From the NCBI RefSeq assembly GCF_003573695.1, contig NC_039358.1:11140326-11204325 (forward strand): a stretch of DNA of 64,000 bases, given 5' to 3'. The notes under the pieces were generated by a model that was given only the letters and a program-made list of their open reading frames with translations, had not been told where the DNA came from and did not search any database. Both the position numbers and the translations under genes were made by a program. The DNA is from Papaver somniferum (taxonomy: Eukaryota > Streptophyta > Magnoliopsida > Ranunculales > Papaveraceae). Positions 1-64,000 of this stretch are shown here, piece by piece. Position 1 is the first letter of the stretch. The number at the start of each line of letters is the position of its first letter.

Positions 1-282
1 AAATCATAGGGTTATAGTGAATGAAACCGCGGCTAAAGTCGTGGTTCCCCTTTTCACTCCTTGAAAGCGGGGAAAAATGGAGGGAAGACCAACACAAACT
101 AGGATTAAATCCTTGCTCAAAAAAGTAGAAAATTTATTCACCTTTTACTAAAACAATCTGATAGAGTATATTATTACCAGATTTTGTTAAGATTAGTCCC
201 ATACTATATGGGAATCGGGAAATTAAAGATCGTGTAGTTTATAACTCTTGGGCAACCCTAACCTTGCAAGACGGTTTTCTAA

Positions 283-1060
283 ATATTTTTTTTTGATCGG
301 CAAAGAAAAGATTTTATTGATATAAAAAACAAGGGTACAAAAGTCTTGTACCACTCAAAAAGAGAACAAAAGAAACCAAAATAATAGATGGTAAAAATAA
401 ATTATACCATCTTGAGGCAAAAAGAAGAGAAGCCACAAAACACGCCAGAAGCAAACTGTCTGAGTTATGGAGAGCTAAAATAAGCTCTGGGCCAGTTATG
501 AATTACATCAGTAAAGGACAAGTCCTGAAACTCTTTAAAAACTAGATACCAAGTAAACATGAGACATTGAGCTTTGCTGATAACGTACAGTCTCCTTCGA
601 AAGAGTCTTCCCATGAAAACCTCTAGAGTTTCTCTCCTTCCATATACTCCAAAGAATCACATCTGAAATAACACTACACACCTGAGTCTGAATATTGTTA
701 ACTTGCGGCAGAGACCATGCAAACATCAAAGAGACGGTATCTGAAGGCATAATAAAAAACCAATTGAGTTTCTCAATGAAGTAAGCCCAAATCTGTTTGG
801 AAAAATCACAGTGAATGAATAGATGATCAACTGATTCATTGTTAGCACAAAAATGTCAAACTTCTGGAATATCCATACCCCTCCTTCTAAGCGTATCCCT
901 TGTAGGAAGTCTTGAGTGAGCTATAATCCAAAGAAAAAAACCAATTGATGGAGGTACTTTCAGCTGCCATAAAATCTTAAAGATGTTTTGATTTGGAATC
1001 ACTTCATATTCATTTATCAATTTATCATAGGTAGACTTAACAGATGGTTTTCTAAGTTAG
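283..1060 (-). pseudogene. LINE 3' end, zinc-binding RT domain remnant
   Basis: Read on the minus strand this is the last part of a plant L1-type LINE ORF2. The reverse transcriptase zinc-binding region (zf-RVT) is recognisable from the pattern WQLKVPPSIGFFLW, then LPTRDTLRRRG, then ESVDHLFIHC, then the C-terminal VILWSIWKERNSRGF around 640-700. A stop interrupts the zinc-binding part where a Cys would be expected. The element ends at 283-292 in an oligo-T run (a poly-A tail on the minus strand) preceded by AATAAA-like sequence, as expected for target-primed LINE insertion. The catalytic RT core is absent, so this is a 5'-truncated dead copy. Confidence 0.75.
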
Positions 1061-1140
1061 GTTCATGGACTTCAATATAGTATCATAGCAGACAATTTTC
1101 GACGAGTCGTTAGATTAAATGAGGCTACAGGTGAGGGGGC

Positions 1141-1259
1141 CTGTTGAAGTTAGTCCCACATTGTATGAGAAATTTAAAGATACCGTGGTTTATAACTCTT
1201 AGAAAACCCTGATTTTCCAAGTCGGATTTCGAGGTTAGTTAGACCCATGAACTTCAACA
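1141..1259. repeat. Short repeat with inverted ends, two copies
   Basis: The unit opens with CTGTTGAAGTT and closes with AACTTCAACAG, a perfect 11-bp inverted repeat. Its inside (AGTCCCACATTGTATG, then TTTATAACTCTT) is matched by a diverged copy at about 183-285. It may be a small LTR- or MITE-derived repeat. No target duplication was seen. Confidence 0.4.
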
Positions 1260-1485
1260 GATTTTAACCCCATTTTGTTAGAAAATTCTAATAAAATACA
1301 TTATTATCATATTTTGACCCCTCTTTTGATATTTTACATATATATATATATATGTATATATATATATTTTGGGCGAGGATTTAAACCCCGACCAAATCTT
1401 ATTTATCTCCCACACCATAAGACTTAGGGATTATCCAACATAGCGGCACTATTGAAGTCCCTATGAGAAGTTTCTATAAGACTTA

Positions 1486-1669
1486 AGGCGTGTTTGGATG
1501 TCATTCCAGAAGTTGTTTTTTGACTTCAAAAATCAGAAGTTAGTTTAGATATACAATTCAGGGGAATTTTTAGAAGTAATAAATTCAACTTTTTGTGAAA
1601 CAATTTTTTTTTTCTTCCGACTTCTAAACAAGCTGAAAGCACTTATGTTTCTGATATCCAACCATGCTA
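1486..1669. mobile_element. Tourist/Harbinger-type MITE
   Basis: A 184-bp non-coding element with related ends, GGCGTGTTTGGATGTCA on the left and the complement of TAGCATGGTTGGATATCA on the right. It is flanked by TTA at 1483-1485 and again at 1670-1672, the 3-bp target duplication of PIF/Harbinger elements. It has no coding capacity and would have been moved in trans. Confidence 0.6.
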
Positions 1670-2377
1670 TTAGTCTTAGGAAGGTTTCAAATCCTTTGCC
1701 AAACAAATAAGTCTATGGGTCGCCCAAAAACAAACTCAATTTTAAATTGTACCCAGTGAATTAGTTGTTGTTTGGCAAATTTAGAAGGGAATTATCTTTT
1801 GTAAAGTAAATTATTTTACTTTTTAATTTCTGAGATTCACTTCAGCTTATGAAGAAGCAAAAGTACACGATGAAGATTTTACGGCTATAAAATCGTCCTC
1901 TCACGTAACCTACTTTAATTACCTGGCTAGTTTGGGGCCTAGTCCAATTATTTGGGGCATGTTACTAGATGAAAAAAAAGTTCATTAGAAATAAAATATC
2001 ACAGCCCTTTATCCAACTATTCTCTTACTACACATTTTACCCCTGATTAATTAGCGTTAATCAATCTTATTAAGTGTTAATGATCGTCTTAGATATGAGA
2101 TTAACTAATTTAAATCGATCTTCATAACATCAAATAACTGAAAAATTTTGATTTTTGATTTTCGAAAACACAATCCAGAATCGATTGACGTTCATGCACT
2201 TTTAAACCGATTCTGGGTAGTGTTTATGAAATTAAAAGAGGACTTACAGAATCGTTTTAAATAAACATAGATACAAACTGATTCTCACAATAGTATTTTT
2301 TTTAATCATATATAAACCGATTGTGACCTTTTCATAAGAATTTGTTTTTCATTCATTTTATATTTACTCCTTTTCGT

Positions 2378-2489
2378 AGGAATCATTGATGCACTTAGCA
2401 CGTGCATCAAGCCTTTGAACCCCTAGGTGACCCTAGTGGACGAGTTATAGTGTCGTGAGGGTTTACATAGAGGTCTAACCAAAAAACCT
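2378..2489 (-). ncRNA. Conserved 3'-UTR structured block, copy F
   Basis: This minus-strand block starts about 22 nt after the stop codon of the SANT-like pseudogene at 2511-3029. It can form CTAGG-GTCA-CCTAG (hairpin 2) and ATGCAC-GTGCTAA-GTGCAT (hairpin 3). Both differ from other copies by paired changes that keep the stems. It is the only copy of the seven lying outside the 22-kb Harbinger-type element. Confidence 0.7.
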
Positions 2490-2510
2490 ACACCAAAACT
2501 TTTAAAACAA

Positions 2511-3029
2511 TCAATCTTCGTCAGAGGAATCCGAGCCCGATTCACCCACCATTAAGTTTGGGACATACTACAGAATTTTGGATATCATAAAGTGATAGCT
2601 TGCATCGAATGCTGATGCTTCCCCCTTTTCCTCAAAGTAGCGCGCTTTAACGACTTCATGCTACAAAAATACAACACAAACATAATTTGTTAGTGGTGTT
2701 TCATTGGAAGATAAAACAACATGGATTACGTAAAATAACCCACAGAAAACTTATAAATTGTTCAATGGACAAGCCAAAGTGGCTAGCATTCAAAATCATA
2801 TGTTGGATAGCTATATAAGAAAGTATCGCATTTTCAATGACTTGGTGCCTATCATGGATTTGTTGAACATTTCTTCCATTCGAATTCCTAAAACCTGCCT
2901 GTATTTGTGATATATTTTTGTCCAAAAGGTTTCGGAATCTACCCTTACGGAGGACTGATTTTTTATTCGAGTTTCGGCGTACCATACTTTAGTGATTGCC
3001 AAATCTTCGGCATAGTCAAATGATGCCAT
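2511..3029 (-). pseudogene. SANT/Myb-like small gene (type III), broken
   Basis: The minus-strand start at 3029 gives MASFDYAEDLAITKVWY, then SETFWTKIYHKY, a Myb/SANT-like fold of the kind found in PIF/Harbinger ORF1 proteins. Relative to its paralogue at 55,968-56,467 it has lost one base near 2880-2900, so the second half (QQIHDRHQVIENAILSYIAI) is in another frame. The exon 1 donor after EQF (2755) reads ATAAGT instead of GTAAGT. Exon 2 (2660-2511, after a TTTTTGTAG acceptor) encodes HEVVKARYFEEKGEA, has one in-frame TAG, and ends in the acidic SGSDSSDED. A TATA-like TATATA lies about 115 bp upstream. Three independent lesions make it a pseudogene. Confidence 0.75.
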
Positions 3030-3675
3030 CTCTTGTATGTGGAGGTATGAAATGAGTAATTGTGAAGTATATGGAGTGAGAGGGAATAGAATAAGCAATT
3101 TTGGGGCAAATGAGGGCCAAGAATGAGGTCTCAATATATAAACGAAGACCCCAACGACTATTTTTTTGTTGATAAAAGTGAATAATTTGGAACAATATGT
3201 CGGTCTTCTCAAAGGTCCATAAAATCCGATTATGTTTGTATGCCACTAAGAATCAGTCTTTATGGTTTCCAACATAAACCGATTAAAGACATGTAAAAAA
3301 TTTGAAATTTTCACTGACAACAATTGGTTTATATAAATGCACATGTGATCCGATTCTAGATAGAAAGAAATACAGAAAAAAAAACAACATTTCTAGGGCA
3401 TAAAGAATCGGATTATATTGACCCTACACATAAACCGATTTCTTCCTGGACCCTAGATAATGGATTTATGTTCATGTGTTTGGAAAACAGAATTATTAAG
3501 CATGCGTAAACTTGTTTTACGAAACACATTATTATAATTAAAACTTTAAGTGCATTAAGTTCAAACTAGGATCATCCAATATATAAACCTTAACCATCTC
3601 AAAAGAGTGTTAAAAACTTAAACAACCAAGTCTTAAAAACTTAAGCTTTTAATATCTAAAACTTAAACTTAGAAA

Positions 3676-4014
3676 TCATGGAGCAGCAACACCAGGAGCA
3701 TTTGCAGCAGCAGCAGCATTATCTTCTGCTTCAGCAAGGGCTTGAACTTCAGCCATTTCTTCAAACATACCTTCCAAATGTCCGTGGAGATTCCTCCAAA
3801 ATGAAATCCAGTCCCTCATTCTCCTTGCGAACCTGATGACCTCATAGAGCTCTTCCAGTGCAAGCTTGTCTACCAATGCGAGGGCTTCCTCCAGACGGGT
3901 CTTGCGCCCATATGCAAACTTGTAAATGTTTCTTTATGGAATGAGTTGTGGTACCTTGTGAATATCCTCGTGGGTGAGCTCCCGAGAGTAAAATTCTAGG
4001 TGGCCGAAGTCCAT
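3676..4014 (-). pseudogene. Small gene of unknown function, one internal stop
   Basis: From the minus-strand ATG at 4014 the frame reads MDFGHLEFYSRELTHEDIHK and stays open to 3676, except for one TAA near 3936, for about 112 residues. The central part is helical and charged (EEALALVDKLALEELYEVI, then FARRMRDWISFW). The C-terminus is alanine-rich (DNAAAAANAPGVAAP). I do not recognise the family. It lies inside the same TIR element and on the same strand as the SANT-like pseudogene at 2511-3029, so it is probably cargo of that element. A single TAA is the only break seen. Confidence 0.45.
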
Positions 4015-4689
4015 ATTTACAAAATTAAAAAAAAATAGTTAACAATCAGTACAAAACTAAACTTATGTAATCCGATTCTTAAAAAATAACACACACGGGA
4101 TTTAAGAAAAAACAATCGGTTTATGTCATACATATATAAAAATTGTGAAATAGAATTTGAAGAGACAGTTCCACAATCGATACATTAACAAGCAAATAAA
4201 ATCTGATTGTGGAAACCCACGGTTCAAAAGAATGTAGTACCCAGAATCAGTTTATGTTCATGCACTTATAAACCGATTCAGGCAATGTCTTTTCATATTT
4301 CGATTTCGAACCCTAAATTGGTCGATGCTAATCATCATATAAACCGATTACTCTGCATGTTTTTCATGTCCGAAGAGCAAAACCCAGAATCGGTTTATAT
4401 AATATGTCAACATAAACCGATTCTGGGTAAGATTATAGATTTAGATTTTCAAAAATCAAAGATTTAAACATGTAAATCAATAAAGAAATGTGAATACTAG
4501 AACGAGTTGATGGAAATTTACCTTTTTCTTGGTTGGATCAAAGATCGTTCGAGAAGAGGATCAATTTTATATTATTTTTGAATAGTGTTTTGAGAATTTG
4601 GAAAGATTAAGATGAAATAGAAAAAAAAATTGGTTTAGGTTTTTATGTTGTTTGGATTTTACTGCATTGCCAGAATCCATGTTGTATAT

Positions 4690-5185
4690 TTGAAACAGGT
4701 TGACCTCCTTGCTTCTCTCATGGTACAATCCTCTTTCCGCTGAGCCCCCTTTCTCCTCGGTCCACAGAGAAAAAATGTAGGACTAGTGCCAACAATTCAT
4801 CACGTAAGAAAGGATTCACAGAGCCGGGATCACTAACCAATACTACTAGAATAGAAAATAACTACATTCCCCGGTTCCGTTGCTACCGCGGGCCTTACGT
4901 AATCGATCATATAGATATGCCTTCAAAACAACATAGGTCATCGAAATGATCTCAGACGACCCACCAAAGCCACTCTGGAAAAGCTAGAATTCTAACATTG
5001 TGCCAGGATCTACGGGCCAAGGGACAGTCTCAGGTAGACAGTTTCTATGGGACGTATGCCTCCCAAAAGGTAATGGAGGCGTGCAAAGGTTTCCTCGGGA
5101 CGGAGGGGGATTGACCCTCGAGTGCAAAAGCAGAAGGGAGCTTGACTGCAAGACCCACCCATCGAGTGGATTAGTACTTATATGA
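4690..5185 (+). other. Nuclear plastid DNA insert (NUPT)
   Basis: Two neighbouring blocks look plastid-derived. About 4690-4980 (CTTTCCGCTGAGCCCCCTTT, then GGTCCACAGAG, then GGTTCCGTTGCTACCGCGGG) resembles non-coding plastid sequence that I recall from the inverted repeat near the rRNA operon. About 5013-5172 is 23S rRNA-like. Base composition is much more GC-rich than the surroundings. Small differences from plastid sequence, as I remember it, point to an old insertion. The two blocks are not neighbours in the plastid genome as far as I know, so a rearranged insert is likely. Confidence 0.7.
5013..5172 (+). pseudogene. Plastid 23S rRNA fragment
   Basis: CTCCCAAAAGGTAATGGAGG, then CGTGCAAAGGTTTCCTC, then TGACTGCAAGACCCACCC match the conserved domain V/VI part of bacterial and plastid large-subunit rRNA. 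Only about 160 nt of roughly 2.8 kb is present, so it cannot be functional. Confidence 0.8.
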
Positions 5186-5322
5186 ATTAGTTTTAGAAAT
5201 TAATTTGGGTAAATTAGACTTTTTTGTGAAATTTGCACCCCATAACCATTTAATAGAGTTGGGAAAAAAATTTGATTGGCCCCAAATAATTGGACTAGGC
5301 CCAAACTAGGCGAAAATGATTA

Positions 5323-7420
5323 AGCTACCGCGGGTTAGGCATCCCGCTTTATCCCGTGTGAGGAGGGGAGTGGCCCCCATTTCCCAGCCCTAACCCGCTA
5401 CCAATCCTAGTACTAGAATCGCTTCCCTCTCCACCGTTGGATTTGATCCGCAGGATAACCCCCGGGAGTGGCCCGCGTACGCGCATCATCTCTGCAAACT
5501 AGGCGGGTTTAAAGGAGCGCATTTTGGAGTTGTTTTGAGATGCTACAGTTTTGTTCTTCTTTCCCTTCTATAAAATTCGTGCAATCTATTAAAAAGAAAG
5601 GACTGGTTCTTAAAAATTGTCCGTCCGTTGACAACCCCAATTTTGTGCAACAAAGCTCCTTTCAACTCGAGGTACTTGCTGAACAAATAAAGAAAGGGAA
5701 AACTCCAAGAACTGCCATGATTAGAACCTAAAAACTAGACCACTTGATAAATAGATAGATTAGAGAGGTAGAGCTGCATAGGTAGAGGAGGCTGCTAATT
5801 AATGTTTACATAGATGTAAATCACTTTAATTAAATATAAATCACTGTGCAGTGCAGCAAATGAAATGAATGAATGCCATCAATACAAAATCTTTTACCCG
5901 CTAAATCATCCCATTGACTTGCACCATTTCCCACAAGATACAAAACACAAAACCTCTCTCCTATTTACTTTTGTTCGCTCATATTTACAGTAGTATGGTA
6001 AAAGCAGTTAACACTTGCAAGCAAAATAAGAAAATTTATCAGAGCAGTGGCACATCAAATCAACCCCTGCACTGCACTTTACTCTCTTATCATCAATCCT
6101 TTCGTTTAACAACACCCACCAGGTTTGATAGTTCGTTAATACGTACGTACCTTACTTGGTGGCACAGTTTGCAGCAGCATTGTCTTGTGGGTTTTGGTTC
6201 TTGTCTCTTCTTTTTGTCTATAAACTAGCCAGAACCAGTACCCTGCCTGATTCTTATTTGACTAGCTAGTTTTCTCAACCACAATCATGTACTAGTAAGC
6301 TTTTATGTTAAGAGTTAATCTTAACGTTAAATAGCCTGAATTAATATATCTAGAGACTAGACAAGACTCACTGCAGGTCAGACCAAGGGCATCCGCTCCT
6401 CAGTCCTTACACTGGCAACCATGTGTACCCGGTAACTCGATTATCTTCAAAAAAAAAAAAAAAAAAAGTCCCGTGACCGTAAAATGGAACAACAATGCAA
6501 CTATGGAGGGTATTTGTGTCATATTTTTTGGTGATGCCATTATATTTTCCTTTCACCCTGAATGCAAAATGTGATCAAAACCGGGTTGACTTTGTTTTGA
6601 GCACCAATTACATAAAAAGTGATACTTATTAATGATGACCCTTTGTAGTTAGAAATTCTTATGTGTTGGAATTATGGGCTAAAACTCCACGATGGAAACA
6701 AAGAAAGAATAGTGTACCCCTAATTTCAAGGATCATGCGATCTTTTCAGAGAATAATTCGCCTTTTCCAATTAATTGGCGAGTACGGTATATTATTTGAA
6801 TTATGTCTTCATAGAATGAAGCCTTAATATGTAATTGAATTCAAGGATTTGTAATCCTCGATTTAAGAACATATTGCTTAAGATTCTGATGATGTTATTA
6901 AAGAAGACAAAAATAAAATAATATTTAATTATTTTTAAGAGAAACAATCATTAATAACTTATAAGGGGTTACATGACTTTTCGGGATGTTTGTTCATCAC
7001 CAAACGACACCTCCAAAAACATCAATGGTAGCTATTGGAAGAGACCGTCTATTCAAATATCATCTAAATTTGAATTAGGTTTTCAAATTAAAATAGAAAA
7101 AAACTATGATACGATATCTCGTACTCTGCTATGACGTGCTGCCCTAATCCCCACGACCTGGTCTATCACATCAACCATAGTATCGGATGGCTGACGCCCC
7201 TTGTTCCCCTCCCCCGTCGTAGCGATAAATATAATGCATACATTTTGAAAATATCCAACCCTATAAATATGAAAATTTGAGACCGAAATAGTTGGAGTAT
7301 TATTGGTTTTATCAAAATCTAATGTTCTCATAATCAATGTCGTACGCGAATAAATTTAGAGATATTATATTTGGCAATATCAATTCACCATATATTAATT
7401 ATCATAAAATATACATATGA
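5323..7420. other. No recognisable gene
   Basis: AT-rich sequence with short open frames only. A 63-codon frame at 5540-5731 has no family signature. An oligo-A run lies at 6450-6469. I see no coding, RNA or transposon signature that I can support. Confidence 0.5.
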
Positions 7421-7423
7421 TAA

Positions 7424-7582
7424 TGTGTTTATGGATGATCGAGATGGTTGGAGAATTATTGGTTAGAGCAGAATATAAATCCGATGCTCGTGATTTGGAA
7501 CATATGTCTATGGATGATCGAGATGATTGGAGATCATCGGTTAGAGTGGAATATAAATCCGATGCTCGTAATTTGGAACAAT
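7424..7582 (+). repeat. Tandem duplication, about 80 bp
   Basis: Two adjacent copies share TATGGATGATCGAGATG, then GAATATAAATCCGATGCTCG, then ATTTGGAACA. The unit is about 81 bp, so a weak frame (7417-7665) runs through both copies with EYKSDAR repeated. There is no family match, and coding is doubtful. Confidence 0.6.
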
Positions 7583-7937
7583 GTCAATATGTGACTAAAT
7601 TTAGAGATATTTTATATGGAAAAATGAATTCTCCATATACTGATTATAAGAGAAAATACATATAACATATTTTTTTTCTTTTTTGAAGCATATACATATA
7701 ACATATGATCAGGGGCTTATGGATGATTGAAAATAGTCCATTTAAAAAAAAAATGAAAAAGTAAGGGAGAATCCATTGGTTGTAACATTTTCGGTTGAAG
7801 TTCTATGACTAGCAACATTCAGCTGGATCAGATTAACATGATTGCATAGTTCAACCTCTTTACAGTGTTAAGTTTCGATAAGGACTGCGAGAGCAACATG
7901 AGTACATAATAGAAAGCTTATGAAACAACCTATAAAT

Positions 7938-10115
7938 GTTTTTTCTTTTGACTGAACAAGGGTAAAATAGATTAAAATTTTGAGTCACCAAAATAGTGAC
8001 ATCAAAAACTCAAAAGATTACACGGATGAGTGGGCAACTACATCCCAATTACACAGAAAATTGGACAAAGTATAACCAGAAACATGTTTGAACTTAAACC
8101 CCAATTGAACAAACAACATTTAACATCTGTAACCAATTGATTTGAATCCTTAGCTAAATTATTGTATAACCTAGCATTCCGTTCATTCCAAATACACCAC
8201 CAGATAGCAAAAGGAAGTAAGCTCCATATCTTCCTAATCATGTTTTTGGTGTATGTTTGTCTCCCCATTCCCATAGATTAGTCTTGACATCAGTAGAGAA
8301 AACCCAATTGATACCAAAACTATTTAGAAAATAAGTCCATACCTCACAAGTGTAACTGCAATGCAAGAATAAGTGTTCATTTGACTCCACCATCCAACCA
8401 CAAAGGAGACAATTGGGGTCCTGAACCAAACCAACAGCATACAACTTATCCAGTGTTGGAGCACCACTACAACAGAGAGTACAAACTAAAAAGGAAATTT
8501 TCAAAGGCACTTTTGAATTCCATAGTTGCTTGTATGAAAATATTAATAATCCCTCTGTTTCAAGCACCGAGTAAGCACTATCCACCGAAAGTTTTATCAC
8601 CATATATCCATCGACTTGAATCTTCATTCTTTGTAGTTGTGGGCTCACCACTGAGATGAAGTAAATTAACAATATCCTGTAACTCACTTTCATTCAAATG
8701 TCTCGAGAAATGCAAATTCCAAGCACCCTCCAGAGAAATCATGTCACTGACCATGGAAGTTTTTTTCCTTGACAAAAGAAATAAACCAGGAAAAGAAATT
8801 TTCAAAGACTGTTCACCTACCCACTCGTCATCCCAAAAATTAATACTCGTCCCATCCCCTAGAGACAAGATGGAACCAGATTTTACAAAATCTCTAGATT
8901 TTAATATACCTTTCCATAAGCTGCGACAAACAGAAGTATTAGTCATGTGTGGAAATAAAGCCTCATGCGCCCCACCAAATTTCTGATTTACTATCCTTCT
9001 CCATAAAGAAAATTTCTCGGATCCATAGCGCCATATCCATTTAGCATGTAATGCTTTATTCACCGATTTCAACTTTTTGATGCCTATTCTTCCCCTGCAT
9101 TTTGGAAGAGAAACTCTAGCCCAAGAAATCCAACTTATTTTGCTAGTAGAACTGTTAGAACCCACAGAAAATTTGGAATAATTCTTTCAATCTCCTTAGC
9201 ATACTAATGGCATCTGAAACATAGCTAGGTAATACACCGGTGGGCTAGACAAAACACTTTGAATCAATAACAATCTTTAACCCTTGTAAGTAAGTCCTCT
9301 TCCAACCAGCCAACTTTTGATGAAAACGTTGAATAATATCATCCCAAACTGTCTCGAACTTCGATTTGCTGCCAAGAGTTTATTGGCATTTGCTGCCAAG
9401 GAATTCCAAGATAGTTTATTGGCAATTGCGTCAAAGAACATCCAAACAACTCAGCACACAACTGCCCATTATGCATTTGACCTAAGCCAACAATTGTGCT
9501 TTTTCTGAAATTAACCTTTAAACCAGAAACAATTTCAAAACCCAGAAGAATTCTTTTTAAATTCTGAACTTGGACCGGATCATATTTAAGAAACACAATT
9601 AAATCATCGGCGATTTGAAGGTGGTTTATTATCAAAACATTAGAGTTTACTTGAAAACCAGAAATAAGGCTATTTTCTGCCGCTTTTTTAATCATTAAAG
9701 ACAAAACTTCAGCAACTAGAATAAACAAAAATGGAGAGATTGGGTCTCCCTGCCGGATACCTTTATGACTTTTAAATAGTTCAGTTGCCTCGCCTTTCAA
9801 CAAAAAAACAAATATAGGAGTCGTGATACACCAATTTATCCAACTTCTCCATTTCGAACCACAACCAAATTTATATAAAGTCAAGTCCACACAATTCCAA
9901 TTAACATTGTCGAAAGCTTTTTCAAAATACACTTTACAAATCAAACCTGTGTTTTGCTGCCTAATCTTGGAGTCGATGAGTTCCGAAGCGATAAGAATAC
10001 CATCTTGAATCTGCCTTCCATGTATGAAAGCTCCCTGAAAATCAGAAATAATATTCGGAAGAACTAACTTCATTCTTTCACCTAACACTTTTGAGATTAT
10101 CTTATAGACAACCTA
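7938..10115 (-). pseudogene. LINE ORF2 remnant: RT and zinc-binding domains
   Basis: A minus-strand L1-type LINE, 5'-truncated near 10,115. The reverse transcriptase shows FQGAFIHGRQIQDGIL, VYFEKAFDNVNW (usual LDFEKAFD), GIRQGDPISPFLFILVAE and LQIADDLIVFL, where the catalytic FADD has become IADD. GLKVNFRKS follows. Continuing in other frames are WGSEKFSLWRRIV-like linker sequence (9165-8578), the zinc-binding motif CLLCGWMVESNEHLFLHC (8693-8238) and the C-terminal IWWCIWNERNARLY (8274-8038). Several frameshifts and stops separate these blocks. The 3' end near 7938 is A-rich on the minus strand. Confidence 0.85.
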
Positions 10116-10952
10116 TAAAAAAGATCAAGCTGGTAATTTTAATATTACACTATAGAGACTCACAATAAATTACTCAACTATTTCATTTTTTTTTTAAATT
10201 GGTTAGATGAAACTGAGTTGGAAGAATTAGCTTCCCCCAATCCAAATAACTATCTTCCACTAGTCAGGTATGTTACGATCATAAGATGATCCCTCAAAAT
10301 CTTAGGGTTTTATTGTACGACAAAGAACTAATTCCTAACCCTATAACCTCACTTGGTTAAGGGTAAAAAAGTACCAGGAAAAATCACAACAATGATGAGA
10401 AATTACTGAAAGAATCCGACTGCTCTTTAAGTCAGTTGACTTTGGAAGTCTTTCAGAGATTGTTATTTCTGTATCTATGATTACAGTTACTGCTATGGTA
10501 AGTGTTCTTGAGATTTCTGCTACTTCCCTTCGTGAAACTAGTGATTTTGTTGTTGTTGGTACTACTATAATTTTTGTGAAGAAGAACCCGTTGAACCGAA
10601 AGAACATAAATTGTTGCTGAAATAGAGGATACAGTATAATCGAATCACGTAGATACAACCAATTGAACTTCCACACAAAATAGTTTCATCACCCCATGAC
10701 TAATAGCATACAACAAGAGTAAAAACAACATGCCTAGGTTCACGACTAAGTAAGTCTAATGTATGAAAGGGAAAACAATACGAAACTACAAAAAAAAAAA
10801 GAACCTGACATTTTTAGGGGCCACTCAAAAGGATTTAGGGTCCATTGATTTATACCCATACAAGGACACTAGCTAAGGGACACCTTATAGGAATTTGAAG
10901 TTATCTTCGATTTATCGTCAAATAAAAACATTGTCGATCCGTTTATAAAACC

Positions 10953-11165
10953 ATGGGTAAGGATAATGAACCCCAAAAAGCTAAAACTAAAAAGGTTGCT
11001 CGCGGTATCGATTCAAATATTAGAATTTTATCAAGAAAATAAAGAGATTGTTGTTGAAAGTGACGAAGAACACGAAGAACGCGACGAACACGAAGTCGCG
11101 GATGTAGTTGGCGGTGGCGAATCTGATAGCCAAACACTTCGGAAACTTCAAACGGCCCCAATTAG
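10953..11165 (+). pseudogene. First-exon remnant inside TIR element (ii)
   Basis: ATG at 10,953 gives MGKDNEPQKAKTKKVARG followed by IDSNIRILSRK. A shift of frame then leads into an acidic stretch (VESDEEHEERDEHEV), and the segment ends at ATTAG|GTAAGA, a good splice donor. No continuing exon could be identified in the tandem repeats that follow. I do not recognise the protein. Position just inside the left inverted repeat suggests a captured or element-specific gene. Confidence 0.35.
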
Positions 11166-11659
11166 GTAAGATTCTATCATTTTTAGGGATTATGTCGCTT
11201 TAATTCGACGAATCGAAGAAAAAAATTTCTAGAATTTCCTGTTTTTTCCCAGATTCGTGAGATATGCATGATTTTTGACTCCCGAATGTAGTCGTGTTCT
11301 TCATTTCTCAAGAACATCGACAGTATTCGGGAGATAGAGTTATAAATTAACTTCCGAATATTGCTGGTCATATCTTCCTGTAAACAAAATGGATATAATA
11401 GGTAAATTAATTTTTTTTTTGACTTCCGAATATATTTTTGTAGAGACACAATAATCAGAGATAAACTAACTACCAAATATATATTTATATATATATATAT
11501 GAAAAGTTCTCAAAATTATGATTTAGGCAAAATCCCATTTTGGGGCCAGTATATACTCGGAAGATAATATAATATTTTATTCTTCCAATTGTAAAATATT
11601 GAAATTGAAATAGTTTTGGGGCCATATATCATTCGGTAGCAAATATTATTAATGTCTTC

Positions 11660-14600
11660 CGATTAGCCAACATACATTCAGAAGTTTATGCAAATGCAAT
11701 ATCTTCCGATTATTACAAGTTCAAAGCCATCAAAATTTTGGTTTTTCAAAAATTCTGATTTTTGGCCCATTGTACATTCGGAAGTTTGTGCAAATGCAGT
11801 ATCTTCCGAATATGCTTGTTGCATAAAAAACTATTCCATGGCTCTAGGTGGTTCCAAGAGGCGCAAACCTAAGGATTTTTGAAGGTTAGCCAACATACAT
11901 TCGGAAGTTTATGCAAATGCAATATCTTCCGATTATTACAAGTTCAAAACCAGCAAAATTTTGGTTTTTAAAAAATTCTGATTTTTGGGCCATTGCACAT
12001 TCGGAAGTTTATGCAAATGCAATATCTTACGAGTATTCGTGTTGCATTACAAACCATCCCATGGATCTAGGTGGTTCCAAGAGGCGCAAACCTAAGGATT
12101 TTTGAAGGTTAGCCAACATACATTCGGAAGTTTATGCAAATGCAATATCTTCTGATTATTACAAGTTCAAAACCATAAAATTTTTGGTTTTTCAAAAATT
12201 CTGATCACTACACCAGTTTTCCCGATTAGCAATTTTTTTTTGCAACAGCTCTAGCGCAGTTGTGAATTCGCAACAGATTTTGCAACGGCTGAGAAAACCT
12301 ACCACCTTACACATGTATTTACGTGTGTAAATATCCACCGTAGATATTATTGTTAGAATAAAATCTATACCGTTCAACTTACCCTAACCCCATATACACT
12401 TACCTCTCTTCATCTTCCCCTCTTCACTTCACTCTTCTTCTTTCTCTAGACGACTTTTGTTTCTCAGACTAAAAAAATCTGAAGTTCTCATTCTCTATCA
12501 ATCTGAAAACTCGACTAAATTCAATCTTCATTCTAAATCTCGATGGAATGCAGAAAAAAATTTCGTTTTAGGTGACGAAGATTACTGTGTCTGTATTTGC
12601 TTAATCTAGGGTTCTTAGAAAATTATCTTTATTTCGTGAGGGTATTTTGCTATAATAGAGATACTTTACATATGGGTTTTATTTAATTTGTGTGTTTTGC
12701 TTCTTAGATTTGGGTTTTAGAGTTTTCAGATGATGATGACTTATATTATTCCTCAACAAAAAAAAACCCTAGGTTAGGGTTTCTTCAAATCAGGATCTCC
12801 TTCTGCTTGTTTATATTAAGGTTTCTGATTTATTTATTTTATTGTTTTAATTTTAATTTGTAAGAAGATTCAGTAGCTAACAATGTATCCAACATCTATA
12901 GGTAATTTTATCAGACTTAGGGTTTCTGTTAGTTTAGTAGTTCGAATTTTGATTTATGTGTTGGGGGGTTTCAGTGCCATCCCTCAATGTCTTCGCTCTC
13001 TTAATATTATTTTGGTTTTTTCAGTTTTACCAATGTTTGCAGTGGGTGATAAAGAAAGATTCTGTTCAGCCCGAGGAAGACCCAAAACTTCAAATCACAG
13101 TATTGGAAAGTCACTAATCCAACTCTTTCTCCTCTCCATCTTCATGGTTTAATCTGTATCCTTTATTACTTCTTGCTTTAATTCTCAGAATGCCTCCTCA
13201 TTAATATGTTTGAAAAAGTTTGATTCTCTTTAATGATTATTTCTCTTATAAACTTCAGTTCGAATAATGAGCATCTTGTATCTGCTAGAATATACATCCA
13301 TTGATAACTGCAGATTACTCAATGTTTTTCTTACATTAAACTCCAATTAGTTGCATTTTCCATTTCATTCAATTTGAATTCCTTTTATATGTTCTATTGC
13401 AGTTTATCCCATGGATTGAGTATATTCCAAGAAGGTAAAACTGGAAGCAAAGGGTGATGTTATCAAAGGTTAGTTTCACCTATCTTTGTTGCAGTTATAA
13501 TCAATCTTAGAGTGGGTGAAGCATTATTGATGATCTTTGTTATCTCATTGATGGTCCTGGTGATGAATTGATGCAGCTGCAGTTGGTGATGGACTGAGAC
13601 TAGTAGTTGTTGAAATGCAGCTGATGATGTAATGGCTAGTAGTTGTGGTGGTTTCTGCAGATAAGTAGGTGTCTGAACCGAAGAAAGATTGAAGCTAAGA
13701 TGGGTCTGTTGGTGGTGACTGAAACATGATACTGACAAGGAATGGTTGGTATTGTGCTGCCTGTTGTTGCTTATAAAGCAATGGTGGTATTGAACTCTAG
13801 CTGGAGTTTAGATGGAGCTTTTGTTAGAGAAGAAGATGATGGTGATGAACAAGTTAAAGACATGGATGTGGATCTAGTAGTGATGAGTTATAATGAGCTG
13901 AGTTGCTAGGGAAATGGTGTTGGTGATATTGCAGCTGTTGATTTCGAAGGAACTGAAGAAGCAGGTGCTACTGCTGTAGTCCAATTGATGTTAAATTGAG
14001 ATTGAATGGTTGCAGATATGGATTCGGTTGCTGCTAATGGAAATATAAGAGATATGTAATGAAACAACAGTTTCTGGTGATCCTAATGGTGATTTAGGTC
14101 AGGGGAATAAAGAGATAATGATACTGGTGTTGATTGTGCTGTGTCTTTGGGGTGCAGATTAGATGGCTTGTTTCAGTTGCAGATGCTGCTGCAATGGAAT
14201 TGGCCTGAGGTTGTTGTATAGAACACTAGCCTGTGATTTTTATTGTGTATGATTGGTTTGATATGCTTTATTTATATAGACTCATTTATTGTTTTCTTCA
14301 TTTCCTTTTACTAACAAAGCACTCCTTGCGTCACGGCAGAGATGGAGAGACAGGGATTTCATTGTTCTCAAATCAGCTAGCATGTTTTATTCTTAACTCT
14401 GGGATTGTTCTTAAGATAAACTGTCTGACATGCCATTTATTGTTTGATAGTACCGCAAAGGATATTCGATTGAGAGACTGCCATGTATTCACTAAGGAAC
14501 TTATGCTGATGATTCTATAGTTAATAGAGTTACCCAGGTATGAACCAACACCAGAACCTGTTGGTTCATGGTTATTGTTGACACATTGTGGTATCACGTC

Positions 14601-17070
14601 TCTTCTCCTTTTGATTTACAGTTATCTCTCTACTTTATGAACTTCAGATGGATGTAAGATTTGCAGGTGACACCTTCATCCAATTGTGTGCCAAGTGAAT
14701 CTCGGTCCTGATTCAATCTTCCCGCTCTTTATATCAGCCACCGAAGATTGCAATTGTAAGCTCCTCCAGAACCTTGCTCCATTGCACCAATTTTTGGGTT
14801 CTGAGTAATCTTATAAATGTTCATGTTCTACTTTCAGTCTTTTACTCATTTTAATGCAACATTTAGACTTACAAATATAGTTTGGCTCAAATCAGGTCTA
14901 TTAATTCAAATCTGCAGCCACCGGAAGTATCATGTATAATCTTGTTGCTTAACTTGCTTGTCAGAAATATTTATGGCTCCTCAGAAAGTTGCGCACCCAG
15001 GTTTTACATGAAACATTTTACTAGCACAAATACTTCAACCTCACCCCTATGCGTAGTGTTGTTCTCAAACAAATGTTAGGGAATCGAAGAATAAGAATTA
15101 CTTACTAGTAGGTGGTTGAATTTCAAAAGGAGAAACTAGTGTCTCCAAGAGGAGTAAGAAGATACCGGTGGAAGATGACTGCTCCCTTGAAATTCAACCA
15201 CCTACTAGTAAGTAAGTTTACTGTGTGATTCGTTTTACTTTATATCATTCAGTTGTGTTTTTTTCTTCATCTTCCTTTCCTGTTTATACGAACCTTGCTT
15301 TCTTCTGGATGCAGCACAATTGTTACATCAATATGACATTACCTTGGCGTCCATTCCATGAAGGCTTCAAGACAAGTAGTGAAGAGTGAATCAAAGATTG
15401 CTTAAAAGCATTTTGGAGGGTGCAGTGTGGTGATGATACGACAAAAAGTGTGAGTAAGGAAATTTGTAATGTTCAATTTAGAAATAATGAAAGTAATCTA
15501 AAACATAGAAATCTACATAATTGAACAGTGTTTAATTTAGATATGATGAAAGCTTACAAATATATAGGTATCTAAAAGAATTAAACTGTCCATGCTTTGG
15601 TATGTTGTATGATTAGTAAGACTAGTTTTTTCATTCTTGTATATGTAAAGCTTTGTTGATATGTTTTCAGTGTTTTGGCCCGAATTTAGCCTGAAAATGT
15701 TGCCGGGAACTGTTGAAATAAGTCAGCAGAAGATTGACTTGACTTTTCTTCTTCTGTTGCTAAACATTTAGCAACGGTCAAAAGCTGTTACTAGATTTTG
15801 AACCGGAAAATTGAAATCCGGTCGATAAACAGAGCCGTTCTAAAATTTCTGGTTCCAAATTTCGCAACTGCTACAGGAGAGTGCAATTTATTAAGTTTGC
15901 AACTGGCAGAAGTTGTTGCAACAAAAACTTAGCAACAATAGCCAGCAGTTGCTAAACCTATTCGCAAATGCTGGAACCGTTGCAAAGTAAAGAAAAAAAC
16001 AGTTGGGTGAACCGAAAACCGTAGCGGAAAATTCGCAACGATTTAGGATCTGTTGAAAAATAAATGCAATGCCACATTTCGCAACTGCTAACGCTGTTGC
16101 AAGTCCATTTTGCAACAGCAATCAGCCATTGTCAATCCCGAAAAATGGTGTAGTGGATTTTTGGGCCCATCGTATATTCGGGAGTTTATTCAAATGACAT
16201 GTCTTCCGAATATGATTGTGTCAGATCCTACCATGCCATGGCTCTAGGTGGTTCCAAGGGACATTTTAGAAGGTTAGACAACATAAATTCGAGAGTTTAT
16301 GTAAATTACATTCCCTCCGATTGTTACAAGTTCAAATTTTGAAAAATCTCCATTTTTCAAGATTCTGATTTTTGCACATCGTATATTCGGGAGTTTATTC
16401 AAATGACATATCTTCCGAATATGATTGTCGCAGATCCTACCATGCCATGGCTCTAGGTGGTTCCAAGGGCCATTTTAGAAGGTTAGGCAACATATATTTG
16501 GGAGTTTATGTAAATTATATTCCCTCCAATTATTAGAAGTTCAAATTTTGAAAAATCTCCGTTTTTTCAAAATTCTGATTTTTGGGCCATCGTATATTCG
16601 AGAGTTTGTTCAAATGACTTATCTTCCAAATATGACTGTGGCAGATCCTACCATGCCATGGATCTAGGTGGTTCCAAAGTCCATTTTTAGAAGGTTAGGC
16701 AACATACATTCGGGAGTTTATGTAAATTATATTCCCTCCGATTATTACAAGTTTAAATTTTAAAAATCTCTCTTTTTTCAAAATTCTGATTTTTGGTCCA
16801 TCGTATATTCGGGAGTTTATTCAAATGACTTATCTTCCGAATATGACTGTGGCAGACCCTACCATGCCATGGCTCTAGGTGGTTCCAAGGGCCATTTTAG
16901 AAGGTTAGGCAATATACATTCGGGATTGTATGGAAGTTGCCCTCCGATTATTACAAGTTCAAAATTTGAAAACTTTCCATTTTTTCAAAATTCTGATTTT
17001 TGGGCCATCGTATATTCGGGAGTTTCTTCAAATGACATATCTTCCGAATATGACTGTGGATAATCCTACC
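11660..17070. repeat. Tandem repeats with ATTCGGAAG palindromic words
   Basis: Three units of about 222 bp (starting near 11,665, 11,887 and 12,109) and further units of about 210 bp (near 16,270, 16,482, 16,692 and 16,901) repeat the order CATTCGGAAGTTTATGC, CTTCCGATTATTACAAGTTC, TTCTGATTTTTGG, then CTTCCGAATATG and CCATGGCTCTAGGTGGTTCC. ATTCGGAAG and CTTCCGAAT alternate, so each unit can form hairpins. The array is one block split by the CACTA element at 12,206-16,155. Short frames ending in GGSKRRKPKDF recur because the repeat length is close to a multiple of three. Confidence 0.8.
12206..16155. mobile_element. Non-autonomous CACTA (En/Spm) transposon
   Basis: The left terminus is CACTACACCAGTTTTCCCGA and the right is the complement of CACTACACCATTTTTCGGGA. 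Both open with CACTA, and the element is flanked by GAT at 12,203-12,205 and 16,156-16,158. Removing it restores the host repeat TTCTGATTTTTGG, which confirms the ends. Both subterminal zones are packed with GCAAC/GTTGC words (GCAACAGCTC, CGCAACTGCTA, TGTTGCAAG), typical of CACTA transposase-binding repeats. The inside is spliced-gene-like non-coding sequence with no transposase, so mobilisation would have needed an autonomous relative. Confidence 0.9.
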
Positions 17071-17414
17071 ATGCCATGTTTATAACTCAAAAGTTAAAAG
17101 AAATGAAAAATGAAAAATCAAAAGAAATGAAAAAGAAATGGCTATAACTCAAAAATCAAAAATCAAAGAAATAAAAAATGCAACAAAGTTCATTCAAATA
17201 CTGCACCCACTACATCCAGACGCATGTTTATTATCTTGTCTACCCAACACATTCGGAGGATAAAAACAATATATTATCTACCGATTATCTAAGGGAAATT
17301 TTGCCATTATGAATTACGCGGGATAAGGTCTGACAATATTTTACGTTTGGGTGACCTTTTTTGTTTTATTGTTGGCCCCTAAATCCTTTTGAGTGGCCCC
17401 TAAATATGCCAGGA

Positions 17415-20040
17415 AAAACAAAGCTGAAAAAAGCACTAAAACACACTACAAAAGGGAGATTTGAGATGATTAACTCATATGCGCTTCTGTGGTAGCATCA
17501 GAGCCAACGACGCTTAGGGTTAGATTTCTCTTATCACCCCAGAGAGAGAAAACCAGAAAAAAATTATATAATAAAAAAATGTTTTATATGTAGGGAAAAA
17601 AATATAACCCCTAATCGCGACTTTTTAATTTTCTCATTCTTTTAAGTGGAAATTGAATAAATACCCCTCATTTTCAGGGGTCTTCACAAACAACCCTAAA
17701 GGGTATATTTTAAGTTTTCAGGGTCTAGTTTTTGGGACATCTAAAATTATATTAAGTCAATTTAACTTCTGTAGGAAGTTGTGTTGACGTTTTCACGCGT
17801 CAAGAACATACTAGCTCTTTTTCATTATTCAAAAAAGTATTGGTTCATTCTCATTATCCACTGAAATTATACCCCTTGGGGGGATTTTCACAAGGAAAAG
17901 AAAATGAAGGGATATGTAGATAATCCTCCCTTCTTTTAATTCCGTCAAATCTATACTACTCTATTTTTTATTTTTTGCCAAAGTATCTAATCATATTGCA
18001 AGATCACTGTAATTTATCAAAAAACATTTCCTTTAATTTGTTTTAGATATGGAGGAAATGAAAAAACGGAAAATGAAAAATTTATGCATTGGAAAGTCGA
18101 CATTTCGTGAAATTTGTAATTTCTTCTAATTCCTTCAAATCTAAGGAGCAAAATCCGTTCAAACTTTCTCTAAAATAATATTTCTATTGTACTATAAACT
18201 AACTGTGATTTACTCAAACTTTCCTAAAATTTATTTAGATGACCAATGAATCAGAAGAAATTGAAAAACGTTCGATTTAATAAACTTGCGTTTTACCTAT
18301 TCACCACCCATGCTTTTCCTAAATGCCTCCTACTCTACATTTCCCTATCAATTGTGAACCAAAGTTGTTACGAGTAACCATAACCCAACCTAATTATCTT
18401 ATTCTCTTTATGGTGTAAAGAGCTGTAGAAGCATCCCAACTATTAATATGATCATCGCCGCCGCCGTTTCTGTTATTAGACGTAAACAATGGTGGTATAT
18501 GGGATGTTATTAAACAAAAATTCCATAAAATGGAAAAAGGTATTTATCAAGATTGATTCAAGAAACAATATTTGAATTCTAATCAGAATCTTTGTTAACT
18601 ATTTCAATAATCGGATAGGATCTCTCGATCTCTTTTGATATACAAATCAAACTAAAGATTGAACATGATTATTTATCAGATTTAAAAACTAGTTGCATGA
18701 GTTTCCTAGACCTACCTATTTAATTCACAATCATATTTGAGCAATATGATGCTCAATTCATCATCTCCAAGTTCGATTACTGACAAACCCCTAAAGTTCA
18801 TAAACACTAATTAATAACAAAATTATGTTACGAGATTGTCAGTTAACCATCTCAAAATACAAATTCAAGTTAATGATCAATCTATGTTCATCATTTAAAA
18901 AATGAAATTTATGATCAACTTGAGGTGACGATAGAGGTTTCTGGCGGCAACATCGGTCTTAAGATTTAGGGTTGAGCAGGGATATTACGGAATAGTAGTT
19001 GTTAATGTGGTTTTTTGTTACTCACATTAAAAGGTTACAAAATTTAAATTCCTTTTACTAGGGATGGTATTTAGGTAGAGTGTGGATGGTGAATAGGTGA
19101 AACCATAAACTTTAAATGATCTTCGATTTATTCAAATGCCTTTAAATTTAAGCCAATATTTTTCAATTATTCTCCAGGAGCTTACAATTTCACTACAAAT
19201 CCCGTATAATTTACGCAAATCTCAATAAATTTTCTTCAAAGGATCACTGGTTCCAAGGAATTGAAAGTACGGATTATCTAAGTTTTAGTTGATTCCTAAT
19301 TTCTTCTAATCCCTTAAAATCTAAGTTAAAATTCTTCAAATTTTCTCCAAAATCTCATGTTTCTATAAAATCACTATAATTTACTCCAAATTCACAGTAT
19401 TTCCTTCGGGTGAAGACAAAATTCTAAATCATTTTCAGTGGTCCCTCCCTTCATGACACCGATCACCTAGTTTGATTAGCTTGCCAAAACTATATTGGCG
19501 AACAAACCGTCACTATTACCACATAAGTTCCAGTCTATGTGAATGTCATTAATCTACATTATAATGGATACTTTTATCTAGTTATGGCCAAATAAATTTT
19601 TTGATCATAGTAAAATATTATATGATCAATATCATGTGCATCAAACAAAACGAAAAGTGCAAGCTTTTCCAGGGATTCAATTGGAGAATTCAGAAATCAA
19701 AACCGTACTTACGGGAAATAATGTTGTGCCATAAATTAATCTTTCAATACAAAGCCTTTAACATTATTTAGACAAATTGCAGAATTTATTTAACTTCCAC
19801 ACTCCAAGGCTTCTTATAGATTTGGAGGCATAAATCATTTTCCAATTTATCAGATGATCATTTAGTACCATGCTTATGCTTGCAAAGAAAATATTTCATT
19901 TTCTTTTCTAATTAGTTGATAATATAAATTGGATCTTCGAACAAAGAGAAATAGTACAACAGCAGAGAAGTAAGAAAACTCTAATGTAAAGAAAGCTTAA
20001 CTCCTTTGACAGGAAAAAAATGTCCCCAATGAGTTAATTT
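17415..20040. repeat. Old diverged repeats, no gene
   Basis: Three diverged direct repeats of about 100 bp lie near 17,935-18,040, 18,120-18,235 and 19,305-19,405, sharing AATTCCTTCAAATCTAAG-like openings and TCACTATAATTTACTCC-like closings. An inverted pair lies at about 18,290-18,350 and 19,050-19,110 (CCTATTCACCACCCA / TGGATGGTGAATAGG). No coding frame is supported. Confidence 0.45.
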
Positions 20041-20340
20041 TTAATCAAATTTAGCAAACACTAGATCCCAAATATTTTTAGAGTTTTCCTTAGCATTCGG
20101 TGACAACCAAGATAATGAAAGGAACTGAACGGTCATACAATCAATCCCAACAAAACATGTAAGCCAATCAAGGAAATTGTACGAATAAGAACGAGTCTTG
20201 TACTAGAAGTATTAACCTTAAGACCTACAATATATTCAAAGAAATTAATAGTAGAATTTTTTTTATGCAATTCCTCTTTGTCATTATCAAAAAAAAATTA
20301 TGTAATCTGCATAGTGTAAATAATTCACTTCAGTACTTTT
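20040..20340 (-). pseudogene. Highly decayed LINE RT fragment
   Basis: The minus-strand translation gives HYADYIIFF, then FFEYIVGLKVNTSSTRLVLI, then SSFHYLGCHRML. These match the order of the YADD box, the GLKVN-K-S segment and the YLG-P segment of plant LINE reverse transcriptase. Stops and frameshifts are frequent, and no other part of the element remains. Confidence 0.5.
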
Positions 20341-20760
20341 TTGAATGTTCTTAAAACCACTGAAAAGTGTTAAGTTGGTAGCTTTATCTAATTATTTTGA
20401 GAAATCTCTACATAGTCATAATCTTGTATATTTTTCTTTTTATGTAGAAAAAGTTGAGCCACATTAATACTGAATGTTTTAGTTAGACTGCTAATACGTA
20501 GTGCACTACGTCTTTATGCAGATATGCATTGAATAACCTTACGCAGAATCACTTAGATTTGGTACATAAACAAATTCTAAACCAATATAAAAACATCAAT
20601 ACTAATTAGAAATACAACCACATAGTGACAACAAGGTAAACCTTTAATAAGATTGTCTCTAGTCATCCATCCTTTCTTCTGTCACTCTTAGTTCTATTTC
20701 TTTGTAATGCCATTTTCCTCTTTTTCATTGATATCTGATTTCCCTCATAAAAACATAGGT

Positions 20761-21054
20761 TTAGTCCAATTCGGGGAACATCTCCTTAAGATAAATTATT
20801 GCATCAAGTGATTGTCCCCGTTCCATCTTGACCCAAATTCTTCTTTTAGCATACGGATCCAACTTTTCCTTCTCTTCCTTGTGAAGATTACAGTAGGCCA
20901 GCCATTGAGCTTGATTAGGATGTAGGAAAGCTTCACAACTACATCTAGCGCAGGTGTAGTATTGGATACGATGTAGATGATTGTCTCTACATCGCATCAC
21001 TCTTGTTGATGAAATATGAACATCTTTGGGAGCAATGTCATGACCGTAAGCCAT
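20761..21054 (-). CDS. Small paralogous protein, 97 aa, unknown function
   Basis: The chosen start is the minus-strand ATG at 21,054 (MAYGHDIAPKDVHISSTRV) because the paralogue at 22,377 starts at the equivalent place. The middle has RCRDNHLHRIQYYTCARCSC, with closely spaced cysteines and histidines that could bind metal, followed by a charged helical half (KEEKEKLDPYAKRRIWVKM) and the ending YLKEMFPELD. I do not recognise the family. It forms a tandem pair with the gene 0.9 kb downstream on the same strand. The frame is intact. Confidence 0.5.
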   Translation of the reverse strand: MAYGHDIAPKDVHISSTRVMRCRDNHLHRIQYYTCARCSCEAFLHPNQAQWLAYCNLHKEEKEKLDPYAKRRIWVKMERGQSLDAIIYLKEMFPELD

Positions 21055-21955
21055 TTTGATTCTATCTATTATCAATCTTAGTCCTCTCCTCTAACCTTTG
21101 GGTTTCTCTCTTCTAATTCTTAATGAGAAAATTTCTTCCTAATGTTTCTAGTAAATATAGGATATATGAATTGATTCATTGTCTTATATTAAAGCGATTA
21201 GAATTCCTAATAAATTCATCTCCTTATCTTCCTATAGGTATCTCTCATCCTCTCTCTTCCATTTCAATGAACTTGCATTCCCAACTATTCCTAATAATGT
21301 CTCTGCTAATCTGCATATGGTCTATCCATATTAATGGTATTGTGAAGTCCTTAGAATTTCTTAGTTAATTCAGAATAGAACAGGGAACTCGAGTAAGAAT
21401 GGATAATATTTAACAATGCTAGGTTTTTTATGGGTAATAAGATCATATTCCTAAAATACCTATTGGATTACTATACCTTTTTCATTTAGAAACAAGAATA
21501 TCAGTTTGGCAGCAAAATACAGTAGTTTTAATTATTAAGTTTGATTTGATTGTTCCAATTTTATCAAGAAAGACTAAGTAGGAAGTTTTAATCCACCACA
21601 TTTTTCATGCTATACTTTTAATTTATTTATGCATAAAATTTATTTTTCTTAATCTGAAATGCCTAGAGAATCTCATGTAAGTCCTTTATTTTGTTTAATG
21701 AGTTGTTTTCCTCTGTGGATGGTTTTCTTAAGAAAAATAGCATCTTAATAAGTCAATCAATAGTTTATCCAATCTGGAAGAGGTAAGCATCTAGTATAAT
21801 AACAGCTTAATATTAAGATAATAACAAGTTCTACACATTAACACAAACACGAACACAAACACTCAAGAAAACATACACAAAACATAAACAATAGAATAGA
21901 AACTAAATAACTAAAATACTTAAGAAAGATAAAATTACAATCTTAGAAAATATCC

Positions 21956-22377
21956 CTAGTAACTATTAGCTTTCTTTCCTTCACTGATGACCAACTGCCA
22001 TGATTCCCAGAATTTCTGCCTGCTCTGCCTCTTCACAGTGCCCTTTTCCCTTATTCTAATTATATTTACCTTCATCCTTAGTACATAATCATAATCATAC
22101 CCTGGAGGCATCTCACTAAATAGGATAACAACATCTATAGGAAAACCATTCTCCATATTAAGCTGAATCTCATCCCTTGTGTTAGCATCTAGCTTCTCCT
22201 CTAATCTCAGATTATAATATGCAAGATACTTTTCCTTTTCAGCATGAAGAAATACATCAGACCCACAAAGATAAAAAAAAGAATATTGTACCTTATGAAG
22301 ATGCTCTTCCCTGCAGCGCACAACTCTAGTAATAGAAACTGGGCATTCTCTGGTATTACTTCATGATCACAAGCCAT
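21956..22377 (-). pseudogene. Paralogue of the 20.8-kb small gene, frameshifted
   Basis: ATG at 22,377 opens MACDHEVIPENA. One base change of phase near 22,340 then leads into SITRVVRCREEHLHKVQY, which aligns with STRVMRCRDNHLHRIQY of the neighbour at 20,761-21,054. Further shared blocks are LAYYNLRLEEKLD and VVILFSEMPPGYD. This copy continues about 40 residues longer (VLRMKVNIIRIREK, then WESWQLVISEGKK), and the first CxxC-type cysteines are only partly kept. Tandem duplication is clear; function is unknown. Confidence 0.5.
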
Positions 22378-22379
22378 TT

Positions 22380-23930
22380 CTCTAAAATAATTTTTTTTAT
22401 TTCCCTATAAGTTTCAATCTGAATGAGTTTTGCTGTAGCTCTTGGTATGTTTGTATATTAGAAAGAAACTCATTCTTCTAGGTTTTTACGAGTTAGGCGT
22501 GTAAAAATATCCTTTCATTTTCTTCGATATATCTTTGATTTTCTTCACCCTCACACAAATCTAATAAATACCGCATTAGTCTAAGACAGATCAATTATGT
22601 TAGGGGCACATTATCAGAAGCTGATGCATTTCGAAACTAAGAATTACTGACCTAAAACATAACACATAGGCGATACACAAAAGAAAATTGCTACTAAGAA
22701 GTTTTGATATTTTCTATATCTTCATCTTTTCTTTTTGGATTGAATAATATGATGACCCTATAAAGACCTAGTCCATCGACTGATAATAAGGCCTAATACT
22801 AGATTTGATAAATCCTAAACTTCTTTTGCATTAATGACACATGCACGTACCATCCTTTCAATATACTTTTCTTAGGAAAATTAAGGTACGTCTATTTTTT
22901 TTAGTCCTCTCAATACGCTTTAGGTTCTTAGTAGACCTCTAGTAGGTACATTCTCCTAAACCTAATCTGCCTTGCCATTTTTAATCTCTTTAATCTTCTT
23001 TTTGAGGCCAATAAATTAATGAAATTTTGTCAAAAGAAACATAGACTTTAGAAACCATATTTCAATTAGAAGGATAAACAGTCGTTGGGCTTTAACCTTA
23101 CTTAAGATTTTTGGATGGTATACTTACCTTAAAAGGAAAAGGCCTCTTATTAGAATAATTTCTTAGAATAATTCTATATTTTGCTGCTTCTCTGTGGGAT
23201 TCTCTCTCAAATTAATCTAGGATCTCTTCCTCAAAAATTGTTTGGTTGTTTCTATATTTTTTTGGATCTCTTAGGACTAATAAGAAATGTGTTGTTTATG
23301 CCATTTTTGCTTTTTCCATTGGTCTCTGTTCCTAGGATAGTACATATCCCAACAATTTAGTTTAGTCAAAGGTTTTATCAATTATCTCTTATCTTAGTAC
23401 GAAATGTTTACTTTTAAATTTAAATTACTAAGCCGCTGTCGCATTAGGATTGGTTAACTATTTAGATATGTTTTATTTTCGAGCTTGTTAACATTCACAG
23501 GTTGTGTAACAATTCTATTACTTTAGGTACCTTGACCTTATATACTCAAAATAGTTTCAAAACTTTCATAATATTTGAGGTTCTGATTTTTTTCTATCTT
23601 CTTAGTCTTTCTTTTCTTTTCCAATGGGAGAGCATCTAAATCTTTACAAACATCTAAGTGATCTCCCATCAGCTTCGCGATTTGAAAGTTACAATAATAT
23701 AAGAATTCTTTCAATCCCTCGTGCATTCATAAGAGACTTTAGCATTTAAACCAAATAGTATTTTAGCTAAGGTTTTCTAAACTGAGGTTTTGAAACAATG
23801 GGAAGTACGATGTGTTTATAAATTTTGGGGAGTTCATCTAGGATTCCAAATAAGATAAGTAGACCCGAATCTCTTCATCATCAGCTTTAGATCAGTAACA
23901 GATTTTCACTAGATTTCAACTAATGGCCCT
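22380..23930. other. No recognisable gene
   Basis: AT-rich sequence with many stops in all frames. A 62-codon minus-strand frame (23,538-23,726; GLKEFLYYCNFQIAKLMGDH) is lysine-rich and unmatched. I support no feature here. Confidence 0.4.
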
Positions 23931-23978
23931 TGCAACCTTTTCGGTAACGTCTTAGCCACTACAACTGCATATAAAGGA

Positions 23979-25680
23979 ATGAACATTTCTACAGATAATG
24001 TTAAAGAGATTCTGTTATGGGATACAATTTCAGACGCTAAATCTGAACATAGAACACAAGAAATGCTCGGTTTAATTGCTAGTAAAATAGGTCAAGTTTT
24101 TCGAGTGTGTGGGGGTTCTGAAACATCTGATTATCTGCCAAGAGTTTTAGTTTGGGTAAACATAAAAAAATCTCTTATTGATCATCTGCTCGTCAAAGTA
24201 GGAAACTACCCAGTAACATCTATCTACTTCATCTACCTAAACCTTCCCTACGAATTTTGTGTTCATTGCCTACGTTTAGGAAACAAAGTTGGCAACTATG
24301 TTATTTTAAATGGTAGACCCTTAAAATACATCTATGATATCCGAGTGATGATATGAACTGGCTGAATGGAGAACTAGTTCAAATTTGGAATCCTAAAGAC
24401 AACTTCGACAGTCATGGAAAATTAGTGCCAGTAGAGTCATACTTTAACCTACCAGGGGTCCATGAAACTTTTACTGATATCTTTAGGACTTATGTGGATC
24501 AAGAACCATCTTTCCAAACTAGTCAACAACCTTATGAAGTCTTAGGACCATTTATCATTGATAAAGATATGCCTACAACATCTTCATCTGTTTTAGGTAA
24601 AAGGACTTTCCCTTTTAACTTTCATGAGAATTTTATTCCGCTGCTGGATTCTGATGATGAATCATTTCGATCCGCTAACTCGGGAACTTTCTAAGTAATC
24701 AATGAGTCTAGATTGTCTGAATTGGTGCTTCAAAATGGGTCTGGCCTTTTGAAGGATATCCCTAATCCAATTCAGTTTGTTGGGGCAGTATTCCCTTCTC
24801 CCGTTGGTAGAAGGCTTTCATTTTCATTTTTTGAAAATGCTAGGGATTCATCTGAATCCCCAATCTCTGTCTTCTATTTTCCGATCTCTTCCCATATACC
24901 TGACTCATCTGCTAATCATGGGAAACAAATCTGCAGTGCATCTTCTTTCAAAACCCCATTAACTCAGCCAAAATCTTCTTTTAAAATATCAATTTCAGAT
25001 TTTTTATCTTCTTCTTCTTCTTCGGAAAAACATTGTTCTTTTCCTTTAGTAGATGAAAAGATTTTCAAAATCATTCAATATGGGTCAAATTTCTTTGAAC
25101 ATGAAGCTCAGTCAAGTTCCTATCTACCAATTATGTTCCCAGACCTATCCCCTTCAAAGCAGCAGGAGATGACACAGGAGACTATGAAGGATGAAGAGCA
25201 GGGAAATCAACAGGGTCATACCCACAATAGGTAGAAGCTATAGGTGTGATTCAGGCGACTATTTGGGCTAAGGAGAAGCAGATTCAAAACTTCAACATTG
25301 AGGGAGATTGTGAAAATATCTTCAACTACATCCATGGAAAAAAATGCAGATATCTCGTGGCGTGCTAAAGCCTGTCTCAATGAAGCAAACAGAGTAGTTC
25401 ATTTTTGTACCAATTTTCTAAGTTTCTTTTTTGTCCTTAGACTAGGAAATCAAGTTGCAGATATTTTTGCAAAGTATGTTATGCCTTTAAATTCAACTGT
25501 TGAATGGGAACACTCCCCGCTTGTTTGTAGTCTAAGGCAACTTTAGTAGATAAATCTAATATTGCGGACTCTCACAATCCCAGATTAGATGGCTCTACTT
25601 CTTTTGTAACCATGACTCTTTCCGAGTCTTATTCTTTTAATAAAATTTCTTATTTACAAAAAAAGAAAGAAAAAAAGAGT
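23979..25680 (+). pseudogene. Internally deleted LINE: gag-like ORF1 joined to RNase H end
   Basis: The first part (23,979-24,356) carries a DUF4283/zinc-knuckle-like segment, NLPYEFCVHCLRLGNKVGNY, in which the final His and Cys of the knuckle are degenerate. A serine-rich ORF1 tail continues in shifted frames to 25,234. Directly after it come AKEKQIQNFNIEGDCENIF and VLRLGNQVADIFAKY, the acidic-site and C-terminal motifs of plant LINE RNase H. The endonuclease, RT and zinc-binding regions are missing, so a deletion of several kb joined the two ends. The 3' end shows AATAAAATTTC and an A-rich tail near 25,660-25,680. Confidence 0.75.
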
Positions 25681-27496
25681 GCGAACAATTAATTATATTT
25701 TTTATCCAAACCCCCTAGAAGAGTTGTATTGACAACAAAAACAGAAAACAGAAAAAAAAAGGACAAGTTCATAATCTCGGAAGAATGAAACCAAAAAACT
25801 AAATATTCTTTTAATAGCAGTAAAAAAATAGTATATCTTTTTTCTTTTATTTTTCTTAATCAAAAGTGAAGAAATAGTACATCTCAGAGCTCACCCTAAG
25901 TGTTCAATACCAAAACTTGGAAAACAAATTAACTATGGGAATTTATAAGACATACATAGACAGAAAAAATTACGAAAAAAGTTAAAGAGTTTATGACTAA
26001 GATTTTAAAAACATCTCTAAAAAAAAAAAATCAAATCTTGCATTTTGACATCTACAAAAAAGACATATACATAATTTTTTATTTCCTTGTTTTTACAAAG
26101 GTTCACCTCCAATCCAATATGTAGCTAAAATAATAATATTACTTTCTCATTCTATCCTAAAATAGGCGGTAAAGAAATAACGCTAGAGAACCGAAAGTGT
26201 TATTTTAAAGTTCCTTATTATAACCAAATTTTAAGTAGAAACTCGAAATGCATGTTGTAATGTTTTTTGTTTATTTTTTGATAGTCTTTATAATGTTGAA
26301 AATACCGAGAAACAAATATATCTGGTCACCCAACTAACATTCTTCATTCCATCATAAAGAGCCAAATTATTGGGTTGTTCATTATTTTTTGGCCGTTCGG
26401 GAAAAGCTTGATTTAGAGTTTCTAAGTTTGCTCAAAAAAAAGGTTCGGACAAATTATCGACTTTTGAAGACTTTTCCTCTAAGGTTGACAAATAAAGATG
26501 TTTGTTCTGGATATATATGTCTTCAAAGCATCCAAGGCAAACCTCACTAGCAATAGTAGTAACGTCACTTTATATATCCCTCACTAGATCTCTCTTCATT
26601 TCATTCTTATGTCGTTATTGCACAATAAAATGCATATTATAAGTTCAAACATGTCTATGGGTACACAAACTCATTGGTGCCTGCTTGTCCCTTTAGATGA
26701 TGATTATGCGGCCCTTTATAACCTTTCCTTTGCACACTTTCATTATTAAGTTGTCCAAAATAAATGTCCCAGTGTGCATTACCAGTAACTTTTCCCTTGC
26801 ATACTTAAATATATTTTTTTTAAGCGCGCTAAAATTCCTTAAAATTTTAAGCCTCATCCCTGTAAAAATCTTTTTGATAATTTTTATATTCGGAATCTTG
26901 TTAGTACGATTTTATAAATTAATCCGAGATTAAGTTCTATGGGATAGATTGCACTGCTAAATTAGATAAAAAATGTTGTAGTTAAAAAAAAGTATTGTTT
27001 ATTTGTTAAATTCTCTCCTAACATTTGCTCGCAACTAAATTAGCAGCGAGATACTAGCGCTGAATGGTTCAGCGCTATAAAAATTACATTTCGATTCAGC
27101 GCTGGGCGATTTATTTTTTAATTTGACGGCTAAGATTTGAAGCACTGAACCAAACATCGCTGGACTGATATGAACTGCTAAATCCAAAGAGATGCTATTG
27201 GATTGTGAAGGATCGTTATGTTTGAGATGCATAAATAGAGGATTTCCGAGATCACACAGTACTGGGTTCCTACACAGCCAACACGCACATGCTTGAAAGC
27301 TCTATGGGAATTTTGATAAAGTACCCCCGTTTTTTTATACCCATAAAATTAATGCCCCCGGCATTTTAAAATTTTCTAAAGTGCTCTCACCATTAGGTTC
27401 TCGGTCTGTCCCAACAAAAGTGGTCATGTCTCATTTACCTGGTCAAAAAAATCAATTGAAATTACTTCATTATCCTGTCTTATTTAACTACCCTAA

Positions 27497-28049
27497 GAGC
27501 AACTGCAGTGGTACGATCAAAACCAAAGACCAAATATCAAAAAAAGGACCAAATTTTGGGTTTAGTCCGTGTTGCTACGCTACGGTGCACGAGTAAAATT
27601 TAGTCGAGCGTACATTATACCCCCGCCTGATCCAGACGCACATATAATATCCGTCCCACCATCAGGCTCACATATAATGTCCGCCCCATTTTATTCAGGA
27701 TCACATATAATGTGATCCCCACCATCAGGATCACATATAATGTTCGCCCCACCATCAGGCTCACATATAACATCCGCCCCACCATCAGGCTCACATATAA
27801 TGTCCGCCCCCCATTTTGAAACCATCAGGCGCACTTTATACTTACGCCCCACTCCAAACGGTTATTATACCAACGCCCCACGCCAGACGAATTTTTAATC
27901 TTCGCTCGACCAAATTTGGTTTTGGTCTTGGTCCCAGACCAAATATAGTCTGGAATTTGAGTTTAGTCTGGTTTTTGATCTTTACTCTCTTTCACTACGT
28001 CATGTATTTGGACCAAATATTTGGGTTTAGTCGTCCATTGTGGACGCTC
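27497..28049. mobile_element. Harbinger-type MITE, 553 bp
   Basis: Ends are GAGCAACTGCAGTGG on the left and the complement of GAGCGTCCACAATGG on the right, followed by related AAACC/GACCAAATAT words. TAA occurs at 27,494-27,496 and 28,050-28,052, the 3-bp target duplication of Harbinger/Tourist elements. It has no coding capacity and contains a minisatellite. Confidence 0.6.
27625..27815 (+). repeat. Minisatellite, about 34-bp unit
   Basis: At least five imperfect units of CACATATAATGTCCGCCCC followed by ACCATCAGGCT lie within the MITE at 27,497-28,049. Confidence 0.75.
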
Positions 28050-28054
28050 TAATA

Positions 28055-30010
28055 ACACAACGCCTCCTCTCCGTTCATTCATTCTCCTCCTTCTTTATCA
28101 CTGTCCCCTCGCTTTCTCTTTTCTGGTTTCGTATCTTCTTCAAAATCTCACACAGCAGCAACAACAACCCCAATACTCCTTTTATCTAAACACGAGTTGG
28201 GTTTTTTTAAATGAAATTTACACTGAAGTTAGAGTTTGATGTTGATTTGATTCGTTATGGATCTACATCTGTTGGTAAAAGATTTGAAGGTTAAGAATGT
28301 AAACATGTGTTACGGCTTGTAGATTATGTTAAGAGTGAAGTTGTGTTTAACGGAATTCATGCGAAACTTGGTCTGATTAAAACTGAAATTTTGGTTTTGT
28401 TGAAAGTGAAATTGAAAATAATTTAAGGGGTTTCTACTGAATATGATGTTGATGAAGGAAGAAGTGGAGAATTGGGTTTAATTTTGAATTTTCTGTTGAT
28501 TTAATTTAGAAATTTCAGTTAATATGGTTTTTTCTTCATATCTTACTGTTTTTTTTTAATGGTTTTCTGTTGATCGATTGAATGGAAAATTGATTGCCGT
28601 GAAAGGGAAGAGAAGAAATTCGAATCAGGTAGAAGAAATGAAGACTAGGATTTGAGATTTACAGAGAAGAACACAACAAGCTTGAATCAGTGTTAATTTC
28701 GTTTAGATTTGAGTTGTTGCTCGAATTTAAGGGAAAAGGTTTTGCTGGTGGAAATTGAAGGATGGGTTAGATTGAGATGGAATTGGTGTTGGTTACAGTT
28801 TTGATTTGGTGGTGAATATAATGGGTATTTGTTTGATTTCGTTTTGAGAAGAAATTAGATCTGCACTGGTGTTGGTGGTGGTATTGAACTCTTGCCGGAG
28901 TTGAGATCAGGGACGGAGCCAACAACATTCTTCAGAGGAGGCTAATAAACCAAAACAAAAATTCAAGGGGGGCTAACTAACAATTTTTCTTTTAAATAAC
29001 AAAAGTTTCAAAAGAGTTTTAATGAATTAAAGAGAAACAGGGGAGGCGAGCGCCACCCCTGGACTACACTTAGTTCCGTCCCTGGTTGAGATGGAGTTGA
29101 TGTTAGAAAGATTCAAAAGTTGGTTATGAATTAAAGAGTGGGTCTAGGTCGAATTAGTTGTTGGTTGTGGCCATGAATGTTATGTTGCTGCAAATGGAGA
29201 TTGAGCTGCATGTCTTGTAGTTGAATTGTTGGTGGTCGCAGGGAACTGAAATTGGGGATGATTGAAACTACATAATGATCTTAGATGTATGTTAGGACCA
29301 CACTCAGATAAGAAATGAGTTGTGCTAAATCTTTGTATCAATAATTAACAATTATGGGTTTTCACCAGATTTGAATTTGTTGCAGAAATTGGAGAGCCAC
29401 AGTAAGAGATTCATAGGTGCAGAACAACAACATCAAACTGTCACAACAACTGTTTGACGAAACGGCTGAGAGAAGTTTAGTTGGACGAGCTGTTGTGATT
29501 GATTTTGTGGAAAGTTTTCAATGGGTTTTGAGAGATAACAGAAGTATGAAAGAATACGCAGAGATGGCAGTATGAACTGATGTTGCAGTTGTTGGTTTAG
29601 CTGTCGAAGGTAGGTGATTCACAGCAGTTCAGGAAAGCAAGGATGGGGAAATTGGGTGCAGTTTTTGCAGCGAGATTTCTTTGGTAATGGAACTATGAGA
29701 TTTGTATTTGGCGGAAATGGGTGCAACTGGCGCTGATGAAGGCATGCAAGGTGTTGGTGATACCGTCATGTGGTATGTTATTGCAGAAGTGGAGTGTGTG
29801 GCTCAATGACCTTGAATCTTGTCTCATGGTGGAGTTGTAATCAGATTTGAACATGGATTGAGACAAGTCGAAACAAAGACATATACAATTGATGGGTTCT
29901 ATTGTTCAACCGAGAAGAAGTTCACAGAGTTGAACTGTGAATTAGATGTATGTTATGAATTGATGCAGGGATGGATACAATCAAGGGTTAGAAGAAAATG
30001 AAGCTGTTGA
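28055..30010 (+). other. Gene-like non-coding segment
   Basis: GT-rich sequence begins with a CT-rich 5'-UTR-like stretch (28,060-28,140), but no frame over about 60 codons is supported. GGTGGTATTGAACTC at about 28,880 also occurs at about 13,773 inside the CACTA element, with similar GAGTT-AGATGGAG text after it, so both may descend from one captured transcript or repeat. A hAT MITE interrupts it at 28,908. Confidence 0.35.
28908..29084. mobile_element. hAT-type MITE, 177 bp
   Basis: Terminal inverted repeats are CAGGGACGGAGCC on the left and the complement of CAGGGACGGAACT on the right. The 8-bp target duplication GTTGAGAT is perfect at 28,900-28,907 and 29,085-29,092. The size and 8-bp duplication fit hAT MITEs. 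It has no coding capacity. Confidence 0.85.
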
Positions 30011-31145
30011 TTCAGCTCTACTCAGTCGGAAGGACTTTTCAGAGTTTTGACGCTGTCATCTAAACATTAACGGCTGCTAACGGCCGTTTACCGTTATTTT
30101 AAATAAAGCGGTGCTTTGTCAAAGAGCGCAAGCTCTATTCAGAGCATATCTAATCTAACCATGTTATTCCCCGGGATCCGCAAGATCTAGTCCTAGTTAG
30201 TTAACTTAAGGATACCCTTTATTAGACCAATACAAAAAGATAACCAAACTAGAATCCCACTGGCTGGATGTTTGTGTGGTGGTGGTGTCCAATGTGTTAA
30301 CCTAGAGGGGAGTCTGAAGGACCACCATCCATTTGGAATTGAACTAAAAAAAACAAAAGCAAACTCCAGATATAAGCATGCTCTCTTCACCTCTTGAAGT
30401 GTGTGCAAGATCCTTTTATATTTACAACTTTTTATATGCACTTCTCTCAATAAAAAAAAAGAAAAAAGAAAAATGACATTGAGTGGTAAATTAAATGGGT
30501 CCAATCCAATGGAATCCCTGATAAGATCATGGCACATTCTCCTCCTGCTTGAATGAAAAATTGTTTTCATGTCATCTTCATCACTACTCTAGTAGAATAA
30601 ATAAAGAGTCTTTTTCAAAGACATTTTTGTTTTGCTATGACTATGATTATGAGAAAGGATTAAGCCCCTCCTATTTAAGTCCCCTTCCCATTTGCAAATT
30701 CCAATTTGTCAAAAACTCAGAGAGATTGAATGAGGATGACATAGCCGATATGATGGCATCCAGAAAAGGATGTATGCACATTGCATCAAGCATTTAAAAT
30801 TTTCTTTGTTCTTACCTCATCATCATCATTACCATTCGTACATACCACCTAGAGCAAACCCAGAATAAGCAAACCTCCAAATTTCTCACTTAATAATGCA
30901 AACATGAAGACAAATCCAAAAAGAAAATGATAACTCCATCAGATAGATATCTCAAATCATTCATATCAAACCTCTTAGGATGGGGGACCATGGCCATGGG
31001 TGCAACTCCTTGAGATTTTACTGTGTGACGTTTTTTGAAGGCAGCACTGGTCCAAAGAAATTGGGCTTACTCACTCAAAACAGTCTGGGCTTTGTCGCAA
31101 TAATAACAAGTAAGAACTTGCGCAAGCAAATTCTAAAAATCTAAG

Positions 31146-31690
31146 TTACCAAAACAATTCATTGGAAGAATTCTTCCTTGCTCCGTGGCTATGATTTCTT
31201 CTTTTTTGCAAGATTGTCAGGAAAAAACATTCTTCCAATGCCGAATTTCCACAATCTCTGGTCCAACTCTCATAAGTACACCCTTTTGCTGCAGTGTGTA
31301 TGAAATCGAACCTTAAGAAGATGCATGGATTTAAGCTATACTGCCTGGTGATGTCCGATCCCATAGAGTTTTTCAATACTCTCGATAATACTTGTTTATG
31401 GGAGATTTTGTTGACCGGATTATTTAGTTGGAATTGTAGCGCTCCTAGAGGGGATAGTCGCTGATCAACAAGAGAACCGAAACTAACTAACGAGCAAGAG
31501 AACACAAAATATATAGGCTTGTGTCGTTCACTGTTTAATTTCTTCTTGGCAGAAAATATGAGTACTCCTCTACAAGCATTAGACGTTCAACTGAATAATA
31601 CGATCAACAGAATCTCCAAAAAGCAAATATATAGTCAGCGTACAGAAAACTTACTCTACGGCTATGCAGCAGACCCACTTGCGTAGACCA
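31146..31690. repeat. Head-to-head diverged paralogous exons
   Basis: A minus-strand frame (31,505 to 31,146) contains LGALQFQLNNPVNKISHKQ. The plus strand from 31,561 encodes LQALDVQLNNTINRISKKQ, so two related coding pieces face away from each other across about 55 bp. Downstream parts differ (minus: NSMGSDITRQYSLNPCIF; plus: YSQRTENLLYGYAADPLA). The plus piece is repeated at 63,130-63,260 in the second segmental copy. The family is not recognised. If transcribed as one RNA, the arms would form an imperfect hairpin. Confidence 0.5.
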
Positions 31691-31982
31691 TGACTCCTGC
31701 AAAATGAAAGACGGCGAAGCAATCTTTTAGCTGCAAATTAAAGACTATTTTTTAAGCTAAGTCATAATATTAAAGCCAAAAACAGTAATTACAAGTAATT
31801 ACCAGGTGATCCGAGGGTGCCAGACCCTTTAGATAGCTAAAGGGCAGATAAAACCTCTAAAATAGAAATGGACAAAACAGGCCCTTACAGGAAATTATAA
31901 ACACCTATAACACCTATTAAACTTCAAGCATAACCACACAAACTCCAAGCAATCTATAGATTACTCGTGTCCGTAACAATCC

Positions 31983-33770
31983 TCATTCTAGCAACATAAC
32001 TTCATTTAAAACTGTGTTTATGTGACCGTAAAGGACCACGGACTTTACTATTCCTCGATGTAGTACCATAACTGATGTTATAGCCAACTTTATATTTACC
32101 CAATTCAAGATTTTTCGAGCTTCTTCCTCCGCATTAGGGTCAAGCCCTTTATCTTTGTTAGGAGAATTTATTGTAGACACCCCTGGAATGTAAGTTACAA
32201 TCGCTGATCGGTTAATATCAGCATCCATCCCTCACTATAATCTGTGTCAACTTGTTCCACATCCTCACTGGCCACCTTTTCCGCTATTTGATCAATAAGA
32301 TTATTTGCTGCAGCATCAATAATTTCTTGAGCGAACTTTGACATTGTTAACCCCTCTTCCTCCAATCTCTTCTTATCCATACATACTTCCTCTTCTGAGA
32401 GATTCTCTTTAGATTTATCCGTACGTTTACGTCTTTTATTGTTACCAACAACAACCCCTGTATAATTTCAGTAATAGTGGGATTATCTTTAGCAAGTTTA
32501 TCAACCCACTTACTGAATTTGATAGCTTCCATCTCCAACTTTGAACTTGAATTTTTCTTCGTAGTTGTTGTAGTTGATGAATTATTCTCCACAACAATTG
32601 TTTCAGGGATAAGTTCTTCATTATTAACTCCTTCAGTATCCTTGTTTGTCGACTGTTGGCCATGTTTTTCACGATCAGTTGTAGGAATCTTTCCTACCTG
32701 CTCCGAATTTTTAACCAAATTTGCTTCATCGTAAACGTTCTCACCCTCTTCGCTGTCACTATTTTGAGCATCATCACACTTTGTTACGGTATCATCTATA
32801 CCAGTTCCATCATTGTCCTTCAGAACATTAAACCTACCTGTGTTAACTTGTCCCGAAGAGGTATCATCCTCATCATCACCCCATCTTTTCTTTGTACCCT
32901 GAGCCATATTAAAACTGATTTCCTCTTCTCCTCCAATATTTTCGAGTTGTTTTTAATTCCTTTTGATTTGGAGGAACATAATCATTCATGTTACCTCTTC
33001 TACGAGCTCTGGCATTATTGTTATTAACAACTCTAGTTTCTGCAGCCTTGCCTGACGCCGAAGTTTCATTGTTTTCAGCTGTAGTCCGAGATTTTAATTT
33101 GCATTGATCGATAGTATGACCTAACACCTTGCAATGATCGCAAAAACCTTGGTGTTTGGGGATTTCTACCACCTGCTCGTAACCCTCAGGATCCCAAGTA
33201 GATTGAACGTAAACAGTCTTATCAACAGGTTTCAAAAAATCGATCTCAACTAGAACTGAAGCATAATATCCAAACGTCTTTTTTAAAGTTGGTTCATCAA
33301 CTTTGACAGGCTTACCAAGAGTTGCTGACATACCTAACAGAATTCTTTCAGTCCAATATTCTTGTCTCAAACCAGGGTATTGAACCCAAACCAGCGTCAA
33401 TGAAGCTTTTTGTTTTTCCGGATCAAAATCAGTCGTCCATGGTTGAACACGAACTGCATGGATGATTGGAATCTGCTTTACAGTCGTTTCGATGATGTAT
33501 AGACCATCTTCAAGAACTCTGTTAGCATCTTCCTCGTTTGTAAAAGTCATCGTAAAGAAACCCTTAGGTAAAGGGATAAATCTGCAGCTGCCATTAATTT
33601 TCCATTGTGATAATAGGGTTTGTGTTGCAGTATCAAACTTCATGTCTATTTTCTTCGTGTCAATACGTCCGATCAAACTGAACTTCATGTCTTCCATAGC
33701 TTCATCTTCTAACTCAGGCGTTAGGATAATTCCCTTTCCCTTTCCAGCGATAAGAGCAGGTTTAGGTAAA
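31983..33770 (-). pseudogene. LINE ORF1 (DUF4283 / zinc-knuckle), broken
   Basis: Read on the minus strand, the upstream half (33,770-32,909) has the DUF4283-type core of plant LINE ORF1, an RNA-binding gag-like protein: SLIGRIDTKKI, then GFFTMTFTNEEDANRVLEDG, then WTERILLGMSATLGKP. A zinc knuckle follows, CDHCKVLGHTIDQC, in the CX2CX4HX4C pattern. After a frame overlap near 32,909 the acidic/serine-rich tail starts MAQGTKKRWGDDEDDTSSG and runs in three frames down to 31,983. No endonuclease or RT follows downstream, so only ORF1 remains. Confidence 0.8.
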
Positions 33771-34029
33771 GTGTTAAGATCAACGGAGGGTTAGTTCTCT
33801 ACTTCGTACAATATTCCCTGTAACAGCATCACGGTATCTAGTGACTCGAAGAGGATCAGGGATTTATCCCCCATTGTAATAAAACTTGTGTGGATCCAAA
33901 ACAGCGTGTAAGAAACGCAAAAACTGACGAACCCTAATTTTCACCACCGGAGAGAAAACCAAAGAACGTGGTAAGAAATTAAAGACTAGATCCTGCAAAA
34001 CTGAAGTGCATAAGAAATCTCTAACAGGG

Positions 34030-34465
34030 TGTTAGGGGAGTTGGGTGTATTTGGGTTTTTTTCCGTTAGTCGTGGGGGACTTCGAGGGAGTCTCTCAAAA
34101 TCCCCGTTAGTCGTGGGAGAGTTTGGAAGAGTCTCCCAAACTCCCTAGAAAACCTTGTTAGTCGTGGGGGAGTTTGAAAGAAACTCTTAAACTCCCTGTC
34201 AGTCGTAAAAATTAGAACGCTAGGGAGTTGGTTTTTTGGGGGAGTTATAGGGAGTTTATAGTGTATTTTTGCCTCACTCCAAATCTCTCAAAAAAGTAGA
34301 GATTTTGGGAGAGTCTCTCAAACTCCCTACACTCAAAACACCAAACTCTCTCAAACTCCCTATACTCTCTTACACTCCCTCAAAATCCCCAAGATTTAAA
34401 ATACATTAAACTCTCCAAGATTTAAAATACATTAAACTCCCTATAAGAGTTTGGGTGGCAAAGGG
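34030..34465. repeat. Hairpin-rich GGGAGTTTGAGAG repeat, MITE-like
   Basis: The words GGGAGTTTGAGAGA, GAGAGTCTCCCAAACTCCC and GTTAGTCGTGGGGGA recur in both orientations across about 430 bp, and TTTAAAATACATTAAACTC is directly repeated at 34,394-34,440. It is probably an inverted-repeat MITE. Ends were not resolved. Confidence 0.5.
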
Positions 34466-34491
34466 AAAATAATTTCTCTTATATATAGCAG

Positions 34492-36893
34492 AACTAGTCA
34501 TAAAAACTTAAGGTGACCAAACTTGTGGTGCAAAAACCCCTTCAAATGTTGGGATCCACTAACACTCCATCTTAAAAAAATTTGATATAAAACCCAAAAT
34601 TTTTAAAAATCGATACAAAAATCCCAAAATCCCAAATTCCCAAATTGGTTTCATCAAATTCTTTGGGGTTTTTGTGTTGCTTTTGTTTTGATGGGTTTTT
34701 TGTGGATGGATAGTGACACCTTTGGGGTTATAACTCGCGGACCGTATATATAGGATATAATTTGATTGGGATATAAGATTTACTTAAAAATAGAAGTAAA
34801 AAGATGGGAAAACCTTGATCGGAAGACTTAAACAGTTAAACTCCACCTGTTGCTATTCCTAACATAGGGTCAATTCAGATAAAAATACAAGTACAAAGAT
34901 CGGGCCACGAGTTATAACCCCAAAGGTGTCACTATCCATGGACAAAAACTCCAATAAAATAAAATATTCACAAAAACCCCATTTAACATAAACTGTTTAT
35001 ATTACCTTTCTATTTTAAATCACCCCAACAAAAAAAAAATCAACCCCACTTTTAATTTTTATTATATTATCACCAACAACAACAACGCACCACCAGTAAC
35101 TAGCCACACCACCGACCACCATCCGTCGCCGATCACCACCACCGATCGCTGCCGACCACCACCGCGCCACCACCACTGCGCCACCACCGCCACCAACCAT
35201 CATCGTCGTCCACTACCACCGTCACCGCCGACCACCACCACAGACCACTGCCGCGGACGACCAACACCGCGCCACCGCCGACCACCACCACCACCACCAC
35301 CACAGATCACCGCTGACGACGACCACCGCCACCGCCAAGCAACAACACCATTATCGTTGGCCACCACCACCACCAACCAGCCACCACCTCCACAAAAAAT
35401 GAGTTTCATTGATCAGAATTTAACAAAATGATAAAAAAATGATGGAACCAAACAAAAAAATGATGAAACCAAAATTGGTTTCACCAAAATTAGATGAAAC
35501 TAAAATTTGGTTTCATCATTTTTCCACATATTTTCGCATTACAAACACAACTTCAATGATGAAACCAAACACGCTGACTTCCAAGTCAGACCGAATAAAC
35601 TAAGAAAAAATCAGGTGAAACCAAAATTTGGTTTCATCATAAAAGAAAGGAGAGGAAGAAAGAAGAAAAAATGAAATACAATAAGATGAAACCTACCACC
35701 ATCGTCACCTGCACCACCCACATCGCCGCCACAACCACCAGCACCACAACCACCACTACCATTACCTCATCAACTAAAATTAGTTTCAACAAAAAACAAT
35801 CCACCTGTGTCTCACCATCAAAAATTGGTCTCCTAGAGATCAATATCCAACAAAATGAAAAAAATACGATGAAACCTAATTAGGTTTCATCATTTTTCCT
35901 CATATTATCATTTAACCAATATAACATCAATGGTGAAACCAAACACATCGACTTCCAAGTCAGACCGAATAAACTAGGCAAAAGTCAGGTGAAACCAAAA
36001 TTTGGTTTTATCATAAACTTAATTTTCATCATTAAAATCTTTGGTTTCATGATAGAAAATAGGCAAGATTACGATGAAACCAAATTTGGTTTCATCATAA
36101 ATTTACTGTTTTCACCAACCAAAACTGTCAGAATTGATGAAACCAATTTGAAGGTATTCGTGATAGTTTTAGATGATAGAAGGAGGAGGCAGAAGTAGTG
36201 TTGGTGGCGGATATGAATGTAGTGGTGGGAAAAAATAGAAATAAGAGGAGGTGGTGTTGTTGATGGAAAATAAGGACGTAGAAAGAGAAGAAGGTGATGA
36301 TGGTGTTAATGGAGGAGACGGAGGTGCTGTTGGTGGAGGATCTGAACATAGCGGCTGGTTTGGTGGTGGCGAAGCTACTGTTGGTGATAGATCGGAACAT
36401 AACAGTAGAAGAAAAGAGAAGGAGGTGTTCGTGGAGAATATGGAGGTGTTGTTGGTGACGGATCTGGAAATAACGACTAGTTTGGTGGTGGCAGAGCTAT
36501 TGCTGGTGATAAATATGAATATAAAAGTACAAGAAAAGAGACGGAGGTGTTCGTAGAGGAGACAGGGGCGTTAATGGAGGAGACAGAGGTGTTGCTGTTG
36601 GTAGTGACGGAGGTGTTACTGCTAGTGCCCGTGGAGATATTTGTTGCTGCTGGTGGTGATGGTGGTGGGGAGAAGGAGACGGAAGAAAGAAGAAAAAAAG
36701 AAGAAAAAAAAGAAATAAAAAAGGTATGTTTGGCTTTTTTTTACTTACAAAAAATTAAATTTACTCATTATCATTTGATCTGGGGTTTTTGTGCCACTTT
36801 TTAATCAAATGATTTTTATTTATTAAAAATAATATGGCTGGATGTTTTGTACCACTAGTTTGGTCACCTTGGTGTTTTGTGACTAGTTTTTGT
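34492..36893. mobile_element. TIR element (iii) with palindromic-word array
   Basis: The left end ACTAGTCATAAAAACTTAAG and the complement of the right end ACTAGTCACAAAACACCAAG continue into GGTGACCAAACTWGTGG, giving about 40 bp of terminal inverted repeat. Inside are CCACC-rich sequence on the left (35,075-35,400), the GATGAAACC word array in the middle, and GGTGG-rich sequence on the right (36,180-36,680), so the element is roughly symmetric and could fold on itself. Open frames in the GGT part are low-complexity by-products. No transposase; target duplication not resolved. Confidence 0.6.
35450..36140. repeat. Array of GATGAAACC / GGTTTCATC palindromes
   Basis: Near-perfect palindromes of the form GATGAAACC-AAA-TTT-GGTTTCATC recur at about 35,465, 35,500, 35,612, 35,869, 35,989 and 36,074. 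Some centres vary (AAAT, TAAT) while the arms are kept. ACTTCCAAGTCAGACCGAAT is directly repeated at 35,578 and 35,951. Confidence 0.75.
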
Positions 36894-37078
36894 ACAAAGA
36901 TAGGAAAACCTTGATCGGAAGACTTCAAATTGATCCGAGCGAGCCGGTCGCATCAACTTGCAATGGTCGATTCAGTTTGTCTCGATATTCAGTTTCCCCG
37001 TTGTACGAAATTAAAATTGTCTATCCATCTGGACTGCCAAACAGTTAAATTTGGCCGTGCCAGTAGGAGTTGCTCTTA

Positions 37079-37095
37079 GGCTGAGTGGAGTAGAG
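37079..37095 (+). repeat. Left terminal inverted repeat
   Basis: GGCTGAGTGGAGTAGAG, preceded by TTA at 37,076-37,078. Confidence 0.82.
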
Positions 37096-37181
37096 GAGGG
37101 GAGGTATTCCTTGTACAGTGTAGACACATCAGCGGGAGGATATTACTGAGTGGAGTGGTGAGGGGAGGAATTTGAATATGG

Positions 37182-37292
37182 GCGAGGTGGACGACATCGC
37201 CTGGGCGAGTCCCAGCACGTCGCCCTACGAAGCGACGACAACCACATCGCTTGACCAGTCAACAGAAATTTGGGTGACGCCAACCGCCTCGC
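37182..37292. promoter_or_regulatory. Left cluster of 19-nt GCGA-N11-TCGC dyads
   Basis: Four units, each exactly 19 nt: 37,182 (GCGAGGTG-GAC-GACATCGC), 37,205 (GCGAGTCC-CAG-CACGTCGC), 37,232 (GCGACGAC-AAC-CACATCGC) and 37,274 (GTGACGCC-AAC-CGCCTCGC). They begin about 100 bp inside the left end and lie just upstream of the plant mobile domain gene's presumed transcription start, so they could serve transposition, transcription, or both. Confidence 0.75.
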
Positions 37293-38097
37293 TCCAGGGT
37301 TATTCACTATCTTGACGAATTCTTCTTCCTTCCTCTTCCTTCGACCTCAGTTCTTTTTCTCTAGGGTTTTTAAGTTTCTTCTTCTTATCTAGGGTGGAGT
37401 AATTCTTCTCATTGATCACGGGATGGTGTATGGGTTTTGTTCATCACGGGATGGTGAACATATGGTGTTAATCAATTTGATTTTAAAAGCTCATTGAGGT
37501 ATGTATTTCAACCCAAATCTAATGTATGATTTTGATTGTATTATTTCTTGATTAAAATTGATTATTATGATTTAAGTAATTGTATTTTTCTTGGTATGTT
37601 AGGGTTTTAGGTTTATATGAAGTCTGAGAGTAATTGGGTCTTGCAAATAACAATATTGGGATTTTTAGAATTGTTCTTGATATTTTCATAAGAATTATTT
37701 GTGAACAATACAATGATTTTTGTAACTTTAGATTCGTTCTTGATGAAATTTGGAATTGTTCTTGGTGTTTGTGGTGATTGTTAATGATATTTGTAGTGAT
37801 TGTCACTCATATTAATTTTTTGAATTATTTTTATTTGAATTGTCCTTGTTATTGATTTTTAATCGCAAACACCGACCAAGGAGTTATTATTATGTTTATT
37901 ATGTTGGGATGTAAGAATTATTGGTGATTTATAATGCTTGTGTAAATATTGTTAGATGTAAATGAAAGAATTAATAATGGTTTATAATGTAATGCTTGGT
38001 TACCTTTTAAACTTTTCAATTCGGATAAAAATTTATAATCATAAATGGAGAATGGGAGTAATACATGTTTTCCTTGTTTTCATTGTAGTGAATTCCC

Positions 38098-40125
38098 ATG
38101 TTTGCAAGTGAAATTTTTTCTAGGAGGGGTGATGAAAGCCATGTAAGTAAGGTTTGTTTGACACCAGATGCACCGGATAGGGGTTCGCAATTTAAAACAA
38201 ATTGGTGTTTGGTTAAAAAAATTTATGACATAGTGGTGTGTGATAATCCTCAAGCCCTTGATATTTTTAAAAAATGTGTTTTTTGTTCGTTGTTTGCATT
38301 GGATTTATCAAATGCCGATTGTAAATTAACCGAAGCACTTATGGAGAGATGGTGGAAGAAAACTAAGTCTTTTCATTTCCCGGAGTTCGAGTTAGGCATC
38401 ACACCATTAGATTTTGTAAGGCTAACTGGTATTCAAGTAGGTGGTGGACGAACGTTACCAAAATTTCCTCGTTGTTTGAAGAAGATAAATTATTTAGGAT
38501 ATGACAGCACGTATCTTGCTAGTGTGAAGTAAAACCGAGATGCAAGAGCACTTGCGTCTAAACAAGAGTCTAGAGAAGTTGGTAAGGGCGAGAAAGTTGG
38601 TAGGTGTGATTCTTTTGCTAGTGCCATCGCACATAGTTTTCTTGCACACTACATTAATAGAGCAATGAAAACAATAGGACTGTATGGAAAGAATTGACAA
38701 GAATTTTTTTATTATGGTGCATTGGTATATTTCTAATAGGCAACACCGACAAGAGTACAGAAATGATGGTTAGAATTGTTGAAGAATCTTGATAATGTGG
38801 GCGAATATGATTGGGGTAGCGCCGCATTAGGAAATTTGTATGACTGCCTTGACAAATGGACCTTTTCCGAGCATAGTGAAATGGGTGGCATGTAGAATAT
38901 TATAGAGTATTGGTACTACTCTATAATAGACGATGCTTTCATCGATAATCAGTGCATGTATCCTGCAATTTTATTATTTAACAAGGATAATCTTCGTGGT
39001 CAATTTGATAGCTTCAAGCATTCACTTACTTCAGCCCTACAACAGATAGACATGAGAAGTAGAGAAGCGGTAATATGGCAGCCTTGGTTAGATAATCAAT
39101 ACACTAACTTTCCGTAGTTTGTGGTGCCAAAAAACTTGTCAAAGAAAAGACTTGTTTTCTATGGCTGCAAGGGTGAGAGGTTGAGTGCGTACCTTGGTGA
39201 GAGATTTGTGCGACAGATAACTGGTGCAATAGTTATCCCATTTGATCCCCCGAATTTAGATTTTTTCCAGGAGACTGACGTTGAAGCGGTACATCAATAC
39301 TGGTTGAGTTCTCACAATTATTGCCATGCATGGTGGAAGGAGAAGAGTTCCTGAACTTGGTATCGTGATGGAGTTACACACGTACAGAATCATGATCTAC
39401 TTAATAGTACGCGTCTATGCCGACCATCCCATCCACCACCCGACATGATGTCTCAGTCCTATGGATATTATCCCGATGAGGAGTCGGTGAATGAACTACC
39501 AATAATTGATTGGCGTTTCGCGGTTTACATGAATGGTGATCTTACAGACTTGGTGGTGCCGATGCCTACACGTTATCCCAATAATTTTGATGGTATGACC
39601 GCCGGACGAGTAAGTATGTTACCTTGATTTTATTTTATTTTAGTTATTTGTTGGAATAAAATTTATATTTGTTGAGGGAAAGGAAGATGGATTAATTATT
39701 ATTATTATTTTTTTTAATTGTTAGGAGGAATTGTTGAACAAGTTATTCGAGCAACAAATGTTTATTAGTGAAAGTAAAAGAATTGTTCAGGAGCATACAA
39801 GAAAGTATTGCCTTCGTGGGAACTCTTCTTCCGGTTTTACCATCGGCGGGACACCGACTTGTAGTAGTTCACCCCAATTCCCAGAGGAACAAACAATACA
39901 CGTCAAGTTTTCTCAACAACAAGGTGTTGCGTCAACTTCCCAACCGTCAGGTGTGTATAATATTGAAGAATGTTACTTGCCGGGTGAACCAACACAAGAC
40001 CCCTATGCAAGTATGAATATCGATTTGGGGGGTCATGAAGATGTTCCCGTGGTTATGAATCTCGAAACCGGTCTTTCGTTGGATGGAAATGTTGATATGG
40101 TGTTGGATACCCCACCTAATTCATG
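38098..40125 (+). pseudogene. Plant mobile domain protein, eight in-frame stops
   Basis: The N-terminal half has the plant mobile domain (PF10536-type) signature: a Trp/helix region, then LMERWWKKTKSFHFPEFE, then LGITPLDFVRLTGIQVGG. Later blocks are VFYGCKGERLSAYLGERF and VEAVHQYWLSSHNYCHAWW. The 5' UTR seems split by an intron (37,499 GTATGT to 38,088 GTAG) just before the ATG. A coding intron 39,610-39,724 is in phase 0 (CGA|GTAAGT, TTGTTAG|GAG). Exon 2 ends in a glycine/proline-rich tail. Stops at 38,530, 38,695, 38,734, 38,737, 38,764, 38,893, 39,116 and 39,352 all lie in one frame, with no frameshift over 1.5 kb. It is the leftmost cargo gene of the giant element. Confidence 0.75.
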
Positions 40126-40924
40126 AGGTTAGAGTGAAACAACAAAATTTTTGAAACTAGTATGTATGTTAAAGAAAAAACTTTTTATATTTGTAGTTTT
40201 CTTCTTTGCCATCTTTAGTTTGATGTTGACTAGATGTATTTGAAGATTTTGGTATCTGTATAATAATCTTGTGATACACCTTGTGGTAGGGGCTTTAAGT
40301 TGTTCTTTGGTACGGTAGTGGGCACTGATTTCTTCCCAACTTGCGATCAATTTGATTCCTTTAATAATGTTTGCAGGGTATCCAACACAATAATGTACTC
40401 AATAATGCAGACATGTTTTATTGAATTTGAAAAACAACCTATCTTAATTATTGTAGTTTACCCATTAAAAGTATTGGTTCTCCGCGTTTTTTTGGCATCT
40501 ACGTCTCTTGTATTCTCAATGATTTCATTAATAGTGTTTGCAGGGTATCCAATACAATTTGGTAATCAATAATCCAAACCTGCTTTGTAGAGTTTGCTAA
40601 CGAACTACTTTATTTTTTGTCGGTATCCGAATAAAAGTGTTGTCTCTCCGCGCTACAAGTATAGAAACGTCTCCTTCAGCTTTTATACCTTGTCGGTATT
40701 CCAAAAATAATATACTTATTTATTAGTATTTGTAGTTTTCCCAAATAAAGTATTGGCCCTCCAACTTGTTAGTTTTCCAAGCTCTCGTTAGGTGACTATT
40801 ATACAACTTTAAAACTATTACCATTTTTTTCTTGTTCTGTGTATATAAATATGATACCCTCATAAGTATCATACACTACCTTTATTAAAAAAAAACCTCC
40901 ACTGTTAATTGTTTTCATTTTAAG

Positions 40925-41601
40925 ATGTCAACTCCATCATCATCAACTATCGAGAACATACTTAGAAGATGCAAGCAAGCAACCAAACCAATTACTGAAA
41001 TGGAAGAAGAGATACATAAAAGAAGCAAACAGACACGTTGTAATGCAAGCGACCAACAAAACCAATTACTGAAATGGAAGAAGAGATACAGAAAAGAAGC
41101 AAATAGACAGGTTGTAATGCAACTTCTTCTTCATCTGCTCATAAACGAAATCCTATAACTTATGAAAGAATAAATTCGCCATAGGCTATTAAAAAATATG
41201 AAGAGAAAATGGCATCAAATAAACGAGGTGAAGACCAATTCCAACTAAGAGAAAGAATGAAGCAAGTTGAGAAAGAGACCAAATGGGTTAAAAATTATTT
41301 CATAGTCATGGATTTTCCTCAAGAACATCAACACGAGAGTGTATTTTGGCACCAGGTAAGGGATGGTCCTTTCGTACCATGGTCGGGCGATAACCGGAAA
41401 AAACCACGCTTTCATTATCAAACTTCCCACGTCGTTGACAGATTCATTCATGTGAGGAAACTATGCACCAAGTACAATGAGTTTCTCACCAGGCACAGAG
41501 ATGACCGGTTTGCGGCACAAGATGCTTATACCAAGTGGAGAAAAGAACCATTTTATCATTTTGAGGCTGCCTTGATATTTGAATCTCGCAAAAATAAATA
41601 G
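40925..41601 (+). pseudogene. SANT-like gene with duplicated N-terminal segment
   Basis: TATATAAA at 40,842 precedes ATG 40,925 (MSTPSSSTIENILRRC). A segment of about 60 bp encoding the QLLKWKKRYRKEANRQ / PITEMEEEIHKRSKQ region is tandemly duplicated and puts part of the reading out of frame. One TAG follows (INSP-stop-AIKKYEEK), then an open frame from 41,209. The C-terminal half resembles the SANT family of this element: SVFWHQVRDGPFVPW, then FIHVRKLCTKYNEFL, then KEPFYHFEAALIFESRKNK, equivalent to the F-x-FEAC tail of the longer copies. No conserved 3' block follows. It could be expressed from 41,209 if that ATG is used. Confidence 0.5.
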
Positions 41602-42082
41602 AGAGATTTAATTTTTCGCTTTTCGAATTAAATCATTGTGGTAGTCTATTACCTTTCTGGTTAAAAAACCCACCGAAGTTATGAGCAGTGATCCTCCAAA
41701 AATGTCGAGGTGTGTCTAATATGTTTAAGAGATTAGTTTTTTATTTGAGTATTGAGCGAGTATGTCTATCATAAGAGTTGTCATTAGTTTAATGTCTTTT
41801 CCTCCATTGTTGCTTTGTGTGTTGTCTGTAACTGGGAATCCACTATATTATAAATCTTTTTTATTTTTCCTATTACACTAGCGGTCCACCGTTGTTAGTT
41901 TCGTATCCTTTCAATATTAATGGAACACACTGTAGGATGTCGGTCACCACTGTGTCCTTTTAATAATTACAACATGTCTTACCCATTGCATCACAACTAT
42001 ATAAACCCAACCAGTCAGTGTAACGTCCTCATCCCAAACTTGTGTTGTTCCATAATTTATCCCATTCAGAATCACCACCACA

Positions 42083-42412
42083 ATGCCAGCATTTTCACTA
42101 GAAGAGGATTATTGTCTGGTCCAAAGCTTTTGTAAAGTTTGGGATGAAGAACAAAGTACCACAGGAAGGCGATTTTGGGGTCGAGTTACCAAAGATTTTA
42201 ATCGTACAAATGCTAGTAATATCAATAGGAATCACCAGCAACTCCAGCACCGGATTGTCGTGATAAAGAGGTTTTGTGTGCTCTTTAGGCAGTATGTTGT
42301 TATGGCAAATGACGATAAGGATGTGGCGATGGACATGTATGCAGCGGAACAGATGCGTCCGTTTAGACATTCCGGGTCGAATGAAATATTTGGTACTCGT
42401 ATATATAATTGA
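42083..42412 (+). CDS. Intact SANT/Myb-like small protein (type II)
   Basis: The frame is intact, 109 aa, single exon. MPAFSLEEDYCLVQSFCKVW is the first SANT-like helix (the ED-x-L-V-x-S/A-W pattern). TGRRFWGRVTKDFNR is the second, and QQLQHRIVVIKRFCVLFRQY the recognition-helix region, as in PIF/Harbinger ORF1 proteins annotated in plants under misleading names such as glutathione S-transferase T3-like. It lacks the C-terminal domain of the full-length version and ends NEIFGTRIYN. TATATAAA at 41,998 lies 85 bp upstream. The conserved 3' block begins 57 nt after the stop. Role inferred: DNA binding, possibly at element sites. Confidence 0.7.
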   Translation: MPAFSLEEDYCLVQSFCKVWDEEQSTTGRRFWGRVTKDFNRTNASNINRNHQQLQHRIVVIKRFCVLFRQYVVMANDDKDVAMDMYAAEQMRPFRHSGSNEIFGTRIYN

Positions 42413-42468
42413 ATAACGTGGTTGTGTCGTTTTTCATTTTACTTTATCGTTGTATTAGTTAAATAACA

Positions 42469-42600
42469 GGTTTTGTGGGTGTACCTCTACGTAAGCCCTC
42501 ACGAGACCCAACTCGTCCTCCAGGGTCACCTGGGGGTTTAAAGTCTTGTTGCAAGGGCTAAGTGGAATCGTGTTCCCGTCGACAAGGGAATATTATAATA
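42469..42600 (+). ncRNA. Conserved 3'-UTR structured block, copy A
   Basis: Shared core TTTTGTGGGTGTACCTCTA, GTAAGCCCTCACGAGAC, GGGTTTAAAG, GGGCTAAGTG. Possible folds are hairpin 1 ACGAG-ACCCAA-CTCGT, hairpin 2 CCAGG-GTCA-CCTGG, a weakened hairpin 3 TTGCAA...GTGGAA, and a further stem TTCCC-GTCGACAA-GGGAA at the 3' side. The enclosing stem GTAAGCC/GTCTTGT has one mismatch here. Confidence 0.7.
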
Positions 42601-43092
42601 AATTTGTCTTGTTTCTTTTTCCAGAATATTTTTTCAATAAAATAAATAGATTTTATTGCTTTAATAAAAAGTAGTTTGTTTGTTATATATATTTCGGTTT
42701 ATCTTTAACTTGAAAACAATACAATCTGCATAATTTATGGGGAAGTTTCCAATTGCATTGTCACCACATTTATTGTACAGTGTGACATTGTGTTGTCACA
42801 ACAACGTATGGCCTATAAATACTATTGCATCTTATTCATGAATTATATGTACTCGAAAATTCAGACGACATTGATTGGCGTTGTGTTGTTGTTTGCGTTT
42901 TGTTTTTTCCTTCTATTATTTCTTCGCATGATATTCGTGAACGTGGGAATGACAACTCTATACATTTTCACCGGTAATCCTATTTTGTAGTAATGCTATA
43001 TAAACACATAGACAACACATATACTCAACCATACCTTCTCACCCCAAGCTTGTCAAGTTTTATAATTTATTTTTGCAACAACATTCACTGCA

Positions 43093-43428
43093 ATGACATA
43101 TTCAAATGAGGAAGACAATGACGTCGTAACAAGTTTTTGCAAAGTTTTAGATCTGGTCCCAATGGAAGGAATGAACCAGACTGGTAGGAAATTCTGGGAT
43201 AGAGTTAAGGATGGGTTTGTGCTCGTCAATGGGAACCAGAACCGGAGGCCGGTGCACTCTCTGATGCATCGCATTAATATACTAAAAGGAAATTGTAAGG
43301 TATTTAAGAAATTTATGTTTTTCGCAAATGATGACCAAGTGGTTGCGCTATTCCTCTATGAAGCAGAAAGGAAGCATCCTTTTACAAATTTCGGCGCAAA
43401 CGAATTATTTGGTACTCATATTGGATAA
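43093..43428 (+). CDS. Intact SANT/Myb-like small protein (type II)
   Basis: Paralogue of the gene 0.7 kb upstream; 111 aa, one exon, no breaks. MTYSNEEDNDVVTSFCKVL, TGRKFWDRVKDGFVLVNGN and HSLMHRINILKGNCKVFKKF give the SANT-like layout, and the tail NELFGTHIG matches NEIFGTRIYN of the neighbour. The acidic start and basic centre are kept. TATATAAA at 42,997 lies 96 bp upstream and a 3' structured block follows 55 nt after the stop, so promoter, coding region and 3' block were duplicated as one cassette. Expression is not shown by sequence alone. Confidence 0.7.
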   Translation: MTYSNEEDNDVVTSFCKVLDLVPMEGMNQTGRKFWDRVKDGFVLVNGNQNRRPVHSLMHRINILKGNCKVFKKFMFFANDDQVVALFLYEAERKHPFTNFGANELFGTHIG

Positions 43429-43482
43429 TAAATAATGTAATACATCTTTTTTGTTTTCCCTCGTTGTATTAGTATAATAACA

Positions 43483-43612
43483 GGTTTTGTGGGTGTACCT
43501 CTAAGTAAGCCCTCACGAGACACAACTCGTCATCCAGGGTCACTTATGGGTTTAAAGGCTTGTTTCACGGGCTAAGTGCAATCGTGTTCCCTGCGACATT
43601 GGCATATTTTAA
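43483..43612 (+). ncRNA. Conserved 3'-UTR structured block, copy B
   Basis: Hairpin 1 ACGAG-ACACAA-CTCGT is perfect. The enclosing stem GTAAGCC/GGCTTGT is intact. Hairpin 2 is damaged on its 3' arm (CTTATGG). Hairpin 3 reads TTTCAC...GTGCAA with one mismatch. TTAATAAA follows the block and could be a poly-A signal. Confidence 0.7.
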
Positions 43613-43649
43613 TAAATTTGTTTCTTTTTTTGGAATCTTTTTTCAACAA

Positions 43650-45430
43650 ACGTACTTGCCTTTATAGCTCAAATTAGTAGTACCTGATTTGGATCCTTAT
43701 GGTGTTTGATGGTATTTTTCAATGATGTTGTAATAGTGGTTAAAACGGGTTCTTTTCAGACTTGTGAAGATAGATTTTTTTTTAGATTTTTATAAATAAT
43801 TATATGCACAATATTAACAAAATGTGGGCGAGAGGTATTGGGGCTTAGGATTCCACCATTGGTCGATATTAATGATTTAGTAAAACAATAATTATGCAAC
43901 TCAACATTTAAATTTATTCTAATAGTATTGCCTAGACATGTAGATTTTCAAAAGAATAGATGTTAATCCAAGCATAGAATATCAAAACTATTAAGTAAGC
44001 ATATTCTATCAAGAGAAAATACACCTAACTAATCAAAATCCTATAATCCATTTTAGTTCAATGCAAAAATCATAATAGAATTGCTATAATTAATTTAAAA
44101 TAAAGATAGATCACTTTTACCGAAACAACAGCTTCCTCCATCGCCCCAAGGATTGGTTTAGCTCATCAGCATGTAAACTTGCTCAAATGGTGTTTACAAG
44201 GATGAAATGGAGAAAATGATGAAAATTGGGTGTTTGCAACGTTTATAACTGTTGCAAATACCGTTACAAAGAACGATACATATGAAGTGCTGTAGTATAC
44301 GGAAGACTACGACCCACGCTTACACTGTCGCTGTCACTGTTGATAAATGACGGTTGTGCTGCGTCTAATGTTCTTCGTGTTATTGAGTTGCAGCAGCAGA
44401 AATGGTGACTCTGCAACTCGATTTTTCTTCACTCTGTAGCCTCCAAAGCTTCCCCAAACTCTCCACCCCCTTATCTTCTACCCCAGACACTCTTTTATAC
44501 TCAACATGACAAATAAATCACGCGTAATAACTCCATTAATTCCGTTTCCTTACTCACAGCAGCACGAGAATAATTTCCATTTTCTCTCCTTTTTTTATCT
44601 CTTCCATATGCCTGTATCTTCCAAACTCGTTGAAAACATATCAAATACGGAGTTATCACGCTGAAAACACACCCATTCTTTCCAAAATAACAGCGCCAGG
44701 ATTCCGAGTATCTCTCCAACTCTGTTTTTCGAAATCTCCACGCAACTTTCTTCTTTCTATCGAAACCAAACACATTACCATCCCTGTTCTGTTGAAACAG
44801 GATGGTATCAATCCAAGAATAATAACAAATCCGACCAGATGACGTTGGAATTCAATGCAGAAAATCTTGAGAAATTCTGTGAAAATACTCCTCCCCAGTT
44901 TTTGATATTAACCGAAAATAAACAGATTCAGTTCTTTCTTTTAATATCTAAGATACGTATGCGTCCCTATTTACATGGTAAGAGTTTTATCTTGCAATAA
45001 ACTCTTAAAAATCCCCCAAAATCTCGTCACAGATTCTTGCAGTTGAAATACCATTTTTTTCCGCCAAAACTGATTTGTACGTGAGGAAGATGGAGTGCCC
45101 CTTATCCTGTACGGGTTTGTGCGAATAGCAGGTGGATGTCTTGGGTGCAGATAACAGCTAGTGTGCCCCTTAGTCAGTGGAGTGCCCCATAGTAATAGGT
45201 TACCCCATATCCAAAACTGCGAGTCCGAATAACATGTGTCCTCCCGGTGCCTTTAGCAACTTTTCAAGCCGAATTTTCCAAAAATGCCTACAAACACACA
45301 AAAAACCATAATAAGGACGAAAACGAGTACTAACAACACGAAACATTGAGGACAAATTAGACACATAAATGCGTCTATCAGTGTTGTCAATTCATTTCGT
45401 GTCATAAAACAGTGACATCAATAATTCATA
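43650..45430. other. No recognisable gene
   Basis: AT-rich spacer inside the giant element between two SANT-like genes. Short frames on both strands at 44,500-44,840 overlap each other and show no family motif. The repeated phrase GTGCCCCTTA/GTGCCCCATA occurs at 45,095-45,195. Possibly an old insertion. Confidence 0.4.
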
Positions 45431-45573
45431 AACCTTTATAAATAGGATCGTTATTTTCACAATGATACATATCCAACCAAGACATCCCTCTATTCGAGTA
45501 GAAAATTATATCCATCTTCTCTCTCCTCGACACTGTCATTTTCGTTTTAGTTTTTTCTTCCTCCTTTAGAATA

Positions 45574-46065
45574 ATGGTGAACTTTAGCCAGCGAGAAGAC
45601 ATTTCCTTGATTAGTTCGTGGGTGATTGTTGCACAACATTATGATTATATAAATATTTTAATTCCCAATAACGTGTTTTGGGGTCGAGTTATGGCTTTGT
45701 TTACACAGTATGTACCAAACCACGAGAGAACTAGCCAATCTATTCAATGCACGGTGAACATGATCAAGAGAGCAGTCCGAGTTTATTTGTCAATTCAAAT
45801 AAATTTATACCGGACAGATTCCCCGAGACTTAGTTGTGCAAACATCGTAAGTGATTGTCATTTCCTTTATCCAATATCTTTTTTGTGTACTCTCAATGTC
45901 CAGAATAATTTGATATTTTAATTTGAGGTTGCAGGAACTCCTGACACGAGTTTAAGTTTTATAGCTGTTATCTTATTTTGAAGGCCAACTTACCGGAATT
46001 CAACCCGGAGCAAACACCATGGCCTGATCACACACCCCAAAATTCGGATGAGGAGTACTTATATA
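45574..46065 (+). pseudogene. SANT/Myb-like two-exon gene (type I), frameshifted
   Basis: Exon 1 (45,574-45,846) encodes MVNFSQREDISLISSWVIVA, NVFWGRVMALFTQYVPNHER and IQCTVNMIKRAVRVYLSIQ, with donor ATC|GTAAGT. The acceptor TTGCAG at 45,934 gives an 88-bp intron. Exon 2 needs a one-base shift and loss of a TGA to read FKFYSCYLILKANLPEFNP, then a polar/acidic end (DEEYLYR). This tail matches the C-terminal F-x-FYxCYxLLK motif of related copies. The final stop has also been lost: the frame runs into the 3' block. TATAAATA at 45,437. Pseudogene by these changes. Confidence 0.65.
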
Positions 46066-46070
46066 GATGT

Positions 46071-46195
46071 AGGTTTTATGGGTGTACCTCTATGTAAGCC
46101 CTCACGATACTATAACTCGTCCTCTAGGATTACCTAGAGATTTAAAGGCTTGTTGTACATGCTAAGTGCAGTCGCTCCCGGCGACAATGGGTTAT
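46071..46195 (+). ncRNA. Conserved 3'-UTR structured block, copy C
   Basis: The enclosing stem GTAAGCC/GGCTTGT is intact. Hairpin 2 is CTAGG-ATTA-CCTAG, differing from the CCAGG/CCTGG copies on both arms so that pairing is kept. Hairpin 3 TTGTAC-ATGCTAA-GTGCAG pairs with two G-U wobbles. Hairpin 1 keeps only ACGA/TCGT. Confidence 0.7.
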
Positions 46196-46438
46196 GGTTT
46201 ATTAATTGGTTATCTTGCATTATATGTTATTTGTACCTCAATCCATCTCCTTTTCCCGCAAAACATAATAAATCAGCCAGTGTTAAAACAAACATGCTAA
46301 AACCATAATTTGTAATTGATATTCCAACCCACATGTTACAAACATAACCTTACTGCACCAAAAATTAAAAGAAATACCAAAACAACAAAGGAAACATAAC
46401 AAATTACATTTAAAAAGTATTATAATAAAATCTTGTTA

Positions 46439-47857
46439 TTACTCTCCATCCTCCAAAAAGTTCCGGTATACCTCTGCTTCAAGAGGATATGCATCATGTT
46501 GAGTGTCAACGTCTTCTGAATCCATGTGCACGTCTTCAGGGTTGTCTATAATAATCGGTGCGTTTTCTTGGAAACCAGCCCCATGACGCTCCCAAATGTG
46601 CTTTGTCAAATCCAACCTCAGTCTTTCCCATGTAATCGGGTCCACAAGAACACCGGCTGGCATTCTCAGTTCACCCGCTACTGGTTGAGTTGGTTGATCC
46701 TCCATCATTCCCCAATTCTGTGCACGATATTCATTCTCCACAACCATGTTGTGCATCATCATGCATCCTCTCATTGTTGATTTCATATCTGATTTTTTCC
46801 AATACATACACGGATTATTCATAATAGCAAATTTGCGTTTGAGAGTACCAAAAGCTCTTTCCACACCTTTCCTCTTGGACCCTTGGTATGTATTGAAGAG
46901 TTTCTTTTTTAGGCTTAGGGTCGTTTCTTTGTAAGCAACCACGAGTACTTTATACCTTGGATATATACCATCAGCCAAGTAGTAACCTTCATGGTACATG
47001 TTCCCGTTTACGACAAATTCACACCGAGGGGCGACACCGTTATTTACGTCATCAAACATATCAGAATGGTTTAAAACCTTGATATCATTGTGTGACCCTG
47101 GCTTTCCAAAATATCCATTCCAAAACCATCTATCGAAAGAAGCAACCGCCTCTAAGATGACCGTGGGTGCTCTCTTATGGCCTGAATAATGTATACCCGA
47201 TCTGTAAGTCGGGCATGCCGTCCATTTCCAGTGGAGACAATCAATACTTCCCAGCATCCCGGGAAAAACCTGCGCTACATTTTACCTCAACTACCTATTC
47301 GTATCATCCTGTGACGGTCGACGCATGTATCTATCATTAAAACCAAACAACAGTGCATCAAGAAACCTCTTCAGATACCTGTAGATGGTATGCGCACCCA
47401 CTGCCGTATAATCTTCAATACTATCGGATGGAGCGGCCTTGCACAAGCACTTCATGACGACAATCATTTTCATGTGCGGTGAGTGACCCATAATTCCAGC
47501 AGCATCGGGACGTTGTTCAAACTCAGGATCCATCTCTATAATTTTACTTAAGATACGAAGAAACAATGGTCGATACATACCAAAACTACAATGAAATTTT
47601 TTCTTCCCGTAAACACAATTGAAATTAAAGTAGTCTTGCATCATCCTCATATCGGCGGCGACACGGTCCCGGTGAATTACTTCCTTGGATGTTACCTGAA
47701 CCGGCACGGGTTGATATAAATCATGAGCACTCTGTACAATTTGTTGATACGCTAATACGACATTATCTTTGTCTAAATCATCCATTACATAATTATCCCC
47801 CGCTTTCATTCTGATTAGTGTTCTGAAATAATCCATATAGCACCGAAATTCGAACAA
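46439..47857 (-). pseudogene. PIF/Harbinger transposase (DDE_4), two stops
   Basis: On the minus strand the N-terminal part (MFEFRCYMDYFRTL onward) contains the helical DNA-binding region and ends PSQDDTNR. Two in-frame stops, TAG at 47,293-47,291 and TAA at 47,284-47,282, separate it from the catalytic part, in the same frame: VFPGMLGSIDCLHWKW (first Asp), FGKPGSHNDIKVLNHSDMF (second Asp region), YYLADGIYPRY and KGVERAFGTLKRKF (Glu). Both stops could be former Gln codons. TATAAATA (minus strand) at 47,975-47,968 lies about 111 bp upstream. It shares its upstream region, with dyads, with the SANT-like gene at 48,420. It belongs to the HARBI1/ALP1 family, and total length of about 470 codons fits. 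Confidence 0.88.
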
Positions 47858-48068
47858 CTTGGATTTGATAACTAGGGTAGTTTATAAAATGAAAGATGAA
47901 AAATTGTAATTGGGTGGTCGAAAAAGACCGGAAATGGTTTTGGTTTGAAAATAAGATTACTGCTCGATATTTATACACAGTGCGCACCTGGATGGAAACC
48001 TGGAAACTAGAGGATAGCCTAACCGTCATATTCTTTTGTCCGTTGCAAATCTAGTGGCTCAAAACTGA

Positions 48069-48234
48069 GCGAGGGTAGGGAAAGCGCCTGAGCGATGTCA
48101 GAGACATCGCTTTACTTTTCAGCCGTTAGATGTTCAACGTGAGGAAAAATCTACCGTCGTGAAAAGCTGGCCTCCAACATTCGATTTTTCCTGGCTAGGA
48201 AGAGGACGTCGCCCAGCGATGTCACTGACGTCGC
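48069..48234. promoter_or_regulatory. Central 19-nt dyads in divergent promoter
   Basis: Four units: 48,069 (GCGAGGGT-AGG-GAAAGCGC), 48,092 (GCGATGTC-AGA-GACATCGC, a perfect 8-3-8 palindrome), 48,194 (GCTAGGAA-GAG-GACGTCGC) and 48,216 (GCGATGTC-ACT-GACGTCGC). They sit between the transposase start at 47,857 and the SANT-like gene start at 48,420, with a TATA box on each outer side (47,968-47,975 and 48,325-48,332). Confidence 0.8.
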
Positions 48235-48419
48235 TAAGTTTTTAAGCCGTGTGATCTCGACGGCCTTAATCATCGTGCGGTTAACAATCAACACACATGC
48301 ACGGCTCTATTTAATTTGAAATGTTATATATACACGACTGGTTTGTGATATGTTATCACAAACAAATCGAAAATCTTCAGCTATCTGTCTCCTGAGTCCC
48401 TTCCCCCCCCCCTTCAAAG

Positions 48420-48750
48420 ATGGTCAATTACTCCACCAGAGAGGATGTTGCCCTAACTAGAGCCGTGGTCGTTGTCACAAGAGATGGAGTTGTCGGACAT
48501 CTACAAACAGGTAGGCGATTTTGGGGTAGAATTGTGGAGGAATACAATAACCAATTTAATGTTCCAACCACTCGAACCACAGGTTCTCTACAGCACCGAG
48601 CAGGTATCCTTAAAAAGGAGTGTAGGTTGTATGCCGCAGCTATTGCCCCATTTCTGAGAAATGGACCGAGCGGTTGGAACGATGAGAAAAAGGTAAAAAG
48701 GCTAGTAAACTATACAAATAGTAATGAAGTTTAAAGATTGGTTTTATTAT

Positions 48751-48793
<43 letters not shown>

Positions 48794-49468
48794 ATCAATT
48801 ACTAATACGTTTAATCGTGTGTTTCGCAGTATCTGGCTGGTCGAAAGCAATATGAGCTGGGTCCGCAACGAAGATTTTGAGGCATGAAAAAGTTTTCATA
48901 ATATGGAAAGACACCACATGGAGGATATGAACCCGGAAACAGTAAATGAAAACCGACCCCAGTCCCAACCGGGTACGGCTTCTTTCCCAAACTTGGATCG
49001 GGAATCCATGATTGATTTGAATGCCGATACCGAAGATGGTCCCGAAACAAGTAGCCAAGACCGCCGTCAGAGATTTTATGAAGAAGACGATCCTAGAGAA
49101 ATCCCCGGTAGGGATAAGTTGAAGAGGGCCGCTGCACAGGCTAACACGGTGAACAAAGGATCCACTAAACTTGCTGATCAAATGAGGAAAAACAACACTG
49201 CAAAATTAGCCTCATCAACCAGAAGTGACGCAATGTTCGTGAATATCTGGATCTACAAAGGAAATAAAATGAAACCTTATGGGGAGAAACCTGAGCAGAA
49301 TTCCTCCATTACAAAGAGCTGCAATGGAGAGACTATAGAATACCGTTTTGACCCGACTCGGACTACCAACACACGACTATCAAGCACCGGAAGATGATGG
49401 TGACGATGAGGTTGAGGATAAGGATGGAAATGAATATGAAGATGAAGATAATTATCCAGGTTATCCAT
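48420..49468 (+). pseudogene. Full-length Harbinger ORF1 (SANT/Myb-like), broken
   Basis: This is the partner gene of the transposase, divergent from it. Exon 1 has MVNYSTREDVALTRAVVVV, TGRRFWGRIVEEYNNQF and TGSLQHRAGILKKECRLY, with donor AAG|GTAAAA near 48,692. The intron holds a TA microsatellite (48,753-48,795) and ends TTTCGCAG at 48,829. Exon 2 reads YLAGRKQYELGPQRRF, then, after a frame change, FEA-stop-KSFHNMERHH. From 48,903 it stays open to 49,397 with EIPGRDKLKRAAAQAN, the R-P-x-GRDKxK motif of longer family members. The acidic ending (EDDGDDEVEDKDGNEYEDED, 49,390-49,452) is in another frame. Frameshifts plus a TGA make this a pseudogene. Unlike the small copies it has the whole C-terminal region and no 3' block was found. 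Confidence 0.7.
48753..48795. repeat. TA microsatellite
   Basis: (TA)n with a single G interruption, inside the intron of the SANT-like gene at 48,420. Confidence 0.9.
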
Positions 49469-49865
49469 GAGACTCAAGGAGTTGTAATTTTATTTTAACT
49501 GCGTGCTTTTTTTTTTAATTCACCAATGTTAAAGAAACTATGTAAGGCTATGGACTAAACAATAGTCTCGTCTTAATTAAGTAATTATTATGTTTTTAAT
49601 TTTAAAAAGCTTTAGTTGTATTAGTTTATTTTCACAACCTTGATGGGTGTAATCTGTTTTTAAATTAATGTAGTAACCGCAGTTTTAGTATTTCCGGCGT
49701 TCGTTATAAACTAACTACTACTTTTGTTAATCTCCAACATGGGTGAATACAATACACTGCTTAGTTATTGACTACGAAACCAAACTCACTGCCGGGTGAG
49801 ATGTGTCTGGGATGGTTTACATGAGGTTTACCAACAAAATCTTAATATCCAAAGTGTTTACGATT

Positions 49866-50362
49866 CTATCCGAGCCTAAACCACCTTCTTGGATTGAACT
49901 CATTCATTCCGTCCTTCATAAGGAGGAAGCATTAGTAAAACCTGAAATTTCATCCATTCCCTTCACGAAATTTTTTCTTCGCCATTGTTTCCTACCAGCA
50001 ATAAAAAAACCCCAAATTAGTATTTTTAATTTTATTATCTTTAAAAAAATACATCTTTTAAAATTATAATTACTTACGATGGTCTTTTTCGCTGTAGTGA
50101 ATGTCGTTGGCAAAATTCTAATTAGCGTAGCTTGGATGTCAACATACGTTTTCACATCTCTTTTGATACTATCCACTCTGTATCTTAAAAATTGCTTTAA
50201 TCTATTTTTTGGATTCTGGAAGTTTTGTAGAAAATGAGAATAGACCATGTCCCAGAAGTTATTGGATGGTGCTACTGCATAAACCACAACCGGAGCTATC
50301 ATTACACCTATCCATGCATGTATGGTTATCGTATATTTTTCAACGGTGAAGCTAACATTCAT
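49866..50362 (-). pseudogene. SANT/Myb-like two-exon gene (type I), two stops
   Basis: Exon 1 (50,362-50,078) encodes MNVSFTVEKYTITIHAWIGV, NNFWDMVYSHFLQNF and FLRYRVDSIKRDVKTYVDIQ. The donor ATC|GTAAGT and acceptor GCTGGTAG give an 86-bp phase-0 intron (50,077-49,992). Exon 2 in frame is ETMAKKKFREGNG-stop-NFRFY-stop-CFLLMKDGMNEFNPRRW, aligning with FKFYSCYLILKANLPEFNP of the copy at 45,574. Two in-frame stops and no frameshift. TATAAATA (minus) at 50,431-50,424, about 62 bp upstream. No 3' structured block seen after it. Confidence 0.65.
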
Positions 50363-50762
50363 TTTATAATATAGTAAAATCTTTAAGATTTGGTTGGGCA
50401 ATCTATATCAATACCCGTTACTCTATTTATAGGAATAAATAATGGAGTTGTCGTCCCTCCCTTGCAGTGACTCTTCACGGAGGTGTCGTCCCTCCCTTGC
50501 AGCTACTCGTCACGGATGTGTAATCTTTTTAAAGGAACTGGTGTTTTTAAATTGATAATATCAGATATACAGACATATCTTTTGTGTAGGACGTGACATT
50601 TCTATGTCAATAATTCGAAAAAAATTTGGTAATAATTTAGATGTGTCGGAATCACGAGGGAACGGATACACTGCAAACTTTTAATTGGAGAGAACCGAGA
50701 GGAATAAATTGTATTATTTATAATAATACAATTTGAAAAAATAACATAACAATGTCCCTGTT

Positions 50763-50873
50763 GCCGAACCAATGGTTGCACTTAGACCGTGCAACAAGCC
50801 TTTAAACCCCCAGGTGACCCTGGAAGACGATTTCGGTCTCGTGAGGGCTTACATAGAGGTATACCCACAAAAT
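50763..50873 (-). ncRNA. Conserved 3'-UTR structured block, copy D
   Basis: The enclosing stem GTAAGCC/GGCTTGT is intact. Hairpin 2 is CCAGG-GTCA-CCTGG and hairpin 3 is TTGCAC-GGTCTAA-GTGCAA, a perfect 6-bp stem. Hairpin 1 keeps ACGA/TCGT. It starts about 24 nt after the putative stop of the minus-strand gene ending at 50,897. Confidence 0.72.
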
Positions 50874-50896
50874 CAATTTATTTGATGCAATCATCC

Positions 50897-51377
50897 TTAA
50901 CGACGTGCTAACAATTGGAGGTCCATATAAGAAAAGTGATGCCTAAAAATGAGGTAGAAATTGTGATACATAAATGTCTTTCCCTTATGTTGAGGTATAA
51001 CTGCCGGACATTTGAATCCTGCAATAAAAAGCAAAATGTTGAGGTATGGATGAAAAATTAGAATTAAATTCAGGTAGACGTATTTATATTAGTGCTCCTA
51101 CAAGCATATCTTCAGACCACCCTTCAGGAAAATTGCGATAAATCGGTATCCGAAGTGCAACAGAAACGTTCACATCCTTCTTTATATTGAAGACCCTATA
51201 CTTTAATGATTTCCATGTCCGACGGTTGTCATTGCCAATCATTTCGGTAAAAATTTGGGCAACACTAATCCAAAACTCTTTATGTTTCTCTTTTGTTAAT
51301 ATGTTTGGATCATTCGAAACATTGCAGTAAGCCCATGTTAGAGCTTTGTCTTCCTGTGAAGTGTATTGGATTGCCAT
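50897..51377 (-). pseudogene. SANT/Myb-like two-exon gene (type I)
   Basis: ATG at 51,377 (MAIQYTSQEDKALTWAYCNV) begins a clean exon 1 with EFWISVAQIFTEMIGNDNRR and YRVFNIKKDVNVSVALRIP, then SEDML. The likely donor CTT|GTAGGA at 51,101 is weaker than the GTAAGT of relatives. The acceptor TTATTGCAG ends at 51,019. The exon 2 motif GKTFMYHNFYLIFRHHF matches the family tail but needs a different phase from exon 1, so either another donor is used or there is an indel. TATAAATA (minus) at 51,484-51,477, about 100 bp upstream; the 3' block follows. Exon 1 itself is undamaged. Confidence 0.6.
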
Positions 51378-52123
51378 TCTACGCAAATACAATATTTAAA
51401 AATAAAACTAAATGATAGTGAAAGGATAAATGTTTTAACTCAATGAAAATATGCAACTTTTATAAGAAGTTTTGTGTATTTATAGGTTAAATTTAACACA
51501 TCCATTAACAGTAAACGCCTTTTACTTTTTCCTAGAGTCGGGTGTCTATAATGGGCTTGATAGAGTCTACTGCATTAACAGTAACTACCTTTAACTTTTT
51601 CCAAGAGTTTGGGTTGCAGAATCGATCCCTTATCCATAGGTTTTATTTCGCACCTATTTTTAACAGTATACACCTTTTACTTCGTCCTATAGTATGATGT
51701 CTTTTAATTGGTCCGATGGAGGATGTCCATAGGTAATAATCAACAAATAGGGTAACAATACATGACCTAATAATATTTGAAAGAGTATTATAACCTTTTA
51801 CAAATGACCCACTCTTTTCACCAACGTCCCAAAATTTTTATAATGTTCATCGCTGTTCACAAAGGATCCTTTCGTATTATAAAAACGACCAGACGACTAA
51901 ACTTAGCTAGTTACCACCCACCAGATCATCTACGCATTGTTATTCACAACTACTTGGGATATAAATCTCTTTATCCTTATGAACACACTGTAACGACAAG
52001 ATTTTGTAAGGGGGATTTCATTTATAAATAATAATAATTTTTCCCTATAAATACACTCCATCAACCACTCAAATAAACATACCGTCAAACATAAATCCAT
52101 CCTTCAATTTCACTCGGTCAAAA

Positions 52124-52567
52124 ATGAATTCTAATCGCAATGGAAAACAAATTGTGTGTGTAGAAGCAAACCAAATTTGTACATTGTGTTTCCTTGATGA
52201 CCATTCAGCCATGCAATTCCCTTGGATGTATTCCAAGTTCCGGCAGAGAGGTGGTGCGGGCATCAAATTGTTACTCGAAGCGGAACCGGGAAAAAGTAGG
52301 TACCTGCATTGCCAATTCGATAATTGTCGTGAAGAAGCTCAGTGGTTGGAAGATGCGATCAAGTCCAAAGATGATAAAAAAAATAAACGAACTCTGCAAA
52401 AACATCAAAGATAAAGGGATAATTAAGGTTGAACATGAAAGGTGGCGTCATGCCCAGTCCCTGGATGTAAGTTTCTTATGAAACTGCATCGTTCTAGAGA
52501 TAAGAACACCTTTGGTGAACATTATTGGAAATGTCCTGGGTGTAAGTTGGTGGAATGGGCCGACTAA
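52124..52567 (+). pseudogene. GRF-type zinc-finger protein, frameshifted
   Basis: TATAAATA at 52,046 is followed 78 bp later by ATG (MNSNRNGKQIVCVEANQIC). The first zinc-binding-like block has GGAGIKLLLEAEPGKSRYLH, then CQFDNCREEAQWLEDAI. The second, after two changes of frame near 52,376 and 52,455, has PGCKFLMKLHRS, then HYWKCPGCKLVEWAD. Both follow the GRF layout (a Cys or His, then a basic/Gly turn, then C-x-x-x-C and an aromatic W-x-D). GRF fingers bind single-stranded nucleic acid. Its presence beside SANT genes with the same TATA box suggests another accessory gene of the element. Confidence 0.55.
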
Positions 52568-52645
52568 GTCTATTTTATGTTGCTCAATAATTTATGGTGT
52601 TATATTTTGTGTTTATGATGTAATGTTTAATCATGTCATTTTTTT

Positions 52646-54448
52646 GGGTTATTTTGTTTTTGGTACTTAGGTTTTGTCCAATATTTGATTTTGGTCTAAC
52701 ATTTGTCCAGCTTGGTGTTTGGTACTTGGAAAAAACGTTGATTATCGTTGACTCGGTTAACTTTTGACTTTTGTTTAGTAATTATTAAAAATATTATATA
52801 CAATCTAATTAATATACAAGTTTACTGTTATATCCTTCTACTTTACAAATATTGACGAAATCTTTTTATGTTTGGAAAACCTTCTTCTCCATCCCTTGAT
52901 CTCTGTCACGTCCGTCACCTCCACCACCATTATTCAACCAACTTCATTTTATGACCCTGAATTCCGAAACTGATCGAAGTTGATAGTCCAGTATTTGTAA
53001 TCTTAAACATGCAAGTTTTTATTGTAATAGATAACATCAATACTCGGTTTAATCCCAATCTGCAATAACACATGTCTCAACAAAACCCATTGTACTCTAG
53101 AAAACAACACAAATCTGCAGCAACACTTTACACTTACGTAAATTGATGCTCAAATTAAAACCCCAAATCCCCAATCAAATCAATCTGAGAAATAAAGTCT
53201 TACCATGATTATGAGCAGTAGGATTATTTCTAGACCAAAAAATATTAATCGCATTCGTTGCCTAAGAATCAATCACTACAACTATTCCTTTAATGAATTC
53301 TCCCCAAAAATCAATCGATTTTCTTCATACTTCTTGTATGTGCTGTCAATTTGGATTCCAAAACAAACCCACTTCTTCATTGAACTGATTAGAGAGATGA
53401 GTTCAGATGCAGAAGCTTACTAAGTTTACAAGTATACCCACTGAGTTGACGACCCTGATCTATCATGTTCTTCCCCAATTCCATCTCCTCAAACCTGATT
53501 TCAGATTCACCACCAGATTCTCGATTTCAGTATCAGTAAAAGTGTAAAACCCCCTTAATTTCTGAAGAATCCTAATTCAGGGAAATCCCCAGATTGAACC
53601 ATACAAACCCTAATTAATCAACTGATTCGATTCAAGTTCAAAACAAACATTCACACACAAATTAACACAAACCAAATATCTCGAATTGAATCAATTTACT
53701 CAAAGAAAAGGCAACTTAACTACAGTGAATTCAGAAGCTCCAATGGAATTCAAATTAAACCTAATTCAACTCTTCTTCAATTCAATCAATCAACTCGAAA
53801 TCATAATGAATAAATAAAATAAAATCAAACCAATTAATCTCATAAGGAACAGAAGAACCCTAATTTAAGAAATTCCCAAATTGAATCAAAACAAATCTAC
53901 CCATTTCATGATTTGGACGTTTTTTTATTCTTCTTGTTATTACGAACTATCTCTTCATCCACTGCTTCAAATAATCATGCAGCGACAATCTCAGAGAACC
54001 CAAACTCTTTTTCCTCACCAACAAAACCCTAGAATCATAATACATGTATTAAAATAGTACCACCAACAACAACTACAAAAATACCATCATTTACTAACTC
54101 TCTTATTGATTTCAATATCGATTAAACTAAAACCATCAGATATGTCACTAGGAGAATCATCTTTCTTTTTCTTTTTTTTTCTCACTGCTTCTAAAAGAAA
54201 GAGAACGAACAAAGGAATCCGTGGGAGTATACTTCTTGGTCCATATTAATAAAACGGAAGGGTATAATAATAATTACCCATAGTAATTAAATTTTATTTA
54301 AATTTATTCATAAATACTAAGCGGAAGTCCAGTTTTTAAAGAGTCAAAGCTAGTCAACGTCTTTTCCAAGTATCAAACGCCAAGCTGGATAAATGTTAGA
54401 CCAAACTCAAAAGTTGGACAAAACTTGAAACCAAAAACAAAATAACCC
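52646..54448. mobile_element. Nested TIR element with ~110-bp ends, Mutator-like
   Basis: The left end GGGTTATTTTGTTTTTGGTA and the complement of the right end GGGTTATTTTGTTTTTGGTT stay related for about 110 bp (GGTCTAACATTTRTCCAGCT, then TTGGAAAARACGTTGA). Flanking 9-mers are CATTTTTTT (52,637-52,645) and TATTTTTTT (54,449-54,457), 8/9 alike. Long inverted repeats with a 9-bp duplication fit Mutator-like elements. The interior has no coding frame that I can support. It is inserted in the giant Harbinger-type element, so it is younger than that element. Confidence 0.75.
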
Positions 54449-54531
54449 TATTTTTTTGGTCAATAACACCTGGTCTGATGTAATGCTTATGTTTTATGTT
54501 TATGTACTTTTTATGTTGTTTATGTTAACAT

Positions 54532-54765
54532 TTATTTGAGGTTGTTTATGTTCATGTTTCTGTACTTTCTAACCTCCTTTTTAATTATGGACAAATGAGT
54601 TGATAATTTTTTACCACACCTTCCATGAATATTTCCAATTATGTCGGTAAACTCCCCAACCACAAGATCCCAAAACCCTGGAGCGTCTTGGTCTCTTTGT
54701 TGATTAACACTGTATGATAATAAAGCAAAAGGACAAACTGCATAATACAATGCCTCTCTATACAC
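54532..54765 (-). pseudogene. SANT/Myb-like fragment
   Basis: The minus-strand frame gives REALYYAVCPFALLSYSV, GFWDLVVGEFTDIIGNIHGR and LSTHLSIIKKEVRKYRN, aligning with exon 1 of the gene at 50,897-51,377 (FTEMIGNDNRRTWKSLKYRV). The start region lacks the usual F-S-x-E-ED opening, and no exon 2 or 3' block was found. It lies just beyond the nested Mutator-like element. Confidence 0.55.
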
Positions 54766-55300
54766 TATTGGCTGACATCCAAGTGATTTGATTTATCAAT
54801 GCTAGTGGTCGACAACTCAATGGGGCATGTACTGAAAACACAATGTGATGGGTCTTTCATGTTAGGTGATAATTGTAGGTGTTAGAGACTGCTCGTATGG
54901 GTTTCTTCAAAATAGGGAACAAAAGTGTTTATTGCAATGAACTGTGTCAACCGTTAATCTGAAACTACTCTTCATGCTCATAAACACCATTATCTTTTTT
55001 TGAGCGTTCACTGGTCACAAATAGCCGCCTCGTCTTTCAAAGGTCATTTACTATTACCTAACAACCCTTACTCTTACAAAAAAGAATCATGCTACAGAAG
55101 ATGACATGATTACTCAAAATAATGCACGACAAATGATGACAACTCATGGTGGCAAAATCTCAATATTATTAATTTATTCCTTCCGGTAAAAAATTACAAT
55201 TAAACCCATCGAAGAATTTTAGTATAAATTTCTGAAAAACACCCCACAAGTCAAAATTTTAAAGTTTCATATTTTATTTCCACCACAATAATCACTCACG

Positions 55301-55642
55301 ATGCCACGTTTTTCAATGGACGAAGATAAGGCTCTAGTCATAAGTTATTGTAAGGTTGCAAATATGGATCATAATACAAAAAAACCTCCAACAGGTAGGG
55401 CGTTTTGGTTTCGAGTTAGGGAAGACTTTTTGATTCAAATTAGGAGTGGTAGCATTTGGTATTCTGCCCAACGAATCCAACACCGCGTTAGCATGCTAAA
55501 AAGGATTTGTGGTCGTTTTAGGCAGTATCAAGTTCTTGCAAATGGTAATCTTGCTCAGGTTATGGCCATGTATGAAGCAGAACTAGGGCAGCCTTTCAAA
55601 TATTTCATGGCCAATTATTTTTTTTTGGTTCTCGCATATTAA
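55301..55642 (+). CDS. Intact SANT/Myb-like small protein (type II)
   Basis: 113 aa in one open frame: MPRFSMDEDKALVISYCKVA, TGRAFWFRVREDFLIQIRSG and QRIQHRVSMLKRICGRFRQY, then MAMYEAELGQPFKYF, close to the genes at 42,083 and 43,093. A run of nine T's at 55,617-55,625 near the end probably caused a terminal frame change, since the usual NEIFGTRI ending is replaced by FFLVLAY (FGTRI-like text, TTTGGTTCTCGCATAT, is visible one frame over). TATAAATT at 55,223 lies 78 bp upstream. It has no sense-strand 3' block; the block at 55,831-55,945 belongs to the convergent gene. Confidence 0.65.
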   Translation: MPRFSMDEDKALVISYCKVANMDHNTKKPPTGRAFWFRVREDFLIQIRSGSIWYSAQRIQHRVSMLKRICGRFRQYQVLANGNLAQVMAMYEAELGQPFKYFMANYFFLVLAY

Positions 55643-55830
55643 ATCGAATATTTTTCTCATGATATTTTTTATGATGTTATGTCAGTTCCAAATTGGGAGG
55701 AGAGGTAATGATTATGATGTAATGTGTTTTCTTACTTATTGCAATGATGTAACAAACAACTTTTTAAATGGATACTTTTATTTTAAACATCGTAGTACAT
55801 TAGAAAAACATAATTAAAAACCCAACTCAC

Positions 55831-55945
55831 TCTCGTAGGAACCACAGTTACACTTAGCACGTGCAACAAGCCGTTAAACCCCAAGGTCACCCCAGAGGAC
55901 GATTTTAGTTTCGTGAGGGTTGATAACAGATTTACCCACAAAATC
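55831..55945 (-). ncRNA. Conserved 3'-UTR structured block, copy E
   Basis: It starts 23 nt after the stop codon at 55,968. Hairpin 3 TTGCAC-GTGCTAA-GTGTAA pairs fully with one G-U. Hairpin 1 keeps ACGA/TCGT. Hairpin 2 has drifted and does not form the standard stem; the enclosing stem is partly lost. Confidence 0.68.
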
Positions 55946-55967
55946 TATACAAACATAAATTATAGTT

Positions 55968-56467
55968 TCAGTCTTCACTGGATGAAGCAGATGAATTATC
56001 CGGCGATTCATACTCTGGGATTTTGGATACCATGAAATTATAGCTTTCATCGAATGTGAATGCTTCACCTTTTTCCTCTAAATACCCCGCTTTAACGAGT
56101 TCGTGCTACAACAACACAAGGAAATATACTTATTGTTGTAGTTTAAAATCAATCAGTTTAGCTTTGGACAGAATAAATTAGAAAATACTTACAAATTGTT
56201 CATATGACATGCTAATACGGCCGCTGTTGGAGATCCGTTGTTGAATAGCTATAAAATCGCAAATTCCTTTTTGGATAATCTGGTACCTATCATGAATTTG
56301 TTGAAGACTTATTCTCTTTGTATTCCCATAATCGCGTCTATATTGGTTGTATATCTTCGCCCAAAGGTTTCGGGCTCCGGCATTACAGGTGAGAGATCTG
56401 CTACTCGAGATTCTTTGTACCATGTTTTGGTGATTTGCAAATCTTCAATTGAATCAAATGATCCCAT
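55968..56467 (-). pseudogene. SANT/Myb-like two-exon gene (type III), one-base deletion
   Basis: Exon 1 (56,467-56,193) starts MGSFDSIEDLQITKTWYKES and would continue ETFWAKIYNQYRRDYGNTKR and QQIHDRYQIIQKGICDFIAI, but one T is missing near 56,363 (GAAACCTTTGGG versus GAAACCTTTTGG in the 3-kb paralogue). The donor TTT|GTAAGT and acceptor GTTGTTGTAG give an 87-bp phase-0 intron (56,192-56,106). Exon 2 (56,105-55,968) is perfect: HELVKAGYLEEKGEAFTFDE, then SYNFMVSKIPEYE and an acidic/serine end, SSASSSED. TATAAATA (minus) at 56,579-56,572, 105 bp upstream. Only this single deletion breaks it. Confidence 0.75.
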
Positions 56468-56984
56468 TGTTGTGTTAGTACAAAGAGTTTTGAGAGGTAT
56501 TGAAATCCGTGACAAGTTTTGCAAGGTGTATGAAAATAGGTGTTTGTTGTTTGGAGATAGTTAAACCTTGATATTTATAGGATCCAAATTACTAATCGGC
56601 GTGAAAATTGTTAAAACAGATCCAATTCACTTCTAAGATAAATAATCTTTACACACCTTAGTTACTTTTCACCGATAACCCTTCCTAATTACAAATAACT
56701 TATCATGTTCATAAACGCCCTTTACTGTTTTAAACACCTCTTGGATGACGACGAAATACCAGTCTCGTGCAAGAAGAGATATTTGAACGACCTTGGGTTG
56801 TGTTAAATCAATATGTATATATGTTGTCAGAAACAAGTGTTGGAAACACAAGAAAACTCTGCAGATGATTGGATCACTCAAAATAATGCATCACAAATTA
56901 TGACAATTCAGGGTCGAAATAGATCTAGGGATGATAATAATACAGACACTTCTCAAATAATTTACCACCGTCGAGTATTAAAAA

Positions 56985-57730
56985 ACCACCCTTATTCAAA
57001 TCATCCAATCTTTTTCCAAAATTCATTTACTGTTAACTAGGGACCCTTACTATTTATCTAGCGACCCTTACTATTTATCGAGAACCCCTACATTGCATTG
57101 ATACAAAATCGTGTCTTCCCAAAATACCAAAAGTCTGACAAAAATGCTAGTTGTGTGGTAAAACCAAACACATGGGTTACATGATAACATTTATTATAAA
57201 AGATATTGCTAGGAGTAAAGTTATTCGATGTAAACACCTTATACCCTGAATAAAAGTTACTTACTGATTTGGAAATTCCACAACCGTTCAAAAACTCCAA
57301 CGACTATAAACAAACCACCCTTATTCAAATCACCCAATCTTTTGCCAAAAGTCATTTACTGTTAACTAGGGAGCCTTACTATTTATCGAGAACCCCTATA
57401 TTGCATTAATACGAAATCGCGTCTTCCCAAAATACCAAATTCTGATAAAAATGCTAGTTGTGTGGTAAAACCAAACACATGGGGTTACATGATAACATTT
57501 ATTACAAAATATATTTGTAGGAGTAAAAAGTTATTCGATGTAAACACCTTATACCCTGAATAAAAGTTACTTACTGATTTGGAAATTTCACTACCGCTCA
57601 AGAACACCAACGACTATGAACAAACCACCCTTATTCAAATCACCCAATGTTTTGTCAAAAGTCATTTACTGTTAACTATGGGCCATTACTATTTATCTAG
57701 CAACCCTTACTAGTTATCGATAACCGTACG
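56985..57730. repeat. Tandem repeat, about 310-330-bp unit
   Basis: CTTATTCAAATCACCCAATC recurs at about 56,990, 57,320 and 57,630, each followed by CATTTACTGTTAACTA and CCTTACTATTTATC. Between them AGTTACTTACTGATTTGGAA is repeated at 57,255 and 57,565. About 2.3 copies. Confidence 0.75.
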
Positions 57731-57935
57731 TCTCGGGAAGAGTCAATTTTTTGTGTGGGATTTGTATTCGGCACTAGAATACCACTCAATACATTTGTGC
57801 TGAGGTCGATAACATACTTTATTTCAGTGGGTTTTTTTTTTCCACTTATTATTCCTATTTAAGCCAACAAATTCACTCAGTCCTCTTCGGTAACTAGGAA
57901 GATGAGCAAATTTATACTCTGTATAAAATTAAAGA

Positions 57936-58400
57936 ATCCGCTTTAGTAACGAAGAAGATTTGGGGGTTGTGGGGGCATGGATTTCAGTTACAAATCAAGG
58001 TCCACCGGGAGAATGTGAGAATGAACAATCTCTTTTTTGGCGCCGTGTTTTTCAGTCATTCGAAGATATTACCGCAAACGAAAACGGTAGAACAAAGATG
58101 TTTGTCCAAAAAAGATTTGCTTTGATCACGTTCGAAATTGATACTTTTGTGACATTTTTGCTCGACGTTAACATTTGTCATCCTCGTCTGCCATATGAAG
58201 CTCGCGTAAGTAAACACAACACCTTAATAATTACCTCTAAATAATCCAAAAAAGTCAGTACTTATTCATTTCGTGTTTTTATATTCATACAGAAAACAAG
58301 AGCTCGCATAGAATTTCGGGCAGAATCAAAGAAGGCATTTAAGTATGATCAATTGTACGAGCTCTTAAAGGACGTAGTCCCGGCATACAATGTAGAGTGA
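57936..58400 (+). pseudogene. SANT/Myb-like two-exon gene (type I), start lost
   Basis: The frame reads IRFSNEEDLGVVGAWISVTN from 57,936, where relatives have ATG and this copy has ATC. Then come SLFWRRVFQSFEDITANENG and VQKRFALITFEIDTFVTFLL. The donor CGC|GTAAGT (58,206) and acceptor ATTCATACAG (58,292) define an 87-bp phase-0 intron. Exon 2 is intact: KTRARIEFRAESKKAFKYDQ, then LYELLKDVVPAYNVE. F-K-Y-D-Q-L-Y-E-L-L-K shows the family's C-terminal F-x-F-x-x-CW-x-x-LK motif. A diverged 3' block follows at 58,517. The single start-codon change is the only break found. Confidence 0.7.
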
Positions 58401-58516
58401 ATACAATTATGTAATGCCTTTGTTGTTTTCAGGATCAATAAATTTAAAGGACTGTTCCACCGTGAACTGGGTGGATCTAGCGATGAAGATGATTAATTCC
58501 ACTGCCGATGGAGTTA

Positions 58517-58612
58517 AGGTTTTGTTGGTAAACTTCTTGTAAACCATCCCGAGACCCGACTCAGTCAAAAGGGACACCTATTGGTTTAAATTATTGTTCC
58601 ACCGTTAAATAA
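58517..58612 (+). ncRNA. Conserved 3'-UTR block, diverged copy G
   Basis: AGGTTTTGTTGGTAAACTTC, CCCGAGACCCGACTC, GGGACACCTATTGGTTTAAA and TTGTTCCACCG line up with the other copies, but the stems are largely lost. It starts 116 nt after the stop of the gene ending at 58,400. Confidence 0.5.
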
Positions 58613-59035
58613 AAATTTTCATTGGTCATTATATTGGTTAAATGTACTATCTTGTATTGTTGTTTGAAATTAATGAATTAAGTTAAACGTTTTTTAGTAC
58701 AATAGACATCATACCATACATTCAACGTTGCGTTTTTAATTTTTATTTGTTACTAACGAATAACATTAATATGTTCTTGGATGTTGCGTTTTAATTTTTA
58801 TTGTTACTAACGAATAACATTAATATGTTATTTGATGAGTTAGGCTTATAATTCTATAATTAATAAAAACACCCGCGTTAAGCTAGCTCAGACTGACCCG
58901 GGTAGTGAACCATAACTCTAGACTACACCACGAACGATTACGAGGAGAGCACGAATTAGATACATAGAGCGTAAATTTTATAGTATGGTGTAGCGGGGTG
59001 TAACATTAAAAAGGTCAAACAAATATTTAAAATAG

Positions 59036-59179
59036 GCGAGGTGGGTGTAGTCGCTTAGATTTTCTGGGCGATGTGACTGGGGTCGCCTGGAAGCGACTTC
59101 CACAACATCACTGAATTCAACAGAAGCAATGTCTGACGCCTCGCTAAAACAATTTTTATGGCGATGTCCAAGAGCTCGC
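59036..59179. promoter_or_regulatory. Right cluster of 19-nt GCGA-N11-TCGC dyads
   Basis: Five units of exactly 19 nt: 59,036 (GCGAGGTG-GGT-GTAGTCGC), 59,068 (GCGATGTG-ACT-GGGGTCGC), 59,093 (GCGACTTC-CAC-AACATCAC), 59,126 (GCAATGTC-TGA-CGCCTCGC) and 59,161 (GCGATGTC-CAA-GAGCTCGC). They lie 275-420 bp inside the right end. The two units with a changed outer box carry single G-to-A changes at a CpG. Confidence 0.75.
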
Positions 59180-59184
59180 CTATC

Positions 59185-59400
59185 TTTAAATCCCCGCTCA
59201 CGTCCCCTGAATTCGATCAGGTTCCGCTTCCTGCTTGCTGAAGACCGTAAGTAACTCAGTGTTCCATTCCGGGGAAATGAAAGCAGAACTCTTTCATTAC
59301 CTCTACATGTTCAATCTGTTTTTAGCGGTTTCCCCAGAGATCTTTATCATTAACGCAACCTTCATTTTGCAGAAATTCATTGTATTTGAATTAGGCTTTT
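59185..59400 (+). other. Possible outward exon-intron at right end
   Basis: Directly after the right dyad cluster, CTGAAGACC|GTAAGTAAC (59,247-59,249) is a good splice donor and CATTTTGCAG near 59,364-59,373 a good acceptor, with no coding frame. This resembles a 5'-UTR intron of a transcript starting near 59,185 and reading out through the right end. Speculative. Confidence 0.3.
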
Positions 59401-59437
59401 AGCCACAGTCGCCTGTCACTATCGTCCCCGTGCTTTT

Positions 59438-59454
59438 CTCCACTCCACTCAGCC
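59438..59454 (-). repeat. Right terminal inverted repeat
   Basis: The complement of GGCTGAGTGGAGTGGAG, followed by TTA at 59,455-59,457. Confidence 0.82.
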
Positions 59455-61164
59455 TTATAAATAGAAACTCGAAATATAAGGTCGTTATAATGTTTTTTCT
59501 TTATTCGGTCGTTATAATGTTGAAAATGCCGAGAACCAGATATATCTCATCACCCACCTAACATTCTTCCTTCCATCATAAAGAACCAAATTATTGGGTT
59601 ATTTTCTAACGCATTATTTTTGGCCGTCCGGGAAAAGCTTGATTCAGTTGTTTGTAATTTTGCTGGAAAAAGGTTCGGACAAATTAAAAAGTGATCGACT
59701 TTGTGAAGACTTTTACTATAAGGTTGACAAATAAAAATCTCTCTTTCTTTGTTTCGGATATATATGTCTTCAAAGCATCCAACACATACCTCACTAACAA
59801 TATTAGTAACATCACTTTTTGATATATATATATATATATATATTCCCTTAACTATAGAATCCTCGGTAAGATCTCTCTTCATTTCATTCCCATGTCGTTA
59901 TTGCTCAATAAAATGCATATGATAGGATCAAACATGTCAATGGGTACACACACTCATTGGTGCCTGCTTGTCCCTTAAATGATGATTATGTGGCCCTTTA
60001 TAACCCTTTCCTTTGCATACTTTCATTATTAAGTTGTTCAAAAAAAAAAAAAAATGCCCCAGTTTGCATTGCCAGTAACTTTTGCCAGCATTTGCACGAT
60101 TTTAGCACATTAAATCTCTTTTTAATCAAATGGCACCCCTGTTACAAATCCTTGGGAAAAATATGCCAAAATAAAAAAACTCGGTGTCTTTCCATGTTGC
60201 ATCAGTTGAGCAAGATCTTTCAAAACCTTTAAGCTTTGTCTCTTCGGTTATCACTCTCCGTGTTAACATGGGAAAGCTTTAAGTCCGATGAGTCCAACAT
60301 ACTGTATATTTAACCATATTATTCCCAAGGATCTGCAAGATGTAGTCCTAGTTAGTTAAGGATACCCTTAATTAGACAAACAAAAGAAAAGATAACCAAA
60401 CTAGAATCCGCATCATCACTGACTGGGGTGTGTGTGGTGGTGGTGTCCAATGTGTTAACCTAGGGGGGAGTCTGAAGGACCACCGTACATTATATTTGGA
60501 ATTGAACTAAAGAAGGCATATTCAGATATAAGCATGCTCTCTTCCCCTCTTGAACTCTGTGCAAGATCCTTTTATATGCACTTCCTCTCAATTAAATGGG
60601 TCCAATGCAATTGAATCCCCGTTCCCCACCACCAAACCACCTCCACATAAGATCATGGCACATTCTCCTCCTGCATGAATGGAAAAATGTTTTCATGTCA
60701 TCTTCATCACTATAATAAATAAAGAGTCTTTTTCAAAGACATTTAAGTCCCCTTCCCATTTGCAAATTCCAATTTGTCAAAATAAAAAAACCCGGAGCTT
60801 GAATGAGGATTACATAGCCGATATGATGCATCTATGTCGTAGACAGATTCAACGTTGAAAAGGATGGATGAGGCAAGAGTCAAATAGGCCTATGTATGAA
60901 GCATTTACAATTTTCTTGGTCTGACCTCATCTTCATCATTACTGTTCGTATATACCACCTAGAGCAAACCCAGAATAAGCAAACTTCCAAATTCCCCGCT
61001 TAATAATGCAAAGAAGAATACAAATCCAAACAAATCAAAAAGAAAATGATAACTCCATCAGGTAGATATCTCAAATCAATCATATCAAACCTCTTAGATT
61101 TTGTGTGTAACCCTACAATCTTTTGTTATTTTGGATTATTGCTACATGGAGTTTTGTTATTTTG

Positions 61165-62745
61165 AAAAGAACCATTTCTTGGGACCATGACCATGATACT
61201 ATTAGGCCGCCCACCCTACAATGATAAGGAATGTCCTAATAATAATCCTACTTAGCAAGTTTACTAATTTGTCCTTAATCTAATTAACATTAATCCTAAT
61301 ACTAACCCTAACATTAACCCTAATCTAAAAAAAAAAATCGATTTCAAACTCGTCTTCCTCTTCCTCTCTTCTTCTTCTTCATTTCAAACTCGTCTTCATC
61401 ATCGATTCATCATTGATTCATAAAATTTTCTCGACAAACCCATTCATTTTAATTTGTTTTTCATCGATTCAATTGAATAGAAATCATCAAAATAGGCTTG
61501 AAATGGTAGTTACAGTGTTGAGTTCGGTTAGAACGTGTTTTCTATTTTCCCTAGGTTCCTAACCGAACTCACTGAACTGAAGAACACGAAGAACAGTTCG
61601 GTTCTATGTGATTCAGAACTTCCTAACCGAACTGTAGAGTTCGGTTGTTTCGCATAGAAATTGTAAAATTTCCATGTAACCGAACTGTAGGGTTAAAAAA
61701 AATAGAAAGATTTTTTTTTATGTAACCGAACCTTACTCTTATTCCCAATATTTTGAGTACTGTAAGCACCGAACTATGACCACTGAGTTCGGTTCGATCG
61801 CAAACTTTTAAAAACCTCCATATAACCGAACTGTAGGGTTAAAAACATAGAAAGAATTTTTTCTATGTAACCGAACCTTACTCTTATTCCCATTGTTTTT
61901 AGTTCTTTAACAACCGAACTCTGACCTATGAGTTCGGTTCGATCGCAAACTTTTTAAAACCTCCATGTAACCGAACTATAGGGTTAAAAACATAGAAAGA
62001 ATTTTTTTTATGTAACCGAACCTTGCTGTTAGGTTCAAGTTTGAGAAACAACCGAACTTATTAAACTGAGTTCGGTCGGATCGCATAAGCATGCATTTTT
62101 CGATCCAACCGAACCTTATGCATTTTTCCATTAATATGGAGTTCGGTAACCTGCGTGTTTGGATCAAGCAACCGAACTACACCTTCAAACTAGTTCGCTT
62201 ACTTGTTCATCTCACAAGGCAACCGAACTACACCTTCAGAAGAGTTCGGTTACTTGTTCATCCTCACAAGAAAACCGAACGACACCTTCAGATGTGTTCG
62301 GTTACTTGTTCTTCATATAATGTAACCGAACTCCTCAAAATCCAGTTCAAAAATTCACAGTTTTGGGGAAGGTTTTACCAATTCAACATACATTTTGAAG
62401 ATTCACAAATACAGTAGTAGGAGAGGATGGAGATGAAGAATCAGATTCATAACTTGAATACTCAAAGGGGGTGAATTAGAATTTTTTTTTTTATTTTTCA
62501 TGTTTTCCTTCATCTTCTTTAACTCTACTCTCACAATAATTTTACTCAACTAATAATAAAACCATCTTTTAATTTAATCTCACTAATTGTTTTTAACTAA
62601 ATCATTTCACTAATCATAACCTAAAATTAATTAGGAGGGTAGATTAGACATTAAATAAATATCTAGATAAGGGGTGACCTAGAATTACTTCCAATGTCTA
62701 TACCCAAAATAGAACCATGGTCCCAAAAAATGGTTCTTTGAATAT
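61165..62745. mobile_element. TIR element (iv) with palindromic-word array
   Basis: The left end AAAGAACCATTTCTTGGGAC and the complement of the right end AAAGAACCATTTTTTGGGAC continue into CATG. It is missing from the corresponding place in segmental copy 1, which supports insertion after the duplication. It contains no transposase. Target duplication not clear. Confidence 0.55.
61520..62340. repeat. Array of AACCGAAC / GTTCGGTT words
   Basis: More than twenty copies of AACCGAAC or GTTCGGTT in alternating orientation. Longer tandem sub-units also occur: TAACCGAACTGTAGGGTTAA, then ATAGAAAGA-TTTTTT, at about 61,678, 61,823 and 61,967; and AACCGAACTACACCTTCA at about 62,170 and 62,222. Confidence 0.8.
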
Positions 62746-63309
62746 TACTGGTAATCTTAATAGCCCAATATTATTTCCAACTGGGCTTTATGAGGACAGG
62801 TTTACAACTTGCGCGCAAACAAATTATAAAACAAGACGCGATTCATGGAATTTTTTCCTGTTGCTTTGATTTCTACCTGCAAGATTTTCAGGCACAAACA
62901 TTCTTCCAATGCCGAAGGTACAAAATCATGGTCTAAAGCTATATTGCCCGGTGACCCGTAGAGTTGTTCAACACTGTCGTAATACTTGTTTATGGGAGAT
63001 TATGTTAACCGGATTATTTAGTTGGAAGGGGATAGTCGCTGATCAAGAAGAGAACCGAAACTACCCTAACGAACAAGAGAACATAAATATATATAGGCTT
63101 GTGTCGTTCACTGTTTAATTTCTTCTTGGCAGAAAATACGACTCCTCTACAAGCATTACATGTTCAACTGAATAATTCGATCAACAAAATCTCCAAAAAG
63201 CAAATATGTAATCAGCGTACAGAAAAATTTACTCTACGGCTATGCAGCAGACCCACTCGCGTAGACCATTGCAACAAAATAGTACTCCTGCAAATTAAAG
63301 ACGGTCAAA

Positions 63310-64000
63310 CAATATTTTATCTCCTGCAATATTAAAGACTAGCTCCTGCAAAACTGCAGAGCGTAAGAAAACTCTAAAAAATTGGGCGTGGAAACAAGAA
63401 AAAGACTCGATCTTATATAGGCTATAATTAAAAGCATAAGACTATCTGATGCTAGCTAGTGAAGTAGTGCAGCAGCAAGTCAGTGAAGCAGTGCAGGTTA
63501 AGAGTGTCAGAGGCGTAGGATAAACAGTCACATGTATTGTGTGTTGTCTGCACGTGTGAAGTAACGTGTGGCTGTTCTCAGCCTGTACGGACAACTATAA
63601 ATGCTGTCTATGTATTCCTTTTTCTTTGTAACTTGATTGTCTGTTATTTCTGAGTGAAATGAAATGATTCTTTTCATCACCATCAACACCATGTTATCAA
63701 TAATTTGCTTCGGATACAAGGTTTACTTAAGAATAGAAGTACAAACATATGGAAACTTTGCTCGGAAGACTTTAAACAGTTAAACTCCACCGGTTGCTAT
63801 TCCTAACCATAGGGCCAATTCAATAATAAACAACAGTAAATTTTCTCCTGCAAATATTAACAACAGTAAATAATCTCACCGAAAAAGTTATTTGTTTGCT
63901 TTTGCTTCAAATATTCAAACAGCTCAATGAGAATTAATTTATTTTCACTTTCATTTCATATTCAAATATGGGATTACATGATTAACCAAGGTGGTTCTCG
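63310..64000. other. No recognisable gene
   Basis: AT-rich sequence. GCAGCAAGTCAGTGAAGCAG near 63,470 is weakly repeated. No frame or element end is supported before the window stops. Confidence 0.4.

Follow-up and report, generated by a model that had tools for sequence, protein, structure and literature searches.

The window, i.e., the whole 64-kb stretch of opium poppy DNA analyzed here, contains at 37079–59454 an interval with 17-bp inverted ends and TTA on both flanks. The left end reads GGCTGAGTGGAGTAGAG (37079–37095) and the right end, reverse-complemented, reads GGCTGAGTGGAGTGGAG (59438–59454), giving an inverted match of 16/17. The ends with their flanks, as well as the ~22.4-kb Harbinger-type interval with about a dozen genes, had been claimed in a preliminary description, and both observations were confirmed. 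The features are as follows, with the strand in brackets where one was assigned.

37076–37078: target-site duplication, left copy, TTA
37079–37095 (+): left terminal inverted repeat
37144–37160 (+): near-copy of the end in a subterminal position, 65 bp inward from the left end
38092–39624 (+): plant mobile domain (PMD) gene, one frame with eight in-frame stops (Pfam PF10536)
39725–40126 (+): open frame 3' of the PMD frame, possibly the last PMD exon
41209–41601 (+): SANT-like gene 1, 85% amino acid identity to the C8 copy
42083–42412 (+): SANT-like gene 2
42468–42594 (+): 3' RNA element after gene 2
43093–43428 (+): SANT-like gene 3
43482–43608 (+): 3' RNA element after gene 3
43706–45381: stretch missing from the C8 copy, an insertion here or a deletion there
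45574–45921 (+): SANT-like gene 4
46071–46196 (+): 3' RNA element after gene 4
46439–47281 (-): transposase, DDE half (Pfam)
47291–47881 (-): transposase, N-terminal half (reading frame)
48420–49397 (+): ORF1, the SANT-like partner in divergent orientation to the transposase; two or more exons judged by eye
49780–49842 (-): 3' RNA element after gene 5, shortened; full length in the C4 stretch
49919–50362 (-): SANT-like gene 5
50749–50875 (-): 3' RNA element after gene 6
51087–51377 (-): SANT-like gene 6, 73% amino acid identity to the C6 copy
52124–52564 (+): small Cys-rich gene (earlier "GRF gene"), present in the C6 copy too
52646–54448: nested element, inverted repeats of ~214 bp (77%)
54535–54792 (-): SANT-like gene 7, remnant
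55301–55639 (+): SANT-like gene 8
55821–55946 (-): 3' RNA element after gene 9
56181–56467 (-): SANT-like gene 9, broken, two frames
56972–57725: ~330-bp unit in two to three tandem copies
57933–58241 (+): SANT-like gene 10, 93% amino acid identity to the C8 copy
58517–58642 (+): 3' RNA element after gene 10
59221–59370: separate repeat, a 150-bp copy close to the right end
59438–59454 (-): right terminal inverted repeat
59455–59457: target-site duplication, right copy, TTA

When the 64-kb window was searched for the end with ≤3 mismatches, the near-copy at 37144 was the single extra match besides both ends, and three end matches were reached in 0/100 shuffled controls. The identical 65-bp offset of this near-copy was seen in several other copies. 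A tRNA scan found none, and an Rfam search of 36000–60000 (matches up to E 1) returned a single sub-threshold IS009 match on gene 5 (E 0.25), which was taken as chance.

The transposase was recognized by Plant_tran (PF04827, 1.6e-68) and DDE_Tnp_4 (PF13359, 5.7e-14) within 46439–47281(-). It had 2093 homologues, several of which were labeled HARBI1 among the 120 matches listed. Judged from its sequence, the window transposase belongs to the DDE type, Harbinger/IS5-like family. These Pfam matches, together with ORF1, which is conserved at the C4 locus, fit the proposed pairing of a Harbinger transposase with a divergent, SANT-like partner. Two in-frame stops, three codons apart, lie between the N-terminal and DDE halves, and because of them the window copy is probably unable to move by itself.

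For the PMD gene, PF10536 matched two colinear pieces of one frame (profile 16–59 and 135–174; E 6.5e-07 and 9.8e-04) with 29.3 and 18.8 bits against a curated score of 34.9, the frame being broken and the pieces searched apart. The earlier assignment is best taken as putative: the family was matched twice in one frame, but both matches fall below the curated score and the frame has eight stops, some of which might lie inside an intron. The GRF-finger gene could not be confirmed: when two pieces from the window and one from the C6 copy were compared with Pfam, no GRF zinc finger family was matched up to E 1, so that the gene is described here as coding for a short Cys-rich protein whose family is unconfirmed. 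Of the cargo capture proposed earlier, the PMD part gains support from other copies, in which the PMD lies directly beside the left end, but the "GRF" part does not.

To collect the SANT-like genes, we started an HMM from five members in the window, including ORF1, and iterated it by rebuilding it on its own matches. Twelve window ORF rows were recovered, corresponding to ORF1 (48396) and ten small genes, in agreement with the "some ten" described before; the rows at 56181 and 56312 belong to a single gene whose frame is broken. A ~125-base RNA element with three hairpins follows seven of the ten small genes on their 3' side. The three local hairpins were tested on 16 copies and showed compensatory changes at 9/19 pairs; the alignment omits two partial copies (window 49842, L056 8325) and copies from overlapping loci (L001, L026, L054). 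An alternative 5' helix (RNAalifold, 7 copies) showed little covariation and was replaced by the local hairpins. The same RNA element was also found within a nested gypsy-like element, and a SANT-like gene remnant with the RNA element lies outside the interval at 2366–3029. The AlphaFold model of gene 3 had a mean pLDDT of 87; a Foldseek search with it was uninformative taken alone. A protein search that used one of the small SANT-like proteins as query yielded no candidate with enough words in common. Comparison of four SANT-like genes with their C8 or C6 counterparts gave dN/dS values of 0.36, 0.44, 0.48, and 1.02, a more diverged SANT-like pair gave 0.80, and the window PMD against C31515 gave 0.62, indicating that single copies are under weak or no constraint.

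Internal duplication, as claimed earlier, is supported by the 11 alignable SANT-like genes (ORF1 included) and by the common 3' RNA element. The SANT-like cluster could instead be a block of host DNA taken up in a single capture, given the short length and the divergence of the small proteins, whose similarity to ORF1 is ~24–35%. Yet they align with the ORF1 N-terminal domain and seven of their genes have the RNA element on the 3' side, and we consider such a capture unlikely.

The same ends define a family across the poppy genome. The end pattern with ≤1 mismatch gave 57 matches versus 0 in the control, and a wider pattern with ≤2 mismatches gave 314 (the first 100 of them listed) versus 39. 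Short, MITE-like copies with the same ends measure 330–1347 bp, and the left-end sequence was paired in 5/5 short copies found via the right end. Left-type and right-type subterminal sequences were also paired in the C8, C6, C31515, and C9953 copies. Identical 3-bp flanks were present in 19/23 paired copies inspected, window included (18 TTA or TAA, one TGA); because the search pattern favored TWA, the second flank serves as the test. A partner was not within reach at six of the 30 end loci for which 1.5-kb flanks were examined, and two of these six later showed a nearby PMD or transposase.

Larger copies contain parts of the interior. The C8 copy (16,140 bp, TTA/TTA) has seven blocks in common with the window element, colinear in reverse: 59455–58460 (71–81%), 58321–57605 (93%), 56848–55402 (89–92%), 45694–45382 (83%), 42673–41941 (89%), 41896–40669 (88–93%), and 37348–37074 (76%). 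The C6 copy (18,112 bp, TTA/TTA) has the left end, 50091–51878 (79–81%), 52118–52433 (68%), and the right subterminus. The transposase is absent from both. At the C4 locus, 46225–47975 (transposase) was matched at 78%, and 48414–49372, 49430–49790, 49790–50490, and 50720–51530 were matched at 70–78% with order and orientation kept. The common content there comprises the transposase, ORF1, and two SANT-like genes, and about 20 kb further along lies an end of the family, oriented as expected. At C4:98.17 Mb, a 35-kb candidate lacked a clear left end and was not retained. Among 40 of 61 candidates scored, at least three loci (C5:156.9, C6:91.5, and C5:145.8 Mb) have a left end that continues without a break into the PMD; at C11:87.2 Mb, the match comes in two pieces.

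Among the matches listed (of 188), 13 loci had a transposase with ≥65% identity to P0002. Eight of these 13, window included, also had a family end or a PMD block oriented as expected, the sole such sign at one of them (C10:126.8 Mb) being 62 kb away; neither end nor PMD block was found at the other five among the matches listed. When nine other copies were cut at their ends and the RNA element was masked, matches covered 8225 of the 21554 bases in the window element, rising to 11270 when the C4 stretch was added. Stretches of >600 bp unmatched in the nine copies were 38661–40668, 42674–43356, 43706–45184, 46218–49785 (largely matched at C4), and 52434–55401. The claim of one mobile unit is thus supported by the same ends paired elsewhere and by interior blocks in the same order and orientation. 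As to joint travel of the whole interval, interior blocks recur in order, but the full 22-kb content has no second example among the copies read.

Recognized nested DNA in the window element amounts to about 2 kb, or about 3.6 kb counting 43706–45381, which is perhaps a nested insertion. Neither the C27088 copy nor the C8 copy has the 150-bp repeat at this place near its right end. Beginning at 59455, the right flank repeats, in diverged form (78%), the sequence from 26229 onward, but the left flank showed no homology to the sequence upstream of 26229 (score 31, shuffled maximum 32), so this is not a plain insertion site.

A quite improbable reading is that an ordinary two-gene Harbinger (3–7 kb) was enlarged as other mobile elements nested inside it. 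An equally large case has been published, the 21,696-bp MtPH-M-2-IIa span of Medicago (PMC2213677); nested repeat DNA makes up more than half of both the C8 copy (about 8.4 kb) and the C6 copy (about 13.6 kb), and the window copy itself contains the nested 1.8-kb element and the 150-bp insertion. However, the recognized nested DNA in the window element is limited to the amounts given above, no family end other than the subterminal near-copy lies inside the interval, and other copies have SANT-like, RNA, and PMD blocks in the same order, which indicates that these blocks belong to the lineage. Chance pairing of ends from two different elements around a host SANT-like gene cluster, which would fit with the single full-size copy read, the 1/17 difference between the ends, and the SANT-like remnant and RNA element outside, is highly improbable, being rejected by the paired copies and largely refuted by the colinear copies with interior genes recurring between such end pairs.

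Matching ends family-wide and interior blocks recurring in order instead point to a multi-gene Harbinger lineage, and the interval is very likely one old copy of such a PIF/Harbinger DNA transposon lineage in opium poppy. The overall idea of a mobile unit grown by duplication and capture is thereby retained for the unit, the duplication, and the PMD, but not for the GRF label. In the proposed mechanism, the DDE transposase and ORF1 would bind the ends and the subterminal near-copy, and the whole unit would then be cut and pasted into TTA/TAA. The ORF1 DNA-binding domain and the 3' RNA element would have been duplicated inside the element, yielding about ten small SANT-like proteins, and the lineage would also have been enlarged by PMD uptake. 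The small proteins would most likely be accessory DNA-binding partners of the transposase or host chromatin factors, the PMD most likely an anti-silencing aid, and the RNA element would most likely govern 3'-end formation, stability, or export of small-gene transcripts.

More tentatively, and with considerable doubt, the element could be a giant Harbinger resembling a small genome, with a transposase/ORF1 core, ~ten ORF1-derived SANT-like proteins, an anti-silencing PMD, and an RNA signal in common with a gypsy-like retrotransposon. If so, unrelated mobile elements would have one RNA control signal in common; such a structured RNA element, common to transposon classes, would be testable. A lineage with about a dozen genes between the same ends would imply that, outside the Helitrons, Mavericks, and Starships, cut-and-paste transposons of plants can also acquire many genes.

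In textbook form, a Harbinger transposon has two genes, usually in 3–7 kb. The poppy element resembles PIF/Harbinger (plant PIF, Pong, Master) in its Plant_tran/DDE_Tnp_4 transposase with a divergent SANT-like partner, its short ends starting with GG, the TTA/TAA duplication, and the many short derivatives. With ~22 kb and about a dozen genes, it differs from the candidate autonomous elements of PMC4482050, which average ~4.1 kb and mostly have two ORFs. No multi-gene plant PIF/Harbinger lineage was found in the open-licence PMC literature, judged mostly by titles and abstract openings. The closest published case is MtPH-M-2-IIa of Medicago truncatula, where a 21.7-kb span likewise lies between Harbinger ends and duplications; PMC2213677 attributes it to the nesting of related elements and to an inserted gypsy, whereas the extra genes of the poppy element are common to different copies. 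PMD genes have been captured by MULE transposons and are present in gypsy elements, and an anti-silencing use was speculated upon by the authors (PMC5418596). The poppy element likewise carries a PMD gene, but the carriers described there are MULE and gypsy, and "Harbinger" is absent from the main text of that paper. The poppy lineage would link the PMD to one more transposon class. Extra genes are also found in the enlarged CACTA of Chondrus (16–20 kb, 4–5 ORFs) and in Pack-MULEs (review PMC6431247, with 0 occurrences of "harbinger" in its main text), as well as in Starships (PMC12153272), DNA transposons that resemble the poppy element in this respect but belong to other superfamilies. Finally, HDP1/HDP2 and HHP1/SANT1-4 are domesticated Harbinger sets in which a transposase-derived protein and SANT-type protein(s) act in chromatin complexes (PMC8616336). 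These are host genes and not together in one element, unlike in poppy, where the lineage would offer a natural origin for Harbinger-derived SANT protein sets, e.g., in plant chromatin complexes.

The element at 37079-59454 is a real multi-gene variant of PIF/Harbinger. The window was placed at C1:11140326-11204325 of the 2.7-Gb assembly (C-numbers denote poppy contigs; where a short number follows the colon, it is in Mb), and the two ends, TTA flanks, transposase and divergent partner that the preliminary description had reported were all found at their positions:

37079-59454, the element, with 17-bp inverted ends and TTA on both flanks
38092-39624 (+), putative plant mobile domain (PMD) gene
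46439-47281 and 47291-47881 (-), the two halves of the transposase
48420-49397 (+), ORF1, the divergent SANT-like partner
52124-52564 (+), Cys-rich gene
52646-54448, nested 1.8-kb element with 214-bp inverted repeats
59221-59370, nested 150-bp copy of another repeat
42468, 43482, 46071, 49842 (-), 50875 (-), 55946 (-) and 58517, copies of an RNA element; a further copy, at 2489 (-), lies outside the element

Three end-like matches were attained in 0 of 100 shuffles of the window, and Papaver somniferum LOC113348114 was identical to the window transposase across 91% of the query. The right flank (59455-63833) is a repeat, at 78% identity and less, of window 26229-34890, 33 kb to the left. This repeat starts exactly at the element edge (59455), and nothing upstream of 26229 is homologous to the left flank. 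An old tandem duplication may have its junction where the element sits, or the element may have given rise to that junction. Arrays of tandemly repeated ~210-220-bp units were present at window 11663-12205 and 16156-17078, with like sequence beside a short copy on C14.

The ends define a family. A 20-base pattern of TWA plus the end, with at most one mismatch, occurred at 57 genome places as compared with 0 for the reversed control, and a slightly wider end pattern with two mismatches at 314 as compared with 39. All five genome matches reaching the right end, apart from the window, were short copies (375-1347 bp) that begin like the window's left end and finish like its right. The 3-bp flanks were identical in 19 of 23 paired copies with flanks examined, the window counted (18 TTA or TAA, one TGA); the four unequal pairs were TAA/GAA, TTT/TTA, ATA/TTA and ACT/TAA. 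In several copies, a further near-copy of the end sequence lies 65 bp inward of the left end. At 6/30 end loci, no partner end was within reach in the 1.5-kb flanks examined.

The interior of the element travels with these ends. On C8, a 16,140-bp copy flanked by TTA at both ends contains seven blocks colinear with the window at 71-93% identity; it lacks the transposase region and has no counterpart of 43706-45381. In the C6 copy (18,112 bp, also flanked by TTA at both ends), the left end and the right subterminus match those of the window, as do SANT-like genes 5 and 6 and the Cys-rich gene. The C31515 copy (2,878 bp) retains the PMD block on the left and the right subterminus together with a single SANT-like gene, and even the 462-bp C34063 copy has 69 bp from the start of PMD between its two ends; at least four other loci show the left end continuing into PMD. 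A 9-kb stretch on C4 carries the transposase, ORF1, SANT-like genes 5 and 6 and RNA elements, ordered and oriented as in the window, and a family end, oriented as expected, follows ~20 kb downstream. Once the copies were trimmed to their ends and the RNA element was masked, 8225 of the 21554 bases in the window element were matched by nine copies; adding the C4 stretch raised this to 11270. An array of a ~2.5-kb unit makes up 8.4 kb of the C8 copy (8444-16867), and ~13.6 kb of the C6 copy (3980-17558) lies between 3.3-kb direct repeats and contains retrotransposon-like frames, gypsy-like by eye. Because of this nested DNA, the size of these two copies alone is no evidence for a giant lineage; the evidence for such a putative lineage is the shared gene blocks.

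Among the matches listed, 13 loci had a transposase at least 65% identical to the query protein P0002. Eight of them (window, C6:137.1, C5:145.8, C10:92.3, C10:126.8, C1:114.5, C29856 and C4:35.3) had a PMD block or family end oriented as expected; at the other five neither was found among the matches listed. The distance from transposase to sign was ~6 to 23 kb, except at C10:126.8 (sole sign 62 kb off) and C1:114.5 (PMD block 74 kb off), and nested insertions or coincidence must therefore be allowed for at these two. Over its 98 kb, C1:114429236-114527039 includes a left end with PMD, a close transposase and a right-type end whose orientation matches; nested insertions may have swollen a single element to this length.

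The ~125-base, three-hairpin RNA element lies 3' of seven of the ten small SANT-like genes (two copies, 58517 and the short 49842, are weak). A SANT-like remnant outside the element (2366-3029), 68% alike to 55825-56467, also has one. The better window copies share 79-91% DNA identity, as against ~25-45% for the proteins of the genes. Across 16 copies, 85% of cells in the hairpins were paired, and 9 of 19 pairs were changed on both sides (22 such cells). None of 500 shuffles came up to the observed share of paired cells, number of doubly changed cells or covariation score, and the counts of doubly changed pairs and of further pair types were each reached by 12/500, although related sequences can beat shuffles even without structure. 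Sliding partners by one to three columns lowered pairing to 29-38%, a control biased towards the structure because the latter was drawn from the same 16 sequences. Rfam gave no family up to E 1. Another copy lies at 7351-7476 (-) of L055, the locus holding the C6 copy, within the nested gypsy-like element, on its coding strand between an integrase-like frame and the terminal repeat.

The element would have grown by duplication of ORF1, and we infer roles for the SANT-like battery, PMD and the RNA element. The open-licence literature searched yielded no account of a multi-gene Harbinger lineage. In published accounts, candidate autonomous PIF/Harbinger elements average ~4.1 kb with two ORFs in most (PMC4482050), a 21.7-kb span in Medicago is attributed to nesting (PMC2213677), and PMD is recorded in gypsy elements and MULE captures (PMC5418596).
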